Source: Pedobacter borealis DSM 19626
Lineage (GTDB): Bacteria > Bacteroidota > Bacteroidia > Sphingobacteriales > Sphingobacteriaceae
Length of the DNA: 64,000 bases
Direction of reading: 5' to 3'
Assembly (NCBI RefSeq): GCF_000708285.2
Contig: NZ_JAUG01000001.1
Coordinates: 1 to 64,000, forward strand
In this document: in pieces, positions 1-64,000 of the stretch
How the letters are laid out: each line of letters starts with the position of its first letter
Numbering within the stretch: the stretch's first letter is position 1
Translations under genes and position numbers: made by a program
The notes under the pieces: model-generated
What the model saw: only the letters and a program-made list of their open reading frames with translations
Database searches by the model: none
Told to the model about the DNA's origin: nothing

Positions 1-80
1 TTTCTAGTAAGTTCCGTTAAAGTTTCGGCACAATCCAGTCAGTTGTAGATTTCATATCTGGAATGACCTAGTTATTTATC

Positions 81-278
81 AATAACCTGAGTTCGATAAT
101 TATTAGCTGAAAATCATATCTTATACACGCCTAATCCAGCTTTATCGTCCTGCTGAATTTATTTCAGCATCTTTTTAGCGTGAAAGACCCTGAAATAAAT
201 TCAGGGTGACGACCGCCTTAACTGAAAACTTGATTAAAACGTCACAAAGTGAGATTTAATAATTGAACTCAGGTTATT
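81..278. repeat. MITE-like palindromic element, family A, copy 1
   Basis: Positions 83-248 match 47425-47590 almost base for base over 166 bp. The core is an inverted repeat built on CTGAATTTATTTCAG and CTGAAATAAATTCAG. The outer ends are also inverted: AATAACCTGAGTTC at 81-94 pairs with GAACTCAGGTTATT at 265-278. There is no coding capacity. This size and dyad symmetry fit a non-autonomous miniature element; that reading is an inference. Confidence 0.7.
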
Positions 279-381
279 AGTAAGCAATTGCAAAATAACG
301 TCAATGGTAGCGAAGTGCAACGCAGTCGAGAACCACGATTGCTCAGCGAAGCTAAATCTGTCAAGATAGATCTCCCCCTTA

Positions 382-475
382 TCCATGGTCTGTGTCCTCA
401 CAGACCATTTATGGATGAGATGCTGTGGGAGTAAATAATGAATTACGAGTGTTCTGTGAGGACACAGACCACGGA
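382..475. repeat. 94-bp hairpin element
   Basis: The arms at 382-404 and 453-475 are near-perfect inverted copies around GGTCTGTGTCCTCACAGA. Each arm is itself partly palindromic (GGTCTGTG / CACAGACC). It sits downstream of the vapC remnant. It could be a mobile hairpin or a bidirectional terminator, but no T-run follows it. Confidence 0.55.
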
Positions 476-507
476 ATGAAAGTATAACTCTTTGATGCTA
501 GTTTGGG

Positions 508-899
508 TTATATTGCAATCAATTCTAAGTTGTTAATTCTTTCGAAGTGCTTTTTGTTAAGTGTGGCCATTTTTATCTTTCTGGATAGGGCAGTTGCTCC
601 AATAAAAATATCCGGAATTTCAATCAGATTTTTGTTTTTCTTTAGTTGTTTCGTAATATCTACAGCTATATCACTTGCTTGTTTATCAAAAGGAAGTATG
701 GTTACCTGTTCAAAAAAATCTTTCCAGAATTCAATTTCCTCAGTTTTGGCGCCAATCATAATTTCATATTCGGTTATAATGATACTGCGAAAAGATGATA
801 GACTTTTGTTAGTTTATAAAATGTACTTTTTTCTTTCAGTTGTTTACGATAAAAGTCAATTAGGATAGAAGTGTCCAGACAAATTATTTCGTTCTCCAT
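508..899 (-). pseudogene. VapC-like PIN-domain toxin gene, frameshifted
   Basis: Reading from an ATG at 897-899 gives MENEIICLDTSILIDFYRK, with the first conserved acidic residue of the PIN fold (D9). The frame then reaches a stop at about codon 42. The remainder continues in another frame through IITEYEIMIGAK and ends with IPDIFIGATALSRK and MATLNKKHFERI, the typical C-terminal PIN half with its acidic residue. Restoring one base near 780-781 would give about 130 residues, the normal VapC length. PIN toxins are Mg-dependent ribonucleases cutting tRNA or rRNA. The gene overlaps the upstream antitoxin gene by 16 bp. It is either a real inactivating deletion or a sequencing error; the site is not a recognised slippery sequence. 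Confidence 0.75.
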
Positions 900-1120
900 G
901 AGTTGAAATTTTTTCTGTTTTGCTGATGCAACTTATATTGCTCTGCACTCATAGTGGTAGCTTTGAGTAAAAAATCTTGAAAATCAGATAAGTCTTTAGT
1001 AGCTTTTTGCTCAATAAACTCTTCATTTAAAACTGATTTTAGTTGCTTGATCTTTGCAGCAGGAAGTTTTTTAATTGCAGCTAACAATTGTTCATAGCCT
1101 ATGTCGATTGTTATTTCCAT
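884..1120 (-). CDS. Putative antitoxin of a VapBC-like pair
   Basis: This gene encodes a small protein of about 78 residues if it starts at the ATG at 1118-1120; the longer frame from 1135 begins with TTG. It starts MEITIDIGYEQLLAAIKKL and is followed by a charged helical stretch. I see no clear ribbon-helix-helix or AbrB motif. The antitoxin role is inferred from size, its position immediately upstream of the PIN gene, and the 16-bp overlap typical of toxin-antitoxin operons. With the toxin gene broken, it may be a free-standing relic. Confidence 0.6.
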   Translation of the reverse strand: MEITIDIGYEQLLAAIKKLPAAKIKQLKSVLNEEFIEQKATKDLSDFQDFLLKATTMSAEQYKLHQQNRKNFNSWRTK

Positions 1121-1169
1121 ATACCGAAAATACAAAATTTAAAAAATCAAAGAAAATCTATATGTTGCT

Positions 1170-2576
1170 TTACTTCAGTTCATCTAATACTTTGAACAGC
1201 TTCTTGTTAATTCCACTTCCGCTATAATTGTTAATGTTAATCACCACTACGTATTTGTTTCCTGCTGCATCGGTATGGTAACCGGCAAATGCCGAAACAT
1301 CATTTATTGTTCCACTTTTAATTTTCATACCATTGTACTCGGGTAAGGCCTTATAATAATCTGCGAACCAGTTTTCTTTCTGGATCTGGAAAAGTATATC
1401 CGCCATTGCCGAAGTTGTTATTCTATCTCCCGGAGAAAGCCCGCTACCATCAATAATGTTTAATGCCGTTTTATCAATGCCTTTATCGGCCCAGAAATTG
1501 ATTTCGGTTTCCGCTCCTTTACTTGTTGTACCTGCTTTGCCTGATTTTATCGCAATGGTTTTTAAAAGTGATTCGCCATATAAATTGATGCTTTTCTTTA
1601 AAAACCAGTAAGTCATCTCGCTTAAACTAGGCGAACTGATGGTGCTTATTTTCTGTGTAACCGAAGGAATGACCTGATTGTTCAAGGTCATTAACCTTGC
1701 CGTTGTGGCTTGCTGTCCTGTCGAAATACCCAATCTTTTCAAAGTATCCTGTAAGCGGTAAGCGCAATCAAAAGCAGGGTCGGGGAGGGCTAAGGAAATG
1801 CCTGTTTTGGCAATGCCTATTCCCCAGCTTCCGCGGAGGTAAGCCGTATTGCTATATGGAGGCAAAAAAGCATAAGCGCGATCTCCAGATCCTGAATCGC
1901 CGGTTTTTAGTTCATTTACAATTTGCACATAAGGTGTTGCCGGAACTGTTTTTACTACCTTAACTTCATCTGCTGTACTACTTCTAGGTTTCAAATGAAT
2001 ATCAAATTGATTTTCGCGCCAGGCTAAGCCAGAAGTCCCGACACCATAGTAATTGCCAATATCCTGCCAAACCCAACCCTCAGGCGTTGTTTGTGTGCCA
2101 AAAATGCGATCGTCGCCAATTATTGTGCCTTCAATTTTTTTGATTCCTGCAGATTTTACTGCAGTAACCCATTGCGTTAAAACAGCATTTTCTTTGTTTT
2201 GATATCGCCAGGAGCCCAAAGTTGGATCACCACTGCCAATAATAATCAGGTTTCCTTTTAATATTCCATCTGTAGTAATTGTTCCGGTATAGGCCAATGT
2301 GGTTTGGAATTGAAAATCTTTCCCTAAAATACTGAAAGCCGTGGCCGCAGTAATGGTTTTTAGCGTTGAAGCCGTGGCCAGGCCGATCTGCTCATTTTTG
2401 GCATACAATGTTTTGCCCGTATTGGCATCTAAAACGCAAAGTGAAACAATAGCATGTTTTGCCTGCTCATCATTTAATAAATTATCGAAGGCTTTTTCGA
2501 GGTTCTGAATTCGGTTTTGAGCAATTGCAGCTATACCTGAGAAAAGAAATAAGGTTAATATTTTGAAAAATTTCAT
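1170..2576 (-). CDS. dacB: D-alanyl-D-alanine carboxypeptidase/endopeptidase (PBP4 type, peptidase S13)
   Basis: Serine peptidase that trims or cleaves D-Ala cross-links of peptidoglycan in the periplasm. Numbered from the ATG at 2574-2576, a signal peptide ends near AIAQ. The three penicillin-binding motifs are present: S70-T-L-K73 in TASTLKT, S329-I-N331 in KKSINLYGE, and K420-S-G in MKIKSGT. DGSGLSPGD is also typical of S13 enzymes. About 468 residues is the normal length. A longer frame begins with TTG at 2585 and overlaps a TAnnTTTG-like sequence, so the ATG is preferred. The DUF4143 ATPase gene ends 17 bp upstream, so the two may be co-transcribed. Confidence 0.9.
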   Translation of the reverse strand: MKFFKILTLFLFSGIAAIAQNRIQNLEKAFDNLLNDEQAKHAIVSLCVLDANTGKTLYAKNEQIGLATASTLKTITAATAFSILGKDFQFQTTLAYTGTITTDGILKGNLIIIGSGDPTLGSWRYQNKENAVLTQWVTAVKSAGIKKIEGTIIGDDRIFGTQTTPEGWVWQDIGNYYGVGTSGLAWRENQFDIHLKPRSSTADEVKVVKTVPATPYVQIVNELKTGDSGSGDRAYAFLPPYSNTAYLRGSWGIGIAKTGISLALPDPAFDCAYRLQDTLKRLGISTGQQATTARLMTLNNQVIPSVTQKISTISSPSLSEMTYWFLKKSINLYGESLLKTIAIKSGKAGTTSKGAETEINFWADKGIDKTALNIIDGSGLSPGDRITTSAMADILFQIQKENWFADYYKALPEYNGMKIKSGTINDVSAFAGYHTDAAGNKYVVVININNYSGSGINKKLFKVLDELK

Positions 2577-2593
2577 GTAAGGCAAAGATTATT

Positions 2594-3718
2594 TTATATC
2601 AGAAAACCTGTATAGTTAGACTTGTTTATGACGTTTGTATTGTTTGTAGGGTATGCATCTAAAAACGTTGATGGAAACCTCACTTTTTTATTCTCGTTCC
2701 ATTTGATTTCTATAGCATTTATTTTTCCATCAATTTCTTCTATTAAATCGATTTCCTGTTGTTGAAAGCTTCGCCAGAAATAATATTTAGCGTGCTTTCT
2801 TTTGTTATTACTGGCTTTGATATATTCTGAAATAATATAATTTTCAAAAAGCTGACCAGCATCCTGCCTCAGTGCAAGCATATTAAAGTTTTCGATCACG
2901 GCATTGCGGATCCCAGTATCATAAAAATATATTTTTTTGCTTTTTTTTATTTCATTCCGCAGATTACTGCTGTATGCACCTAATCTGAATACAACAAAAC
3001 ATTGCTCTAATAAATCGATATAACGCTCAACTGTTAGTTTATCGGCTTCAATCATTTGGCCAAGCTCGGTATACGAAACCTCATTACCAATTTGCAAGGC
3101 TAAGGCCTGCACTAATTTTTCGAGCTGCAAAGGCTTTCTGATGCCGGTAAGTGATAAAATATCTTTAAAAAGATAACTATTGGCCAAGTTCATTAAGAGT
3201 TCTTTTTCTTCTCCTGGATAATTAATCGCATCGGGATAAGAGCCATAGATCAATCTTTTTTCCAATGCCTGTTCTTCAGTAAGGATATTGGTATCATCAA
3301 CAAGTTCTGCTACCGAAAAAGGAAAAAGATGATATTCAAATTTTCTTCCCGTTAGCGATTCTTTTATACCAACAGCCAGATCTAATGATGAAGAGCCTGT
3401 AACCAAAAGTTGCACATCGGTAAAATTATCTACGATCAATTTTAATGTTAAACCGATATTCGTAACCCGTTGGGCTTCGTCGATAAAAATAAATTTATTT
3501 GAGCCGATAATTGATTTTAGCCGCTCAATACTGATGTCTGTTAATGTGGTTCGAACATTGGCTTCATCACAATTAAGAAAAACAAAAGGCAATCCTGTCT
3601 TATTTACCAATTGCTTTAACATAGTGGTTTTGCCTACCTGCCTTGCACCGGTAACTATAATTGCTTTTTGTTTAAAAAACTTTGATTCTATGTACGTTTG
3701 CAGACCTCTAATTATCAT
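2594..3718 (-). CDS. AAA-type ATPase with DUF4143 domain
   Basis: 374 residues. The Walker A motif is G24-ARQVGKT-31 and the Walker B motif is FIFIDEAQ at about 77-83. The sensor-like VTGSSSLDL follows. The C-terminal half matches the DUF4143 nuclease-like region of these ATPases, with YFWRSFQQQEIDLIE and AIEIKW resembling a PD-(D/E)XK core. The family is very common in Bacteroidota and often transferred between genomes, but its cellular role is not established. A TAnnTTTG-type box (3741-3748) lies 22 bp upstream of the start. Confidence 0.85.
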   Translation of the reverse strand: MIIRGLQTYIESKFFKQKAIIVTGARQVGKTTMLKQLVNKTGLPFVFLNCDEANVRTTLTDISIERLKSIIGSNKFIFIDEAQRVTNIGLTLKLIVDNFTDVQLLVTGSSSLDLAVGIKESLTGRKFEYHLFPFSVAELVDDTNILTEEQALEKRLIYGSYPDAINYPGEEKELLMNLANSYLFKDILSLTGIRKPLQLEKLVQALALQIGNEVSYTELGQMIEADKLTVERYIDLLEQCFVVFRLGAYSSNLRNEIKKSKKIYFYDTGIRNAVIENFNMLALRQDAGQLFENYIISEYIKASNNKRKHAKYYFWRSFQQQEIDLIEEIDGKINAIEIKWNENKKVRFPSTFLDAYPTNNTNVINKSNYTGFLI

Positions 3719-3740
3719 TTCATTATATCATATTTAATAA

Positions 3741-3748
3741 CAAATATA
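3741..3748 (-). promoter_or_regulatory. Candidate -7 box for the DUF4143 ATPase gene
   Basis: CAAATATA on the plus strand reads TATATTTG on the minus strand, a full match to the Bacteroidota -7 consensus TAnnTTTG. It lies 22 bp upstream of the ATG at 3718. No convincing -33 element was identified. Confidence 0.45.
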
Positions 3749-3764
3749 ATGAAATTTAATCGTA

Positions 3765-3842
3765 ATCTCTTTTTTATATATAATTTAGTGATTATGATCT
3801 CTTTTTTATATATAATTTAGTGATTACGATCTCTTTTTTATG
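3765..3842. repeat. 32-bp tandem repeat, about 2.4 copies
   Basis: Units start at 3765, 3797 and 3829, each opening with ATCTCTTTTTTAT. The first two copies differ at one base. The array lies between the 3' end of the phosphatidyltransferase gene and the promoter of the ATPase gene. Confidence 0.8.
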
Positions 3843-3853
3843 TTACAGCAAAT

Positions 3854-4456
3854 TTATCCATTAAACAGTTTATTGCGTTTAATTTCTTTTCCCTGTCTCA
3901 ATTTTGCTGCGTGATAGATAGTCGGTACATCGTTGGTCCATTTTTTTAGGGTGAAAACAATGGCGAGTATTTCTAACCTCGTTGCCAGCCCGATCCAAAA
4001 GCAAAACTCAAATAATACCACCGATTCGCAATGAACCATAATTTCGACCAAAGTGGCGAATATAGTCAACGTCCAGATTTTAGCGCCGATAGAATGCGTA
4101 GCGATTTCTTTTCTGAATTTGATATAGCTTAATGCATAGGTTGAAGCTTCAAAAGCACCGAGTACAATCAGTTTTGCCAGGTTGACTTTAAAAAAATCAG
4201 GACATTGGATATAAGTAGCAACCGCAACCGAGATAAAAAATACCTGATCAATACTGGAGTCTAAACGTCGTAATTTTTCGGAGGAGATATTGAGTTTTCT
4301 GGCTATTATTCCATCGAATACATCTGTTAATAAACCGATCGATAATAATGTGATTGCAAGAAAAGAATAATGATTGACGTGGAAAACGCTTAATAGAATT
4401 ATTATAAAACCAATCAGTAACCTGGAATATATTAAAGCGATTGGAATATGTTTCAT
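3854..4456 (-). CDS. CDP-alcohol phosphatidyltransferase family membrane protein
   Basis: 200 residues with several hydrophobic segments. The family joins a CDP-activated lipid to an alcohol in the inner membrane. The signature begins D45-V-F-D48-G49-I-I-A52-R53 and ends with D66 and D70, so all four metal-binding aspartates are present. The second glycine expected at position 62 is leucine, a departure from the usual DG..AR........G...D...D pattern. The substrate (glycerol-3-phosphate, inositol or other) cannot be told from sequence. The gene is separated from the upstream asd gene by a strong terminator, so it probably has its own promoter. Confidence 0.8.
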   Translation of the reverse strand: MKHIPIALIYSRLLIGFIIILLSVFHVNHYSFLAITLLSIGLLTDVFDGIIARKLNISSEKLRRLDSSIDQVFFISVAVATYIQCPDFFKVNLAKLIVLGAFEASTYALSYIKFRKEIATHSIGAKIWTLTIFATLVEIMVHCESVVLFEFCFWIGLATRLEILAIVFTLKKWTNDVPTIYHAAKLRQGKEIKRNKLFNG

Positions 4457-4471
4457 GGTGAAGAGCGGGTA

Positions 4472-4506
4472 TAAAAAAAGTCCCCCGATTTTACACCGGG
4501 GGACTT
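4472..4506 (-). terminator. Rho-independent terminator of asd
   Basis: On the minus strand a stem of AGTCCCCCG and CGGGGGACT with a short loop is followed by a run of seven T. It begins 17 bp after the asd stop codon. Confidence 0.9.
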
Positions 4507-4522
4507 CTCTTGAGGTTATTAA

Positions 4523-5512
4523 TTAAACTAATTCTTTCTGAATTAGATATTCGGCAATCTGAACTGCATTGGTTGCAGCGCCTTTGCGCAAGTTATCGGC
4601 AACAATCCAAAGGTTTAATGCTTTTGGCGCCGATTCATCTCTGCGGATACGGCCTACAAAAACTTCATCTTTTTCATGCGCATCTTTTGGCATCGGGTAT
4701 TTTAAGTTGGCAACATCATCAACAACGATTATACCTGGTGCTTTTTCTAAAATACTGCGCACTTCAGCTAAATCGAAGTCATTTTCGAACTCGATGTTTA
4801 CTGATTCTGAGTGACCACCCATTACTGGGATACGAACTGTAGTAGCGGTAACTTTAATGCTATCGTCGCTCATGATTTTGTTCGTTTCCTTAACCATTTT
4901 CATTTCTTCTTTGGTATATCCGTTATCTGTGAAAACATCAATATGTGGAAGAACGTTTAAGTCGATTTCGTATGGATAAGCTTTAGGACCATCAATGCCT
5001 TTACGCTCGTTCATTAATTGCTCAACCGCTTTAACACCTGTACCCGTAACTGATTGATAAGTAGAAACGATTACACGTTTAATTTTGTATTTATCGTGCA
5101 AAGGTTTTAAAACCACCACCATTTGAATGGTAGAACAGTTCGGGTTAGCAATGATTTTGTTATCGATAGAAAGTTCGTGTGCATTAACTTCTGGTACAAT
5201 TAATTTAATTGCAGGATCCATTCTCCATGCAGAAGAGTTATCGATAACGGTTGTTCCGGCTTCTTTAAAACGTGGAGCATGCTCTAATGACGTATTTCCA
5301 CCTGCTGAAAACAAAGCGATATCTGGTTTCATGCTGATTGCAGTATCCATGCTAACAATTGGGAACTTCTTACCCTTAAAAGTAATTTCCTTGCCAACAC
5401 TCTTTTCTGATGCTACGGGAATCAACTCTGTTAAGGGGAAATTTCTTTCCTCCAATACTTTTAACATGACAGTGCCTACCAATCCGGTGGCACCTACTAC
5501 TGCTACTTTCAT
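4523..5512 (-). CDS. asd: Aspartate-semialdehyde dehydrogenase
   Basis: Converts aspartyl phosphate to aspartate semialdehyde with NADPH in the cytoplasm, feeding lysine/diaminopimelate, threonine and methionine synthesis. 329 residues, normal for the family. It shows the nucleotide-binding VGATGLVG at 6-13, the catalytic cysteine C126 in NPNCSTIQM, and the STYQSVTGTG segment. The gene appears to be a single cistron with its own terminator, preceded by a long repeat-filled spacer. Confidence 0.97.
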   Translation of the reverse strand: MKVAVVGATGLVGTVMLKVLEERNFPLTELIPVASEKSVGKEITFKGKKFPIVSMDTAISMKPDIALFSAGGNTSLEHAPRFKEAGTTVIDNSSAWRMDPAIKLIVPEVNAHELSIDNKIIANPNCSTIQMVVVLKPLHDKYKIKRVIVSTYQSVTGTGVKAVEQLMNERKGIDGPKAYPYEIDLNVLPHIDVFTDNGYTKEEMKMVKETNKIMSDDSIKVTATTVRIPVMGGHSESVNIEFENDFDLAEVRSILEKAPGIIVVDDVANLKYPMPKDAHEKDEVFVGRIRRDESAPKALNLWIVADNLRKGAATNAVQIAEYLIQKELV

Positions 5513-5751
5513 TTTAAATTTTAATTATATATTATTAAACATTTGATATAAGGCCAAATATGCTAAAAATTAAGCTTATATCCCTGTTGTTACCAATTAA
5601 ATTTGCTTTTAATATTTAAAATCTTACTTTTTCAGTAGAAAATAGGGTTAAAAAAGATTAGGCATAATTCAATTTAGCTATACTTGAAGTGTATTAAATG
5701 AGAAGGTGTTTGTGACCTTAGGTTGTAGAGAGTGCAACAACTCGCGTGAGT

Positions 5752-5822
5752 CGTCACCCTGAATTTATTTCAGGGTCTGTTTCTCAAGAAAGATGCTGAA
5801 CTAAATTCAGCATGACGATCGG
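5752..5822. repeat. Hairpin element related to family A
   Basis: It begins GTCACCCTGAATTTATTTC and ends with AATTCAGCATGACGATC, so the outer ends are inverted (GTCA / TGAC). The core words are the same as in the 81-278 and 47425-47590 elements. Confidence 0.6.
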
Positions 5823-5832
5823 AGAGATTTAA

Positions 5833-5960
5833 GAGATTGTATCATAAAGGCGATTTCACTTCAAATGCTGTCATGTTGAGCTTGTCGAAACACCTCAAAG
5901 CGTATTTAACAGGTCCTTCGACAGGCTCAGGATGACAATCTATATTTATGATACAACCTC
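5833..5960. repeat. Palindromic element family B, copy 1
   Basis: The outer inverted repeats are GAGATTGTATCATAAA (5833-5848) and TTTATGATACAACCTC (5945-5960). Inside is a second dyad, TGTCATGTTGAGCTTGTCGA against TCGACAGGCTCAGGATGACA. A second copy lies at 51202-51323. Confidence 0.7.
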
Positions 5961-5971
5961 TTGGATAAGTT

Positions 5972-6841
5972 TTAAATCAAATTGGCTTTAATATAATCAC
6001 AGCTTGTTTTAATCGAACCAACTGGATCAGGTTGGTAATTGGTTTCGTGCTCTACAAAGAAATGTTGCATGCCTGAAAGTTTTGCCTGAGCAAAAATGCT
6101 TTTAAAATCAATAGAACCTTTGCCTACCTCGGTATTCCATTCAGGTTTGGATTTGTCCATATCTTTAACGTGCCACATTGGGAAACGGCCTGGGTATTTT
6201 TTAAACAAAGCTAATGGATCGTTACCTGAGCGTACCACCCAATACAAATCCATTTCGAAATTTACCAGATTTTTATCGGTTTCGCTTAAGTAAACATCGT
6301 AACCAGTAGTATCACCTAATTTTTTAAATTCAAAATCGTGGTTGTGGTAGGCGAATTTCAAACCAGATGCTTTTGCAATTTCGGCAACCTTATTAAAATC
6401 ATCAGCAGTTTTCTTAAAGCCATCTACTCCTTTGCTCATATCTACATGCGCACCGGCAATGGTAAAGTATTTACCGCCAATGGCAGCTGAAGATTCGATA
6501 TCGGCTTTTAACTTATCGGTTTTTCCGGTTTTTGAAAATTCATCCATTCCGTAATGTCCGCTTGGTGCTTTTAAACCGTTCGCGTTTAATAATGCTTTAA
6601 ATTCTTTTGGGGTTAAGCCCCAAAATTTTCCATTAGAAAAACCATAGGTTTCTACTTCTTTGTATCCGGCTTGTGCCACTTTTTCGATGATGCCTTTTAC
6701 ATCTTTTGGCAGTTCATTACGTAAAGAGTACAGTTGTAAGCCAATATTTTTATTTACTTTATCAAAGGCAAACGACGGAATTAATAATGCCGCTCCGGCA
6801 GCTAATCCTGCCTGTTTTAAGAATGTTCTTCTTGAATTCAT
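5972..6841 (-). CDS. Tat-exported sugar isomerase/epimerase-like TIM-barrel protein (paralogue 1)
   Basis: 289 residues. The N-terminus MNSRRTFLKQAG plus a hydrophobic stretch is a twin-arginine signal (R4, R5), so the protein should be exported folded. The rest is the xylose-isomerase-like TIM-barrel fold (AP_endonuc_2 family), with KFAYHNHDFEF, FEMDLYWVVRSGND, MWHVKDMDK and FFVEHETNY supplying likely metal and acid/base residues. It is the last gene of the block and lies 9 bp after the very similar gene at 6851-7726, evidently a tandem duplicate. Related proteins act on keto-sugars; isomerase, hydratase or lyase activity cannot be distinguished by sequence. Confidence 0.85.
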   Translation of the reverse strand: MNSRRTFLKQAGLAAGAALLIPSFAFDKVNKNIGLQLYSLRNELPKDVKGIIEKVAQAGYKEVETYGFSNGKFWGLTPKEFKALLNANGLKAPSGHYGMDEFSKTGKTDKLKADIESSAAIGGKYFTIAGAHVDMSKGVDGFKKTADDFNKVAEIAKASGLKFAYHNHDFEFKKLGDTTGYDVYLSETDKNLVNFEMDLYWVVRSGNDPLALFKKYPGRFPMWHVKDMDKSKPEWNTEVGKGSIDFKSIFAQAKLSGMQHFFVEHETNYQPDPVGSIKTSCDYIKANLI

Positions 6842-6850
6842 CTCTTAAAT

Positions 6851-7726
6851 TTAAATAATTTCTTTTTTAATATATGCACAGCTTGCTGCAACAGACTCTA
6901 TCGGGTTTGGCTTGTAATTGGTTTCGTGTTCCACAAAGAAGTGTTTCATGCCCGAAAGTTTGGCATCAGCAAAAATAGGTTTGAAATTGATAGAACCTGT
7001 TCCTACTTCAGCATTTAATGCTGGATTTGCTTTATCCATATCTTTAACATGCCACATGGTAAAACGGCCTGGGTTTTCTTTAAATAGTTTGATCGGATCG
7101 TTTCCTGAACGTACTACCCAATATAAATCAAGCTCAAAATCAACAAGATTTTTATCGGTTCCTTTTAATAATATTTCGTAACCAGTGGTATCACCTTGTT
7201 TCTCGAATTCGAAATTGTGATTGTGGTAAGCTAACCTAATACCAGCTTCTTTGGCCAATTTTCCGGCTTCATTAATTTTAACTGCAATTTTTTTGTAGTC
7301 GTTGGCACTTTTTCTAATGCTTTCATCTAACCAGGGGATGGTTACATATTCGCTTCCAAGCACTTTGGCGGCAGCAATTGCTGCTTTTAATTCTTCAGTG
7401 TTTCCATCGGTTAAATAACTGCCTAAACCGTAGTGACCGCTTGGTGCAGTTAATCCGTTATCATCAAGCAATTTTTTGAATTCGGCAGGTGTTAAGCCCC
7501 AAAATTGATCCTTTATAGAGAAACCATAAGTTTCAACTTCTTTAAAGCCAGCTTTAGCTACTTTGACCAATGTTCCTTTTACATCCTTCGGAAGTTCATC
7601 TCTTAAAGAATATAACTGCAGACCAACTAATTTTTTATCGGAGGCTACACAAGCAAAAGATGGAATCAAAAGTGCTGCAGCTGCAGCCATACTACTGTTT
7701 AAAATAAAACTTCTTCTTGATAACAT
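6851..7726 (-). CDS. Tat-exported sugar isomerase/epimerase-like TIM-barrel protein (paralogue 2)
   Basis: 291 residues. MLSRRSFILNSSMAAAAALL gives a twin-arginine signal. The barrel motifs parallel those of its neighbour: LAYHNHNFEFE, DFELDLYWVVRSGNDP, MWHVKDMDK and FFVEHETNYKPNP. It lies between the hydroxypyruvate-isomerase-like gene (10 bp upstream) and its paralogue (9 bp downstream), so these three are almost certainly one transcript. Keeping two closely similar exported enzymes side by side suggests either dosage or diverged substrate preference. Confidence 0.85.
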   Translation of the reverse strand: MLSRRSFILNSSMAAAAALLIPSFACVASDKKLVGLQLYSLRDELPKDVKGTLVKVAKAGFKEVETYGFSIKDQFWGLTPAEFKKLLDDNGLTAPSGHYGLGSYLTDGNTEELKAAIAAAKVLGSEYVTIPWLDESIRKSANDYKKIAVKINEAGKLAKEAGIRLAYHNHNFEFEKQGDTTGYEILLKGTDKNLVDFELDLYWVVRSGNDPIKLFKENPGRFTMWHVKDMDKANPALNAEVGTGSINFKPIFADAKLSGMKHFFVEHETNYKPNPIESVAASCAYIKKEII

Positions 7727-7736
7727 AGGTATATTT

Positions 7737-8627
7737 TTAGATGTCGCAAATGGAAACTGCCTTTTTTAGAGAGGCTATTTTATCTGCATTTTTAGGTATA
7801 AATTCTTGTGCAACGAAACCTTTAAAGCCAGTTTCGGCAATGGCTTTCATGATGGCAGGATAATATAGTTCCTGTGTATCGTCTATCTCATTTCTACCCG
7901 GAACACCAGCGGTGTGATAGTGGGCGATGTATTGATGATATTCTCTGATGTTTCTAATTACATCACCTTCATCAATTTGCATGTGGTAGATATCGTATAA
8001 CAATTTGAAGTTTTCAGATCCTAAACGTTTGCAAAGTTCAGCGCCCCATGAAGTTCTATCGCACTGGTAATCTTTATGGTTAATTTTGCTATTTAGCAAC
8101 TCCATTACAAGTACCACATTGTGTTTTTCTGCCAAGGGCATTAACTGTTTTAATCCTTTCACGCAGTTGTTCCAACCTGTTTCATCATCTTTACCACGGC
8201 GGCTTCCACTAAAGCAGATTAAGTATTTGTAGCCAGCTTCGGCAACAAGTGGAATCATTGCGGTATAGTTTTGAATTAACTTTTCGTGGAATTTTTCGTC
8301 GTTAAAACCATCTGTTAAATTAATTTCGGCACCATTACACATGGTAGATTCTAAACCATATTTCTTTAAAGTCGGCCAATCTTTTGGTCCAACTAAATCA
8401 ATGCCTGTAATGCCGATCTTTTTAGCTTCAATACAAAGCGTTTCTACATCCAAACCGCTAAAACACCAGCGGCAAACGGCATGATTAATATTTCCTTTTA
8501 GCCTTAGTGGCTGATCTGATTCTGATTTATCCATTGCTAATGCTGAAAATCCTGAAGAAACACCAATCGCAGCAGTTCCTGCGATGATGTTCTTTAAAGC
8601 ATTTCTTCTATTTACGTTCGACGCCAT
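7737..8627 (-). CDS. Tat-exported hydroxypyruvate-isomerase-like TIM-barrel protein
   Basis: 296 residues with a twin-arginine signal (NRRNALKNIIAGTAAIG, R7-R8). The body resembles hydroxypyruvate isomerase (Hyi) proteins: CRWCFSGLDVETLC, GITGIDLVGPKDWPTL, VMELLNSKINHKDYQCD, LLYDIYHMQIDEGDVI, HTAGVPGRNEID and FVAQEFIP. Classic Hyi is cytosolic, so a secreted relative in a sugar-oxidation cluster probably works on another keto-acid or keto-sugar. It follows the MFS gene with a 1-bp gap, implying translational coupling. Confidence 0.85.
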   Translation of the reverse strand: MASNVNRRNALKNIIAGTAAIGVSSGFSALAMDKSESDQPLRLKGNINHAVCRWCFSGLDVETLCIEAKKIGITGIDLVGPKDWPTLKKYGLESTMCNGAEINLTDGFNDEKFHEKLIQNYTAMIPLVAEAGYKYLICFSGSRRGKDDETGWNNCVKGLKQLMPLAEKHNVVLVMELLNSKINHKDYQCDRTSWGAELCKRLGSENFKLLYDIYHMQIDEGDVIRNIREYHQYIAHYHTAGVPGRNEIDDTQELYYPAIMKAIAETGFKGFVAQEFIPKNADKIASLKKAVSICDI

Positions 8628-8628
8628 A

Positions 8629-9870
8629 TTAAACAGTTTTAGGTTCTATTTCAGCCTTGGATTTATCGTTGAAAACCAATGCAAATAATAAAAATACCAC
8701 TAATGCAATTCCTGCTGGGATAATCCAGATCATTTTCCAGTCCATCACGCCATCTGCTGCTTTGTAGGCATCAGAAATTTTACCAGCTACGGCAAATCCA
8801 ATTAACATACCTACGCCATAAGTAGCTAGGGTAATTAAGCCCTGGGCTGAACTTTTAAAACGCTCGCCAGCTTTAGAGTTGGTATAAATCTGTCCTGAAA
8901 CGAAAAAGAAATCGTAGCAAACACCGTGTAATGCAATTCCTAAGATCAGCATAAAACTCAGTTCGCCTGCATTGCCGTAAGCAAATAATGCATAACGTAC
9001 TGCCCAAGCCAGCATGCCCACCAAGATGGTCATTTTAAAGCCGAATCTTTTAAAGAATACTGGGATAAATAATAAGAAAATAACTTCTGAAGCCTGACCA
9101 ATCGTCATTTTTCCCGTGGGGTTATCCATACCGATATTGGAAAGGAATGGATTTGCATTTTGATAGTAAAAAGCCAAAGGGATACAGATCAAAATAGATG
9201 AAATAAAGAAAATTAAGAAATTTCTGTCTTTCAAAAGTTTTAAAGCATCTAGACCTAATACATCAGAAACGGTAATTTTTTCGTCTGAAGATACTTTAGG
9301 TGGCGTCTTTGGTAAGGTAAAGCTGAATAAACCCAAAGCTAAAGACACTATACCAGCCATTAAGAAAGTATTTTTCAATAAGCCAGCTTCTGTACCTTCT
9401 TTTGAATCCCAATGGAAGAAATAACTGATTAATAAACCTGCAGCAATCCAGCCTAAGGTGCCCCATATGCGAATTGATGAAAATTCTTTCTCCGGATCTT
9501 TCATTTGATTGAAAGAAACTGAATTTACCAAAGCCAGTGTTGGCATAAAAAGAATCATGTAACCCAACACGTAAGGATAAAATATGCTTACATCTGTAGC
9601 ATTATACATTTGGTACATCAATAGTGCTCCGACAATGTGTAGCACACCTAAAATGCGCTCAGCGTTAAAATATCTATCGGCAATTAAACCTACAATAAAA
9701 GGAGCAATGATAGCACCCCATGACTGGGTTGAAAATACAGCCCCGGTTTCTGAACCCGTGGCTTTAAGGTTGTTTCCTAAGAAAGTTCCAAGTGTTACAA
9801 ACCAGGCACCCCAGATAAAAAATTCCAGGAACATCATGGCAGAGAGTTTAAAGCGAGTAGTGCTATTCAT
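8629..9870 (-). CDS. MFS transporter, nucleoside:H+ symporter (NupG-like) family
   Basis: 413 residues with about 12 hydrophobic segments. The start (FLEFFIWGAWFVTLGTFL) and LIADRYFNAERILG match the Nuc_H_symport branch of the major facilitator superfamily. In this context the cargo is more likely a sugar or sugar-derived product of the periplasmic enzymes around it than a nucleoside; that is inference. It heads the compact 9870-5972 segment (gaps of 1, 10 and 9 bp). Confidence 0.85.
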   Translation of the reverse strand: MNSTTRFKLSAMMFLEFFIWGAWFVTLGTFLGNNLKATGSETGAVFSTQSWGAIIAPFIVGLIADRYFNAERILGVLHIVGALLMYQMYNATDVSIFYPYVLGYMILFMPTLALVNSVSFNQMKDPEKEFSSIRIWGTLGWIAAGLLISYFFHWDSKEGTEAGLLKNTFLMAGIVSLALGLFSFTLPKTPPKVSSDEKITVSDVLGLDALKLLKDRNFLIFFISSILICIPLAFYYQNANPFLSNIGMDNPTGKMTIGQASEVIFLLFIPVFFKRFGFKMTILVGMLAWAVRYALFAYGNAGELSFMLILGIALHGVCYDFFFVSGQIYTNSKAGERFKSSAQGLITLATYGVGMLIGFAVAGKISDAYKAADGVMDWKMIWIIPAGIALVVFLLFALVFNDKSKAEIEPKTV

Positions 9871-9888
9871 TTGGCTTATATAAGGTTG

Positions 9889-10031
9889 TATTAAGGTATA
9901 AGGTTAAAGGTATAGGGTGTAAGGTTAATGCGAAAGCGGATAAACTTTATGCTTTCCCGCTTTCTAACTCAAATGTCTGGTTTAAGCGAAAGAAAGGAAA
10001 CCTTCAGCTTCTACCTTACGCCTTAAACCTC
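9889..10031. repeat. Family C intergenic repeat
   Basis: Purine-rich words such as AAGGTATAGGGTGTAAGG at the left are inverted relative to CTACCTTACGCCTTAAACCT at the right. The same word family recurs at 14947-15215, 44566-44858, 54424-54486 and 55766-55842. It fills the only sizeable gap between the MFS and DUF1080 genes. Confidence 0.65.
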
Positions 10032-10033
10032 AA

Positions 10034-10714
10034 TTATAGTTCTTTAATAGAGATGTTTTTGTACCAAACCTCATCTCCGTGATCTTGTAAGGCAATTTTG
10101 CCTGTTTTAAAAGTTCCCCAGTTTTCCCATGTTGCAAATTTGCTGCCCGCAACAATCTTTTTCCAGTTATCATCCCAAAGGCTGGTTTTTACTACTTCAA
10201 CACCGTTTAAAATTAGCGTTAGTTTGCCCTTTTTGCTAATGATTTCTGCTTTATTCCATTCGCCAACAGCCTTAACAGGCTCTGATGAACTTTTTACCAG
10301 ATCATATAAATCGCCGGCACGGTGTTTAGTGATTTTTCCATCTGGGTGGCCGTCATTATCAATAACCTGCATTTCTAAACCTGTAGAATAGGTAGCATGG
10401 TATTTTGGTTCTTCGTGAACATAAAAAATTAAACCGCTATTTGCTTTTGGAGCCACTTTCCACTCATACTTTAAATGGAAATCGCCGTATTCTTTATCGG
10501 TAACCAAATCACCGCCGCCGTCTTTACCTTTGGTGACTAAATCTAAATGCAGGGCACCGTCCTGAACCTGCCAGGCGCTGCCAACTGTAGTTTTGTTGTA
10601 AGTATGCCAGCCCGTTGTTGTTTTACCATCAAAAAGTGGTTTAAAGCCTTTTTGAGCTTTTGATATTTGTGTTACCGCTAACAAGATGCAAGCAGAAAGA
10701 AAGATTTTTTTCAT
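10034..10714 (-). CDS. DUF1080 (3-keto-disaccharide hydrolase family) secreted protein
   Basis: 226 residues: a Sec signal peptide ending ISKAQ, then a single jelly-roll domain. Landmarks are GFKPLFDGKTTTGWHTY, DFHLKYEWKVAPKANSG, SGLIFYVHEEPK, TGLEMQVIDNDGHPDGK and FKTGKIALQDHGDEVWYKNI, all typical of PF06439. Pfam names this family 3-keto-disaccharide hydrolase, and members have been linked to cleavage of 3-keto-glycosides. Its position between the GMC dehydrogenase genes and the TIM-barrel genes fits that role. It is separated from the next gene upstream by about 100 bp. Confidence 0.9.
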   Translation of the reverse strand: MKKIFLSACILLAVTQISKAQKGFKPLFDGKTTTGWHTYNKTTVGSAWQVQDGALHLDLVTKGKDGGGDLVTDKEYGDFHLKYEWKVAPKANSGLIFYVHEEPKYHATYSTGLEMQVIDNDGHPDGKITKHRAGDLYDLVKSSSEPVKAVGEWNKAEIISKKGKLTLILNGVEVVKTSLWDDNWKKIVAGSKFATWENWGTFKTGKIALQDHGDEVWYKNISIKEL

Positions 10715-10815
10715 TTTTTTAGAATAAAACCTGATAGGATTAATTCGAAGTTTTTAATGTTTTCAAAGGCCTCATTGAGGACTTCGTCGTTTTAAAAGCT
10801 ATCAGGTTATGATAA

Positions 10816-12273
10816 TTAAAGAGTTAAATTGTTCCAGCCTTTACGGTATTCGCGTTTTACAAACTGGTTTGCTTCGTCAAAATTGGTAACTTTCATATTG
10901 TCGTTATCCCAAAGCATTTTAGTGTATCTGCCTGGGTAAGTAGTCTTGCCGTTTACCGTTTTTTGGATATCAAAACTTCTGATTGCCAGATTTGCCATCA
11001 GTAAAGCTTCTGTTAATGGACCTGCAATTTCGAAAGGAGAACTCACTTCTTGCTTGCCATAACCTGCAATTGCAGCTTCAACCCATTGTTTATAGTGTCC
11101 GTTTGCACCATCTGGTACGCGAGCGTATTTTGGTGCAACTTTAATGTCTTTGTTTTTACTTAAAGGCAATAATTTCGGATTGGCACTATACGTTTCAGAC
11201 ATCATTTTACCTTTAGTTCCGATAAACAAGGTACCATTACCACCATCGCCAAAAGTTTCGTCTGCTTCTAATTCTTCAGGACGTTCTGGTTGAATACCAC
11301 CATCCATCCAGTGCAAGGTAACATCACCTTTGGTTTTATTCGTCTTAGGGAATTTTAAAGTAACGTGGCTTGACGGTGGGCAGCTTTCAGGAAAATAACC
11401 ACGTTTAAATTCATCTACATAAACAGAACCTACACTGGCCTGAACTTCTTTTGCGTATTTTAAGTTTAATACGCTAAATGGAGCTTCGATTAAGTGACAG
11501 CCCATATCGCCCAGGGCACCAGTGCCATAATCCCACCAGCCACGCCAGTTAAAAGGAACCAATTTGTCAATATAATCTTTTTCAGGCGCAGTACCTAGCC
11601 ATAAATTCCAATCCAATTCGGCAGGGATTTCGGCTTTTTTTGTTGGGCGAGGAATGCCTTGTGGCCAAACCGGTCTATCAGTCCACGCGTAAACCGTGTG
11701 TACATCGCCAATTAAGCCCGCTTCATACCATTCTTTCATTTGGCGCGGACCATCGTTTGATGCACCTTGATTTCCCATTTGGGTTACCACTTTATATTTT
11801 TTTGCGGCAGCAGTTAGCATACGCGCCTCATAAATATCATGTGTTAAAGGTTTTTGCACATAAACGTGTTTCCCCAATTGCATAGCTGCTAAAGCCTGTA
11901 TGGCATGGTTATGATCCGGAGTAGAAACAGACACAGCATCGAAATTTTTATGTTCCTTATCTAACATTTCGCGCCAATCTTTATAGTATTTTGCTTTAGG
12001 GAAAGCTTTAACACTATTTGCTGCACGGCGATCGTCTACATCGCATAAAAAAGCAATGTCTGCTTTTCCGCTTTTGTAAAACATGCTTAAATCGCTTTGG
12101 CCTTTTCCGCCAACACCAATGCCGGCAACCAATAAACGATCGCTTGGTGCTAAATAACCAGGCCCACCTAAAACATGGCGGGGCACGATCATAAAAGCAG
12201 CAGCGGCAATAGCTGTGGTCTTAATAAAATCACGGCGGTTACTCGTGTTTTTATTTTCTTGCTCTGTTTTCAT
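10816..12273 (-). CDS. Tat-exported Gfo/Idh/MocA-family oxidoreductase
   Basis: 485 residues. The twin-arginine signal is SNRRDFIKTTAIAAAAFMIV (R13-R14). It has a Rossmann-type start (VAGIGVGGKGQSDL) and YVQKPLTHDIYEARML, where the family's usual EKP is QKP; the catalytic-type lysine is kept. The C-terminal oxidoreductase domain contains WRGWWDYGTGALGDMGCHL. A Rossmann enzyme exported by Tat probably carries a tightly bound NAD(P), as known for glucose-fructose oxidoreductase, because the periplasm lacks free cofactor. It may oxidise or reduce C3 of a sugar within the 3-keto pathway. Confidence 0.9.
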   Translation of the reverse strand: MKTEQENKNTSNRRDFIKTTAIAAAAFMIVPRHVLGGPGYLAPSDRLLVAGIGVGGKGQSDLSMFYKSGKADIAFLCDVDDRRAANSVKAFPKAKYYKDWREMLDKEHKNFDAVSVSTPDHNHAIQALAAMQLGKHVYVQKPLTHDIYEARMLTAAAKKYKVVTQMGNQGASNDGPRQMKEWYEAGLIGDVHTVYAWTDRPVWPQGIPRPTKKAEIPAELDWNLWLGTAPEKDYIDKLVPFNWRGWWDYGTGALGDMGCHLIEAPFSVLNLKYAKEVQASVGSVYVDEFKRGYFPESCPPSSHVTLKFPKTNKTKGDVTLHWMDGGIQPERPEELEADETFGDGGNGTLFIGTKGKMMSETYSANPKLLPLSKNKDIKVAPKYARVPDGANGHYKQWVEAAIAGYGKQEVSSPFEIAGPLTEALLMANLAIRSFDIQKTVNGKTTYPGRYTKMLWDNDNMKVTNFDEANQFVKREYRKGWNNLTL

Positions 12274-12306
12274 ATGTAGTAAATCGATTTGCTAATTTGG
12301 TTAAAA

Positions 12307-12690
12307 TTATTTTTTTAGGGATAAAATATACTTTACCATTAATTTTGCATCGTCTTTTTTAAGGGTAGCGTGAGCAGTCATCGGCATATTGCCCCAAACT
12401 CCCGTTCCACCTTTAATAATCTTATCAGCTAACATGTTGATGTTTTTCTCAGTAGCCGGATATTTTTTTGCAACTTCTACGTATGCAGGGCCAATAATTT
12501 TGTTGGTCTTGTTATGGCAACCAAGGCAATCAGATTTGTTAATCAGTTTTTCACCTGGATTTGATTGAAAAGCAGCATGGTTTGTCATTGTTGCCGTTGC
12601 AACCACAGTTTTCTCCTTCGTTAAATCGGCTTTTGAAAACGACGCCATAAAAATGACTACAGCGCCTAAAGCTAAAAATGTTTTTTTCAT
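12307..12690 (-). CDS. Small periplasmic cytochrome c
   Basis: 127 residues: a hydrophobic signal, then one haem-binding motif C55-L-G-C58-H59. The distal methionine is probably in GNMPMTAH near residue 100. The length fits a single-haem class I cytochrome c. It lies between the exported Gfo/Idh/MocA gene (33 bp) and the cytosolic TIM-barrel gene (28 bp). The natural partner is the GMC dehydrogenase at 15216-16916, which would pass electrons through its Fe-S centre to this cytochrome and on to the respiratory chain. Confidence 0.9.
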   Translation of the reverse strand: MKKTFLALGAVVIFMASFSKADLTKEKTVVATATMTNHAAFQSNPGEKLINKSDCLGCHNKTNKIIGPAYVEVAKKYPATEKNINMLADKIIKGGTGVWGNMPMTAHATLKKDDAKLMVKYILSLKK

Positions 12691-12718
12691 CTTGTGTGTG
12701 TTTTGTGTTTTGTTAATC

Positions 12719-13771
12719 TTATAATCCTAATATTTTTTTATTGAAAGCGCTATCACTACCCGATGCTGCAAAATCGTCAAATGCTTTATCGGTTACGTTA
12801 ATGATGTTCTTTTTAATAAATTCTGCGCCTTCGCGGGCACCATCTTGCTGGTTTTTGATACAGCACTCCCATTCCATAACGGCCCAACCTTTAAAATCAT
12901 ATTGCGCTAATTTACTAAAAATGGTTTTAAAATCAACCTGACCATCACCTGGTGAGCGGTAACGACCAGCACGGTTTGCCCAACTCTGGTATCCACCAAA
13001 AGTGCCTTGTTTGCCTGTAGGGTTAAATTCTGCATCTTTAACGTGGAACGCTTTTATGCGTTCGTGGTAAAAATCGATGTATTGAATGTAATCCAATTGT
13101 TGCAACACAAAGTGTGATGGATCATACAATAAGCATGCCCGAGGATGATTATTTACCGCAGCGAGGAACATTTCATAGGTTTCGCCATCAAATAAATCTT
13201 CACCCGGATGTATTTCGTAGCAAACATCAACACCACATTGGTCGAATTCGTTTAAGATAGGCGTCCAGCGTTTTGCCAATTCTGCAAAACCTTCTTCAAC
13301 CAATCCTGCCGGGCGTTGTGGCCAGGGATGGAAATATTGCCACAATAATGAACCACTAAATGTCGCATGTGCATTTAAACCTAAGTTTTGAGAAGCTTTA
13401 GCCGCATATTTCATTTGCTGCACCGCCCATTCTGTTCTTGCTTTTGGATTTTTGTGTACTTCTTTTGGTGCAAAGGCATCAAAAAGGTCATCATAAGCCG
13501 GGTGTACCGCAACCAATTGACCTTGTAAGTGTGTAGAAAGTTCAGTAATTTCTAAGCCATAAGAAGCTATTTTTCCTTTCAGTTCATCTGCATAGGTTTT
13601 GCTTTCGGCAGCTTTTTGAAGATCGATAAATCTTGTATCTAAGGTTGGCATTTGAATACCTTTAAAACCTAAACCTGCTGCCCATTTACAAATACTGTCT
13701 AGGGAGTTAAATGGGGCTTCATCGCTTATAAATTGTGCTAAAAATACTGCTGGTCCTTTTATCGTTGTCAT
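12719..13771 (-). CDS. Cytosolic sugar isomerase/epimerase-like TIM-barrel protein
   Basis: 350 residues and no signal peptide (MTTIKGPAVFLAQF), unlike its exported relatives in the block. Barrel motifs include VCYEIHPGEDLFDG, LLYDPSHFVLQQ, FHVKDAEFNPTG, GRYRSPGDGQVDFK and AVMEWECCIK. It precedes the cytochrome gene and follows the cytosolic Gfo/Idh/MocA gene by 9 bp, so these two probably act together on the product imported by the MFS carrier. The reaction is unknown. Confidence 0.85.
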   Translation of the reverse strand: MTTIKGPAVFLAQFISDEAPFNSLDSICKWAAGLGFKGIQMPTLDTRFIDLQKAAESKTYADELKGKIASYGLEITELSTHLQGQLVAVHPAYDDLFDAFAPKEVHKNPKARTEWAVQQMKYAAKASQNLGLNAHATFSGSLLWQYFHPWPQRPAGLVEEGFAELAKRWTPILNEFDQCGVDVCYEIHPGEDLFDGETYEMFLAAVNNHPRACLLYDPSHFVLQQLDYIQYIDFYHERIKAFHVKDAEFNPTGKQGTFGGYQSWANRAGRYRSPGDGQVDFKTIFSKLAQYDFKGWAVMEWECCIKNQQDGAREGAEFIKKNIINVTDKAFDDFAASGSDSAFNKKILGL

Positions 13772-13780
13772 GTTGGATTG

Positions 13781-14938
13781 TTATAATTTATAATCTAACC
13801 ATTTTTGGTCTGATTGGCTAGAGGCCACTACATTTTCGATAAATGCCATTCCTCTAATTCCATCTTCAGTACCTGGAAAGTCTAACATTGCTGCAGTAGG
13901 TTGCTCGTTATTCAACTTCGCATCTACTGTTAATGCAAAGTTTTTATAAATATTTGCAAATGCTTCTAAGTAACCTTCAGGGTGACCGCCCGGTGTACGG
14001 GTATTGTGCTGAGCGAAACTGCCCATATAACCGTTGCCTGTTCTGTAAATTTGAGCAGGGGCATTTAACCATTTCACAATTAAGGTATTCGGTTCCATCT
14101 GGTGCCATTCCATGCCACCTTTTTCGCCATATACTTTAATTTTTAATGCATTTTCTTCTCCGGCAGCAATTTGTGAAGCCACAAGAACGCCATTGGCACC
14201 ATTATCGAATTTTAACAATACGTTTCCATCATCGTCAATAGCTCTACCTGGAACAACAATGCTTAAATCGGCACAGATTTTTGTGATTTTTAAACCTGAG
14301 ATATACTCTGCCAAATGAGCGGCATGTGTGCCGATATCGCCCATGCTACCGCTTTTTCCGGTTTTAGATGGGTCAGTACGCCAGGCTGCCTGCGCATTTC
14401 CTTCGCGTTCTGATAAGGTGCTTAACCAGCCTTGAGGATATTCGACCATGATTTTTCTGATTGCGCCTAAAGCACCTTCGCTAACCATTTGTTTGGCCTG
14501 TTTAACCATTGGGTAACCAGAGTAGGTATGCGTTAAACATAGTGTTAAGCCAGTTTCTTCTACTTTGGCTTTTAGCTGTTTTGCTTCTTCCAAAGTTAAA
14601 GTCATCGGTTTTTCAATCACCACGTTAAAACCCTTATCCAAAGCCATCATTGCAGGAGCAAAGTGAGCAAAGTTCGGGGTAACGATGGTTACAAAGTCAA
14701 TTCTTTCATCTGCTGGCAACTCACTTTCCTTCGTCAGCATTTCTTCGTAATTGGTATAGATTCTGTTATCCGGAAGAAAAAGTAGTTTTCCAGATTCGTA
14801 TCCAATTTCAGGATTTACACTTAAAGCTCCGGCAGATAATTCAATAAGGCCATCCATATTGGCAGCCAAACGGTGTACGGCACCGATAAAAGCGTCTTTT
14901 CCACCGCCTATCATGCCCATTCTTAATTTTCTTTTCAT
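13781..14938 (-). CDS. Cytosolic Gfo/Idh/MocA-family oxidoreductase
   Basis: 385 residues without signal sequence. The nucleotide-binding start is MGMIGGGKDAFIGAVHR, the conserved lysine motif is NVVIEKPMTLTLEEA, and TGKSGSMGDIGTHAAHLAEY is the family's substrate-site histidine segment. It is an NAD(P)-dependent sugar or cyclitol dehydrogenase, possibly reducing or oxidising a 3-keto-sugar. Only 9 bp separate it from the downstream TIM-barrel gene. Upstream, a 98-bp tandem repeat splits it from the GMC gene. Confidence 0.9.
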   Translation of the reverse strand: MKRKLRMGMIGGGKDAFIGAVHRLAANMDGLIELSAGALSVNPEIGYESGKLLFLPDNRIYTNYEEMLTKESELPADERIDFVTIVTPNFAHFAPAMMALDKGFNVVIEKPMTLTLEEAKQLKAKVEETGLTLCLTHTYSGYPMVKQAKQMVSEGALGAIRKIMVEYPQGWLSTLSEREGNAQAAWRTDPSKTGKSGSMGDIGTHAAHLAEYISGLKITKICADLSIVVPGRAIDDDGNVLLKFDNGANGVLVASQIAAGEENALKIKVYGEKGGMEWHQMEPNTLIVKWLNAPAQIYRTGNGYMGSFAQHNTRTPGGHPEGYLEAFANIYKNFALTVDAKLNNEQPTAAMLDFPGTEDGIRGMAFIENVVASSQSDQKWLDYKL

Positions 14939-14946
14939 GTTTATAA

Positions 14947-15215
14947 AGGTGAGGGGTTTAAGGTTTAAGGTTTAGGGCAATTTCCCTTATACCTTAAACC
15001 TTACGCCTTTTACCTGTCTAGATGTTGTTTTTCTATATCTTATTGGTGTATGACATAAGGTTTAAGTTTTAGGGCGATTAAACCCTACACCTTTAACCTT
15101 ACGCCTTTTACCTGTCTAGATGTTGTTTTTCTATATCTTATTGGTGTATGACATAAGGTTTAAGTTTTAGGGCGATTAAACCCTACACCTTTAACCTTAT
15201 GCCTTTTACCTCTTT
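14947..15215. repeat. 98-bp tandem repeat built from family C words
   Basis: Units begin at 15001, 15099 and 15197 with TTACGCCTTTTACC (third copy TTATGCC, partial), so the period is exactly 98 bp. The first two copies are nearly identical through CTAGATGTTGTTTTTCTATA. The array fills the whole gap between the GMC and Gfo/Idh/MocA genes. Confidence 0.9.
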
Positions 15216-16916
15216 TTAGATGTTCTTTTTCTTTAATTCTTTTACAGCGTAATCGCAAGCACGGGCAGTTAAAGCCATGAATGTTAACGATGGGTTTTGG
15301 CAAGCGATTGATGGCATACAAGATCCATCGGTTACGAAAACATTATTTACTTCGTGCATCTGGTTCCATTTATTCAGTACAGAAGTTTTTGGATCATTAC
15401 CCATCCTTGCGGTACCCATTTCGTGGATTGCCATACCTGGATAACAGCCATTATCGAATGTTTTGATGTTTTTCATGCCTGCCTTTTCTAACATTTCGGC
15501 AGCATCATTCATCATATCCACGCGCATTTTTTTCTCGTTCTCTTTGTACTCACAGTCAATAGCCAATACGGGTTGTCCCCACTTGTCTTTTTTGGTTTTA
15601 TCGATATATACTTTGTTTTCGTAATAAGGTAACATCTCTCCAAAACCGCCCAAGCCCATAGACCATTTGCCTGGAGTGGTCATTTTTTGTTTTAAATCTG
15701 CTCCGAAAGACAATTCAGCAATATCATCTTGCCAATTTGATCTGCTTGCCCCGCCCTGATAACCGAAACCACGCAGATAATCACGTTTATCGTTGCCGAT
15801 ATTCTGATACCTAGGGACATAAATTCCGTTTGCACGGCGTCCATAAGTGTATTTGTCATCAAAACCTTCGGCCTCTCCAGATGCTCCGCAACGGAAATGG
15901 TGGTCCATTAAATTGTGTCCTAACTGACCACTTCCATTACCCAATCCATTTGGGTGTGCTTCTGATGTAGAGTTTAATAAAACGAAGGTTGAACCTAGCG
16001 TAGAACCATTTACGAAAACGATTTTAGCATAAAATTCCATCGTTTTGTTGGTTTCTGCATCAATAACCATTACACCTTTGGCTTTTTTAGTGTCTTTATC
16101 ATAGATAATATGATTTACGATAGAGTATGGTCTTAACGTTAAACGTTTAGTTGCCATTGCCGCAGGAAGGGTAGAAGACTGCGTACTGAAATAAGCGCCA
16201 AACGGACAGCCTCGGCTACATAAATTTCTGTACTGGCAATTGCCACGGCCTTTATGTGGTACCGTAAGATTGGCAACACGGCCAATCATCATAATCCGTT
16301 CTCTTTTATAGTGCTCTTCGATACGTGCTTTAACGGATTTTTCTACAATATTTAAATCCATTGGAGGTAAAAACTGTCCGTCAGGGCAGGTAGGCCAGTT
16401 TTCTTTCGAGCCGCTGATCCCCGCAAAACGTTCTGCATAATCGTACCATGGCGAAAGTTCCGCATATCGAACAGGCCAATCGCTTCCATGTCCGTCTCTT
16501 GCATTATCTTCAAAGTTATGATCGCTTAAACGATAACTTTGGCGGCCCCACATTAACGATTTTCCCCCAACGTGGAAACCACGGTACCAATCGAAACGTT
16601 TATCTTCCGTATATGGACATTCTAAATCGTTTACCCACCATTTTTCATTTGCTTCCTGGTAAGGATAATCTCTTTTTTGTACCGGGTGAGTACGTTTTTG
16701 CTCTTCGGTAAGTTTTCCTGCATGTTTAAAATCCCATGGATTTTTCATTGCCGTTTCGTAGCCGGTAATGTGCTCGATGTTCATTCCTCTTTCGAGCATT
16801 AACACGCGTAAGCCCTTTTCAGTAAGCTCTTTTGCAGCCCAGCCGCCACTAATCCCCGATCCTATAACAATAGCATCGTAAGTATTTTCTGCTTTTAAAT
16901 TTGTATTTAAATTCAT
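15216..16916 (-). CDS. GMC-family sugar dehydrogenase, catalytic subunit with Fe-S motif
   Basis: 566 residues. FAD binding is shown by AIVIGSGISGG (G19-x-G21-x-x-G24) and the ribose-binding E in LMLERG. The GMC C-terminus has H498 in AIHEMGTARMG and N541 in ACQNPSLTFMA, the His/Asn pair of the active site. C227-x5-C233-x3-C237 (CQYRNLCSRGC) matches the 3Fe-4S motif of bacterial FAD-glucose dehydrogenases. It has no export signal of its own; the Tat signal is on the small subunit encoded 24 bp upstream, as in known FAD-dependent hexose dehydrogenases. The likely reaction is oxidation of a sugar or glycoside, plausibly at C3, with electrons leaving to cytochrome c. Confidence 0.9.
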   Translation of the reverse strand: MNLNTNLKAENTYDAIVIGSGISGGWAAKELTEKGLRVLMLERGMNIEHITGYETAMKNPWDFKHAGKLTEEQKRTHPVQKRDYPYQEANEKWWVNDLECPYTEDKRFDWYRGFHVGGKSLMWGRQSYRLSDHNFEDNARDGHGSDWPVRYAELSPWYDYAERFAGISGSKENWPTCPDGQFLPPMDLNIVEKSVKARIEEHYKRERIMMIGRVANLTVPHKGRGNCQYRNLCSRGCPFGAYFSTQSSTLPAAMATKRLTLRPYSIVNHIIYDKDTKKAKGVMVIDAETNKTMEFYAKIVFVNGSTLGSTFVLLNSTSEAHPNGLGNGSGQLGHNLMDHHFRCGASGEAEGFDDKYTYGRRANGIYVPRYQNIGNDKRDYLRGFGYQGGASRSNWQDDIAELSFGADLKQKMTTPGKWSMGLGGFGEMLPYYENKVYIDKTKKDKWGQPVLAIDCEYKENEKKMRVDMMNDAAEMLEKAGMKNIKTFDNGCYPGMAIHEMGTARMGNDPKTSVLNKWNQMHEVNNVFVTDGSCMPSIACQNPSLTFMALTARACDYAVKELKKKNI

Positions 16917-16940
16917 GATGTCTTGTTGTTGTTTTAGAAA

Positions 16941-17525
16941 TTAGGTTGCCCAGGATTTTTGACCTGGTTTTAATGGTGCGTTGCCATCATATCGGCCTGG
17001 AATAAGCACATATTCGCGTGCTTTGGTGCAACCAATTTCTGAAGAATAATAACCAAGTAAGGTTAAATCTCTTGCGGTAATAAAAAAGTAAGCCAAATCT
17101 TTATTCTCTTCTGATTTGCTCGCTTTTTGGGCAAGCGCGATTGCCCTTAAATCAATCATTAGTTTTTTACGATCGGCTGGTGTTAAAGTGATATAACTTT
17201 TTCCGAAATCTTTCATTGATTTAGCCTGAAGATCTTTAAAACCTTGCGCAAATGAGGTTTGCATGGTGGCAGGGTAACAATCTTTCATCATCATCGGAAT
17301 AAACTTTCCTAAGCCTGCAGCTTTGGCGCCCGCAGACGATTTGGTAGTCGGGACAATAATATCAGCGAATTCAGCGAAAATTTTTTCGTCTTCCAGTGAA
17401 TAGAGGACAAAGTTCTTTTCGTTTTCCGGCAGCGTAAAACTTTCAAATAAAACGCCCATTGTACTTGCTGAGATTGCTCCACCCAGCAAAAATGCAACGT
17501 TTTTGAGTGCTTCTCTTCTGTGCAT
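16941..17525 (-). CDS. Gluconate 2-dehydrogenase subunit 3 family protein (small, Tat-signal subunit)
   Basis: 194 residues. MHRREALKNVAFLLGGAIS is a twin-arginine signal (R3-R4). The body matches the subunit-3 family: EKIFAEFADIIVPTT, SAGAKAAGLGKFI and DLAYFFITARDLTLLGYYSSEIG. In characterised FAD sugar dehydrogenases this subunit is a chaperone and export escort for the catalytic subunit. It lies directly upstream of the GMC gene and is preceded by about 280 bp, so transcription of the pair probably starts there. Confidence 0.9.
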   Translation of the reverse strand: MHRREALKNVAFLLGGAISASTMGVLFESFTLPENEKNFVLYSLEDEKIFAEFADIIVPTTKSSAGAKAAGLGKFIPMMMKDCYPATMQTSFAQGFKDLQAKSMKDFGKSYITLTPADRKKLMIDLRAIALAQKASKSEENKDLAYFFITARDLTLLGYYSSEIGCTKAREYVLIPGRYDGNAPLKPGQKSWAT

Positions 17526-17804
17526 CGTCTTTATGATTTTATATATTGGTTACTTATGTGTTGAATTAGTAATATTAGAAAAAATATAACGGAAAGAGTA
17601 ACTTTTTTAAGTTAAATTATCGGTATGCAATGTGATTGTTACTGAGTAGAATTGTTCTAAATAAATTACTTTTTGCCACTCTATTATAGTTTAAACCGTG
17701 TTTTTATATCAATTTTACTTGGTGTAAAAAGTACATTTAGTATAGGTAAGCATATTATTTACTAATAAATCTTAAAACACCGATTTTTTAAGGAGAAAAT
17801 CTGC
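17526..17804. other. Intergenic region, probable promoter of the GMC pair
   Basis: AT-rich, 279 bp, no coding potential seen. It probably carries the promoter for the subunit-3/GMC genes, but I could not identify a convincing TAnnTTTG box or a terminator for the preceding gene. Confidence 0.4.
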
Positions 17805-18710
17805 TTAAAGTAGATTTTTTTTGATGTAGTTATAGCTTTCAGCTATACTATCATAAGGTGCTTTCTTGATGATGTCCTGTTCTGTAAAAATATAATCTAC
17901 TCCAGCCAATTTAGCAGCAGCAAAAATGCGCTTGAAATCTATCCTGCCAGAACCCACTTCTACGAAAACTGCTTTGTCTGCTTTATCCATATCCTTAACA
18001 TGGAACATTTTATAACGGCCCGGATTTTTGTTGAACATATCAACAGGATTTAAACCTGCATTTACCGCCCAAAAGATATCGAGTTCAAAACCGACCAGTT
18101 TGGCATCGGTTTCAGCGAGCAGGATTTCGTAGCCTGTAGCCCCATTGCCCTGATCTTTAAATTCGAAGTTATGGTTGTGATAAGCTAATTTCAATCCTGA
18201 CTTTTGGCAAAGCTCGGCCGCTTGGTTAAATTTTGAGGCCATGCGTTTGTAATCATCTAATGTTCCATTGGCCCTGATATCGGTAGGCAAAGCTGGAATA
18301 ACGAAATATTTCTGGCCAACGGTGGCTGCGGTTTCGATGTGCGATTTTAGCACTTTATCGTCGCCTGAGGATAAAAACTCAGTTAGGTTATAATGGCCGC
18401 TGGGAGAGGTGAGGCCATTTGCTTTTAATAAGGTATTAAAGTCTTTTGCTTCCAAACCCCAAAAACCTTTCACTTCGTATTTGCCAGGATAACCATAATA
18501 GGTTTCTACCTGGTTATAACCGATTTTAGCTACCTGTTCTATGGTCGCTTTAACATCTGCAGTTAACTGCTCCCTTAAAGTGAAAAGTCCGATTCCGATT
18601 TTTGAAACTTTAGCAGACTCAGCTAACGCTGTTGTAACTAATGATGGACTTAAAAAAGCTGCTGCACCAGCAAGGCTTACCTTTTGTAAAAATGATCTTC
18701 TTGTTGTCAT
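17805..18710 (-). CDS. Tat-exported sugar isomerase/epimerase-like TIM-barrel protein (paralogue 3)
   Basis: 301 residues. The twin-arginine signal is MTTRRSFLQKVSLAGAAAFL. Motifs shared with the 5972 and 6851 genes are LTSPSGHYNL, KLAYHNHNFEFKD, GFELDIFWAVNAGLNPVD, MFHVKDMDKADK and IFTEQDI, where the paralogues have VEHETN. It is the more divergent of the three exported paralogues. It is the first gene of the sugar-oxidation block, just past the terminator of the TonB receptor gene, so it should have its own promoter or be expressed by read-through. Confidence 0.85.
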   Translation of the reverse strand: MTTRRSFLQKVSLAGAAAFLSPSLVTTALAESAKVSKIGIGLFTLREQLTADVKATIEQVAKIGYNQVETYYGYPGKYEVKGFWGLEAKDFNTLLKANGLTSPSGHYNLTEFLSSGDDKVLKSHIETAATVGQKYFVIPALPTDIRANGTLDDYKRMASKFNQAAELCQKSGLKLAYHNHNFEFKDQGNGATGYEILLAETDAKLVGFELDIFWAVNAGLNPVDMFNKNPGRYKMFHVKDMDKADKAVFVEVGSGRIDFKRIFAAAKLAGVDYIFTEQDIIKKAPYDSIAESYNYIKKNLL

Positions 18711-18723
18711 AATGTTTTAGAAT

Positions 18724-18754
18724 TAAAAAACCGGAGCGTAAACTCCGGTTTTAT
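18724..18754 (-). terminator. Rho-independent terminator of the TonB receptor gene
   Basis: On the minus strand AAAACCGGAG / CTCCGGTTTT forms a 10-bp stem ending in a T-run. It begins only a few bases after the receptor's stop codon and separates it from the TIM-barrel gene at 17805-18710. Confidence 0.9.
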
Positions 18755-18757
18755 TTG

Positions 18758-21688
18758 TTAGAATGAATAAGCTAATGATCCCCAGAAGGTACGTTGAAGT
18801 AATGTTCTGCCAATCATTAATGTGCCAGGGGTTATGGTTGAGAAATCTCTGAACTGATCTCCTCGAACATCGCCCTCTGTCAGCACTTTTGCATTTAACA
18901 AGTTGTCTGCCCAAAATCTTATCGAAATCTTTTTAGTAAAATTATATCCTGCCCCAGCTTTCATTACCACATAAGCAGGTAGTTTATAGCTATCGCTAGG
19001 AGAGGTGAAGCGGCTACCTACGTAATTTGCTGCTACATATAGGTTAAAGTTTTTGTAGTCGTAATTGGCGCCAAGTTCGGTGTTGAGTACAGGAACACGT
19101 TCGGTCCTTTTGCCGGTGAAGCTATAGATCCGATTGCCGAATTCGGCTGCAACAGCGGCGTTGTTACTCGTGTTTGCTTCGTAATCGGTGTATTTGGAGT
19201 CTTGCAATGTTCCGGTTAAACGTAAGCTTAGTGGTTTAGCAATTTTGTAAGAAACCTCATACTCGGCACTCCAGGTACGTGTAGAACCAAATGCCACCAA
19301 TGCCTGTAAACCTGAAGCAACTGTTGGAACATTAATGGTTAATGACGTGTTTTTAATTGCCGAATAACTTCCTGATGCGAAAATGGCCAAGTTATTTTTA
19401 GCGTATTTAAAACCCACTTCGCCCAAATAAACCGGGCGTTTTTTAATGTTTACAGGGTTATAGGCTGATGCATTATAGTCGCCAATGTTTGGTGCGTTGT
19501 AAGCTTTTGTAGCCCTTGCAAAAATACTTGATGTATTGTTTATTTTGTAGTTTGCTCCTACTGAAGCTGCCCAGTTGGTTAAAGTTTCATCATAATGCGT
19601 GTAGCCTAAGATATTAGGGTTTGCACTGGCGGTTGTATTAACCGTACCATTTGCATTTAATGCATAATAAGGTCTGTCGCCTTTAACATTTTGATTATCA
19701 ATGCGGGCACCAATATCTAAGCGCCATTTTTCAGATATTTTAATCTCGTCTCCGGCATATAAGGATAGGGTTCTCGTATCACCAATAAAAGTGTTTTTGG
19801 TCTGGATGGTACGCTCTGCAACTGTTGGTGATTGTAATAAAATGCTAGGATGCTCTTTAAATTCAGTAAATGAACGGAAAGCATAACGTAAATCATCCCG
19901 GTTATACTGGTGGATGCCCAATCCGATGTTAAGACTGTGGTTTTTTACTTTCTTTCTTAAATCCAGGTAATCAACAATCTGAACATCACTATTAATTTGT
20001 CCTTGTGCATTAGAGGTAATTACGTAATCTCCAGCTACGAAAGGCGCTACTGAACCGCCTGGGTAGTAATAAGGCGTTGCTGCTGTTCTCGCTACAATTC
20101 CTGCAGGGGCAGTATAGGTAGAATTGGTATGGGTATTTTGATAACGAAAATTGTTAACAATCTGCCAGCCACTGTCGGTTAGGTAGTTGAACTGAAAACC
20201 ACCCGATCCCAATTTGGTGTGGATTCCATCCGTTAAACTAAAATTATGGCTTCCTGCTGCCGGATCGTTATAGCTCCACTCTGTTTGCGTTGGCGTAATC
20301 GATTGAGCGGCCATATCATAATCGCGGTAAGTAGTTGGTTTCCCGGTACCATCGTAAGGGTAATAACTCGTTAGTAAGAACTGAACTTTATCATTCAGGT
20401 ATTTACCATACACCCTAAAAAATCCTTTATTGTTCTTAAAATTAAAAGTCATGTTCCCTTTAATCTGTCCACCCTCGTTAGCTGGCTTAAAACCTTGATC
20501 TACTACACCATTATCGGTACGGTAAAAACCACCGATATTGTATTTAATCTGGTCGTTTATTTTGCCTCCGGTGTTGCCATCAACACGGTACAAACCTTGC
20601 GAAAAACCTGTTGTAAACTTAAATTGACCATATTGTTTATCTGCACCAACATAGCTGATGTTATTTACTACCGCACCTGGTGTGTTGGCCTGAACGATTG
20701 ATGCGTTACCCCCTCTGATGGCTTCTATGTTCTGGATAGTCAGATCTGTTTTATAGTATTGATCTACAGATGGGTTTGTGTTGAACCCTGTTGGTAAAAG
20801 CGGTAAACCATCTTCCTGTATACCCAGGAAGATATATCCGCCCTGCTGCGGAAACCCCCTTACCCAAACATTTCCCGGGCCGTCGCCACCTGTACTTTCT
20901 ACCGTTAAACCTGGTATGGCTTTTAATAAATCGGTACTGTTTAAAGGTGCCCGGTTGGTAATATCTTTATTACTCACTGAAGTTAAGGCCACACTGCTTT
21001 CTAATTTTTTCTTTGGATTACCACCGGTTACCATCACACTTTCCAATTGTAGGTTATCTTCTGATAGGCTGATACTCAGGTTTTCGTCGGCATTGCCAGG
21101 TGATAGGTTTACTTCTTTGGAAATGAAACCTACGTATCTTACCACGATTACACGGCTGTCAACAGTTAAGCCTTTTAGTGCAAAAGCGCCATTTTCGTCG
21201 GTTATGGTCCCGATTGATTTTCCTTTAACGGTAACTGATACCCCAGGGATGGCATTCCCTTTACTGTCGGTTACTTTTCCGGTAACAATGCCTTCAAAGG
21301 CTTTTAGTAGTTCGAGGTTGTTATTGGCGGGAATAGAATAGAGCAGAATCTGATCTTTAACTATTCTATATCCCACGTCATAACGTTTTAGCGAATTCTC
21401 AAGAAAGTATTTAAGTTTTTGGTTAACCACGTTAATAGAAACTTTACGGTTGGAGTTTATTAATTGTGGGCTGTAAACAAATTTAACATTGGCTAAGTGT
21501 TCTGTTTTTTCTATAATGGTTTTAATATCTGTTTGATCGGCTTTAATCGAAATTGATTTGTTCAGGAAATCTTGTGCGTCGACATTTTTGGCAAAAGCAC
21601 CACAAGTAAAAATTATTATTGCAAGTATTTGGTAAATCGAAACTCTCATTGCATATATCGCCAGCGAAATAAGTTGATTTTTTTTCAT
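18758..21688 (-). CDS. TonB-dependent outer-membrane receptor with N-terminal STN signalling domain
   Basis: 976 residues. A signal peptide (to about residue 39) is followed by an STN domain (about 45-120, from SISIKADQTDIKTII), a carboxypeptidase-regulatory-like beta-sandwich (about 133-215, GIVTGKVTDSKGNAIPGVSV), a plug (LLKAIPGLTVEST) and a beta-barrel ending in a terminal phenylalanine. The STN domain couples ligand binding to the FecR/FecI pair encoded just upstream. There is no SusD partner, so it is closer to FecA-like receptors than to SusC. The ligand is unknown; iron chelates and sugars are both possible. The 194-bp gap to fecR holds a GC-rich hairpin at 21769-21793. Confidence 0.9.
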   Translation of the reverse strand: MKKNQLISLAIYAMRVSIYQILAIIIFTCGAFAKNVDAQDFLNKSISIKADQTDIKTIIEKTEHLANVKFVYSPQLINSNRKVSINVVNQKLKYFLENSLKRYDVGYRIVKDQILLYSIPANNNLELLKAFEGIVTGKVTDSKGNAIPGVSVTVKGKSIGTITDENGAFALKGLTVDSRVIVVRYVGFISKEVNLSPGNADENLSISLSEDNLQLESVMVTGGNPKKKLESSVALTSVSNKDITNRAPLNSTDLLKAIPGLTVESTGGDGPGNVWVRGFPQQGGYIFLGIQEDGLPLLPTGFNTNPSVDQYYKTDLTIQNIEAIRGGNASIVQANTPGAVVNNISYVGADKQYGQFKFTTGFSQGLYRVDGNTGGKINDQIKYNIGGFYRTDNGVVDQGFKPANEGGQIKGNMTFNFKNNKGFFRVYGKYLNDKVQFLLTSYYPYDGTGKPTTYRDYDMAAQSITPTQTEWSYNDPAAGSHNFSLTDGIHTKLGSGGFQFNYLTDSGWQIVNNFRYQNTHTNSTYTAPAGIVARTAATPYYYPGGSVAPFVAGDYVITSNAQGQINSDVQIVDYLDLRKKVKNHSLNIGLGIHQYNRDDLRYAFRSFTEFKEHPSILLQSPTVAERTIQTKNTFIGDTRTLSLYAGDEIKISEKWRLDIGARIDNQNVKGDRPYYALNANGTVNTTASANPNILGYTHYDETLTNWAASVGANYKINNTSSIFARATKAYNAPNIGDYNASAYNPVNIKKRPVYLGEVGFKYAKNNLAIFASGSYSAIKNTSLTINVPTVASGLQALVAFGSTRTWSAEYEVSYKIAKPLSLRLTGTLQDSKYTDYEANTSNNAAVAAEFGNRIYSFTGKRTERVPVLNTELGANYDYKNFNLYVAANYVGSRFTSPSDSYKLPAYVVMKAGAGYNFTKKISIRFWADNLLNAKVLTEGDVRGDQFRDFSTITPGTLMIGRTLLQRTFWGSLAYSF

Positions 21689-21882
21689 AAATTTGGTTAT
21701 TGTTCATTAAATGATTGGATTTATTGGACATAGAAATACCATGAATACATTTCTAATGTATTTAACTCGCCGGCAATGCCCCACATTGTCGGCTTTGTTT
21801 TTAGAAAAATATTATGGAAAATGGAGCCGCGGTTATGGGCTGTTGGTGTTGTGGTTCTTCTTCATCATGTTTATATATTTGG

Positions 21883-22905
21883 TTAGTTTTTATTGGAAAC
21901 CACAATGCTGGTTCCCTGGATGTAATATTTGCTTGAGATGGTTCCACAGATCAGGTCGAGCTGCTCATATAGCCCTTTTTTGCTTAAATCTCCGGTAAAA
22001 GTATAGGTCGAAATCTGCTCATTATCCGATTTTATCTCTATCCCATATGCTTCAGATAAGGTTTTGAAAATTTCTTTAATGCTTTCTTCTTTAAAATTGT
22101 AGCTCAAGCTTGTGGGTATGTTATAAGCTTCGGCCAATGGAATAGGCTTGCTTACCAATGTTTTATTTAATTTGTGGTCGGAAAAAACACCTTTTTGATT
22201 TGGCGTAAGCAGAATTGGTTTCGCCAGTTTTTCTTTAGAGAAAGTAAATAGCGAATTTTTTTGATTTTCTTCTACCTGAACTTTTCCGGTCCTTACGGCA
22301 ACTTGGGCGGGAAGTTTATCTGTTGACGATTTTACCCAAAAGCTGGTACCCAAAACACGTATAACCAGTTTTTGATTATATACATAAAACGGTCGCTTTG
22401 GGTTTTTGCTTACCGAAAAGAAGGCTGTTCCTTTTAAATAAACCATTCTTTTGTTGGTAGCAAAAATCTTTGGATAAATAATATTGGCCTGCGGTTTAAG
22501 TGTTACCGTGCTTTCATCGCTAAGCGCTATAATGATGGGACGATCAGTATCATTGGTTTTGCTGATTAAGCTTAAATTGCTGTTTTCATCAATAAAAGAT
22601 TGTTCAGCATGGTTGTAGTTCGTTAGGTATAATCCCCCGATAAAAAAGGCAACCAATATAGCTGCTGCAATTGCAAATTTTGGCCAAAGCTTTTTAACCT
22701 TTAATGTTGGTGCTGGTTTGCGTTCAATATTATTGATGTTTAGCCAGGTATTGGCCTGCATTTCCTCCAGTGCTGTTGACGATAGATCTTTAAAATTCCT
22801 GCTATTTAAGTTATGATACCATTTATCTACCCAAAGCTTTTCGGCTTCGGTACAATTTCCGTTTTCGTAACGGCTTAGTAAATCGTAAAATGATTTCTGG
22901 TCCAT
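21883..22905 (-). CDS. FecR-family anti-sigma factor
   Basis: 340 residues. The N-terminal cytoplasmic part (MDQKSFYDLLSRYENGNCTE) is followed by one membrane segment (FAIAAAILVAFFIGGLYL, about 76-93), the periplasmic FecR domain (VYLKGTAFFSVSKNPKRPF, VLGTSFWVKS) and a C-terminal DUF4974 domain (SYNFKEESIKEIFKTLSEAYGI). It should relay the signal from the STN domain of the receptor gene downstream to the sigma factor gene upstream. The order sigma factor, FecR, receptor is the classic Bacteroidota arrangement. Confidence 0.93.
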   Translation of the reverse strand: MDQKSFYDLLSRYENGNCTEAEKLWVDKWYHNLNSRNFKDLSSTALEEMQANTWLNINNIERKPAPTLKVKKLWPKFAIAAAILVAFFIGGLYLTNYNHAEQSFIDENSNLSLISKTNDTDRPIIIALSDESTVTLKPQANIIYPKIFATNKRMVYLKGTAFFSVSKNPKRPFYVYNQKLVIRVLGTSFWVKSSTDKLPAQVAVRTGKVQVEENQKNSLFTFSKEKLAKPILLTPNQKGVFSDHKLNKTLVSKPIPLAEAYNIPTSLSYNFKEESIKEIFKTLSEAYGIEIKSDNEQISTYTFTGDLSKKGLYEQLDLICGTISSKYYIQGTSIVVSNKN

Positions 22906-23011
22906 AAGAAAGAATATTTGGCTTTATACTATACAAGTAACACAATGAATGCGAACCCCTAAAGGCAGGAGATAAAAAAGTTAAAATAATTTTCAATTGC
23001 CTGGTAATCAG

Positions 23012-23572
23012 TTACAAAAAGATGTAGAAATTTTTAATATATTCTTTAATTCTTTTAATTGAGCGGGTAATATGGTATTCAACAGCTTTTTCGGAAATAT
23101 TTAAACCAGCAGAAATATCTTTAGTAGATTGGTGTTGGTATCGGCTCAGCCTGAAGACTTCTTGTGTTTTTTCTGGAAGGGAGTTGATACCTTCTTCAAT
23201 GATGGAAGATAGATCATGAAGATCGACCAGGTTTGCAGTATCCTGATGGTTTTCTGAATAAGTTAGGCTTTGGTATTCCATGTACTTATTCTCCATAACC
23301 AGGCTCCTGATGTGGTTGATTACACTTAACTTCAAGGCACCGAACAAATAAGCCTGGAGGTTATTAATCACCGCTTCCTGCCGCTTTTCCCAAAGGGAGA
23401 TAAAGATGTTCTGCACCAGTTCTTCAGCAATTACCTTATCGCCTGTTTTTTTGTAGGCTGCCAATAAAAGCTCATTACTATAAGTGAAATATATTTTTTC
23501 GTAAGCCTGTTTATCGCCCAGTTTTAAGCGATCAAGTAAATCATCAGATTTTTCAGGCTCAGCGTGAGTCAT
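23012..23572 (-). CDS. RNA polymerase ECF sigma factor, FecI-like
   Basis: 186 residues. Region 2 is AYEKIYFTYSNELLLAAYKKTGD with ELVQNIFISLWEKR; region 4 is INSLPEKTQEVFRLSRYQHQSTKDISAGLNIS followed by VEYHITRSIKRIK. This is the Bacteroidota form of the FecI group. It is first in the sigma-FecR-receptor set and probably drives the receptor gene when released by FecR. Confidence 0.93.
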   Translation of the reverse strand: MTHAEPEKSDDLLDRLKLGDKQAYEKIYFTYSNELLLAAYKKTGDKVIAEELVQNIFISLWEKRQEAVINNLQAYLFGALKLSVINHIRSLVMENKYMEYQSLTYSENHQDTANLVDLHDLSSIIEEGINSLPEKTQEVFRLSRYQHQSTKDISAGLNISEKAVEYHITRSIKRIKEYIKNFYIFL

Positions 23573-23879
23573 TTGTTATTTGGTTATGCAGGTAAGTGTA
23601 GTAAATGTAATAAAATTAATGTTGAAATGTAATCAAGTTTGATTGTGTATGGTTTCATTGTTGAAAGGTTCTAATACCTGAGATATCAGTTAATCGTTTT
23701 CAGTTAGCAATTTGCAGTTAGCAATACAACAAATAAACAATCCGGTTTACAGTTAACTAGTTTATACAATTAGCCGATTAATCCTTTTTAAACTATCTAA
23801 CCGATTAACCAGTTTAAACAATTAACCACTATTCTATACACTAAGTATAAATATTTTATCGCCTTTTATCTCATTTTTT
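23573..23879. other. Divergent intergenic region with short word repeats
   Basis: It lies between the divergent sigma-factor and tdh genes. From about 23690 it consists of recurring words (CAGTTAGCAA, AACCGATTAA, AGTTTAAACAATTA) that look like decayed simple repeats. The tdh promoter box lies at its right end. No gene is seen. Confidence 0.55.
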
Positions 23880-23887
23880 TACCTTTG
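23880..23887 (+). promoter_or_regulatory. -7 box of tdh
   Basis: TACCTTTG matches the Bacteroidota consensus TAnnTTTG. It is 18 bp upstream of the ATG at 23906 and overlaps the TTG at 23885, which argues against the longer reading of the gene. Confidence 0.6.
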
Positions 23888-23905
23888 CTCAATCTCAAAA
23901 AAATT

Positions 23906-24850
23906 ATGCAAGAAAAAATTGTTGTTTTAGGCTCTAATGGGCAAATTGGTACCGAGTTGGTAACCATGTTACGTAAAATATATGGTGATGATCATGTGGT
24001 TGCATGCGATATTCGCAGACCAGATTACGACATCAAAAACTCTGCACCGTTTGAATTTGTGAATGTGCTTGATAAGGAAATGATCAATGGCATTTTTCAT
24101 AAATACAGACCAACACAGGTTTACCTTTTAGCAGCTTTATTATCGGCTACAGGTGAGCAGAATCCAAAATTAGCCTGGGATTTGAATATGAACGGCTTGC
24201 TGAATGTTTTAGATTTAGCATTAGAATATAAAACGGCAAAGGTATATTGGCCAAGTTCAATCGCTGTATTTGGGCCAAATTCGCCAAAAGATAATACCTC
24301 GCAATATTGTGTAATGGATCCGAATACCGTTTATGGAATCAGTAAACTGGCAGGTGAGCGCTGGTGCGAATATTATAACCAAAAATACGGATTAGATGTA
24401 AGGAGTATCCGTTATCCAGGATTAATCAGCTGGAAAGCTGCCCCAGGTGGTGGAACAACAGATTATGCGATTCATATTTTTCACGACGCATTGAAAAAAG
24501 GCAGCTACCAGAGTTTCTTAAATGCAGAAACGGAGTTGCCAATGATGTATATGGATGATGCCATTCGTGGAACCATCGAACTAATGGATGCACCGGCAGA
24601 TCAGATTTCGGTGCGTAGCAGCTATAATTTTGGTGGGGTAAGTTTTACACCTGAGATTTTAGCAGCCGAAATCAGAAAACATATTCCAGATTTTACATTA
24701 TCTTACGCCGCTAATGATCCCCGTCAGCAAATTGCAAATAGCTGGCCACGTTCTATCGACGATAACTATGCTGCAAAAGATTGGGGATGGAAACCAGCAT
24801 TCGATTTATCGAAACTGACAATTGATATGTTGAATAATTTAAAAAAATAA
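23906..24850 (+). CDS. tdh: L-threonine 3-dehydrogenase, SDR type
   Basis: About 314 residues of the extended short-chain dehydrogenase fold. NAD binding is by VLGSNGQIGTELV. The catalytic triad region has WPSSIAVFGP and the YxxxK motif in TVYGISKLAGE. RYPGLISWKAAPGGGTTDYA and LPMMYMDDAIRGTIELM are characteristic of the SDR-type threonine dehydrogenases rather than the zinc-dependent type. The product, 2-amino-3-ketobutyrate, is the substrate of the kbl product (47809-48996), which is encoded 23 kb away here instead of next door. A TTG at 23885 extends the frame but overlaps the promoter box, so the ATG is used. Confidence 0.88.
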   Translation: MQEKIVVLGSNGQIGTELVTMLRKIYGDDHVVACDIRRPDYDIKNSAPFEFVNVLDKEMINGIFHKYRPTQVYLLAALLSATGEQNPKLAWDLNMNGLLNVLDLALEYKTAKVYWPSSIAVFGPNSPKDNTSQYCVMDPNTVYGISKLAGERWCEYYNQKYGLDVRSIRYPGLISWKAAPGGGTTDYAIHIFHDALKKGSYQSFLNAETELPMMYMDDAIRGTIELMDAPADQISVRSSYNFGGVSFTPEILAAEIRKHIPDFTLSYAANDPRQQIANSWPRSIDDNYAAKDWGWKPAFDLSKLTIDMLNNLKK

Positions 24851-24924
24851 TATAAAGGTAGAGGGTTGAAAGGTTGAAGGCATAAGGTCTCCTATCTCAA
24901 ATCTTATATCTCAATACTCGAAAA

Positions 24925-25653
24925 ATGGGAAGAGCATTCGAATTTAGAAAAGAGAGAAAATTTAAGCGTTGGGCCAAAATGGCGGTTCAGTTTACGCGTA
25001 TTGGTAAAGATATTGTAATGGCGGTTAAGGAATCCGGACCTCATCCAGAAACCAACTCGCGCTTACGTACGGCTATGCAAAATGCGAAAGCGGTAAACAT
25101 GCCAAAAGATAGGGTAGAGGCAGCTATTAAGCGTGCATCTGATAAATCGATGGCCAATTACGAAGAAATTGTATATGAAGGTTATGCGCCACACGGTGTT
25201 GCCGTTTTAATTGAAACTGCTACTGATAATACCAACCGTACCGTAGCAAACGTTCGTAGTTATTTTAACAAAACAGATGGTTCTTTGGGTAAAACCGGAT
25301 CGTTAGATTTCGTTTTTAACCGCAAATCTGTTTTCCGTTTTGTACCAGCTGAAGGTTTAGACTTAGAAGAGTTAGAGTTTGAACTCATTGATGCTGGTTT
25401 AGAAGAATTGTACGTAGAGGCTGATGAAGAAGGCAACGATATCGCTGTTGCTCAAGGTGCTTTCGAAAACTTTGGATCTTTACAAAAAGCTTTAGAAGAA
25501 AAAGGCATAGAGTTAAAGAGTTCAAAACTAGAGCGTATTGCTTTGTCTCACCACGAGGTAACGGAAGAGCAGGCAGCTGATGTTTTGAAATTGATTGATA
25601 AGTTAGAGGAAGATGATGATGTGCAGGCAGTTTACCATAATATGGCAGAATAA
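24925..25653 (+). CDS. YebC/PmpR/TACO1-family protein
   Basis: 242 residues, the usual length. The start MGRAFEFRKERKFKRWAKMA and the segments KESGPHPETNSRLRTAMQNA, NMPKDRVEAAIKRA, YEGYAPHGVAVLIE, TDNTNRTVANVRS and GSLDFVFNRK are all family hallmarks. Members are described as DNA-binding regulators and, more recently, as factors easing translation of difficult peptide sequences. It lies about 75 bp after tdh and ends in its own terminator. Confidence 0.93.
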   Translation: MGRAFEFRKERKFKRWAKMAVQFTRIGKDIVMAVKESGPHPETNSRLRTAMQNAKAVNMPKDRVEAAIKRASDKSMANYEEIVYEGYAPHGVAVLIETATDNTNRTVANVRSYFNKTDGSLGKTGSLDFVFNRKSVFRFVPAEGLDLEELEFELIDAGLEELYVEADEEGNDIAVAQGAFENFGSLQKALEEKGIELKSSKLERIALSHHEVTEEQAADVLKLIDKLEEDDDVQAVYHNMAE

Positions 25654-25673
25654 CATCAATTAGAATATTTTAC

Positions 25674-25708
25674 AAGAGCTTGAAGATTTTTCTTCAGGCT
25701 TTTTTTGT
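25674..25708 (+). terminator. Rho-independent terminator after the YebC-family gene
   Basis: The stem AGCTTGAAGA / TCTTCAGGCT encloses a short T-rich loop and is followed by seven T, about 20 bp after the stop codon. Confidence 0.9.
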
Positions 25709-25734
25709 GGTTTTTGTTTTTGAAGAGCAAAATC

Positions 25735-26055
25735 GGTGCTTATTGGTTAAGACGGTCCCGCCATCATTTCAAGTCCTCGGCCTCGTTCCTCAACCTCCGG
25801 GCTTTCCATTTTGTCGGGTCTAGGTTACTTAGGTCAACCTAGGTAAATTAAACCTGACAGCAGCGGGCACGAACTCCCGATTTTTTCAATCGGGGTGAGT
25901 AAAGCGGATGGCAGGGCTTTTGGAACCGATAAGATACCGAACCTTGCTTTTCTAATTCTTTTACTCCTGATCGTCACCCTGATCCGATAGCTATCGGATT
26001 TATTTCAGGGTCTTGCCAGATAGATACTGAAACAAGTTCATTATGACGGATCGTT
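25735..26055. other. Structured intergenic region with several inverted repeats
   Basis: No gene seen. Dyads include CTAGGTTACTTAGGTCAACC with TAG (about 25830-25852) and CCCGATTTTTTCAATCGGG (about 25887). From about 25972 to 26052 is a family A type hairpin carrying the extra palindrome TCCGATAGCTATCGGA. The 25735-25930 part is more GC-rich than its surroundings and could be a structured RNA or a decayed mobile element. Confidence 0.5.
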
Positions 26056-26058
26056 CTA

Positions 26059-26838
26059 CTATTTCTTATGTGAAAATAGCCAGGTTAACAATTCTGGCTC
26101 TGCAAAGGCACTGTCCCAGCTATTGTGGTTATCATTTGGATATAGGGTAAATTTCACTTCATCGCCAACAGTTTTCAAACGTTCGGCAATGGCAATCGAA
26201 AAAGCCGGATCAACTACATCATCTTTTGCCCCATGGAAAATCCAAAGCGGTATTTTTTGATATTTTTTAATGTTGTTGGTGTTATCGCCACCACAGATGG
26301 CAATGGCAGCGGCAAATTTGCGGCGTTCTCTTCTTAACAGCTCATAAGTACCCATTGCCCCCATTGATAAACCGCCCACGTACACCTGCTCTTTGTTTAT
26401 ATAAGGTTTATTAAGGAAGTTTTTAACCATGCCTTGTAGCGCATGCATAATTTTGGTTGGTTTGCCACCCTCCACAAAACTGATTCTCCTTTTGCCTTTG
26501 GCATCTTTCTCAAAATTGGCATTTGCCCAAAAGTCGTTTGATGGGCATTGTGGGAAAACAACAATAGCAGGGAAATTTTTGCGTAAATCATTTTTTAAAA
26601 ACAATTTTCCACCATGTACCAGTTGACTGGTATTGTCATTCCCCCTTTCGCCGCTTCCATGGAGGAAAAAGATGATCGGATATTTTTGGTCGGGATTAAA
26701 ATTCTCGGGAAACAGGATTCTGTAATAAATAGAGTCCTTTCCTTTGATATAGCTTCCCTTGTCGTATTTTTTTAAGTCTTGAGCGTTTAAAAAGAGTACA
26801 GAAAAAAGAATGCAGATGGTAAAAAAAATCTTTTTCAT
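26059..26838 (-). CDS. Secreted alpha/beta-hydrolase (esterase, dienelactone-hydrolase/feruloyl-esterase-like)
   Basis: 259 residues. The signal peptide is MKKIFFTICILFSVLFLNAQ. The hydrolase core shows IIFFLHGSGERG (oxyanion region), the nucleophile elbow GGLSMGAMG, the acid in GAKDDVVDP and the final histidine in NDNHNSWDSAF. Such enzymes often remove acyl groups from glycans. It lies 150 bp after the GH3 gene, beyond that gene's terminator, and is probably the outermost member of the polysaccharide locus. Confidence 0.85.
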   Translation of the reverse strand: MKKIFFTICILFSVLFLNAQDLKKYDKGSYIKGKDSIYYRILFPENFNPDQKYPIIFFLHGSGERGNDNTSQLVHGGKLFLKNDLRKNFPAIVVFPQCPSNDFWANANFEKDAKGKRRISFVEGGKPTKIMHALQGMVKNFLNKPYINKEQVYVGGLSMGAMGTYELLRRERRKFAAAIAICGGDNTNNIKKYQKIPLWIFHGAKDDVVDPAFSIAIAERLKTVGDEVKFTLYPNDNHNSWDSAFAEPELLTWLFSHKK

Positions 26839-26927
26839 CCGTTTTATATTATTTTAAAGTTGATGAAGCTATCATGATTTGTTATTTCAAGGTGTGTTTT
26901 GATAAATTATGATGGTTTCATTTAACA

Positions 26928-26968
26928 AAAATAGAAAACCCTGGCTACTTTACAATAGCACAGGGTTC
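26928..26968 (-). terminator. Terminator of the GH3 gene
   Basis: AACCCTG (26937-26943) pairs with CAGGGTT (26961-26967), and an inner GCTA / TAGC pair extends the stem. A T-rich stretch follows on the minus strand. It begins about 20 bp after the bglX stop codon. Confidence 0.75.
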
Positions 26969-26988
26969 ATAACCAAACCTAACTGTCT

Positions 26989-29286
26989 TTATTTCAGTGT
27001 AAAAGATGCTTCTTTTACATCGCGTGAATTTGTGCCAATGAATACTTTAAAATCGCCGGGTTCAGCCACGAATTTTAGATCAGCATTGTAAAACTTAAGA
27101 TCATTTTCGGAAATGTTGAAAGTGACGGTTTTACTTTCTCCGGCTTTTAAATTAATCTTTTGAAAACCTTTTAGCTCTTTTACCGGACGGGTAATGCTTC
27201 CCACAAGATCTTGAATGTATAATTGAACGACCTCTTTACCTTCATATTTACCCGTATTACTTAGCGTAACCGATGCCGTGATCGTTTTCCCTTTGGTTAA
27301 GGTATTTGAACTTAATTTAACATCGCTGTAATTAAACGTGGTATAGCTCAGGCCAAAACCGAAAGGATATAAAGGATCGTTGCTTACATCTAAATAGTTG
27401 GAGCGGAATTTTTCGAACCATTTACCCTCTGCCAACGGTCGACCGGTGTTTTTATGTGCATAATACAAAGGCACCTGACCTACATTTTGAGGGAAAGTTG
27501 CACTCAGTTTACCCGAAGGATTAACATCGCCAAAAAGTACATCAGCAATTGCATTTCCTGCTTCACTACCCGGGAACCAAACATTTAAAATGGAAGCAAT
27601 ATTTTCCTGCTCCCAGTTTAATGCCAACGGACGACCGGTAAACAACACCAGTACCACTGGTTTGCCAGTTTTAGCCAGTGCTTTTAACAGGTTTTTCTGT
27701 GTCTCGGGAATCTGGATATCGGTTACACTACTGCTTTCGCCTGTAAATTCAGAACCTTCACCAATGGTAGTCACAATAACGTCCGATTTTTTAGCAACCT
27801 CTAGCGCTTCCTTGATCATTTCTGCTTCGGTTCGAGGATCGCGTTTGTAAGTAGGATTGTGGATGTTGACATAGCGTTGCTCCATTGCAGAATCTGCTAA
27901 AAAATTAGCGCCGCGTGCGGTTAAAATTTTCGCTTTATCACCCAAAACATTTTTTAAACCTTGAAGTACCGTTATCGATTTATCGAAAAGGGCAGCAACA
28001 CTCCAGGTACCGTACATGTTGGCAGTATTATCTGCCAATGGACCGATTAAGCCAATAGTACCTGATTTTTTTAATGGAAGTATATTATTGTTATTTTTTA
28101 GTAACACGAAGCTTTCAGCAGCAATTTCGCGTGCAACCTGACGGTTAGCTGGACTAAAAACCTCTTTTTCTGCTCTTTCTGCATTACAGAATTTATAAGG
28201 ATCAGCAAATAAACCAAGTTTATATTTTGCCTGAAGCACTAATCGGCATGCCCTGTCTATTTGTGCCATGCCAACTTTTTTCTCTGCCAATGATTTTTTT
28301 AAAGTACCTAAAAAGCCTTCGCCCACCATATCCATATCAATGCCAGCATTTAAAGCCAAGGCAGAAACAGTTTGTAAATCGCCCATGCCGTGGGCAATCA
28401 TTTCAGGAATACCCGTATAATCAGTTACCACGAACCCTTTAAAGCCCCATTGGTTACGTAAAACATCGGTCACTAACCATTTACTTCCGGTTGCAGGGAT
28501 ACCATCAACTTCGTTAAAAGAGGCCATAATACTGGCTGCTCCTGCATCAACAGCGGCTTTATAAGGAGGGAAATATTCATTGTACATGCGCACTTTGCTC
28601 ATATCGGTGGTATTATAATCTCTGCCAGCTTCAGCAGCACCATAAAGCGCATAATGTTTTACGCAGGCTAAAATTTCGTTATTAGCCTGAAGTTTACCTT
28701 GATAACCTTTCACCATGGCTGCGGCAATTTGTGAACCTAAATAAGCATCTTCGCCACTTCCTTCCGAAATGCGGCCCCAACGCGGGTCTCTAGAAATATC
28801 AACCATAGGAGAGAAGGTCCAGTTAATTCCACTTGCACTGGCTTCTATCGCAGCAACCCTTGCCGATTTTTGTACTGTGGCCATATCCCAAACGCAACTC
28901 ATTCCTAATGGAATGGGGAAAACGGTATTATAACCATGGATTACGTCCATTCCAAAAAGCAATGGGATTTTCATGCGGCTGTTTTCTACTGCAATCTTTT
29001 GAACTGCCTTTATCTTATCTACTCCTTTAATGTTAAATAATCCACCAACCTGTCCATCCCTGATTTTTTTAGAAATGTCGCTGCTGTTAGCCTGGCCGGT
29101 GGTGATATCGCCGGAACTTGGCAGGTTCAGCTGACCAATTTTTTCATCAATGGTCATTTTCGCCATGAGGTTGCTGATGAAGGCATTCATCTTTGCATCT
29201 GCTGCCGAAACAGATTTTTTGCTTTGTGCTGATCCATTCAGTACAAGTAGGGTTAAAAAAACAACCAGGATATTCGCTCTCTTCAT
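26989..29286 (-). CDS. bglX: Glycoside hydrolase family 3 beta-glucosidase
   Basis: 765 residues. A signal peptide ends at NGSAQ. The GH3 N-terminal barrel has LLFGMDVIHGYNTVFP, SRDPRWGRISEGSGED and the nucleophile D289 in GFVVTDYTG. The second domain has the likely acid/base glutamate in GEGSEFTGESSS, and a fibronectin-III-like domain closes the protein. It would cleave beta-linked gluco-oligosaccharides in the periplasm. In this locus the natural substrates are sophoro-oligosaccharides released by the two GH144-type enzymes (inference). It is separated from the upstream GH43-like gene by about 150 bp. Confidence 0.95.
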   Translation of the reverse strand: MKRANILVVFLTLLVLNGSAQSKKSVSAADAKMNAFISNLMAKMTIDEKIGQLNLPSSGDITTGQANSSDISKKIRDGQVGGLFNIKGVDKIKAVQKIAVENSRMKIPLLFGMDVIHGYNTVFPIPLGMSCVWDMATVQKSARVAAIEASASGINWTFSPMVDISRDPRWGRISEGSGEDAYLGSQIAAAMVKGYQGKLQANNEILACVKHYALYGAAEAGRDYNTTDMSKVRMYNEYFPPYKAAVDAGAASIMASFNEVDGIPATGSKWLVTDVLRNQWGFKGFVVTDYTGIPEMIAHGMGDLQTVSALALNAGIDMDMVGEGFLGTLKKSLAEKKVGMAQIDRACRLVLQAKYKLGLFADPYKFCNAERAEKEVFSPANRQVAREIAAESFVLLKNNNNILPLKKSGTIGLIGPLADNTANMYGTWSVAALFDKSITVLQGLKNVLGDKAKILTARGANFLADSAMEQRYVNIHNPTYKRDPRTEAEMIKEALEVAKKSDVIVTTIGEGSEFTGESSSVTDIQIPETQKNLLKALAKTGKPVVLVLFTGRPLALNWEQENIASILNVWFPGSEAGNAIADVLFGDVNPSGKLSATFPQNVGQVPLYYAHKNTGRPLAEGKWFEKFRSNYLDVSNDPLYPFGFGLSYTTFNYSDVKLSSNTLTKGKTITASVTLSNTGKYEGKEVVQLYIQDLVGSITRPVKELKGFQKINLKAGESKTVTFNISENDLKFYNADLKFVAEPGDFKVFIGTNSRDVKEASFTLK

Positions 29287-29437
29287 TATATGTGTGTTTT
29301 ATTCTTTTAATTAGCGGACGATCGTTTCCAACGAGTGCCTAAATAGCTTTACGATTTTATCGTGTTTTAACATTAATCGCTAAAAGCGATTGGTTATTTT
29401 CACACCCGTTACAAACGAGCGTGAGCTATGTATTTTA

Positions 29438-31183
29438 TTAATCAACTTTCTTTACCTCGGTTTTTGCCGATACACCATTCTCATTTATTGCTTCAATGGT
29501 AAAATAATAAGCTTTTTGGCTGTCCATTGCTTTGAACCAGTACTCATTAAAATCATGGATCATGATGCAATTGTATAGTTTATCTGGCGCAGTACCGTAG
29601 TAAAGATTATAGGCAAATGCATTATCAACAGGCTGCCATTTGATGTAGGCGCTGCGTTTATCTTTTTCTGTCCTCAATACAATCAGGTTTTTAACCTTTG
29701 TTGGTTTTTCTCCATTTCCATTGCCGAAAACACGTAAGCCACTAATGGCAAATTTTCCGGTTGGCATATGGATGTTTATCATTTTGATGAATCTGGTTTT
29801 TACCGGTTTCTGCAGTTCGATATAATCGTGCGGCACATCGGTTTTGTTCTGGCTTTTATCAACCAGCGTAGTCCATTTTTTACCATCAGTTGATGATAGA
29901 ATCTTATATTGATGGTAAATTCCGATCTGTTTACCAATAAATTCTGCATCCTGATCTGCATAATTAATCTGGATGGCATTAACCGTTGCCAGACTACCCA
30001 GATCGGTTTGGATCCATTCGCCATTGTTTGCGGTTTTTGCACTCCAATAAGTTTTAATGCTTTCATCAACGGCATTGTTGGCATTAAAGCTTCCTAAAGT
30101 TGAAGAAACAGTAACGGGTTTTTTATAGTTAATTAGCATCCAACCTGGACCTGCCGGACCACCTTCCTTTCTTTCGGAAGGTAGATAGAGCGGATAATCT
30201 CCAAAGGCAGTATTGGTCCACATCACATCGTCTTTATCAAAACCGGTTGGCCAGATACCCATTCTGCGCTCCCAGGTGTTTTTTACACAGATAATGCTCG
30301 TAGAAATGTGCCAGTAATTTTTACTGTTATCCTGAAAGGTTGCGCCATGCCCTGCACCACGCGAAAATCCACCACCTTTATAACTTAAAGGATCAGATTG
30401 AGGCGTAAATGGGCTATCGTAAAACAAAGGTTTGGTTCCAACCACCACTCCATCAGAATAACCGCTAAATTCGGTTCCTGGTGCTCCGTATTGAAAGTAA
30501 TATTTGCCATTATGTTTGGTCATCCATGCACCTTCGGCAAAAGGATCAAGAAATGTATTGTCCATATATTCGCCAAAACGCTGCCAGCCATACCGCCAAC
30601 TTTCAAGCAGGTACATTGGTGTGCGGGTACCTTTAGGTTGAAAAGTTTTGCGGTCTAATTCCACACCATACATGGGGTAGTTATTACTGCTTCCGTTATA
30701 CATGTAAAATTTGCCATCGTCATCGGTAAAAAAGGACGGATCCCAGCCACCAATTTCTAAAGAATCAACCAATGGGAACCATTTGTTCCCTTTTGGGTCG
30801 GTACTTCCCCATAAAGTGAAGTTTTTAGTATAGGTACTCCCGAAAACGACCATAGTATCGCCAACGATGCCTACCCCTGGTGCACAGAGTTCATCTTTTG
30901 TTTTGTTCCATGGACGGAGAAATTTTCTTTCATGGAATTTCCAGTTCAGCATATCAGCGCTATGCCAATAACCCCATTGGTTGGTGCTGAAAAGATAGAA
31001 ATCGCCCTTATAATTTACAATCACCGGATCGGCAGTGGCACGGTGTTTCCCCCATTCGGTAAAAGATTCGAATGGTGTATAACCATAATCTACATTGATT
31101 GGATTGCAGTAAGTTTTTTGATTTTGTGCAAATGCCGAAGCAGTGCAGATCATGATTGTTATTGTTATAATCAGTCTTCTCAT
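29438..31183 (-). CDS. GH43-like glycosidase with discoidin (F5/8C) and fibronectin-III domains
   Basis: 581 residues. A signal peptide ends at SAFAQ. The five-bladed propeller part (about 20-340) carries HRATADPVIVNYKGDFYLFST, GWDPSFFTDDDGKFYMY and EGAWMTKHNGKYY, with acidic residues in GH43-like positions. A discoidin-type carbohydrate-binding domain follows (about 345-480, NNAVDESIKTYWSAK, GEWIQTDLG), then a fibronectin-III domain. The stop codon is 150 bp before the GH3 gene and the start is 1 bp from the GH144-type gene upstream. The linkage it cleaves is not predictable; it may remove side groups. Confidence 0.85.
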   Translation of the reverse strand: MRRLIITITIMICTASAFAQNQKTYCNPINVDYGYTPFESFTEWGKHRATADPVIVNYKGDFYLFSTNQWGYWHSADMLNWKFHERKFLRPWNKTKDELCAPGVGIVGDTMVVFGSTYTKNFTLWGSTDPKGNKWFPLVDSLEIGGWDPSFFTDDDGKFYMYNGSSNNYPMYGVELDRKTFQPKGTRTPMYLLESWRYGWQRFGEYMDNTFLDPFAEGAWMTKHNGKYYFQYGAPGTEFSGYSDGVVVGTKPLFYDSPFTPQSDPLSYKGGGFSRGAGHGATFQDNSKNYWHISTSIICVKNTWERRMGIWPTGFDKDDVMWTNTAFGDYPLYLPSERKEGGPAGPGWMLINYKKPVTVSSTLGSFNANNAVDESIKTYWSAKTANNGEWIQTDLGSLATVNAIQINYADQDAEFIGKQIGIYHQYKILSSTDGKKWTTLVDKSQNKTDVPHDYIELQKPVKTRFIKMINIHMPTGKFAISGLRVFGNGNGEKPTKVKNLIVLRTEKDKRSAYIKWQPVDNAFAYNLYYGTAPDKLYNCIMIHDFNEYWFKAMDSQKAYYFTIEAINENGVSAKTEVKKVD

Positions 31184-31184
31184 T

Positions 31185-32552
31185 TTATTTTTTTAAAGTA
31201 GGATGTTCAAAACCTAATTTTTGTAATCCATTTTGAACATTCTTGTTTCCCATAAAAAGCTTCCAAAGTAGACCCGATCTGTAATTTTCGATCATCACGA
31301 CCATTGGGCCTTGGTCGATACCTAAATATCTTTTCGGATACCAATTGTCCTGCTCTGAAAAGGCATCGTAAAAACCATATTTCCCCCAAACTTTATCGCC
31401 CAGATCTTCGTAAAGATGCCTGATTACCCTCATCGATTCTTTTGGAGTGTATGGGATTGATGATATAGCTGCAGTAGGAGAGATTACGCCAAAATCTTCC
31501 TGAGGGTTATGTGCAGCATAACCTTTTACCGAATAACTGGCTGTTAAACCCCAGTTGTTTTCTCCATAACCTTTAAATTTCTTTGGGTTGGCCACACAGT
31601 AATCGTGTATGGCAAGTGTGTGGTTTACGTTATTTTCCCAATAATTTGCATAACGGTCTTTTAAACCTTTCGGATTTAGACCTAAATAGGAGTAATGTGC
31701 CCAAAATAATGGTCCTACAGAATTTTTCTGGCCTTGATAATCAAGTGTAAAAGGATGTCCGTAAAATTTGAAATTAGTTTTAATCTGTCCGTTTCTTGCC
31801 CAACCTTCGTGATAAACTTCAGCAGGAACACCATGCGTAGGGGATGAGGCCGCCATTACATACATTATTAAACATTCGTTATAACCTTTTACGGGAAAGT
31901 TCATTTCCCATTTATACGCTGGCGACCAATGCCAGTACAATACATTTTGGCCATTGCGGTACCAGTCGAAATCGATTCCTTTCCAAAGTTCATCAGCTTT
32001 TTTCGCTAATGCCTTTTCACCATCGGTTCCATTTTTATAATATTCGTTAATACAGATTAAGGCCTGTGCAACAAAAGAAGTTTCTACGAGATCGCCTCCA
32101 TTATCTTTTTGCCCAAAAGGACGTACTTTGGCAGTTTCTCCATTTATCCAATGCGACCATGCACCATGAAAACGATCGGCTTTGGATAGAAAATCCAATA
32201 TTTTGTTTAATCGGTCTAATCCTTCTTTTTTTGTTACATAACCTCTATCAATACCGCTTAAAATGGCCATCAAGCCAAAGCCAGTTGCACCGGTTGCCAC
32301 TGTATTCTTATCATTTTCCGGGTACACATTATCCACATGAAAGCGTTCTCTACCAGCACCTGATGTTGGTTCAGCCCCATCCCAAAAATATTGGAAAGTC
32401 TGTTTTTGCACAAGATCCAGTAATTCAATGTCGGTAAGGTTTTTTTTGATCTTCAGATCAGGATTGTATGCCTGTTTTTCACGCTGTGCACATGATGATA
32501 GCGTAAAAAGGGTAAATGATAATAAAAGGAAGTTTCGGAATATAAATTTCAT
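31185..32552 (-). CDS. Lipoprotein glycoamylase-like (PF10091) enzyme, GH144-type
   Basis: 455 residues. The lipoprotein signal ends LSSC21. The alpha/alpha-barrel domain shows LLDLVQKQTFQYFWDGAEPTSG, ATGATGFGLMAI, ADRFHGAWSHWINGETAK, GGDLVETSFVAQALI, YWHWSPAYKWEMNFPVKGYN, EDFGVISPTAAISSIPYTP and GIDQGPMVVMIENYRSG. These are the hallmarks of the PF10091 family, whose GH144 members are endo-beta-1,2-glucanases. It is adjacent (15 bp) to a second member of the same family, an arrangement suggesting endo and exo roles on one polymer. Confidence 0.85.
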   Translation of the reverse strand: MKFIFRNFLLLSFTLFTLSSCAQREKQAYNPDLKIKKNLTDIELLDLVQKQTFQYFWDGAEPTSGAGRERFHVDNVYPENDKNTVATGATGFGLMAILSGIDRGYVTKKEGLDRLNKILDFLSKADRFHGAWSHWINGETAKVRPFGQKDNGGDLVETSFVAQALICINEYYKNGTDGEKALAKKADELWKGIDFDWYRNGQNVLYWHWSPAYKWEMNFPVKGYNECLIMYVMAASSPTHGVPAEVYHEGWARNGQIKTNFKFYGHPFTLDYQGQKNSVGPLFWAHYSYLGLNPKGLKDRYANYWENNVNHTLAIHDYCVANPKKFKGYGENNWGLTASYSVKGYAAHNPQEDFGVISPTAAISSIPYTPKESMRVIRHLYEDLGDKVWGKYGFYDAFSEQDNWYPKRYLGIDQGPMVVMIENYRSGLLWKLFMGNKNVQNGLQKLGFEHPTLKK

Positions 32553-32567
32553 TGCTGCTGTATAATG

Positions 32568-34232
32568 TTAAAGATTGGGACTGCTAAAACCAAGATTTTT
32601 CATACCTGTTTTAACTTCGGGAGCCGACATAAATAAGTTCCAGATTAATTTGGTTCTATAATTTTCGATCATCACTACTATCGGTCCCTGATCTATGGCC
32701 AAAGTAGAAGAAGCAAACCATTGATCTTTTAGCGAGAAAGCATCGTAAAAACCATAATTTCCCCAGGTTTTGTCGCCCAGTTTATAATAAAAATATTTTA
32801 GCGCCTGCATCGATTCGGTTGGCGTATACGGAAAAGATGATAAGGCTGCGGTAGGGGCAATTACACCAACATCATTGTTCGGCGCGCTTGCAGCATATCC
32901 GTTAGGAATATCACTTGCCGTTAAACCCCAGCAATTTTCACCATAACCATAGTTCCCGAGCGGATTAGCTTTGCAATAATTATAATTAATCTGCGTGTGT
33001 GCTTTAGTCTGTGTTTCGTAATTTGCGTAAGCATCGCTTAAACCTGTTGGATTGATACCCAAGAAAGAATAGTGTGCAAAAAATAATGGGCCACCATTGG
33101 CTGTGCCTAAAGGAAGTTGAACACCATAATAGGTATTCCCATTTTTCATTGCTCCATTTTGTGCCCAACCAATATCATAAACGGTTTTTGGAATGGAGAA
33201 AGTAGGTGAAGCTGCGGCCATCACATAAGTGATCAAACATTCGTTCCAGCCTTTAATGGGCAGGTTCATGTCCCAGTTATAATTAGGGCTCCAATGCCAG
33301 TAAAGTGTATTACTGTTATCTTTTCTGTACCAGGCCCATTCTACGCCGTTATAAATGGTATTAATATCCGCTCGTAACGCAGTTTCTGCTGCATCAGTTC
33401 CATTAAAATATTGACGGGCGGTGATTAGTCCTGCCATTAAAAATGAAGTCTCAACGAGATCGCCACCATTATCTTTGGTACTGAACGGAATTGCTTTTCC
33501 GGTATTGCCATCCAACCAATGTGGATAGGCGCCATGAAAACGATCAGCAGTTTTTAAAAAGGATACCATCTTTTGGATCCTCGTCAATCCATCTGCCCTG
33601 CTGATGAAATTCCTGCTGATACCAGTAACCAAGGCCATGATTCCAAAACCCGATCCACCAGAAGTTACGGTATTACCAGATGTATTTCTTTCCCTTGCAA
33701 GGCCACTGGTTGGGTGTGCAAAATCCCAGAAATATTTGAATGTTTGTTTTTGAACGAGCGTTAAAAGTTCATCGTCGCTGATGCGTGCAAATTTGTCTGC
33801 ATCATCAACAGCAGTGATCAGGTTTACAGCAACCGCTGATTGAAGTTTACCACCGGTTTTTGATGATAAATTGTTATTAACGTTTAAAATATATTTTGTA
33901 ATGGGCTGCAATGCCGTAGCGGTAATTACAACCGTATTATCGTTGTTCTCTAATTTGGAAGTGAATGCTACCGGATTTCCAGAGGCATCGGTAAGGGTAA
34001 CATTGCCACTTATAGAAGTGGAATTGATTGGTGATGAGAATGTTATTTTGATAATTGGGTTATTGTTTAAGCCATAATAGGTAAAGCCACTGTAAGCATC
34101 GTTTACCTTTAAATCGCTAAAAGAAAATGAGCTTGGTGTAACGGGTGGATCAACCGGTGCAGGTGTATCACTTTTTTTGCACGCAAAAAAAACAATTGAT
34201 AAGATTAAAATATAAAAATATTTATTGTTCAT
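32568..34232 (-). CDS. Ig-like domain plus glycoamylase-like (PF10091/GH144-type) lipoprotein
   Basis: About 554 residues from the ATG at 34230-34232, which gives a lipoprotein signal ending FFAC18; an upstream in-frame ATG at 34257-34259 lies inside a hairpin stem and is less likely. A bacterial Ig-like domain (about 35-140, ISGNVTLTDASGNPVAF, LQPITKYILNVN) precedes the catalytic domain, which closely parallels the neighbouring gene: LLTLVQKQTFKYFWDFAHPTSG, GGDLVETSFLMAGLI, YWHWSPNYNWDMNLPIKGWN, DVGVIAPTAALSSFPYTP and AIDQGPIVVMIENYRTK. It is probably surface-exposed. Confidence 0.85.
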   Translation of the reverse strand: MNNKYFYILILSIVFFACKKSDTPAPVDPPVTPSSFSFSDLKVNDAYSGFTYYGLNNNPIIKITFSSPINSTSISGNVTLTDASGNPVAFTSKLENNDNTVVITATALQPITKYILNVNNNLSSKTGGKLQSAVAVNLITAVDDADKFARISDDELLTLVQKQTFKYFWDFAHPTSGLARERNTSGNTVTSGGSGFGIMALVTGISRNFISRADGLTRIQKMVSFLKTADRFHGAYPHWLDGNTGKAIPFSTKDNGGDLVETSFLMAGLITARQYFNGTDAAETALRADINTIYNGVEWAWYRKDNSNTLYWHWSPNYNWDMNLPIKGWNECLITYVMAAASPTFSIPKTVYDIGWAQNGAMKNGNTYYGVQLPLGTANGGPLFFAHYSFLGINPTGLSDAYANYETQTKAHTQINYNYCKANPLGNYGYGENCWGLTASDIPNGYAASAPNNDVGVIAPTAALSSFPYTPTESMQALKYFYYKLGDKTWGNYGFYDAFSLKDQWFASSTLAIDQGPIVVMIENYRTKLIWNLFMSAPEVKTGMKNLGFSSPNL

Positions 34233-34243
34233 AGTAGGAGAGT

Positions 34244-34275
34244 TGAAAAGGGCCACCATTTGGCAGCCCTTTTAA
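34244..34275 (-). terminator. Intercistronic hairpin, possible attenuator
   Basis: AAAAGGGC (34246-34253) pairs with GCCCTTTT (34266-34273), with an inner GCCA / TGGC pair. On the minus strand only four T follow. It lies between the LamG and GH144-type genes and could reduce expression of enzymes relative to SusC/SusD. Confidence 0.55.
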
Positions 34276-34298
34276 TTTTGGCTATCAGAATGGGAAAG

Positions 34299-35123
34299 CT
34301 ATTTTCCTCTTCCTTCGAGTTTTGCTAAAGCACTTATTTCTTCGGGTGCCAAAGCTTTATTAAAAATGCGAACTTCATCTAATTTGCCAGTTAAATAACT
34401 GGCCCAATCTTGCTTGCCTGTTGAGGTTGTTAAACTAGGGGTAGTTTGAAAATGAACGGTTCCGAAAACCATTTTACCTGCATTCTGAAATGTTAAGGCA
34501 CCCAGATTTGCAACCGTTTTTTCGCCCAATTTAGATCCGTTAACATATACTTTAAATGTTGATGTTGCCTGATCATAACTATAAGCAATTTGTGTCCATT
34601 TACCCCATGGCGATGTGATTTTTAAAAAGTTATCACCTCCATTGTTTACTACTCCAGAATAAGTACGTGCTACTAGTTTACCCGTAGTTGCATCGCCTCC
34701 ATTTTCGAAGAACAAGGTTAGGTTACCCCAAAAATCCGATGATTTTGAAACATCTATAAGCCCAACAATACCTTTATCATTTAAAGGCATATTAACCCAG
34801 CAGGTAAGAGTGAAACTTTTTAAGCTTTGAACGGCAGCAGGAGTATTAGATACAACATAACCATTTAAAGCACCCTGTAAGCCTTGTCCTTTTACCCCGG
34901 CAGCAAACGAAGTACCTGTGTTTACGCCCACAGTATTAGAAATACTATCAGTTAATCCTCCATCGAAAGCCCAATAGGCTACCAAACTACTTGGAGCAAT
35001 TTGTTTTGCACTGGTGTAGCCACCGATATTCAAAGCTGGAGCATAGCTTGATGGATCAAATTTTTTCTGACAAGAAGATAAGCCTAAACCCACAACTGCC
35101 AATAATAAATATTTTGTTTTCAT
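34299..35123 (-). CDS. LamG/concanavalin A-like lectin-domain lipoprotein
   Basis: 274 residues. The lipobox is GLSSC18. One LamG-type jelly-roll domain follows (about 45-265): LVAYWAFDGGLTDSISNTVG, SFTLTCWVNMP, GKWTQIAYSYDQATSTFKVY and GKLDEVRIFNKALAPEEI. It is the third gene after SusC and SusD (20 bp from susD), the usual place for a surface glycan-binding protein. No catalytic motif was seen. Confidence 0.88.
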   Translation of the reverse strand: MKTKYLLLAVVGLGLSSCQKKFDPSSYAPALNIGGYTSAKQIAPSSLVAYWAFDGGLTDSISNTVGVNTGTSFAAGVKGQGLQGALNGYVVSNTPAAVQSLKSFTLTCWVNMPLNDKGIVGLIDVSKSSDFWGNLTLFFENGGDATTGKLVARTYSGVVNNGGDNFLKITSPWGKWTQIAYSYDQATSTFKVYVNGSKLGEKTVANLGALTFQNAGKMVFGTVHFQTTPSLTTSTGKQDWASYLTGKLDEVRIFNKALAPEEISALAKLEGRGK

Positions 35124-35143
35124 TTTTAAATCAATTGAAGAGG

Positions 35144-36634
35144 TTAGTATCCAGGATTTTGTGTCAAAACACCTACACTTATGTCAATCTCAGTTGATGG
35201 AATAGGCCAAACTTCGTTTTTACCAGCTTTCCAGCCTTTGGCACCAAATACAGCAGTACCACGACCCTGGCGAATTACATCAAAATAACGGTCAGATTCC
35301 ATCGCTAACTCAAGTTGTCTTTCTTTCCAAATGGCCTGACGCAGTGCATCTTTATCACTTGTTGTAACATCAGGAACAACACCAGCTACACCACCACGTG
35401 CACGTGCACGAACCCTGTTTAATGAAGTTTTAGCTAAAGTTGGATTGTTTAGCTCGTTAGCAGCTTCTGCGTTCATCAAAAGAACATCGGCAAAGCGAAG
35501 TACACGTACGTTTTGGTCAGCTCCCTGTGTATAACCAGAGATAATGTTGGCAAATGGTACGTAAGATTTCTCATTATACATCGGATTATCTGCGCTGTTA
35601 GAGATTGCATCACCTTGGGGGGTAGTTTCTCCTCTATATAGAATTGTTGCGTTCCGACGAACATCGCCTGCTTCGAAAGCTGCATCCAATGCTGGTGTAG
35701 GTACGTTGAAACCCCATCCAAGGTCTGGCGTGTTTGCTCTTGCACCTTGTACCTGGCTGTATTGCGAATTTGATGCATCTTTATTATTCAATAAAAGTGC
35801 GCATTGAATTTCAAATACAGATTCTACGTTGTTTTCATGGTTGGTTCTAAAGCCTTCCTGAAAATTAGGATATAAATCATAACCTAAAGTCATAACGGTA
35901 TTGGTGTAGGATAAAACCTGGTCCCATTTACCTAGATACATGGCAACTTTAGCATGCAAAGCAAGAGCAGCGCCTTTTGTTGCTCTGCCTAAATCGGCAG
36001 CCGGATAGGTTTGTGGCAACACTGCAGCAGCCTCATCTAAGTCTTTTTCGATTGCCGCATAAACCTGGGCTTTAGGTGTTCTCGGAATATTAAACTCAGA
36101 AACATCTTTGGGTACCGTTAAACGTAAAGGTATATCACCAAATGCTCTTACTAACCTGAAATATGAATAAGCGCGAACAAATTTGGCTTCTGCCAGGTAA
36201 CGTGCTTTTAAACTGGCATCCATGTTAATTCCAGGAACGTTATCTAAAACCTGGTTACATAAATTAATGTTTTGGTACTGTGCCTGCCAGAAACCTCCAA
36301 ATTGACCTTCGGTTGAAGATGCCGTGTAATTATCAAAGCTATTTAAATAACTTGCGTCGTTTGCTGTACTTCCCTTCTCGGCGTCATCGCCAGGAATACT
36401 TTCAACAGCTAAAGCAGGGAAGGCAGTGTTGCCCCAACTTCGTAAGTTACCATAAATAGCGATTACAGCTTTTGAAGCGTCATCTGCTGTTTTCCAAAAG
36501 GTAGCTTCTGGTTGTTTTGCCTGTGGATCAACATTTAAAAATTCCTTTTTACATGCAGGCATTACCAAAGTAGTTGCTAAGATTGCAATTAAACCCAGCT
36601 TTTGGATGTATGTATTTTTATGATTTAATTTCAT
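35144..36634 (-). CDS. RagB/SusD-family surface glycan-binding lipoprotein
   Basis: 496 residues. The lipoprotein signal ends VMPAC28. SusD features are KEFLNVDPQ, the repeated-helix region (AEAKFVRAYSYFRLVRAFGDIPL), LNRVRARARGG and the C-terminal WKERQLELAMESDRYFDVIR. It caps the SusC transporter (11 bp upstream) on the outer membrane and captures oligosaccharides. Confidence 0.96.
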   Translation of the reverse strand: MKLNHKNTYIQKLGLIAILATTLVMPACKKEFLNVDPQAKQPEATFWKTADDASKAVIAIYGNLRSWGNTAFPALAVESIPGDDAEKGSTANDASYLNSFDNYTASSTEGQFGGFWQAQYQNINLCNQVLDNVPGINMDASLKARYLAEAKFVRAYSYFRLVRAFGDIPLRLTVPKDVSEFNIPRTPKAQVYAAIEKDLDEAAAVLPQTYPAADLGRATKGAALALHAKVAMYLGKWDQVLSYTNTVMTLGYDLYPNFQEGFRTNHENNVESVFEIQCALLLNNKDASNSQYSQVQGARANTPDLGWGFNVPTPALDAAFEAGDVRRNATILYRGETTPQGDAISNSADNPMYNEKSYVPFANIISGYTQGADQNVRVLRFADVLLMNAEAANELNNPTLAKTSLNRVRARARGGVAGVVPDVTTSDKDALRQAIWKERQLELAMESDRYFDVIRQGRGTAVFGAKGWKAGKNEVWPIPSTEIDISVGVLTQNPGY

Positions 36635-36645
36635 TGTCTTAATTA

Positions 36646-39600
36646 TTAGAATTGAACCTGAACACCTAATCTGTATGTAGCTGCAAGCGGATAAACATTT
36701 GCATCTATACCTCTTGAAATAGGACCACTATTGGCATCATACCCGATTTCAGGAGTAAATCCTTTATATCCGAATAAGTTAACAGCATTTTGTGCGTCAA
36801 GAAATACTCTGATTTTTTTCATCGACCATTTGCCCATTAATGAAGCAGGAAGTGAGTAACCTAATTGTACTGTTCTTAAACGGATATAAGAACCATCTTC
36901 CACATAGAATGAGTTAGGTGCAGCATTTGACGTAGATCCAACATTAGCTGATGGGTAAGTGTTAGATGTACCAGCACCATGCCATCTGTTATCGTAAAAA
37001 TCTTTGCTGAAGTTTTCATTACCGAAACGGTAAGCAATGTTTGCATTGTAAACATCAACATCTGCAACACCTTGAATGTCTAAAGCTAAATCCCATCCTT
37101 TGTAAGCGAAAGTTGTATTGATACCATAACTGTATTTAGGATTTGGATTTCCTAATACTACACGGTCTTTCCCATCAATGGCGCCATCACCATTTTGGTC
37201 TACATAACGGAAGTCGCCCGGTTTTGCGCCAGTTTGCGCTGACGCAGCAACTTCAGCAGGAGTTTGGAAAATTCCTGCAACCTGATAACCAAAGAATGAT
37301 CCTATTGGGTCACCTTGTACGGTACGTGTTGCTAAAGCACCGTTAGCAATGCCTTGTCCACCACTATAAATTGGGTTTGAACCCGTAATTACCGATAATA
37401 CTTTGTTGTTATTAATTCCTATGTTTCCACTAATCGAATAACTTAAACCACTTTTAGTTTGATCTCTCCAGGTGCCCAGAAATTCGACCCCCCGGTTACG
37501 TAAATCAGCTTGGTTACCAATTAAGCTTGCGGTGGCTGTACCAATTGAAGTGAAGATCGGTATGCCAAATATAGCCTGCTCTGTTTTTTTATTATAAAAA
37601 CTTGCTTCAATATTTAATCTGTTTTTTAGGAATGCTGCTTCAAATCCAATGTCAGTACCCGTTGTACGCTCCCAGTTTAAGAATGAAGGAACTAACGACG
37701 CCACGCTGGCACCTGTGTAGGCTACACCATTTAATACCGTAACATAGCCAGCTATTTGAGATACTGTTAATGTTGTTGGGTTTATCGGAACACCCGCATT
37801 ACCTACTTTACCCCATGATGCTTTAAGTTTTAAATTATTAAAAACTTTTTGGTCTTTCATGAAGTCCTCGTTAGAAACAACCCAACCAGCACCAACTGCA
37901 GGGAAATAACCCCAAAGATCACCACCTCCGAAAAATTGAGATGCCGCATCAGCACGCAATGTGGCATTTAATAAATATTTGTCTTTATAAGAATAATTTG
38001 CCCTACCGAAATAAGAAAGGTAAGTAGATAAGCTGCCACCGTCTACTACTTCACGGGTGCTTGCTGTACCTAATGCCAGGTATAAATCTCCTTCACTGCT
38101 GTAAGGAACATTTAATGCACTGGAATTGAGATAATAATTTTTTCTTCTTTGCGCTGTTGTACCTGCTAAAACTGTTAGATTATGATTGCCGAAAGTGTTT
38201 TTATAGGTTAAAGTGTTCTCTAAAATCCAGTTTCTGTTCTCATCCCGGTTGATGGTTAAACGGCTAATGTCATTCAGTTGACCCTGTGTTGCTTTATAAA
38301 CGGGTGTATAGCCTTTTACTTCATTTTGTCCAAAATCACCACCTGCACTGGTTTTAAAAGTAAAGTTTTTAGCAAAGGTTAGCTCTGCATAAACATTTCC
38401 GTTAATTCGGTAGTTTTTAGATTTTTGATTGAAGAAGTCTAAAGTTACCTGAGGATTGAAGTTGTTACCACCTCCTAAACCGAAATCATTGGCATCTCCA
38501 TAAGTCCCATCTGCATAATAAACCGGAACTACTGGACCAGCAGCATATAATTGACGGAAAATAGCTCCGTTGATATCATTTGAATTAATAGACGTTCCGG
38601 AAACCGAATATCCTACTTTCAACGATTTCAGAATTTGGAAATCATTGGCTAATCTGGCTGTATAACGTTTCCAGTTTTGATTTTTAACAATACCGTCCTC
38701 ATTATCGTAACCTAAAGAGAAGTTATAGGTCGATTTTTCAGAACCGCCATTAACAGAGATCTGATGCGTAGTTTGTAATGCATTTCTTAATCCCTGATTG
38801 TACCAGTTGGTACCTTCGCCATAACTGGAAGGATTGGCAAATAATTGAGTGGCTCCGTTTGATGCAGATAATTCATTGATAATTGTTGCATATTCGGTGG
38901 CATTTGCCATTTCGATCGGGTTGGTTACTTTTTTATAGCCAACAGCTCCATTGTAATTAATAACCGGACTATCGTTCTTACCTTTTTTAGTGGTAACTAA
39001 TATAACCCCGTTAGCTGCCCGGATACCATAAATAGATTGAGATGATGCATCTTTCAGAATGCTCATATCAGCAATATCCGCAGGATTTAAGAAACTTATG
39101 TCATCGTACCAAACTCCATCAACCACGTATAATACGCCAAGGCTGCCATAAATAGTTCCTGTACCGCGGATTGTAATTTGTGGTGTCGAACCCGGGGTAC
39201 CTGAATTGGTAATACTAACACCTGCAACCTTACCCTGCAATGCACTTACAGCATTAACCGATGCTTGTTTTGAAATGTCCTCACCTTTTACAGTGGCTAC
39301 AGACCCAGTTACATCAATTTTTCTTTGCGTACCGTAACCCACAACCACAACCTGCTCTAATTGTTGTGTTGATGATGCTAGAGATACATTAATTGTAGTT
39401 TGGTTATTTACAGCCTGTTCTAATGCTGTATAGCCTACAAAGTTAAATACCAATGTGGCACTGGCCGGTGCGCTAAGAGAGTAGTTGCCGTTTACATCCG
39501 TCTGCGTACCATTTTGTGTGCCCTTGATTAAGATAGTTACGCCTGGTAACGGAGTTTTGTCGCCCCCATCTGTTACCCTACCTTTTACAGTAATGTTTTG

Positions 39601-39672
39601 CGCAAATGCTACGTTAATTGCGAGTAAACAAAATACGGCCAGAACAGAAATTCTTGTAAAGATTCTTTTCAT
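36646..39672 (-). CDS. SusC/RagA-family TonB-linked outer-membrane transporter
   Basis: 1008 residues. A signal peptide ends at AFAQ, followed by a carboxypeptidase-regulatory-like domain (ITVKGRVTDGGDKTPLPGVT), the plug with the TonB-box-like EQVVVVGYGTQRKIDVTGSV, IRGTGTIYGSLGVLYVVDG and DMSILKDASSQSIYG, and a beta-barrel. These are standard SusC features. Together with SusD it imports oligosaccharides. It is the first gene of the locus, preceded by a 363-bp region. Confidence 0.97.
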   Translation of the reverse strand: MKRIFTRISVLAVFCLLAINVAFAQNITVKGRVTDGGDKTPLPGVTILIKGTQNGTQTDVNGNYSLSAPASATLVFNFVGYTALEQAVNNQTTINVSLASSTQQLEQVVVVGYGTQRKIDVTGSVATVKGEDISKQASVNAVSALQGKVAGVSITNSGTPGSTPQITIRGTGTIYGSLGVLYVVDGVWYDDISFLNPADIADMSILKDASSQSIYGIRAANGVILVTTKKGKNDSPVINYNGAVGYKKVTNPIEMANATEYATIINELSASNGATQLFANPSSYGEGTNWYNQGLRNALQTTHQISVNGGSEKSTYNFSLGYDNEDGIVKNQNWKRYTARLANDFQILKSLKVGYSVSGTSINSNDINGAIFRQLYAAGPVVPVYYADGTYGDANDFGLGGGNNFNPQVTLDFFNQKSKNYRINGNVYAELTFAKNFTFKTSAGGDFGQNEVKGYTPVYKATQGQLNDISRLTINRDENRNWILENTLTYKNTFGNHNLTVLAGTTAQRRKNYYLNSSALNVPYSSEGDLYLALGTASTREVVDGGSLSTYLSYFGRANYSYKDKYLLNATLRADAASQFFGGGDLWGYFPAVGAGWVVSNEDFMKDQKVFNNLKLKASWGKVGNAGVPINPTTLTVSQIAGYVTVLNGVAYTGASVASLVPSFLNWERTTGTDIGFEAAFLKNRLNIEASFYNKKTEQAIFGIPIFTSIGTATASLIGNQADLRNRGVEFLGTWRDQTKSGLSYSISGNIGINNNKVLSVITGSNPIYSGGQGIANGALATRTVQGDPIGSFFGYQVAGIFQTPAEVAASAQTGAKPGDFRYVDQNGDGAIDGKDRVVLGNPNPKYSYGINTTFAYKGWDLALDIQGVADVDVYNANIAYRFGNENFSKDFYDNRWHGAGTSNTYPSANVGSTSNAAPNSFYVEDGSYIRLRTVQLGYSLPASLMGKWSMKKIRVFLDAQNAVNLFGYKGFTPEIGYDANSGPISRGIDANVYPLAATYRLGVQVQF

Positions 39673-40035
39673 GCTTATTAAAATTTAGTTTAATTGTTAG
39701 TTAAATGTGGGGTTGTTTTTGCTGATGTGCAAGTGTTTTTACCTCTACATTAATACATCATCTGATACTGTGGGGTATCTCAATCAAATAAACCAAATGC
39801 CATTTTAGCCTAAAAATGCAGTTTTTTAGATTTTAACATCACATTAATAAATACACAAGTGTACAAATAACACTAAGTATTTTGTGGGGCTAGAAAGCTT
39901 GCTATGAGAGGTAATGATGTAGTGCCGATTGGGTAAGATAACATGAAAAAGCCCCAAAAATCGTTTTTTGTGCAAACGTTCCCGAGGCTGGTTCGAGCAA
40001 TTTTTGACCGCTCTAATTTGATTCTAGCTGCAAGA
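39673..40035. other. Intergenic region between the locus regulator and SusC
   Basis: It contains the susC promoter and probably the binding site of the regulator encoded next to it, but no site can be named. CAAACGTTCCCGAG near 39973 and the A/T-rich run around 39950-39970 are the only features noticed. No gene and no clear terminator were seen. Confidence 0.4.
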
Positions 40036-42915
40036 TTAAAGTTCCATTAAAAACTCTGTCAGGTTTTTATCGTGCGGTACTTCGAGCTTTTTGCGTAAGC
40101 GATATCTTCTGATTTCTACACCTCTTAAACTAATATTTAGTAGTGATGACATCTCTTTGCTACTCATATTCATCCTGAGGTAGGCGCAGAGTTTCAAATC
40201 ATTCGGAACAAGATCGGGATGCTGTGCCTTTAATTTTTTAAAGAAACTTTCGTGTGCCTCATTAAAACTATTCTCAAATAAATGCCAATCACGCTCATCA
40301 TTCATACCATCATTAATTACTTTCTGGATTTTGCGGGTTTGATCATCTGAGAGTTTTTTCCCATTCTCATCCTTTAATTTGGTGATCTCATCACTCAGCT
40401 TTTGGAGCAGCTCGTTTTTATAAACAAGGGTCATGGCTGAGTTGGCCAGTTCTCTATTTTTCGAGGCGAGTTCTGCCTGTAATTTTTCTGTTTGCAGCTT
40501 GATGATCTGCTTTTCGTTGATCTCTGTTTCCTGCTTCAGGATCTCTTCTTGCTCAGCTTGTAAGCGGTCGCTGATTTTTTGGCTATCCCGCTGTAGTTTT
40601 CTTTCGTAAATTTTCTTACCCAGAATCAACACCACCACAAATAAAACAACATAACACAAAATGGCCCAATTATTTAGATACCATGGACGCAAAATAGTAA
40701 ACGAATAAACGGTTTCCCCGCTTACTGAAGTATCATCGATTTTTGCCCTAACTTTAAAAATATAGTTGCCAGCACTTAAATTGGTAAAATCTTTTTGTGT
40801 GGCATAACTCCAATCAGACCAGGCCTTAGAATATCCTTCTAAATAAAACTGATATTTAACCTTAGCCTGTCGGTAATAGGGCAATGCATAAGAAATGCGG
40901 ATATTGTTACGGCTGTTTTGGATCTCTGTTGCTTCCTCACCATTTCCAGCTTCGCTGATGAGCGAAAATTTATCGGTAATATCTTCTACACGCCTGATCA
41001 GTACGGCAGGCAATTTTTGTTTCTGCAAACTCAGTTGAGCCGTAGGATTGTAGATTACGAACCCATCATCAACGCTGATCAGATAAATGGAATTGCTGAT
41101 GCGGCTAATGTTCTCGTAATATTGAACCATACGGCCATCTAAAATGCTGAATTGATTCGAATCTATTTCTACTTTACCAGGTTCGCTAAAGTTAACCAGT
41201 GCTGTTTTGCCGTGATTAATAAACCAATATTTTTTGCCACCCGCATTAATAATTTTATTAGAGGATTGGAAAGAACCAAGCTCTTTGTTAAGGGCTTCGT
41301 ACTTGGTAAACTTGTCGCTTAGCTCATCATAGGTATAAAACCCTGCATCAGAAGAAAAAACAATTTTGTTCTCTAAATTGAAAATATTGATGTTGTAATT
41401 GCCGGGAAGACCATTTTTTTCATCGAAATACTTGGTGCTGACCACACTGGTATAATTAGCACTTAAGTTCAATTTAAACAGACCTTTATAAGCATGTGCT
41501 ACCCAGATATCTCCTTTGTTGTCTTGTTCAACATATCTCGACGGGGCATCAAAGCCTGCAATTTTTGTAGCAAACTTTAAGCCCGAAGCTGGAGATTCTG
41601 TAAAGAGCGAAAGCCCGGTATAAGTGCCTTGAACAAGGTAATTCGGATTTGAGTTTAATTTTTTAATTGTCCAGCCACCAGATGATCTCGATAACCAATC
41701 AATTTTATCGCCGTTTACTTTAAATGTGCCGCTATTGTGTCCACAGATCAGCTCATTATCAATAATGGTGAGTTCCCATACCTGCCCTTGCGAATTAGCG
41801 ATTAACCGAAAATTAAATGGCAGTAGGTTATCTGGCGACCACTCGCTATAAAATAAACCTTGATTGGTACCGAGATAAATTTTATTGTTAAAGATAATGC
41901 TGGAGTAAACAGTACCAAACTGACCTGTTTTATCAAAATAAAAATATAAAGGAGAGTTAAGTTCTATACGGTCGATCCCATTATCAAGACCTGTCCAAAG
42001 ATTTTGTTCATTATCGGCATATAAACTTAAAACAGTATTGTTCTGTAAACCGCTCGATTTATTGATCCGCTGCACAACTCTTCCATTTTCATCAATAATG
42101 ATCAGGCCATTAAGGATAGTGCCGTAAGCAAAATATTTACCCAATAAACTTACTCCATTGTTAAGTTGGTAGGTTTTAAGGTAGCTATTTGCTGCTGTGT
42201 TTAGCGGCGTAAAATCTTTTCCGTCATAGGTAAATAATCCGTTTTTACTGGTACCGATAATGAGGCCGCTGGTTTTGTAAGGAAGGATAGAAAGAATTCC
42301 TTCTTTGCCAAGTTTTTCACTATTTGGGATGTGGACCAATTTGTTGCCAATGAGCTCGAACAAACCTTTTTCCAGTACTTCAATTAAGTGCCTTTTGTTC
42401 ACCTTATGAAGAAACAGAAAGGAAGATGGCGATTTTACAACCTCGATTTTGTTGTTTTTATAGATGAAAATTTTCGAAAAGGATTGAAAGATTACCCTAT
42501 CCTGGTCTACATAGATTTTCCAAACTTCATCATTGATTTTTATTCCTTTTGGCAAAAGATTGGTAAGTGAACTATAGGTTAACTTGTTGCTTTTAATCGA
42601 CCAAAAGCCAAATTCACCAAAGCTACCAGTATAAATTCTTCCTTTGTTATCTGTAGCCACCGATCTAACAATTTGCCGATTTGGCATCTGATATTTCTGC
42701 CAGTAGCGGCCATCGAAAGTTAAAAGTCCTTCAGCATTGCCAAAGTACATCACACCATTTTTATCTTTTGCTACACTCCAGTTCTGGTTTCCTGACGAAT
42801 AAACCGATTTTGGATAATTTTCTATATATGGAACGCCTATGCTTTTAATTTCTGATGCATGGGCATTTATTGCGAAGCAGGATAATAATAATAGGAGCCG
42901 GAAATAGTTTAGCAT
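40036..42915 (-). CDS. Membrane-spanning beta-propeller/Y_Y_Y sensor with C-terminal LuxR-type HTH
   Basis: About 959 residues from the ATG at 42913-42915, which opens a good signal peptide (MLNYFRLLLLLSCFAINAHA); another ATG lies 24 bp upstream. A long periplasmic region of two-component-regulator propeller repeats is followed by a Y_Y_Y domain (YQFYLEGYSKAWSDWS), one membrane helix (ILCYVVLFVVVLILG), a coiled coil rich in E, K and Q, and a LuxR-type helix-turn-helix (LRMNMSSKEMSSLLNISLRG). There is no histidine kinase or receiver domain, so the glycan signal probably reaches DNA directly. It is the likely regulator of the adjacent SusC-led locus. Confidence 0.88.
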   Translation of the reverse strand: MLNYFRLLLLLSCFAINAHASEIKSIGVPYIENYPKSVYSSGNQNWSVAKDKNGVMYFGNAEGLLTFDGRYWQKYQMPNRQIVRSVATDNKGRIYTGSFGEFGFWSIKSNKLTYSSLTNLLPKGIKINDEVWKIYVDQDRVIFQSFSKIFIYKNNKIEVVKSPSSFLFLHKVNKRHLIEVLEKGLFELIGNKLVHIPNSEKLGKEGILSILPYKTSGLIIGTSKNGLFTYDGKDFTPLNTAANSYLKTYQLNNGVSLLGKYFAYGTILNGLIIIDENGRVVQRINKSSGLQNNTVLSLYADNEQNLWTGLDNGIDRIELNSPLYFYFDKTGQFGTVYSSIIFNNKIYLGTNQGLFYSEWSPDNLLPFNFRLIANSQGQVWELTIIDNELICGHNSGTFKVNGDKIDWLSRSSGGWTIKKLNSNPNYLVQGTYTGLSLFTESPASGLKFATKIAGFDAPSRYVEQDNKGDIWVAHAYKGLFKLNLSANYTSVVSTKYFDEKNGLPGNYNINIFNLENKIVFSSDAGFYTYDELSDKFTKYEALNKELGSFQSSNKIINAGGKKYWFINHGKTALVNFSEPGKVEIDSNQFSILDGRMVQYYENISRISNSIYLISVDDGFVIYNPTAQLSLQKQKLPAVLIRRVEDITDKFSLISEAGNGEEATEIQNSRNNIRISYALPYYRQAKVKYQFYLEGYSKAWSDWSYATQKDFTNLSAGNYIFKVRAKIDDTSVSGETVYSFTILRPWYLNNWAILCYVVLFVVVLILGKKIYERKLQRDSQKISDRLQAEQEEILKQETEINEKQIIKLQTEKLQAELASKNRELANSAMTLVYKNELLQKLSDEITKLKDENGKKLSDDQTRKIQKVINDGMNDERDWHLFENSFNEAHESFFKKLKAQHPDLVPNDLKLCAYLRMNMSSKEMSSLLNISLRGVEIRRYRLRKKLEVPHDKNLTEFLMEL

Positions 42916-43006
42916 AAAATGGTTAATAGGTAAAGCCATTAATACACAAAGTAAATGAAAAATTGTTTAATACGGTGGTTAATAGATAATGATTGAGATC
43001 TGTTGG

Positions 43007-43075
43007 TTGATAGTCAATGGTCCATAGTTAATGGCGTATAGTTCATAGCTATTTGCCATTTCCCATTTCCCTTAG
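43007..43075. repeat. Word-repeat flank left of the S23/four-helix gene
   Basis: Recurring words of the type TAGTCAATGG, CATAGTTAATGG and ATAGTTCATAG. A partly inverted counterpart lies right of the gene at about 43480-43575. Confidence 0.4.
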
Positions 43076-43089
43076 ATATTGACTTAACC

Positions 43090-43440
43090 TCACAATGAAT
43101 TTTTTAACTTAGAAATCATCTTACAAAGTTGTTCGTATTCAGCATAAAGTCTTTTAAACTCGGCCTCTGCAATATAATCTCTGGAGAAAGCCATAAATAA
43201 GCAACTTACCACCTCCAATCCAGAGCGGACAGAATAAGTTAAGAATCTTGAAAATTCAGCTTTTGATTGTCCCATGCAACCTTCGGCAATATTAAGGTTT
43301 ACTGAATCAGCTGCTTTCTTAATTTGATTAGCTAAACTGAAAAGTTCTATCCTAGGAAAACTTTTTGCTATAATATCTATTTCGTTACTGAGTTTTAATG
43401 AAACCTGCCAAACCTTTAATTCTTCAAATTTGAAAGCCAT
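43090..43440 (-). CDS. Four-helix bundle protein, S23/IVP family
   Basis: 116 residues, the full length of this family. Landmarks are FEELKVWQVSLKLSNEI, FSLANQIKKAADSVNLNIAEG and FLTYSVRSGLEVVSCLFMA. The family was first seen as open frames in 23S rRNA intervening sequences and shares the fold of the Avd protein of diversity-generating retroelements; no function is established for stand-alone copies. Here it is isolated, not in an rRNA gene, with no reverse transcriptase nearby, and flanked on both sides by word repeats. Confidence 0.88.
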   Translation of the reverse strand: MAFKFEELKVWQVSLKLSNEIDIIAKSFPRIELFSLANQIKKAADSVNLNIAEGCMGQSKAEFSRFLTYSVRSGLEVVSCLFMAFSRDYIAEAEFKRLYAEYEQLCKMISKLKNSL

Positions 43441-43479
43441 AATGTTAAATTTGAAATAAATATAATTATCTCTCTCAAC

Positions 43480-43575
43480 ATTATGGTCTTTAATTTTATA
43501 GTTATTAACTCTTTGACTATTAACGAATAGGCTGCGAAATATGGCTATTGACCATCAACTAATAGGCAATAAGCA
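43480..43575. repeat. Word-repeat flank right of the S23/four-helix gene
   Basis: Contains TATTGACCATCAACTAATAG, partly the reverse complement of the TTGATAGTCAATGG words at 43007-43075, so the gene sits between loosely inverted flanks. Confidence 0.4.
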
Positions 43576-43579
43576 CGGT

Positions 43580-44515
43580 TTAACTTTTCACTGCTACCGG
43601 CTGCGGAACCTTTACATAATAGCCTGTGCCATCGTAAGGGCGCTTGCGTGGATTGGTAGTGCACTCCACTGAGCAACAGCCCTGAAGCTGATCACCGCAT
43701 TCATCGCATTGGGTAATGTGCTCATTACATTCCGGATTGGCGCAGTTGATCATTTTAGGGGTAGTTTTACCACAGTTATAACAAACTGAAACAATGGTAG
43801 GGTTTACCGCATTTACATCAACAGCAATGCGATTGTCGAAAACATAACACTTACCTTCAAAATCCTTTCCACCCGCTTCTTTTCCATATTTAATAATGCC
43901 ACCATGTAATTGGTAAACATCGTTAAAGCCATGGTGTAAAAGCAAAGCAGAAGCTTTTTCGCATTTAATACCTCCGGTACAATAGGTTAATATTTTCTTG
44001 TCTTTATATTGGGCAAGTTGATTGATCTGTTCAGGGAAATCGCGGAAATTCTCGATATCGAGTGTTAATGCATTTTTAAATTTACCAAGATTGTGTTCAT
44101 AATTGGAGCGGACATCCAGGATAATTACATCCTCATCATCTTTCATTTTCATGAAATCTACAGGCTCTAAATGTTTGCCTGTTTTTTCATTCGGATTAAT
44201 AATCGAGGTATCTCTTAAACCAGAATGAACAATTTCGGATTTATAACGGCAGTGCATTTTCAGGAACGATGGCTCCTCAACATCATCAATTTTAAACGCT
44301 GTTGTTGCAAACCTTTCATCGGCATGTACGGCTTTCATGTAAGCGTCGCAAGCCTCAACAGTGCCAGAAACAGTGCCGTTTAAACCTTCATCAGCAACGA
44401 TAATCCGGCCAACTAAACCTAATGATTTACAAAATTTAAGGTGATCGGCAGCAAATTGTTCTGCCTCTGCTATGTAACTATAGCAATAGTAAAGTAGTGT
44501 TTGATATTTTTCCAT
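43580..44515 (-). CDS. trhO: Rhodanese-domain tRNA uridine(34) hydroxylase (TrhO/YceA type)
   Basis: 311 residues. An N-terminal UPF0176-like domain (about 8-95) is followed by a rhodanese domain (about 120-220) with the active-site loop C179-TGGIKC in LTYCTGGIKCEKASA; the usual arginine of CTGGIRC is lysine. The C-terminus carries paired cysteines (VCYNCGK, CDECGDQLQGCC) typical of the long form, possibly metal-binding. TrhO makes 5-hydroxyuridine at the wobble base of some tRNAs. A TAnnTTTG box lies 42 bp upstream of the ATG. Confidence 0.9.
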   Translation of the reverse strand: MEKYQTLLYYCYSYIAEAEQFAADHLKFCKSLGLVGRIIVADEGLNGTVSGTVEACDAYMKAVHADERFATTAFKIDDVEEPSFLKMHCRYKSEIVHSGLRDTSIINPNEKTGKHLEPVDFMKMKDDEDVIILDVRSNYEHNLGKFKNALTLDIENFRDFPEQINQLAQYKDKKILTYCTGGIKCEKASALLLHHGFNDVYQLHGGIIKYGKEAGGKDFEGKCYVFDNRIAVDVNAVNPTIVSVCYNCGKTTPKMINCANPECNEHITQCDECGDQLQGCCSVECTTNPRKRPYDGTGYYVKVPQPVAVKS

Positions 44516-44556
44516 AACGCTGTTGATACCGTTGCAAACGGCGTTTAAAGCGAGGC

Positions 44557-44564
44557 AAAGATAG
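44557..44564 (-). promoter_or_regulatory. -7 box of trhO
   Basis: CAAAGATA on the plus strand reads TATCTTTG, a full match to TAnnTTTG, 42 bp upstream of the start codon. Confidence 0.55.
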
Positions 44565-44566
44565 TA

Positions 44567-44858
44567 AAAAAAGATATAAGGTAGAAGGTAAGGTGGAAGG
44601 TTTTTAACTCCTGATTTCAGAATCTTCCCTGTTTAGGAAAATAGCTAAAATTGGTTCAGTAAACCTTACGCCTTATACCCTATACCTTAAACCTTATTAT
44701 AAGGCGTAAGCTAAAAAAGATATAAGGTAGAAGGTAAGGTGGAAGGTTTTTAACTCCTGATTTCAGAATCTTCCCTGTTTAGGAAAATAGCTAAAATTGG
44801 TTCAGTAAACCTTACGTCTTATACCCTATACCTTAAACCTTATTATAAGGTGTAAGCT
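44567..44858. repeat. 145/146-bp tandem duplication with family C words
   Basis: The block starting GGTAGAAGGTAAGGTGGAAG at 44581 is repeated at 44726. The two copies differ only by one A in an A-run and two C/T changes. Each copy contains AAACCTTACG and CTTAAACCTTATTATAAGG words and is internally palindromic. It lies between trhO and the DUF5686 gene, ending just inside the latter's stop region. Confidence 0.9.
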
Positions 44859-47290
44859 ATTCTAAATCCTTGTGTTAATTTGCGGGCACCGTCGTAAGCA
44901 AAGCCATAACTGGCCCTTAATACCAGGCGCTGGAAGCCGAAATAAAATTCTTTATAATTTCTTTTTTCTGGAGAAGACAAATAGCCACCCCCAATAAATT
45001 CTTCCAATTTAGCTTTACGCAGTAACGGCACTTTATTTGTGAAAAAGCCTGCAAAGTTATGCTCTAAATGCGCTTCGAAGTATTGTTGATTGGTGCTAAA
45101 CTGATAAAAATCTAAATATTGAAACTTTCTTATATTAGGAGGGAAGATGGTAGAAATGTTACCTGAAAAATGTTTGAAATCAGGATAATACATCTTTGCA
45201 TTATTAAGAAACTTTCCTGCCCCAACCAAAAATGAACTATAGCCCAATAACCCTAGGCTAATTCTATCCTGATAAACTTCTGCTTTTACAAAATCGTAAT
45301 CAACATCGCTATTTAAAACGTTGTTAAATCCTTTTTTATACAATACCGTAATTCTAGGAAAATGAGATTCAGTATAAAACTTACCATCCGGACGGGTAAT
45401 GTATTTCTGACCGATGGTGTAGGTTAAACTCACAGTTGCACTTAGCGAGTTGTACGTAGGAAAAAGTGGCGTTTCTATAGTTGGACTAAAAGGATTGTTC
45501 GACGTAAATTCCCTATCCTTGGCATCGATAAACTTAAATGTAGCGTTATTGATTAAATTTTTGTTCCTGCTATAATCTACACTTGCACTTCCCTGTAATC
45601 CTGTTGCCAGTTCCCTGGTTGTGTTAATGTTAATGAAGCTTTTCTCGTAAAATTTCGAGAAGTTTTTTTCGTAAAGCAATGAGTTAATGGTATTGCCTAA
45701 TGCAGTCATTGAGCCCAGATTATTTAGGTCAAAAATGCCATTTCCGAACGATGCACCTATACTGGCCCTTTTAAGCGGATTGTAATAGTAACTTCCGGTT
45801 AAACTTCCGGTAAGTTTTTGGTTGGCAAAACCATACCTCAGTTCAGGCCGGATAGAATAAGATCTTCTATTCTCGAAATCCTTTCTGTACGTAAGCCCAT
45901 ATTTTACTGCAAAACCTTCTACAGTGTTGTAAAATATGGCTTTAAGTACCGGATCGAAAGACCAGTATTCCTTATCATAGCGATCGTTAACACTATATCC
46001 TCTTAGCAGTAATTTGCGGATACCAAACTTATTGTTGTCTTTTTCTAGTGAATCGAGATACTTTTTCGATTCCTTTAATTTAGCAATACTATCTTTTTTA
46101 ACGTAATTAAGCTTTTCATCACCCGTTAAAGGAATCGGCCTATTGTTTGTCCAGTAGGTAGAGTCTTTTTTGTTCACCATTTCAGTTATTTTCAATATTT
46201 CGCCATTGAAAAAGTTTTTAGGAAACTTAGGGTCAACATTGTAATTGCCATAAATACCAACAAAATAGCCTGCAATTTTAAAGCCTAACACATTACCCGC
46301 AAATTGAAAATTGATGGCGGTAGGCATATAAACCTCCTTAACCTTGGTAAATTGTTGGCTGATGTTTAAGGTATCGATAAAGTTGATGCCCGATTTTTTA
46401 GTTAAATAAACATCGGTATTGTAAATTCTCCAGCTGCCATCAATAATGTATATAATTCCCCTAAACACAGGATCATTTTCACGACGGGGGACGACCTCTA
46501 TTTTGTGGATCAGTTCTCCATTCTCTTTGGTTTCGCCAAGCAACTTGTATTTATAGTAAAACAGGGCATTGTCTGCAATTGGCGAAATGAAGCCCCTGGT
46601 GCTTAATTTGTTTTCGAGCAGGTAATTATCATAAAAATTAATGATGAGATCAGATGCTTTATTAAAACTGAAAGCATTGTTTCTTCCGGCAACTTTTGAT
46701 GAAATCATTTCTTCGTGTACATCATTAGGCCTTCTAAAATTAAACTTACTCTGCGATTCTGATAAATAAATGATGCCTTTTCGATTGGTATCGAGCTCCA
46801 AAACTTTTTGGATATCCCCACCGAAAAACTTTTTAGGGGCACCCCTTAAACGTTGTACGCCTTTAATGTAAACATCGCAACTAAATTCCTTAACTTCATT
46901 TAGATGTGTTTTTCTCTGTTTGATGGTTTTACGGATAATGGCATAAGCCGGATCTTCGGCATTTGCCCTGATGTTTACATTTTCTAAAGTATAACTTTCA
47001 GATGTTAGGGTTATATTGAGCGAAATATCATCGGTAAGGTTGATGATATGCTCCTGCTGTTTATAGCCCACTGCCCTGAAATTTAATGTGTATTCTCCCG
47101 TTTTTAGCTTCATCGAATATCTCCCGTCAACATTTGCAGACGTGCCGGTAGTGGTGTTTTTTAAATAAACCGATGCAAAAGGAACAGGCTGTCCGTTGGT
47201 ATCCTTAACTATACCTGTGATCGTAAATTGTTGAGCAAAAACAAAATTGGTGAGGCCACAAAAAAATAGGAGCGCGCAAATTCTTATCAT
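44843..47290 (-). CDS. DUF5686 outer-membrane barrel protein with carboxypeptidase-regulatory-like domain
   Basis: 815 residues. A signal peptide ends at FVFAQ. A beta-sandwich domain follows (about 22-105, FTITGIVKDTNGQPVPFASV), then the DUF5686 region (ENVNIRANAEDPAYAIIRKT, EFSCDVYIKGVQRL, IYLSESQSKFNFRRP, GIIYIIDGSWRIYNTDVYLT) and a C-terminal beta-barrel-like half. Such proteins are abundant in Bacteroidota outer membranes; the function is unknown. It has no SusD-like partner. The stop codon falls inside the end of the duplicated repeat, so the last residues may be repeat-derived. Confidence 0.85.
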   Translation of the reverse strand: MIRICALLFFCGLTNFVFAQQFTITGIVKDTNGQPVPFASVYLKNTTTGTSANVDGRYSMKLKTGEYTLNFRAVGYKQQEHIINLTDDISLNITLTSESYTLENVNIRANAEDPAYAIIRKTIKQRKTHLNEVKEFSCDVYIKGVQRLRGAPKKFFGGDIQKVLELDTNRKGIIYLSESQSKFNFRRPNDVHEEMISSKVAGRNNAFSFNKASDLIINFYDNYLLENKLSTRGFISPIADNALFYYKYKLLGETKENGELIHKIEVVPRRENDPVFRGIIYIIDGSWRIYNTDVYLTKKSGINFIDTLNISQQFTKVKEVYMPTAINFQFAGNVLGFKIAGYFVGIYGNYNVDPKFPKNFFNGEILKITEMVNKKDSTYWTNNRPIPLTGDEKLNYVKKDSIAKLKESKKYLDSLEKDNNKFGIRKLLLRGYSVNDRYDKEYWSFDPVLKAIFYNTVEGFAVKYGLTYRKDFENRRSYSIRPELRYGFANQKLTGSLTGSYYYNPLKRASIGASFGNGIFDLNNLGSMTALGNTINSLLYEKNFSKFYEKSFININTTRELATGLQGSASVDYSRNKNLINNATFKFIDAKDREFTSNNPFSPTIETPLFPTYNSLSATVSLTYTIGQKYITRPDGKFYTESHFPRITVLYKKGFNNVLNSDVDYDFVKAEVYQDRISLGLLGYSSFLVGAGKFLNNAKMYYPDFKHFSGNISTIFPPNIRKFQYLDFYQFSTNQQYFEAHLEHNFAGFFTNKVPLLRKAKLEEFIGGGYLSSPEKRNYKEFYFGFQRLVLRASYGFAYDGARKLTQGFRIAYTL

Positions 47291-47391
47291 AAATTAGATT
47301 AGTAAGCTATAAATATCGAATAACTTTTAAGACTATACATATAGGGGGGTGTTAAAGTTTGTTAAGATTGAAAAAAAAATGGGATGATATT

Positions 47392-47660
47392 AGAGCCTGT
47401 TTAAATTTCATTATAAATTATTAGTAACCTGAGTTCGATAATTATTTGCTGAAAATTATATCTTATTTACGCCTAATCCCGCTTTATCGTCCTGCTGAAT
47501 TTATTTCAGCATCTTTTTAGCGTGAAAGACCCTGAAATAAATTCAGGGTGACGACCGTCTTAACAGAAAACTTGATTAAAACGCCACAAAATGAAAAAAA
47601 CCTCAGTGTGACAAAAATGTTAGATAAGTAAAATAATTGTATCAAATTTAAACAGGCTCT
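47392..47660. repeat. Nested MITE-like element (family A copy 2 inside another inverted repeat)
   Basis: AGAGCCTGTTTAAATTT (47392-47408) is the exact reverse complement of AAATTTAAACAGGCTCT (47644-47660). Between these 17-bp arms lies 47425-47590, a near-identical copy of 83-248. An inner palindrome therefore appears to have inserted into, or been captured by, an outer one. Confidence 0.8.
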
Positions 47661-47772
47661 TAATTTTTTTCAGAATAATAAAACGTAATCACCATTAGCC
47701 AACTAATCAAACGTTTGTCTCTAAAGTATGTTGTTAAAATTGCCTTTTTAGGTCTGTAAAGACTTTTTTTTA

Positions 47773-47780
47773 TAACTTTG
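47773..47780 (+). promoter_or_regulatory. -7 box of kbl
   Basis: TAACTTTG matches TAnnTTTG, 29 bp before the ATG at 47809. Confidence 0.55.
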
Positions 47781-47808
47781 GGCGTAAAATTAACCATATA
47801 AAAAGGCC

Positions 47809-48996
47809 ATGTATAAAACATTACAACCTGTTCTTCAGAAAGAACTTGAAGAAATCGAAAACGCTGGATTATTTAAACGCGAACGTATTATTATTACCCC
47901 TCAGGGTGCCGACATTAAAGTAAGTGGCGGTGCTGAAGTAGTTAACTTTTGCGCAAATAATTATTTAGGGCTCTCTTCTCATCCAAATGTGATAGAAGCG
48001 GCTAAAAAAGCGATCGACGATCATGGTTATGGAATGTCTTCGGTACGCTTTATTTGCGGTACGCAAGATGTACACAAAGAATTGGAGGCTAAAATTTCTA
48101 AATTTTTAGGTACAGAAGATACCATTTTGTATGCTGCTGCATTTGATGCCAATGGCGGTGTTTTTGAACCATTATTTAATGCAGAAGATGCCATTATTTC
48201 TGATGAATTAAATCACGCATCAATTATCGATGGTGTTAGATTGTGTAAAGCACAACGTTTCCGTTATAAAAATGCAGATATGGAGGATTTGGAAAAACAG
48301 TTAATTGCTGCTAAAGATTGCAGACATAGAATCATTGTTACCGATGGTGCTTTCTCTATGGACGGATCAGTTGCTCCGCTGGATAAAATTGCAGATCTGG
48401 CTGATAAATATGAAGCCTTGATTATGATCGATGAATCGCATTGTACAGGTTTTATCGGTAAAAATGGCCGCGGAACACACGAACACTTCAACGTAATGGA
48501 CCGTATCGATATCATTACCGGTACTTTAGGTAAAGCTTTAGGTGGTGCATCTGGCGGTTTTACTTCAGGTAAAAAAGAAATCGTTGATATGTTGCGCCAA
48601 CGTTCACGTCCATATTTATTCTCTAATACCTTAGCACCAGCAATTGCAGGGGCATCTATCGCAGTATTAGATATGTTAAGTGAAACCACGTCGTTAAGAG
48701 ATAAATTAGAAAACAATACCAAGTATTTCCGTGAAAAAATGACTGCAGCTGGTTTCGATATTAAACCAGGTTTCCATCCAATTGTTCCGGTAATGTTGTA
48801 CGATGCAAAAATTGCACAACAATTTGCTGCTAAAATGTTAGAAGAAGGTATTTATGTAATCGGGTTCTTTTATCCTGTTGTGCCTCAAGGCAAAGCGAGA
48901 ATCCGTGTACAATTATCAGCCGGACATGAGCAACATCACTTAGATAAAGCGATTGCTGCATTTACCAAAATAGGTAAAGAGTTAGGTGTAATTTAA
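47809..48996 (+). CDS. kbl: Glycine C-acetyltransferase (2-amino-3-ketobutyrate CoA ligase)
   Basis: PLP enzyme that splits 2-amino-3-ketobutyrate with CoA into glycine and acetyl-CoA, the second step of threonine breakdown after tdh (23906-24850). 395 residues, normal length. It shows [34 protein letters not shown] with the cofactor aspartate (D208) and histidine (H211), and the PLP lysine K242 in [14 protein letters not shown]. It has its own promoter box and a perfect terminator. Confidence 0.96.
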
Positions 48997-49018
48997 AACC
49001 TATATATCTACGATAACT

Positions 49019-49046
49019 ATAAAAGCCGCTTAAGCGGCTTTTATAG
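49019..49046 (+). terminator. Terminator of kbl
   Basis: The perfect palindrome AAAAGCCGCTTAAGCGGCTT with TTATAG following starts 23 bp after the kbl stop. The stem is symmetric and could terminate in both directions. Confidence 0.85.
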
Positions 49047-49130
49047 TTTATGGGTTCATTTTCTTTTATAATGGTATTGTAAACAGATTATTTGAACTCA
49101 TCAACCCTGAAATTATTGGATAATTTGCCG

Positions 49131-49138
49131 TATATTTG
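49131..49138 (+). promoter_or_regulatory. -7 box of pheS, very close to the start codon
   Basis: TATATTTG fits TAnnTTTG exactly but ends only 5 bp before the ATG at 49144. If it is used, transcription would start at or within a few bases of the start codon. Confidence 0.45.
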
Positions 49139-49143
49139 AAGCC

Positions 49144-50184
49144 ATGTTACAGGACAAAATAACACAATATACCGATAAAATTAATGCTTTCGTAACTGAA
49201 AAAGCAGACGAGTTAGAGCAATTCCGCATCAAGTATTTAGGAAGTAAAGGCGTAATCAAAGAGATTTTCGACGAATTCAAATCTGTTTCTGTTGAAGAAA
49301 AAAGATCGTTAGGTAAAGTTTTAAATGAGTTTAAGCAGCTTGCCGAATCAAAATACCTCACCTTAAAAGAATCTACGGAAAGTGCTGAGGTGAAAACTGA
49401 AAACGCACAACAGGATTTAACTTTACCGGGTGAAGGTTTCGAGATTGGCTCACGCCATCCTTTAGCCTTAGTGCGTAGAGAAATTGTAGAAATTTTTGCT
49501 AAACTTGGTTTTACAGTTGCAGAAGGTCCTGAAATTGAAGATGATTGGCATAACTTCTCTGCACTAAACTTCCCTGAAGAGCATCCTGCAAGAGATATGC
49601 AAGATACTTTCTTCATTAAAAAAGGTGGAGAAAAAGGCGATATCGCACTGCGTACGCATACTTCTTCTGTGCAGGTGCGCATGATGGAGCAGGGCCAGCC
49701 GCCGTTCAGGGCAATTATGCCAGGTCGTGTTTACCGTAACGAGGCCATTTCTGCACGTGCACACTGCTTTTTCCATCAGGTAGAAGGTTTGTATGTTGAT
49801 GAAAACGTTTCATTTGCCGATTTAAAGCAAACTTTATTTTATTTCGTTCAGGAATTATACGGAGAAGGTACAAAAGTGCGTTTCCGTCCATCATATTTTC
49901 CTTTTACAGAGCCATCTGCAGAGATGGATATTTCATGTACCATTTGTAAAGGGGCAGGTTGCCAATTTTGTAAATACAGCGGTTGGGTAGAGATTTTGGG
50001 CTGTGGTATGGTAGATCCCAATGTTTTGGAAAACTGTGGTATCGATTCGAAAAAATATAGCGGTTTTGCATTTGGAATGGGAATAGAACGTATTACCAAC
50101 CTGAAATACGAAATTAAAGATCTGCGTTTGTTCTCTGAAAACGATGCGCGTTTCTTAAAGCAATTTAAATCTGCTTTAATTTAA
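49144..50184 (+). CDS. pheS: Phenylalanyl-tRNA synthetase alpha subunit
   Basis: Catalytic subunit of the alpha2-beta2 enzyme charging tRNA-Phe. 346 residues. An N-terminal coiled coil (about 1-90) precedes the class II core: GSRHPLALVRREIVEIFAKLGF, RDMQDTFF, LRTHTSSVQVRMM (motif 2 region), HQVEGLYVD, FRPSYFPFTEPSAEMDI, EILGCGMVDPNVL and FGMGIERI (motif 3). pheT is not adjacent, which is common in Bacteroidota. The next gene overlaps its stop codon by one base (TAATG). Confidence 0.97.
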   Translation: MLQDKITQYTDKINAFVTEKADELEQFRIKYLGSKGVIKEIFDEFKSVSVEEKRSLGKVLNEFKQLAESKYLTLKESTESAEVKTENAQQDLTLPGEGFEIGSRHPLALVRREIVEIFAKLGFTVAEGPEIEDDWHNFSALNFPEEHPARDMQDTFFIKKGGEKGDIALRTHTSSVQVRMMEQGQPPFRAIMPGRVYRNEAISARAHCFFHQVEGLYVDENVSFADLKQTLFYFVQELYGEGTKVRFRPSYFPFTEPSAEMDISCTICKGAGCQFCKYSGWVEILGCGMVDPNVLENCGIDSKKYSGFAFGMGIERITNLKYEIKDLRLFSENDARFLKQFKSALI

Positions 50185-50594
50185 TGATGAAGTATTTATA
50201 TAGCATATTGTTTGTACTCTTAATTGCCACAGGCTGTGGTAAGGATGAAGGTTACATTCCTGATGTGCCGGTAAATTATAATGTAACACTTCAAGAGTTT
50301 TCCATTAAACAAAAAGATAATGTTATGCTAGTTGCTGATCGGGGTGTTGGCGGTTTAATTATTGTGAGGATATCATCCAACAATTATGTAGCATTTGATC
50401 GTTGCAGTACCGTAAATCCAGAGAAAATTTGTAAAATAGTGCCTGATGACAGTGGGTTTACCGCAACTGATCCATGTTCTGGCGCAAAATTTTCACTGCT
50501 TGATGGTAGTCCACAAAAAGCACCCGCAGAAAGAAGCTTAAAAGCATACAATGTTTCTTTGCAAGGCAACACACTATTACACGTAAGCAATTAA
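50184..50594 (+). CDS. Rieske-like lipoprotein lacking the histidine ligands
   Basis: 136 residues. The lipobox is ATGC18. The layout follows small Bacteroidota Rieske-type lipoproteins: a box I-like segment VAFDRC74ST and a box II-like segment DPC98SGAKFSLLDGSP, then APAERSLKAYNV. The two histidines of the canonical C-x-H and C-x2-H boxes are Thr76 and Ala101, and the only histidine is three residues from the end, so a normal 2Fe-2S cluster is unlikely. C83 could form a disulfide. It overlaps the pheS stop by one base and is followed 1 bp later by the TetR gene, so all three are probably one transcript. Confidence 0.65.
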   Translation: MMKYLYSILFVLLIATGCGKDEGYIPDVPVNYNVTLQEFSIKQKDNVMLVADRGVGGLIIVRISSNNYVAFDRCSTVNPEKICKIVPDDSGFTATDPCSGAKFSLLDGSPQKAPAERSLKAYNVSLQGNTLLHVSN

Positions 50595-50595
50595 A

Positions 50596-51171
50596 ATGGA
50601 AGCTGAAAAAATAAAAGAAACAGTAAAAAAGGCTGCCAAAGAACTATTTAGAAAATACGGTTACCATAAAACCAGTGTAAACGAAATTGCTAAAAAGGCG
50701 CGTATTGCCAAAGCAACAATTTACAAATATTTCGAAAGTAAAGAACAGGTGCTGGATAGTATATTGATGGATTACCTTGATCAGAATCTTCACGAAATCC
50801 TGCATAATAAATTAAGCTACGCATCAGAAGAAGAACATTTAAAAGCATTGGTGATGAAAACCAGCCGTTTATCTTTTACGGCGTGTAACGAATTTATCGG
50901 CTGGGATTTTGTTCGCGAAAACGCAAACTCACAGGAGTTTTTAAAACATTTATCAGATCAGCTAGAGGCTTTGTTGTTAGCCGCTTACCTGCAATTGGAT
51001 AACTTTAAAAATAACCCTGCCAGGAGAGAAGGATTGGCCTTTCTGCTGAAAGCCAGTAAGAGCATAGTATTTTCATTCGCATTTACCTCAGTTAGCGATT
51101 CTGATGTCCGTAAGAACTTTGTAAGTTTCCAGAAAGAAATATTGCCATTTTTGGTAAAAGCCGCACTTTAG
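50596..51171 (+). CDS. TetR/AcrR-family transcriptional regulator
   Basis: 191 residues. The N-terminal helix-turn-helix is clear: ELFRKYGYHKTSVNEIAKKA then IAKATIYKYFESKEQVLDSI. The helical C-terminal ligand domain has no specific match I recognise. It starts 1 bp after the Rieske-like gene. The target is unknown; no efflux or metabolic gene lies directly beside it on the same strand. Confidence 0.9.
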   Translation: MEAEKIKETVKKAAKELFRKYGYHKTSVNEIAKKARIAKATIYKYFESKEQVLDSILMDYLDQNLHEILHNKLSYASEEEHLKALVMKTSRLSFTACNEFIGWDFVRENANSQEFLKHLSDQLEALLLAAYLQLDNFKNNPARREGLAFLLKASKSIVFSFAFTSVSDSDVRKNFVSFQKEILPFLVKAAL

Positions 51172-51201
51172 TTTATAAGCTGAATAAGGCGTCGTCATGA
51201 G

Positions 51202-51323
51202 GGTGTATTAAGACGATTTTAGCCCAGATGCTGTCATGTTGAGCCTGTCGAAACACCTTAAAGAGTATTTAAAAAGGTCCTTCGACAAGCTCAGGATGAC
51301 AAATCTATATTTATGATACAACC
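51202..51323. repeat. Palindromic element family B, copy 2
   Basis: TGTCATGTTGAGCCTGTCGA and TTCGACAAGCTCAGGATGAC form the dyad, and the right end TTTATGATACAACCT is identical to that of the 5833-5960 copy. The left outer repeat is partly decayed (GTGTATTAAGACGAT). It occupies most of the gap after the TetR gene. Confidence 0.7.
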
Positions 51324-51468
51324 TGAATCTGGTCTTAACATCCCCACTAAGACACTCAATAAACTTATTGGTATATCGTAACGAGACACTCCACTAGAAA
51401 AAGATAAAAAGGGGGTAAACGCATAAATCCGCGTTTATATGTCTGTATCTGTGGTTAAAAAAATCGAC

Positions 51469-52152
51469 TTATTGATTATAATAATCTTTCATCTTAAATT
51501 TTTGCACAGTTCTTTTTATTTTTCCATCAACCAGTTTTTGCGTAATCACCGTAACATTATCTGCAATACTCGAATCTTCAATTACCGATGAATCTTCGTA
51601 AAGCACATTTTTAGTATCATATTTATAATTGATGGTTTTGTCAAAACAGCATCCATCTTTTTGGTGGATGGCAATCTGCTTTGTTTTTTTATCAATATCG
51701 AACATGCCCAGGTTTTCGCTTGCCAGTTTAGTAAGTTCTTTATTCAGTAAAAACTTATTTTCTTTTGATGATAAATAAATGTTGTAAGATGGACTGGCAT
51801 AAGCGCCATTATTACCGTTTCTTATCGCAATATCTTCAGAGCCGTCAAAATTAAAATCGCCAAAAATTAAAGGTGTTTGGTATTTGCCCAGATCGAGCCA
51901 TCCAAGTTTGGCATTTTGGGTTTCAGTTAAGCCAAAATCTAAATCTTCAGAATGGAAGGTGTCTACTTCTCTATCTGTGATTTTATCGTAAATAATAATT
52001 GTAGCTTTTCCGCTACAAGCGTTACCTTCGCATTTATCAACAAAAATTTTGGCCTTGTATTGGTCAGAGCTGTTATTAGCTAAGAATTTAAACTGTGCTT
52101 TTGAAGTATTGGCAATTAATAAAATACTGCAAAAGATAATCAAACTTTTCAT
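51469..52152 (-). CDS. Secreted XAC2610-like protein
   Basis: 227 residues. A signal peptide ends at SKAQ. The segment FGDFNFDGSEDIAIRNGNNG, followed by YASPSYNIYL, resembles the XAC2610-related proteins, which have a calcium-loop-like DxNxDGxxD sequence; the founding member is an immunity-type lysozyme inhibitor in Xanthomonas. A paired cysteine motif (KDGCCFDK) is present. Family assignment is moderate and function in this organism is not known. It stands alone with repeats on one side and the ABC transporter on the other. Confidence 0.6.
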   Translation of the reverse strand: MKSLIIFCSILLIANTSKAQFKFLANNSSDQYKAKIFVDKCEGNACSGKATIIIYDKITDREVDTFHSEDLDFGLTETQNAKLGWLDLGKYQTPLIFGDFNFDGSEDIAIRNGNNGAYASPSYNIYLSSKENKFLLNKELTKLASENLGMFDIDKKTKQIAIHQKDGCCFDKTINYKYDTKNVLYEDSSVIEDSSIADNVTVITQKLVDGKIKRTVQKFKMKDYYNQ

Positions 52153-52288
52153 TAAATATTTTTCGGTAAAATTACATCAATATCAGTCTGTAAAAAGTTA
52201 AAAAAGGTTAACGTTTTCTTTTTCGTGTTTTGATATAGCTTTGAACTGCCGATTTTGTGGTAAGCCAATCTCTACCTTCTTTTTTCAG

Positions 52289-53410
52289 TTATTCCCATTT
52301 GAATACTTTTACTGCAACAGCATAAATACCAATGCCCCAAAGCAATAAGATCATAATTTGGAATTTAACGTCCCATAAGCCCAAGCCTTCAAAAGCCACT
52401 TTGCGCATGGCATCGTTTAAATAGGTCAAGGGTAATGCTCTGCTAATGGGCTGTAACCAGCTAGGAAAAGCCTCGATAGAAAAGAATGTCCCTGATAGTA
52501 AAAACTGCGGTAAAGTGACGATGTTCGAGATGGGTGGTACCATACTTTCGTTTTTAGCAATGCCTGAAATGATAAAACCAAAGCCCATAAAAACAATCAC
52601 ACCAAGCGTAGCCAGTATGAGCATATTGACGACGGTGAGCGCACCATGGACGAGTGTAAAACCAAAAAAGAAATGACCTATTAAAATGATAAACAACGCA
52701 CCAATTAAGGCAAAACCAATGCGGGCAATACCTTCGCCGATTACAATGCTCGAACGCTTTACAGGTGTAGCAAAAAAGCGTTTAATAACCAGGGTTTGGC
52801 GTAGACTTAAAAATACGAATGCAGTCCCGAAAACACCCGTGCTTAATAGCGAGAAACCTAATTGCCCAGGAAGTATAAAATCGATGGTTTTATATTCGCG
52901 GCCAGTAATGGTGCTTTCTTTTATCTCTGCTACTGTCGGTTTTAATGTTTTATCGTAAAAAATATTGTTTAAAACTGATTTTAAAATCCCGCCTTTATCT
53001 CTTGATGCGGAGGTGTAAACTACGTTGACCGAATAAGCAGCTGAATTGACTTTTCTGTGAACATCAATCATGGCATCAACATTGCCTTTTTCTAACAGTT
53101 TATCAAACTCAGCTTTCGATTTATCTTTAACCAGGCGGATCATTCCTGTTTTTTCCAACATGCCCATTACCGGGTTGTTTACATCAGCGCCTGGTGTTAC
53201 GCCCACATCGATGCGTGTTCCTCCGCCACCTAAAAATCCGAAGACTAAAATAAATATCAAAGGAAAAGCAAGCGTAAATACCACTGCCGATGGGCTCCGC
53301 ATAATTGACCGGAAACTCGCTTTGGCAAGGGCAAGGGTCGCGATAAGGTTACTATAACCCCCAGCCCCTGAAGGGGAGTTTGAATTTCTGTCGTGTATAT
53401 CTTTTTGCAT
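52289..53410 (-). CDS. ABC-2 type transporter permease
   Basis: 373 residues, with about six hydrophobic segments: one near the N-terminus (VVFTLAFPLIFILVFGFLGG), a large extracytoplasmic loop, then a cluster at about 180-370 (LSLRQTLVIKRFFATPV, VVNMLILATLGVIVFMGFGF). It pairs with the ATPase gene upstream as an export system. The first 21 or so residues (NSNSPSGAGGYSN) are encoded by an arm of a repeat element (53355-53384); the transporter homology starts after that, so this N-terminus may be recently acquired or the true start may differ. Confidence 0.88.
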   Translation of the reverse strand: MQKDIHDRNSNSPSGAGGYSNLIATLALAKASFRSIMRSPSAVVFTLAFPLIFILVFGFLGGGGTRIDVGVTPGADVNNPVMGMLEKTGMIRLVKDKSKAEFDKLLEKGNVDAMIDVHRKVNSAAYSVNVVYTSASRDKGGILKSVLNNIFYDKTLKPTVAEIKESTITGREYKTIDFILPGQLGFSLLSTGVFGTAFVFLSLRQTLVIKRFFATPVKRSSIVIGEGIARIGFALIGALFIILIGHFFFGFTLVHGALTVVNMLILATLGVIVFMGFGFIISGIAKNESMVPPISNIVTLPQFLLSGTFFSIEAFPSWLQPISRALPLTYLNDAMRKVAFEGLGLWDVKFQIMILLLWGIGIYAVAVKVFKWE

Positions 53411-53495
53411 ATTAATTCTGCTGGATTTTGTTTTTTTTAAAAAAAAATGTATTAGACACTAGGTTTCAAGCCCCCTTCAGGGGGTTAGGGGGTGG
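53355..53495. repeat. Family D inverted-repeat pair spanning the permease start
   Basis: The left arm (53355-53384, AACCCCCAGCCCCTGAAGGG) and right arm (53463-53495, CCCCCTTCAGGGGGTTAGGG) are reverse complements with a few differences, about 80 bp apart. The permease ATG (53408-53410) lies between the arms. Confidence 0.7.
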
Positions 53496-53496
53496 C

Positions 53497-54261
53497 TTAT
53501 TCTCTCCATTCCTGGCCGGTAAGGTTGATGAAAACATCTTCCAGATTGGCCTTTTTAACCTCTTTTTTACGTTCAAAACCACTGCTCACTAATTTATCTA
53601 TTAAATTATCAGGAGTATCCAGCGCGATAATCTGCCCGCGTTCTACAAAAGCAACGCGATCGCAAAGTTGCTCCGCCTCGTCCATATAGTGCGTGGTAAT
53701 TACAACAGTGGTGCCTGCATTGCGGATTTCGATAATCAGATCCCAGAGATTTCTTCTGGCCTGTGGATCTAAGCCTGTTGTGGGCTCATCCAAAAAAATA
53801 ATTTTGGGTTGGTTGATTAATGTAGTGGCTATGGAGAAGCGCTGTTTCTGACCGCCAGAAAGTGCTTTGTATTTGGCTTTGGCCTTATCCTGAAGGTTTA
53901 CTTTCTCCAGCATTTCCATCGGTTTGATGCTGGCACCATATAAACCAGCAAAAAGTTCGATCAGTTCGATGAGATTCAGATTTGGATAATAACCAGCTGC
54001 TTGTAGCTGTACACCGATAATCTGTTTAATATCCTGCGGCTGCTTGTCGACAGAAAAGCCATTAACGATAATTTCGCCGGAGGTTTTATCCCTTAGGGTT
54101 TCAATAATTTCGAGGGTAGTGGTTTTTCCGGCGCCATTAGGACCAAGCAGACCAAAAATCTCATGCTCGTAAACTTCAAAGCTAAGCCCTTGAACGGCCA
54201 CGAAATCATCGTATTTTTTTACCAGGTTTTTAACGCTGATAATGGCTTTTTTTGTTTCCAT
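53497..54261 (-). CDS. ABC transporter ATP-binding protein
   Basis: 254 residues. Walker A is G40-PNGAGKT-47, the Q-loop region is IIGVQLQAAGYYPNL, the signature is ALSGGQKQRFSIA, Walker B is IIFLDEPTTGLDPQAR and the H-loop is VVITTHYMDEAEQL. This is the DrrA/NatA-like group of drug, lipid or polysaccharide exporters. It would energise the permease gene 86 bp downstream. The substrate is unknown. Confidence 0.95.
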   Translation of the reverse strand: METKKAIISVKNLVKKYDDFVAVQGLSFEVYEHEIFGLLGPNGAGKTTTLEIIETLRDKTSGEIIVNGFSVDKQPQDIKQIIGVQLQAAGYYPNLNLIELIELFAGLYGASIKPMEMLEKVNLQDKAKAKYKALSGGQKQRFSIATTLINQPKIIFLDEPTTGLDPQARRNLWDLIIEIRNAGTTVVITTHYMDEAEQLCDRVAFVERGQIIALDTPDNLIDKLVSSGFERKKEVKKANLEDVFINLTGQEWRE

Positions 54262-54370
54262 ATTGCGAATGTAAGCAGCTTTAAATGAATTGGGAATGAA
54301 TTTTTGAGTACATAGCCGAAAATGTCGGTAAAATGATGTTTTATGCAGGCGAAAATAGATTATAAAAGAA

Positions 54371-54412
54371 ATCTGCGGATCGGCGGCTTATTCTTGCCGC
54401 AAATCCGCAGAT
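54371..54412. repeat. GC-rich hairpin between carA and the ABC transporter
   Basis: ATCTGCGGAT (54371-54380) pairs with ATCCGCAGAT (54403-54412), and GCGGC with GCCGC inside, leaving an 8-base loop. No T-run follows, so it looks more like an intergenic palindrome than a terminator. Confidence 0.6.
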
Positions 54413-54423
54413 CGTATTATTGT

Positions 54424-54486
54424 ATTTTGGCCTTTAAGCTTTAGTCTTTCAACCTTAAACCCTCCGCCTTCCAACCTTCTACCTTA
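54424..54486. repeat. Family C repeat, short copy
   Basis: CAACCTTAAACCCTCCGCC and ACCTTCTACCTTAA are the same pyrimidine-rich words as in the other family C elements. It lies just after carA. Confidence 0.5.
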
Positions 54487-54489
54487 ACA

Positions 54490-55602
54490 CTACCAAACCA
54501 GATCGCCTTTCATTACATCAACAAAATCGTCGAATAAGTATCGCGAATCGTGTGGACCTGGTGAAGACTCTGGGTGATATTGAACCGAAAATGCCTTTTT
54601 GCCTTTAACACGGATACCCTCGATCGATTTATCGTTTAAGTTAACGTGGGTAATCTCTACTTTATCAGAGTTTCTAACCTCATCAGGAATTACACCAAAA
54701 CCGTGGTTTTGTGAAGTAACCTCGCAGTGGTTTTTGATAATGTTTTTTACCGGATGGTTTAATCCACGGTGACCGTTAAACATTTTCATGGTGCCGATAC
54801 CATTAGCTTCGGCCAATAACTGGTGACCTAAACAGATCCCGAACATTGGTTTATTTACCGCTAGAATATCTTTGATTGTTTCTACAGCGTAAGGCATCAC
54901 TGATGGATCGCCAGGGCCATTAGAAATGAAATAACCATCAGGGCTGAATTTTTCCATTTCGGCAAAAGTAGTTTTAGCAGGGAAAACCTGAACATAGATA
55001 TCGCGGTTTTCGAAACTGCGCAAAATATTTTTCTTGATACCTAAATCTAAAGCCGCCACTTTTAAGCCCGCTTCAGGGTTGCCATAAAAATAAGGCTCGG
55101 TTGTACTTACTTTAGATGAAAGCTCTAAACCTTCCATTGAAGGTACTTCGGCTAATTTTTGTTTTAATTCTTCTAAATCCGTAATCTCAGAAGAAATAAT
55201 CGCATTCATTGCGCCTTTATCTCTAATGTGGCGAACCAATGCACGTGTGTCGATATCAGAAATGGCAACCAGATTGTCGTTCTGAAAATAATCCTGAATC
55301 GATTCTGTTGCTTCTTTACGGCTATAAACGATGTTGTAATTTTTGCAGACTAAACCAGCAATTTTAATCGAACCTGATTCGATTTCATCTTTGTGGATAC
55401 CGTAATTACCAATATGCGCATTGGTGGTAACCATTATCTGGCCAAAATAACTTGGATCAGTAAAAATTTCCTGGTAACCTGTCATCCCGGTATTAAAACA
55501 AATTTCGCCAGTAGTGGTGCCAATTTTTCCGGCCGCTTTGCCGTAAAAAACTGTGCCATCGGCCAGTAATAAAATCGCAGGTAACTTGGTGTAGTTAGTC
55601 AT
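54490..55602 (-). CDS. carA: Carbamoyl-phosphate synthase small (glutaminase) subunit
   Basis: 370 residues. An N-terminal CPSase small-chain domain (GTTTGEICFNTGMTGYQEIFTDPS) precedes the class I glutamine amidotransferase with the nucleophile C257 in MFGICLGHQLLAEA and the HPE dyad in QYHPESSPGPHDS. It supplies ammonia to CarB for carbamoyl phosphate, feeding pyrimidine and arginine synthesis. carB is not adjacent. Transcription probably starts near 55715, leaving a leader of about 115 bases with a hairpin. Confidence 0.96.
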   Translation of the reverse strand: MTNYTKLPAILLLADGTVFYGKAAGKIGTTTGEICFNTGMTGYQEIFTDPSYFGQIMVTTNAHIGNYGIHKDEIESGSIKIAGLVCKNYNIVYSRKEATESIQDYFQNDNLVAISDIDTRALVRHIRDKGAMNAIISSEITDLEELKQKLAEVPSMEGLELSSKVSTTEPYFYGNPEAGLKVAALDLGIKKNILRSFENRDIYVQVFPAKTTFAEMEKFSPDGYFISNGPGDPSVMPYAVETIKDILAVNKPMFGICLGHQLLAEANGIGTMKMFNGHRGLNHPVKNIIKNHCEVTSQNHGFGVIPDEVRNSDKVEITHVNLNDKSIEGIRVKGKKAFSVQYHPESSPGPHDSRYLFDDFVDVMKGDLVW

Positions 55603-55645
55603 GGTAATTACAATATGGATTTTGATTTAAAAAAGAGTTGAAAAA

Positions 55646-55728
55646 AGAATGGCTTTCGGCATTAAAGCCGTTTTTGCTGGGTGCAAAAAAAGATGAATAT
55701 ATCCCTTCCATTTCGGGGTACAAAGATA
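55646..55728 (-). promoter_or_regulatory. carA promoter box and leader hairpin
   Basis: CAAAGATA at 55721-55728 reads TATCTTTG (TAnnTTTG). About 60 bases into the predicted transcript GGCTTT (plus strand 55651-55656) and AAAGCC (55664-55669) form a hairpin followed by a T-rich stretch, resembling an attenuator. Function is inferred only from layout. Confidence 0.4.
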
Positions 55729-55765
55729 GAGTTTTAGATTGGAAATGTAAAGAGAAAAGTGAAAT

Positions 55766-55842
55766 AAGGTGAAAGGTTTAAGGTGTAGGGCGTAAGGTTG
55801 CTCAAGCTTAAACCTTATGCCTCAAACCTTATACCTTTTTAA
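55766..55842. repeat. Family C repeat between carA and panB
   Basis: AAGGTTTAAGGTGTAGGGCG on the left is inverted relative to AAACCTTATGCCTCAAACC on the right, giving a hairpin of about 75 bp in the divergent promoter region. Confidence 0.65.
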
Positions 55843-55853
55843 AGAAAAAACAA

Positions 55854-55861
55854 TACTTTTG
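55854..55861 (+). promoter_or_regulatory. -7 box of panB
   Basis: TACTTTTG matches TAnnTTTG, 20 bp upstream of the ATG at 55881. Confidence 0.55.
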
Positions 55862-55880
55862 GCAACACAAAACAAATCCC

Positions 55881-56696
55881 ATGTCGGTACATAAAGAAAT
55901 CAAACGCATCACCACGCACACTTTACAGGAAATGAAGCAACGCGGTGAAAAAATATCTATGTTAACGGCCTACGATTATTCGATGGCTACCATTTTAGAT
56001 GATGCAGGATTAGACGTTCTACTTGTTGGCGATTCGGCTTCTAATGTAATGGCTGGTCATGAAACAACTTTGCCTATTACGCTAGATCAGATGATTTACC
56101 ATGCCGCCTCGGTAATCAGGGCAGTTAAACGCGCTTTCGTTGTTGTCGATTTACCTTTTGGCTCTTATCAGGGAAATTCAAAGGAAGCTTTGAACTCAGC
56201 GATAAGAATTATGAAAGAATCGGGTGCCCACGGTGTTAAATTGGAAGGCGGTGAAGAAATTATCGAATCGGTTCAACGTATTATCACAGCAGGAATACCT
56301 GTTATGGGGCATTTGGGTTTAACACCTCAATCTATTTATAAATTCGGAACATATACAGTCCGCGCTAAGGAAGAAGAAGAAGCAAATAAGTTAAAAACAG
56401 ATGTTTTAGCTTTACAGGCTGCGGGCTGCTTTGCTATCGTATTAGAAAAAATTCCTGCTGCTTTAGGTAAAGAAGTTACAGAAAGTTTGAATATCCCAAC
56501 TATCGGTATTGGTGCCGGGCAAAACTGCGATGGCCAGGTTTTGGTTGTAAATGATATGATTGGCTTAACAAAAGGGTTTAAACCACGTTTTTTACGTCAG
56601 TATATTAATTTATACGATGAAATTTTGGGCGCAGCACAATCGTATATTCGTGATGTAAAAGCAAACGATTTCCCGAACGAGAAAGAACAGTATTAA
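55881..56696 (+). CDS. panB: 3-methyl-2-oxobutanoate hydroxymethyltransferase
   Basis: First committed enzyme of pantothenate synthesis, moving a hydroxymethyl group from methylene-tetrahydrofolate to ketoisovalerate. 271 residues. Hallmarks are [73 protein letters not shown] and [16 protein letters not shown]. panC is not nearby. The RluA-type gene follows after a 100-bp inverted-repeat gap. Confidence 0.96.
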
Positions 56697-56794
56697 CCCC
56701 AAACCCCTAAAGGGGCTTTATTACATGAGGTTAATATTTAAAAAATAAATCAATATATAATTAATTTAAGTTCCCCTTTAGGGGCGGAGGGGTT
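56696..56794. repeat. Family D inverted-repeat pair between panB and the RluA-type gene
   Basis: The arms AACCCCAAACCCCTAAAGGG (from 56695) and the inverse of AGGGGCGGAGGGGTT (ending 56794) flank about 45 bp of AT-rich DNA. The right arm ends 2 bp before the ATG of the next gene. The layout resembles 53355-53495. Confidence 0.65.
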
Positions 56795-56796
56795 AA

Positions 56797-57483
56797 ATGC
56801 CAATTACCGATAACGACATCCTTTTTGAAGACAATCATTTAATCGCCATTAATAAAAGGGCAGGTGATATTGTGCAGGTTGATGAAACCGGCGACGAGCC
56901 TTTGGATGAACAGGTAAAAAAGTATATCGCTAAAAAGTACAATAAACCCAATGGTGCTTTTTTGGGGGTGGTACACCGTTTAGATCGGCCGGTGAGCGGC
57001 GTAATCTTATTTGCTAAAACGAGTAAGGCTTTGGAACGGATGAATGCCGCTTTTAAAAATAGGGAAGTAAAGAAAACCTATTGGGCAGTAGTGAAGAACA
57101 AGCCAGAGAAAGAGTCGGCTACTTTGATCCATTGGCTGGTTAAAAACCCGCAGAAAAATGTGGTTTCCTATTACAATACAGAAGTTACTGGTAGTCAGCG
57201 TGCGGAGCTTTCTTACAAAGTAAAGGCGAAGGTTGGCGATTATTACCTCTTAGAGGTAGATCCCTTAACCGGACGTTCGCACCAAATCAGGGTTCAGCTC
57301 TCATCAATGGGATGCCCGATTATGGGTGATAATAAATATGGCTATCCCCGCGGAAGCAGAAAAGGGAGCATTTGCCTACATGCCCGCCGTTTACAGTTTA
57401 TACACCCGGTTAAAAAAGAACCCGTAAATATATTTGCAAAGCTGCCTGTTGATGGTTTTTGGGAACGCTTCGAAGACTTATAG
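56797..57483 (+). CDS. RluA-family pseudouridine synthase
   Basis: 228 residues. The catalytic aspartate is D63 in HRLDRPVSGV. Other family segments are KTYWAVVKNKPEKES, YYLLEVDPLTGRSHQIRVQL and CPIMGDNKYG. There is no S4 domain, so it belongs to the short RluA/TruC-like group acting on rRNA or tRNA; the target site cannot be told. An arm of the family D repeat occupies its translation-initiation region. Confidence 0.92.
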   Translation: MPITDNDILFEDNHLIAINKRAGDIVQVDETGDEPLDEQVKKYIAKKYNKPNGAFLGVVHRLDRPVSGVILFAKTSKALERMNAAFKNREVKKTYWAVVKNKPEKESATLIHWLVKNPQKNVVSYYNTEVTGSQRAELSYKVKAKVGDYYLLEVDPLTGRSHQIRVQLSSMGCPIMGDNKYGYPRGSRKGSICLHARRLQFIHPVKKEPVNIFAKLPVDGFWERFEDL

Positions 57484-57597
57484 CACAACAATATTTAATA
57501 TAATTAAGATATCCAGTCACAATATTTAATATTTGATCGGATTTTTTATGATTTGGCATCATATTTCCTCTGTTCATGATTAAAAACCAAATTAATC

Positions 57598-58026
57598 ATG
57601 AAAAACACCATCTTATCTATCGCTGCAGCAGGCTTACTGGCTTCTACATTGGTTTCGTGTGATAGCACTAAAAAAACGGAAACAACCAAAGACTCTAGTG
57701 AAATTTCCGCTAATGGAGACACCATTACCAAAATAACGACAAAAACAACTGAAACAGTTAAAACCGATGTTCCAATTTTCTCAAATGAAGAGGTAAACAA
57801 AGGGCTTGCTGAATATGCTAAACTTAAAGACGAATATGTTGCAGCTGTGAAAAGTAAAAATGCTGCAGAAATTAAAGCGTTAAGCGATAAATATACGGCT
57901 TGGGCAAATCAGGCAACAGGCTGGGCAAGCAAGCTAAAGCCAGATGAAATACAGAAGTATTCTGATTATGTGCTTAAGTTAAGCGAAGAATGGACGAAAG
58001 CAGCGAAGGAAGCAGTAACTAAGTAA
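57598..58026 (+). CDS. Small lipoprotein of unknown function
   Basis: 142 residues. The lipobox is LVSC21. A Thr/Lys/Ser-rich linker (about 22-60) precedes a predicted helical domain with NKGLAEYAKLKDEYVAAVKS, AAEIKALSDKYTAWANQATG and LKPDEIQKYSDYVLKLSEEW. I do not recognise the family. It stands alone about 115 bp after the RluA-type gene, and a hairpin element follows it. It is probably a periplasm-facing or surface lipoprotein. Confidence 0.75.
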   Translation: MKNTILSIAAAGLLASTLVSCDSTKKTETTKDSSEISANGDTITKITTKTTETVKTDVPIFSNEEVNKGLAEYAKLKDEYVAAVKSKNAAEIKALSDKYTAWANQATGWASKLKPDEIQKYSDYVLKLSEEWTKAAKEAVTK

Positions 58027-58044
58027 AGCTCAAATTATAGAAAA

Positions 58045-58122
58045 TCGTCATTCTCGCGTATGCGGGAATCTTAAAGCACTTTTGTTAGGCATTAAGATTC
58101 CCAATCAAGTTGGGAATGACGG
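58045..58122. repeat. Palindromic element family E
   Basis: GTCATTCTCGCGTATGCGGG with AATCTTAA, and ATTAAGATTCCCAATCAAG with TTGGGAATGAC, form a 78-bp dyad. The outer ends GTCATTC / GAATGAC parallel those of families A and B. It could also act as a bidirectional terminator between the converging genes. Confidence 0.7.
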
Positions 58123-58133
58123 TTCTTCGGAAT

Positions 58134-58606
58134 TTATTTACAATCAATTTTGTCAAAAGTCATCGATCCACCAAACTTTAGTTTGCTTAGGTCTTTGAAC
58201 TTGGTTTCTCCTTTTACTTCCTGTACATCGCCAAATCCCTCTGCTAGCTGATCACCCTTTTTCAAAAAAACCACTTCCCTAATTGATGTTTTGCCTTCAG
58301 ACTGAAAAGTATAATTAGCAATTATGGTATCGCCTTTAACAATTCCGGCTAAAGTGCCTGCATTTTTATCTTTTTCGTATAAATTATAACCTAGTGTACC
58401 TGTTACCTTATTATCCGCTGTTTTTAACGACAGGGTGGCAGTATCCCGGTTTTTAATATACTGGAAGCACCGAATAGAATCAGGGCTTGCCGTTGCATTG
58501 GTTACTATGGTGGAATCTATTTTAGCCTGTGTTTTTTTGCCGTGCCGCCCTGGCAAGATGCCATCAATAAAGTGGCTGCTCCTAGTATTGGGAAGATGTT
58601 TTTCAT
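58134..58606 (-). pseudogene. Small lipoprotein gene with a one-base frameshift in an A-run
   Basis: From the ATG at 58604-58606 the frame reads a good lipoprotein signal (MKNIFPILGAATLLMASC) but stops soon after. The rest of the protein (TQAKIDSTIVTNATASPDS to the end, DLSKLKFGGSMTFDKIDC) is in the next frame. The shift lies at seven A (plus-strand T-run 58532-58538). One extra A, or a -1 slip on A AAA AAA C, restores about 157 residues. It may be a homopolymer sequencing error, a true mutation, or slippage. The family is not recognised; a beta-rich repeat-like pattern is visible. Confidence 0.7.
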
Positions 58607-58749
58607 TAGGATATATTCTTTTCTTATCGGATTGATTTTTTATTATTAAGCAAAGCCCCTGCCAAAAAGATTCTTAAACCTGTGCCGATCTTACATTGGA
58701 ATTATTTTATCCTAAATATATGAGCTATGTTATAAGCTTAACTGGGAAG

Positions 58750-60060
58750 TTATTTTAAAAAAAACAACGAAATGCTGGTTCCTTTGTGTTCTTCAGATTT
58801 AATATCGACCTCTATTTTATGGAATCGGGCAATACTTTGTACAATGGCCAGCCCCAGACCAAAGCCGTTTTCTTCGGTATTTCCCCTTTTAAACCGATCG
58901 AAAGCATTTTCTACCAGTGCTGCGCTCATACCAGATCCGGTATCGCTGATGGTGAGGATATATTTTTCGGCCTCGGTTTTATCTGTTATGGCAATGGTAC
59001 CTCCCTCAATATTGTACTTTATCGCATTATTAATGATATTGATTAAAAGGGTATGTATCAGTGCTTTATTTCCGGTAAAATGAAAATTCTTTGAAAGGTG
59101 GGCATTATAACTGATATTTTTATCTGCTATTCGATCTTCCAGATCTTCATATATATCATCGATTTCCTGTTTGAGGCTAATTTCTTCGGTTTTCAGATAC
59201 TGATTGTTTTCTACCTTCGAAATGAGCAACAGGCTGTTGATAATTACCTTTAAGCGGTTTAAGGTTTTTAAAGAGGCGTAGATTTTGTTTTCATGCTCTA
59301 CCGGAATATCTGGCGTGTTGAGCATATTTTCGAAGCGCGTACTTAAAATTGAAATGGGGGTAAGCAGCTCATGCGAAACGTTAGCTATAAACTGCTTTTC
59401 TAAAGCGAAAAGTGTATTTATTTTACGCATTAAAGAGTTTATGCTATTATCAAGGATTTTAAAATCGTTGGTAGTAGTTGGTATATTTTGGTAATTGTAA
59501 TGTGACGGATCATCAACCAGATTGATCTTTTTGTCGATAATGAGATAAAAAGGCCTTAATAAAAAGTTTGAGAAGGTAAAATCTGCTACCAAAGTAATAA
59601 GTAAGGCGGCAACCAACACAATCAGCATGTAAAAGCGGATCGAATTTTTAATCGATTGGAGCGCTGTCATCGTTTCTCCAATCTCCAGATTATACCAGTT
59701 TGTATGATAAGAAAATTTATAATTGAGGATTCTATATACCTCAATATCTCCTTCAATTTCCCTCTTTTCTGTAAATACTTTTGCTGTAGAGTCTTTCTGA
59801 TTATCGGGGATATCTGTTAAAACGATAAATTCTTCCTTTAAAATATTGTAATCAGTAAAAGATTGTTCCTTATTTAAAAGACTGTCGATCTCATTATCGT
59901 TTAAGTTTTTAATGATTTTGTTTTTCTTTTTGATTAAACGGTTGTCAAATTGGTTGTAGGCAAGTTTATCCAACGAAAATAAAATGATAGCCCCCAACAC
60001 CAAGATGATGGCGATTTTGGTTACTGCATTGTATAAGGAAAACTTAACCTGTAACTTCAT
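58750..60060 (-). CDS. Sensor histidine kinase
   Basis: 436 residues. There are two membrane helices (about 12-30 and 143-163) around a periplasmic sensor domain of about 110 residues. The phosphoacceptor is H230 in FIANVSHELLTPIS, followed by an HATPase domain with NIINNAIKYN (N box), ISDTGSGMS (G1) and GFGLGLAIVQSIA (G2). There is no obvious HAMP match. The response regulator gene lies about 85 bp upstream. The signal is unknown. Confidence 0.93.
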   Translation of the reverse strand: MKLQVKFSLYNAVTKIAIILVLGAIILFSLDKLAYNQFDNRLIKKKNKIIKNLNDNEIDSLLNKEQSFTDYNILKEEFIVLTDIPDNQKDSTAKVFTEKREIEGDIEVYRILNYKFSYHTNWYNLEIGETMTALQSIKNSIRFYMLIVLVAALLITLVADFTFSNFLLRPFYLIIDKKINLVDDPSHYNYQNIPTTTNDFKILDNSINSLMRKINTLFALEKQFIANVSHELLTPISILSTRFENMLNTPDIPVEHENKIYASLKTLNRLKVIINSLLLISKVENNQYLKTEEISLKQEIDDIYEDLEDRIADKNISYNAHLSKNFHFTGNKALIHTLLINIINNAIKYNIEGGTIAITDKTEAEKYILTISDTGSGMSAALVENAFDRFKRGNTEENGFGLGLAIVQSIARFHKIEVDIKSEEHKGTSISLFFLK

Positions 60061-60144
60061 TTTATTTAATGGTTCATTGGTTCAATTGCCATTGGTTCAT
60101 TGGTAGATCGACGCTTAACTTCTGACTTCCGATTTCCCGACTCT

Positions 60145-60822
60145 CTAGCAATTAATCCGATAGCCAATACTCCTTACGGTTTCAAACCAATCTGTTGCAC
60201 TAACTGCTGCAAGTTTTTTTCGCAGGTTTTTAACATGAACATCAACAAAGTTGGAATCAGAATTGACTTCTAAAATATCACCCCAAACGTGTTCAGTTAA
60301 ACTCATTCTCGATACCACGCGGTTTTTGTTCAACACCAAATAGTTAAATATTTCGAATTCCTTTTTGGTAAGGTTTAGTCTTTCATCACCAAATGAAACA
60401 GTCCTGTTCTGAATATTGAGCAAAAAATTATGAATGTTTACCTCATTTTTCTCTAACTTGTGTTTTCTACGTGTAATGGCATGCATACGTGCTAAAAGTT
60501 CATTTAGCGAAAATGGTTTGGGTAAATAATCGTCTGCGCCTTCATCAAGTCCCTTAATCCGGTCATCTACAGCACTACGGGCGGTTAAGATAATTACAGC
60601 ATCATCACGATCTTTCATGGCTTTTAACTGTTTTAAAATTTCAAAACCATCACCATCTGGCAAACCTAAATCGAGTAAAATGAAATCATAATTGTTTACA
60701 AATATTTTTTCTTCCGCAGAAGATTTTTTCCAGGCATGCTCTACAATAAATCCTTCTTTGCTCAAGAATTCATCCATTTCAAGCGCCAGGCTTTTTTCAT
60801 CTTCAACTATGAGTACGTTCAT
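60145..60822 (-). CDS. OmpR-family response regulator
   Basis: 225 residues. The receiver domain has acidic residues in IVEDEK, the phosphoacceptor D51 in FILLDLGLPDGDGF, and K in YLPKPFS. The C-terminal winged helix (about 125-222) has LNLTKKEFEIFNYLVLNKNR, VVSRMSLTEHVWG and VDVHVKNLRKKL. It is the partner of the kinase at 58750-60060. Confidence 0.95.
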   Translation of the reverse strand: MNVLIVEDEKSLALEMDEFLSKEGFIVEHAWKKSSAEEKIFVNNYDFILLDLGLPDGDGFEILKQLKAMKDRDDAVIILTARSAVDDRIKGLDEGADDYLPKPFSLNELLARMHAITRRKHKLEKNEVNIHNFLLNIQNRTVSFGDERLNLTKKEFEIFNYLVLNKNRVVSRMSLTEHVWGDILEVNSDSNFVDVHVKNLRKKLAAVSATDWFETVRSIGYRINC

Positions 60823-60856
60823 TTTAATTTAGTTAATGTTCTTTAGTCTTTCAGCT

Positions 60857-62056
60857 TTATGCTTTAGTCTCTAAAACTAAGTTAATATTTTTTAAGATGA
60901 TCGCACAAGCTTCTTCAATTTCTTCTTTGGTAATAATTAAAGGAGGGGCAATGCGCATAGAATTGCTGCAATGTAAAAACCAGTCTGATAACACCCCGTC
61001 TAAAATGCAGGCATCAATGATTTTTTTGTTGATCTCGAAATTTTCAAATTCAACCGCCAACATTAAACCTTTCCCCCTTATTTCTTTAATGGCAGGATGT
61101 TGAAGGAGCTGTTTAAACAATTGGCCTTTTTCTTCTACTTCGTCAACAATATGATCATCAACCAAGGTACGTAAGGTAGCCAATCCAGCAGCACAACAAA
61201 CCGGATGACCGCCAAAAGTAGTCATGTGGCCCAAAATTGGCGTATGCGATAATATCGACATAATCTCCAGTGAACTGATAAAAGCCCCAATTGGCATTCC
61301 ACCACCGATTCCCTTCGCCAGGAGCAGCACATCGGGCACAACATTATAATGCTCAAAAGCAAACATTTTACCGCTGCGACCGAAGCCAGATTGTATTTCG
61401 TCGAAGATTAATAAAGTTCCGGTTTCTGTGCATTTTGCTCGTAAAGCTTGCATATAGTTTAAATCGGCCACCCGGATTCCGGCTTCACCCTGAATGGGTT
61501 CGATAAAAACAGCAGCAATTTCTGAGGTGATTTTTTCGAGACCAGCAATGTTATTATGCTTGATAAAACTTACATGTGGCAAGAATGGGCCGTAGCCGGA
61601 GGAATAGAAATCGCTTTCCATTAAACTTTCGGCACCCTGCGTACTCCCGTGGTAAGCATTTTTGCAAGCGATAAATCCTTTACGTCCAGTATAACGTTTA
61701 GCTAGTTTCATTGCGCCTTCTACAGCCTCGGTTCCTGAGTTTAAAAAGTAGGTGCAGCTTAAGCTTTCAGGTAAAATATCGGCAAGGGCCTTGGCAAAAT
61801 TTACCTGAGGCGTTTGTACATATTCGCCATAAACCATTAGGTGCATGTAGGTTTCTGCTTGCTCTTGAATAGCTTTCACTACCGCGGGATGGCAATGGCC
61901 AACATTACTTACACCGATACCGGCAATTAGATCGAGGTGTTTTTTGTTTTGGGCATCGTAAATGTAAATTCCTTTTGCCCTTACAAATTCGAGCATAAGC
62001 GGCTCTGGAGAGGTTTGTGCATTGTGTTGTAAAAACAACTGACGTTGGGTAAGCAT
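60857..62056 (-). CDS. Class III PLP-dependent aminotransferase (aspartate aminotransferase family)
   Basis: 399 residues. Landmarks are DLIAGIGVSNVGHCHPAV, FLNSGTEAVEGAMKLAKR, the cofactor aspartate D219 in LLIFDEIQSGFGRSGK and the PLP lysine K248 in LLLAKGIGGGMPIG. The group includes acetylornithine and 4-aminobutyrate aminotransferases; the substrate cannot be fixed from sequence and there are no pathway genes beside it. A TAnnTTTG box ends 4 bp before the start codon. Upstream lies the LytTR regulator gene in the same direction. Confidence 0.92.
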   Translation of the reverse strand: MLTQRQLFLQHNAQTSPEPLMLEFVRAKGIYIYDAQNKKHLDLIAGIGVSNVGHCHPAVVKAIQEQAETYMHLMVYGEYVQTPQVNFAKALADILPESLSCTYFLNSGTEAVEGAMKLAKRYTGRKGFIACKNAYHGSTQGAESLMESDFYSSGYGPFLPHVSFIKHNNIAGLEKITSEIAAVFIEPIQGEAGIRVADLNYMQALRAKCTETGTLLIFDEIQSGFGRSGKMFAFEHYNVVPDVLLLAKGIGGGMPIGAFISSLEIMSILSHTPILGHMTTFGGHPVCCAAGLATLRTLVDDHIVDEVEEKGQLFKQLLQHPAIKEIRGKGLMLAVEFENFEINKKIIDACILDGVLSDWFLHCSNSMRIAPPLIITKEEIEEACAIILKNINLVLETKA

Positions 62057-62060
62057 GGCA

Positions 62061-62068
62061 CAAAAGTA
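62061..62068 (-). promoter_or_regulatory. -7 box of the aminotransferase gene, very close to the start codon
   Basis: CAAAAGTA on the plus strand reads TACTTTTG (TAnnTTTG). It ends 4 bp before the ATG at 62056, so a transcript from it would be nearly leaderless. Confidence 0.45.
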
Positions 62069-62085
62069 CGGATTTAAGAAAGATT

Positions 62086-62796
62086 CTACTTCTTCTTTGA
62101 CATCTTGTGATAAAAATCCAGATATTTTCTGCCAATAGAAATCCTGATGTTATTATTTAAAATCACATATGATCTTTCTAATGTTTTAATTTGACTTTCA
62201 GCCACAATAAATGATCTGTGGATTTGTGAGAAATCTGCATTTGTCGTTAGTAGTGCCAATGCTTCAGAAAAGCTTGACCTCGAAAGAATTGCTTTGTCCT
62301 CTAGGTATATTTTGGTTAATCTCTCTTGGGCCTCTACCGCATAAATTTTGTCTAATTTGATTTTAATAAACCTATTTCTTTGCTCATCGCTTTTTAAAAG
62401 AATAAAATCATTAACCTTTTCTGCTTGAATATTTGAAGAATTTGAAAATAACCGCTTAATGATTTGATCAAATTTTGCCTGTGAAAATGGTTTTAATAGA
62501 AAAGCATCTGCTTCCAGCTCATAGGAGTGAATGGCATAATTGGCATGGGCTGTAGTAAATACCAGCTTGTTGGTTTTGTGCTTGATTAATTTTGCGAGTT
62601 CAATGCCGTTCATTGTTGGTATTTCAATATCAAGAAAGATCACATCAACACGTTTTTTAAGGTTTTCGATTTCTTTGAGCGCAGTTGGAGCGCTACTGTA
62701 CGACTTGAGTAATTTAAGTTCGGGCTGTAAAGCAATATAATCAGTTATAATATCCAGGGCAGAAAATTCATCATCAATGGCAAGGCAGGTATACAT
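62086..62796 (-). CDS. LytTR-family response regulator
   Basis: 236 residues. The receiver domain has LAIDDEFSALDII, the phosphoacceptor D56 in VIFLDIEIPTMNG, TAHANYAIHSYELEADAFLLKPF and then the LytTR DNA-binding domain (about 135-235: YAVEAQERLTKIYL, SEALALLTTNADFSQIHRSF, VILNNNIRISIGRKY). No histidine kinase is adjacent in the window. It is divergent from a small secreted peptide gene, and the region between them carries 21-bp-spaced direct repeats of the kind LytTR domains bind. Confidence 0.93.
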   Translation of the reverse strand: MYTCLAIDDEFSALDIITDYIALQPELKLLKSYSSAPTALKEIENLKKRVDVIFLDIEIPTMNGIELAKLIKHKTNKLVFTTAHANYAIHSYELEADAFLLKPFSQAKFDQIIKRLFSNSSNIQAEKVNDFILLKSDEQRNRFIKIKLDKIYAVEAQERLTKIYLEDKAILSRSSFSEALALLTTNADFSQIHRSFIVAESQIKTLERSYVILNNNIRISIGRKYLDFYHKMSKKK

Positions 62797-62908
62797 ATTT
62801 CAGGAGTAATTGAGAGGTTAATTATTTTTAATTTAGAAATGATCGAGACTAAAGTAATAGTTATGTTACAGTTTTCCAAATCTATAAAATTAGGAAAAGA
62901 TCAAAATG

Positions 62909-62960
62909 GTCGTTCATGTTGCTTAGTTGGCTGTTCATGTTGGTTAGATGGCAATTGATG
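62909..62960. promoter_or_regulatory. Candidate LytTR operator: direct repeats with 21-bp period
   Basis: GTTCATGTTGCTTAGTTGGC (from 62912) and GTTCATGTTGGTTAGATGGC (from 62933) differ at two bases of 20. A weaker third unit starts ATTGAT at 62954. The period of two helical turns and the GTTCAT core resemble known LytTR/AgrA-type sites (GTTNRK). They lie between the divergent regulator and peptide genes. Confidence 0.6.
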
Positions 62961-63038
62961 CAGAAAATTTTATTTTAGATTTTTATCAATGAGGTTTGAG
63001 GTAATTAATCAAATAAATTAACCTTAAACTTTAAGAAA

Positions 63039-63266
63039 ATGAAAAAACTATTATTTATTGGAATGATGTGCTTAACTAGTACTGTTACTTTTGGAGAAGG
63101 ATTATTAACTTATTCAAAGACGTGTACTGTTCATTATTCAAGAGTTGTACTTAACGAAAATGGAGATCAAATAGGTTTTATAAGTTTTGATACTTCAGCT
63201 GCGAGTTGTTCGGAGGCAACGGCAAACGCACGTGCTGCTGCTGATTTATTACAGCTTGCACTTTAA
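63039..63266 (+). CDS. Small secreted protein of unknown family
   Basis: 75 residues. The signal peptide MKKLLFIGMMCLTSTVTFG leaves a mature part of about 56 residues with two cysteines (KTCTVHY and AASCSEAT) that could form one disulfide, and an alanine-rich helical tail (EATANARAAADLLQLAL). I do not recognise it. It has a strong terminator and operator-like repeats upstream, which supports a real, regulated gene. Possible roles are signalling peptide, toxin-like peptide or structural factor; none is shown. Confidence 0.7.
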   Translation: MKKLLFIGMMCLTSTVTFGEGLLTYSKTCTVHYSRVVLNENGDQIGFISFDTSAASCSEATANARAAADLLQLAL

Positions 63267-63270
63267 CTAT

Positions 63271-63316
63271 TTGTATATTAATAAAGCCAAGTAAATTGGC
63301 TTTATTAATATACAAA
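63271..63316 (+). terminator. Long hairpin after the small secreted protein gene
   Basis: TTGTATATTAATAAAGCCA pairs perfectly with TGGCTTTATTAATATACAA over 19 bp with a short loop. It starts 4 bp after the stop codon and ends in A/T-rich sequence. It probably terminates transcription in both directions. Confidence 0.8.
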
Positions 63317-63443
63317 ATCTATAAAAATGTATACGCATTAATACGATTCTTATTTTGTAGATGTTTAGATTTTAAACGTTTATGAGAATTATAAGTTTAA
63401 TGGTATTGATGAAATTTCAATGTGTAAGTCAAAATAAATTAAT

Positions 63444-64000
63444 ATGCCATCAAGATTAAAATTAATTATTAGTTTTTTACTAATAATTTTTAGCTTAACA
63501 GTAAAGTCTCAAATTCACGCGATTATTCAATATAAATTAATTACTACAAATAAAAATTTAAGGGATCATAATCAAAATTATATTTTGTATGTAAATGGTT
63601 TAAAATCAATACAAGTTTCTGGAAATAGCTTACTTCCTATCTCAAATGAAGATGAAAATAATCTAATGGATATAAAGATAATAAAAAGTGGAAAACCAAT
63701 ATTTATTTTAAAAGATTTTAAAAGCAACAAATTATCTTTATCTGATCATATTTCAACGAAACAATATTTAATTAATGATACCCTGAATTTGTTTAAATGG
63801 AAGATAACAAATGATTATAAGGTAATTCAAAAATTTAAATGTAGAAAGGCAGTCACAAATTTTCGTGGCAGAAATTATATAGCATGGTTTACCGAAGAAT
63901 TGCCAATACAGAATGGACCATGGAAGTTTTGTGGACTGCCGGGACTGATAATTAATGTTGGTGATGATAAATCTTTTTTTAATTATGAGTTAACAGGCAT
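63444..64000 (+). CDS. GLPGLI-family protein, 3' end beyond the window
   Basis: Read directly from the sequence: an ATG at 63444 opens a frame without stop to 64000 (about 185 residues so far). A signal peptide (MPSRLKLIISFLLIIFSLTV, then KSQ) is followed by IIQYKLITTNK, YILYVNGLKS, AWFTEELPIQNGPWKF and CGLPGLIINVGDD, the eponymous GLPGLI motif of a Bacteroidota family of unknown function. GLPGLI proteins are usually about 220-300 residues, so roughly a quarter is missing. It is noticeably more AT-rich than the housekeeping genes. It lies about 180 bp after the small secreted protein gene. Confidence 0.85.
   Translation, partial: MPSRLKLIISFLLIIFSLTVKSQIHAIIQYKLITTNKNLRDHNQNYILYVNGLKSIQVSGNSLLPISNEDENNLMDIKIIKSGKPIFILKDFKSNKLSLSDHISTKQYLINDTLNLFKWKITNDYKVIQKFKCRKAVTNFRGRNYIAWFTEELPIQNGPWKFCGLPGLIINVGDDKSFFNYELTG

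Follow-up and report, generated by a model that had tools for sequence, protein, structure and literature searches.

A Pedobacter utilisation locus with two GH144-type enzymes and a recurrent GH43 partner, predicted to target a substituted beta-1,2-glucan

Described GH144 loci and the layout of the Pedobacter locus

GH144 loci count among the abundant loci of Bacteroidota, according to the accessible part of PMC6499787, and two GH144 genes, a GH3 gene and SusCD genes are combined both in these abundant loci and in those of Maribacter (excerpts of PMC6499787 and PMC8072126), as is the case here. In Maribacter, the available text also places a sulfatase in the GH144 loci with GH3 and SusCD (PMC8072126), and sulfate decoration has already been proposed for marine GH144 loci in the available portions of both sources (PMC8072126, PMC6499787). 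The Pedobacter locus differs from the marine loci in that an alpha/beta-hydrolase and a GH43 gene are present, whereas a sulfatase is absent. A beta-glucosidase from the SGL cluster of Bacteroides thetaiotaomicron is mentioned in an excerpt of PMC8861115; the GH3 of that cluster belongs to the same group as the one described here (5xxl, 1110 bits), in a comparison that covered the GH3.

The window analysed here, a stretch of 64,000 nucleotides from Pedobacter borealis DSM 19626, contains eight consecutive genes and an upstream regulator, all on the minus strand at positions 26059-42939 (Table 1; domain assignments are matches above Pfam's cut-offs). As expected of a polysaccharide utilisation locus, susC and susD adjoin genes for carbohydrate-active enzymes. 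Intergenic gaps from SusC to the esterase are 11, 20, 39, 15, 1, 151, and 150 bases, the gap between the regulator and SusC is 363 bases, and the operon is likely to form a single predicted transcript. The gene list of an earlier note on this DNA (SusC/SusD, LamG, two GH144-type, GH43-like, GH3, and esterase) was confirmed in coordinates and families, including its two adjoining GH144-type lipoproteins, one of them Ig-bearing: PF10091 matched both, and Big_5 matched SGL_B. The 967-aa regulator lies inside the span of that note and is absent from its list. At E 0.001, SGL_A and SGL_B were the only PF10091 matches in the 5.5-Mb, 216-contig assembly. Reading these genes together, we consider it rather likely that this is a Pedobacter utilisation locus for a foreign, probably substituted beta-1,2-glucan.

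Table 1 Genes of the predicted beta-1,2-glucan utilisation locus in the window.
Gene product	Coordinates	Strand	Domain matches
Regulator, 967 aa	40036..42939	-	Reg_prop repeat and Y_Y_Y domain
SusC-type TonB-dependent transporter, 1008 aa	36646..39672	-	TIGR04056 844.6 bits, Plug, CarbopepD_reg_2
SusD-type lipoprotein, 496 aa	35144..36634	-	PF07980 (SusD_RagB) 117 bits, PF14322 100 bits
LamG-domain lipoprotein, 274 aa	34299..35123	-	PF13385 (Laminin_G_3) 59 bits
SGL_B, GH144-type lipoprotein, N-terminal Ig-like domain	32568..34259	-	PF10091 246.5 bits, Big_5 33.7 bits
SGL_A, GH144-type lipoprotein	31185..32552	-	PF10091 279 bits
GH43L, catalytic GH43 and F5/8-type domain	29438..31183	-	GH43 62 bits, F5_F8_type_C 67 bits
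GH3 beta-glucosidase, BglX type	26989..29286	-	GH3 N/C/Fn3 243/202/93 bits; NF011678 961.7 bits
Alpha/beta-hydrolase (esterase candidate)	26059..26838	-	PF02230 (Abhydrolase_2) 47 bits

The GH144-type enzymes and the predicted pathway

Both GH144-type enzymes resemble CpSGL of Chitinophaga pinensis (PDB 5gzh, 5gzk), with 66% identity over 412 aligned residues in SGL_A and 57% over 404 in SGL_B (682 and 501 bits against 5gzh), and all seven checked residues are kept in each. For CpSGL, the accessible text of PMC12102758 gives E211, F268, and Y330 as residues of the clan and mutants of D135, D139, and E142 as inactive. These six residues, used here as the test for GH144 (clan GH-S), are present in SGL_A and SGL_B; they are kept in 198/198 sampled GH144-type proteins, and the seventh in 197/198. 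Unlike CpSGL, SGL_B has an additional Ig-like domain, and its top score was to 4gl3, deposited merely as a putative glucoamylase. SGL_B-type proteins form a separate clade (69/69, support 0.998) and, as judged from the sequences, SGL_A and SGL_B are not a recent duplication.

SGL_B, which has a SusD-like lipoprotein tail and a lipobox followed by KKSD, probably starts at an in-frame ATG (MNNKYF...) a few codons inside the stated coordinates. It is probably a surface endo-beta-1,2-glucanase, and SGL_A is probably a periplasmic one. Among the matches listed, a lipobox was detected in the first GH144 of 57 of the 69 tandem pairs and rarely in the partners (GH43L: 5/45; GH3: 12/107; EST: 0/61). 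Because the lipobox finder, a simple custom rule dependent on guessed starts, detects just 67 of 131 SusD proteins, this division between surface and periplasm rests on a weak predictor.

The GH3 exceeded the cut-off of the BglX equivalog NF011678 (961.7 bits; cut-off 666) and is probably the enzyme of the final step, from oligosaccharide to glucose. Its nearest solved chains are 3u48 (1180 bits), 9urf (1118), and 5xxl (1110), the last of which we take to be BT_3567 of B. thetaiotaomicron. The alpha/beta-hydrolase, with the esterase 3doh as nearest solved chain (E 6e-37), is a putative esterase that probably takes off an acyl group. The LamG lipoprotein is probably a surface glycan-binding protein; among the matches listed, LamG accompanies the tandem GH144 pair in 55/69 loci vs 11/60 loci with a single GH144. 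The C-terminal part of the regulator matched NF053779 (BT3442 family) weakly (35 bits; cut-off 940), and a REG-type gene occurs in the same run in at least 59 of 129 loci, of which some stretches end early; the protein is probably the sensor and activator of the operon.

In the pathway that we propose, SGL_B would cut the chain with the aid of the LamG protein, its Ig-like domain serving as a spacer from the outer surface, and SusC/SusD would take up the fragments, as is known for their families. The periplasmic steps would be removal of substituents by the esterase and GH43L, trimming of the chains by SGL_A, and liberation of glucose by the GH3 in keeping with its family function; the regulator would detect an imported fragment. 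Beta-1,2-glucan, already named as the target in the earlier note, is well supported as the predicted polymer by the CpSGL residues in both enzymes and by a GH3 near 5xxl.

The GH43 partner across the family

GH43L has the GH43 fold: a profile search matched the solved GH43 chain 4qqs (E 5e-18), and the predicted model (pLDDT 90.4) aligned to chain 4qqs_B with Z 28.9 and rmsd 2.5 over 285 residues. A five-bladed propeller is the catalytic fold that defines this family. Residues D52, D148, and E217 are in register with the catalytic Asp, Asp, and Glu of GH43 chains and are invariant in a 43-row alignment and in four groups; they lie in the ADP, WDP, and EG motifs. Fold and triad are common to GH43L and the solved enzymes (4qqs, BoGH43A/B, BT_3662 5msx), whereas identity to solved GH43 chains is 15-24% in the best 50 rows. 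The first Foldseek match of the model, BT_3662 (5msx), lies outside the best 50 structure-alignment rows, and when the catalytic part was searched as a single sequence, no solved chain related to it came up.

To place the locus, we compared 129 SusCD-GH144 loci of one family, mostly from the 150 PF10091 matches listed, a sample that includes the window itself and four loci fetched via GH43 and that counts some genomes repeatedly. The reference panel for gene naming was built on few loci, and 43 of the 129 runs contain ORFs without a panel name. Among the matches listed, a GH43 of the GH43L kind occurs in 71/129 loci (67/125 without the four GH43-fetched loci) and an EST-type esterase in 61/129, counts that lend no support to "less usual", the earlier note's words for the decorated glucan suggested by the GH43-like enzyme and the esterase. 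The locus is of a known, common kind, and its GH43 partner is conserved in many. Among the matches listed, 70 of 74 such GH43 genes sit between GH144 and GH3; in 104 loci a GH3 follows the last GH144, and the space separating the two holds GH43 in 67, nothing in 28, a GDSL esterase in five, and a metallophosphoesterase in four. In 39 loci, the window excluded, that share one genomic address, defined by an epimerase or YebC no more than 2 kb away, this space holds GH43L in 19, GH43B in three, a metallophosphoesterase in three, GDSL in one, and nothing in nine, with GH3 absent there in four. Handling of decorations is dispensable because, among the matches listed, GH43 is absent from 58/129 loci, the space is empty in 28/104, and 25/129 have neither GH43 nor any counted accessory family.

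Across 201 family genomes, 46 GH43L orthologues reach 65% identity or more; a listed PF10091 gene lies no farther than 10 kb from 45 of them and no farther than 1 kb from 44, which led us to reject a chance grouping of common genes. A strict tie of GH43L to GH144 was also rejected: none of 13 orthologues at 58-62% identity is near a listed PF10091 gene, and no GH144 gene was found in 17-18 kb around six of these (L122-L127) or around G116 (69% identity, L139). For B-type GH43, at least 25 of 41 genes are near a listed PF10091 gene, and in four misses (L130, L131, L132, L138) a GH144 gene adjoins on reading. Two of the 102 rows were excluded before counting: one matched at 29%, and the other, a fragment of 84 residues at 71%, itself adjoins a PF10091 gene. 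Among 80 named loci fetched via GH43L, 56 have a flanking GH144 gene, 11 have none although their flanks span the whole 10 kb, and the remaining 13, which also lack one, are cut short by contig ends; linkage counts from the GH43 tree, biased by the inclusion of loci fetched via GH144, were not used. The genome of P. borealis itself has 16 PF04616 match rows, one of which (GH43L) is on the contig of both PF10091 genes.

GH43L is a putative periplasmic enzyme that probably strips a side group. This role is more likely than backbone cutting because the GH43 core also adjoins GH30, arabinofuranosidase-type, or GH31 (and xylulokinase-like) genes, or stands alone. It is possible, if on the unlikely side, that the locus instead serves a plain beta-1,2-glucan without any foreign side group, and that GH43L acts on the glucan itself (exo, or on a beta-1,6 or alpha-1,6 glucosyl link). 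The prevailing position of GH43 between GH144 and GH3 speaks for such an activity, as do some loci in which GH43L occurs together with a GH30; in NCBIfam, this GH30 scores highest against the endo-1,6-beta-glucanase BT3312 (388 bits, below the cut-off of 700). However, the core is unchanged next to arabinofuranosidase-type or GH31 genes and where it stands alone, GH144-linked GH43 groups have no residue signature beyond the control (10 vs 9 positions), and the many loci that lack GH43 also argue against it.

Origin and decoration of the polymer

A different beta-1,2-linked polymer (e.g., a galactan or mixed glycan), cleaved by GH144 proteins of shifted specificity, is improbable, even though Bxy_22780 from a GH144 locus of Bacteroides xylanisolvens is a beta-1,2-galactosidase according to the available text of PMC11739564. 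All tested CpSGL residues are kept in SGL_A and SGL_B, the GH3 partner is of the BglX type, and neither GH35 nor GH2 is found within the operon. Recycling of the cell's own beta-1,2-glucan, conceivable with any periplasmic glucan, is very improbable given that the genome has no match to OpgG (PF04349; E. coli control positive) and no third gene for PF10091, a domain that occurs in cyclic glucan synthases, and that SusCD and the surface-type lipoproteins indicate uptake. The same lack of an OpgG match suggests that the polymer is probably of foreign origin.

For the foreign, substituted beta-1,2-glucan that we favour, the natural polymer is most likely a proteobacterial glucan of the osmoregulated periplasmic or the cyclic type; such glucans are reported with succinyl and phosphodiester groups in the accessible parts of PMC11842490 and PMC10514313. 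A decorated glucan is a plausible target, and the GH43 partner hints at side groups, so far undescribed, on the natural polymer. Among the substituents known on osmoregulated glucans, we know of none that obviously requires a GH43. This explanation builds on the gene content and layout, the GH144 residues, the fold of GH43L with its catalytic triad, and an order of GH144, GH43, and GH3 that recurs between loci. Sulfatases, present in 9/129 loci among the matches listed, misfit the reported glucan substituents and count against it, as do the loci that lack GH43 or every counted accessory family, the beta-1,2-galactosidase of the B. xylanisolvens GH144 locus, and the absence of a phosphoesterase from the window's own gene run.

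More tentatively, and with some doubt, SusCD, GH144, and GH3 may form a fixed chassis with swappable accessories, mostly before GH3, that match the glucan decoration of neighbours, in which case GH43L would be a new activity on a novel glycosyl group. The accessories considered here are GH43, GDSL esterase, metallophosphoesterase, and sulfatase. Among the matches listed, 12/16 GDSL, 8/9 sulfatase, and 4/7 metallophosphoesterase genes lie in the GH144-GH3 space. One swap slot for all accessory genes was rejected (DUF4886 0/5, GH97 0/1, and EST 0/61 there), and the lack of a common slot slightly weakens the idea of a chassis. Mutual exclusion of GH43 and metallophosphoesterase was rejected as well, with GH43 in 3/7 phosphoesterase loci among the matches listed. 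In the same matches, esterases are not enriched with GH43 (EST: 33/71 vs 28/58; GDSL: 7/71 vs 9/58). Sulfatase leans to GH43 loci (8/71 vs 1/58; p 0.04), a Fisher value that, like the others, counts related loci as independent and is uncorrected for multiple tests. For the metallophosphoesterase of relatives, neither the solved chains, searched up to E 0.1, nor NCBIfam gave a match, and its identification as a known glycerophosphodiesterase was dropped on these grounds.

Beyond the laboratory polymer, what matters is the material that GH144 loci meet in nature, and the key question here is the substrate of the GH43 partner. The GH43 partner and the swappable accessories provide concrete genes for learning what natural beta-1,2-glucans carry, and the same genes may lead to who consumes the bacterial glucans of symbiosis, infection, and osmoregulation.

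Gene order and the paired GH144-type lipoproteins

The predicted operon lies on contig NZ_JAUG01000001.1 of a 5.5-Mb assembly in 216 contigs and opens with a 967-aa regulator, separated from SusC by 363 bases, whereas the gaps from SusC to the esterase span only 1 to 151 bases. All genes named in the earlier note are present at the locus, and its proposed target, beta-1,2-glucan, remains the best reading of the predicted functions.

Features of the window, with the operon in gene order, and of two loci of relatives
Feature	Sequence	Positions	Strand
Regulator	window	40036-42939	minus
SusC	window		minus
SusD	window		minus
LamG lipoprotein	window		minus
SGL_B (GH144-type, N-terminal Ig-like domain)	window	32568-34259	minus
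SGL_A (GH144-type)	window	31185-32552	minus
GH43L (GH43 + F5/8-type)	window	29438-31183	minus
GH3	window		minus
Alpha/beta-hydrolase (esterase)	window	26059-26838	minus
3-keto set	window	10034-18710	
Receptor/sigma set	window	18758-23572	
Distant PF10091-type protein	L084	12570-13940	
Distant PF10091-type protein	L109	12516-13904	

Elsewhere in the window, a 3keto-disac_hyd gene, two Gfo/Idh/MocA oxidoreductases, xylose-isomerase-like TIM barrels, and a GMC oxidoreductase with gluconate 2-dehydrogenase subunit 3 form a set that would fit 3-keto-glycoside breakdown. GMC genes occur within the flanks examined in 13/31 loci L041-L071 and 6/128 family loci. A TonB-dependent receptor, FecR-type anti-sigma factor, and sigma-70-type factor form a separate unit between this set and an epimerase.

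SGL_A and SGL_B score far above the PF10091 cut-off, and no further PF10091 gene was found in the whole assembly. Aligned to the Chitinophaga pinensis endo-beta-1,2-glucanase CpSGL (PDB 5gzh), they share 273 of 412 and 232 of 404 residues, respectively, and both conserve CpSGL D135, D139, E142, E211, F268, Y330, and D400 (roles from PMC12102758, which describes the D400 mutant as still sufficiently active). Among the matches listed, 198 GH144-type proteins from 129 family loci have six of these seven columns invariant and the seventh in 197. In all 69 two-GH144 loci among these matches, the first gene clusters with SGL_B, in one clade containing no others (support 0.998). Lipoprotein tails in this clade often read KK followed by polar residues, like those of the SusD and LamG proteins encoded alongside. 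By a rule recovering 67/131 SusD and 58/66 LamG proteins, a lipobox was detected for 31/69 second genes, whose tails are mostly different. LamG is present in 55/69 two-GH144 versus 11/60 single-GH144 loci among the matches listed (Fisher 1.4e-12, relatives treated as independent). Because of these tails, the clade, and the association of LamG with the pair, we infer that LamG and SGL_B would form a surface module beside a periplasmic SGL_A.

At least three GH144-type genes occur in L075, L082, L084, L085, L092, L093, L094, and L098, one in each being ~47–51% identical to SGL_B. The distant PF10091-type proteins (28% identity to SGL_A; PF10091 confirmed for L084) lie in loci that already contain several GH144 genes.

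Accessory genes of GH144 loci

We read 142 GH144-bearing loci (the window, loci among the PF10091 matches listed as a family sample, and four fetched through GH43), and the 129 with SusC/SusD in the same run served as the base for accessory counts. Among the matches listed, these carry GH3 (104), GH43 of either group (71), a window-like esterase (61), GDSL (16), sulfatase (9, all with C-x-P-S-R), metallophosphoesterase (7), DUF4886 (5), and GH97 (1), and 25 have neither GH43 nor any accessory family counted. At such frequencies, GH43 and esterase can hardly be called "less usual", as had been suggested. Between the last GH144 gene and GH3 (n = 104, among the matches listed), we found GH43, alone or accompanied, in 67 loci, no gene in 28, a lone GDSL in five, and a lone metallophosphoesterase in four.

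Thirty-nine loci, or 40 with the window, share an epimerase or YebC gene at most 2 kb from the run, marking one ancestral address. Among the matches listed, and leaving the window aside, the GH144–GH3 space there holds GH43L in 19 loci (five with an added small unnamed frame, one with an added GDSL), nothing in nine, the more distant relative GH43B in three, metallophosphoesterase in three, and GDSL in one, and four loci have no GH3 there. Thus, relatives at the same place carry different accessory enzymes.

According to published work, GH144 loci are abundant in Bacteroidota, with a sulfated polymer proposed for marine loci (PMC6499787), and fosmids carry SusCD, GH3, and GH144 (PMC6550366). 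The Maribacter dokdonensis cluster likewise has two GH144, GH3, and SusCD, with a sulfatase, and all Maribacter and Zobellia examined are said to carry those GH144 genes (PMC8072126). We found no report of GH43 as a regular GH144 partner in passages of PMC6550366, PMC6499787, PMC9122927, PMC8072126, and PMC7922503, nor of GH144 with a phosphoesterase in the largely non-subscription literature searched. This is no proof of novelty, and the GH43–GH144 link may already be reported somewhere.

GH43L and the likely polymer

Searched singly against solved structures, GH43L matched through its F5/8 part only, with none to the catalytic part, and a 43-sequence profile reached GH43 chains (4qqs, E 5e-18). 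Structure prediction (pLDDT 90.4) gave a GH43 propeller (Z 28.9 and 2.5 A across 285 residues), with D52, D148, and E217 matching the GH43 triad and unvarying across the four groups examined.

GH43L relatives occur in 91/201 family genomes and PF10091 genes in 151/201. P. psychrodurus, Pedobacter sp. Bi126, and P. ginsenosidimutans have GH43L at 96% identity. Fifty-nine of 102 matches reach ≥58% identity (fragment excluded); among the matches listed, 45/46 orthologues at ≥65% and 0/13 at 58–62% lie within 10 kb of a PF10091 gene. For the second group (39–45% identity) this neighbor was found for at least 25/41, and for four more once loci were read. Other second-group genes neighbor one whose product bears an alpha-L-arabinofuranosidase C-terminal domain (L128), adjoin a xylulokinase-like gene together with GH31 and a further GH43 (L140), or lie near GH95-, GH3-, and GH2-type genes (L133). 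In some Chitinophagaceae- or Sphingobacteriales-labelled MAG loci without GH144, first-group GH43L occurs variously with GDSL esterase, GH3, GH97, and a GH30 whose nearest match is an endo-beta-1,6-glucanase. The unchanged catalytic core across such differing settings suggests that GH43L removes the same sugar in each, so that its target would be a side group and not the beta-1,2 backbone. No residue signature special to the GH144-linked GH43 groups emerged (10 conserved positions versus 9 in the control), which would agree with a side-group target and proves nothing.

Four of these MAG loci (L072, L074, L077, L081), with GDSL esterase and GH3 and no GH144 in the flank, adjoin a recurring stretch of genes for a ROK kinase, a SIS-domain protein, and glucosamine-6-phosphate-isomerase-like, methionine-synthase-like, beta-lactamase-fold, and GMC proteins.

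No OpgG match turned up in the genome, nor any PF10091 gene beyond the pair, so the polymer is provisionally taken as foreign, made outside this cell. Osmoregulated and cyclic glucans reportedly bear succinyl, phosphoglycerol, and phosphoethanolamine groups and contain beta-1,6 branching or an alpha-1,6 linkage (PMC11842490, PMC10514313). Accessory enzymes acting on esters, phosphoesters, and glycosides would suit these substituents, whereas sulfatases would not.
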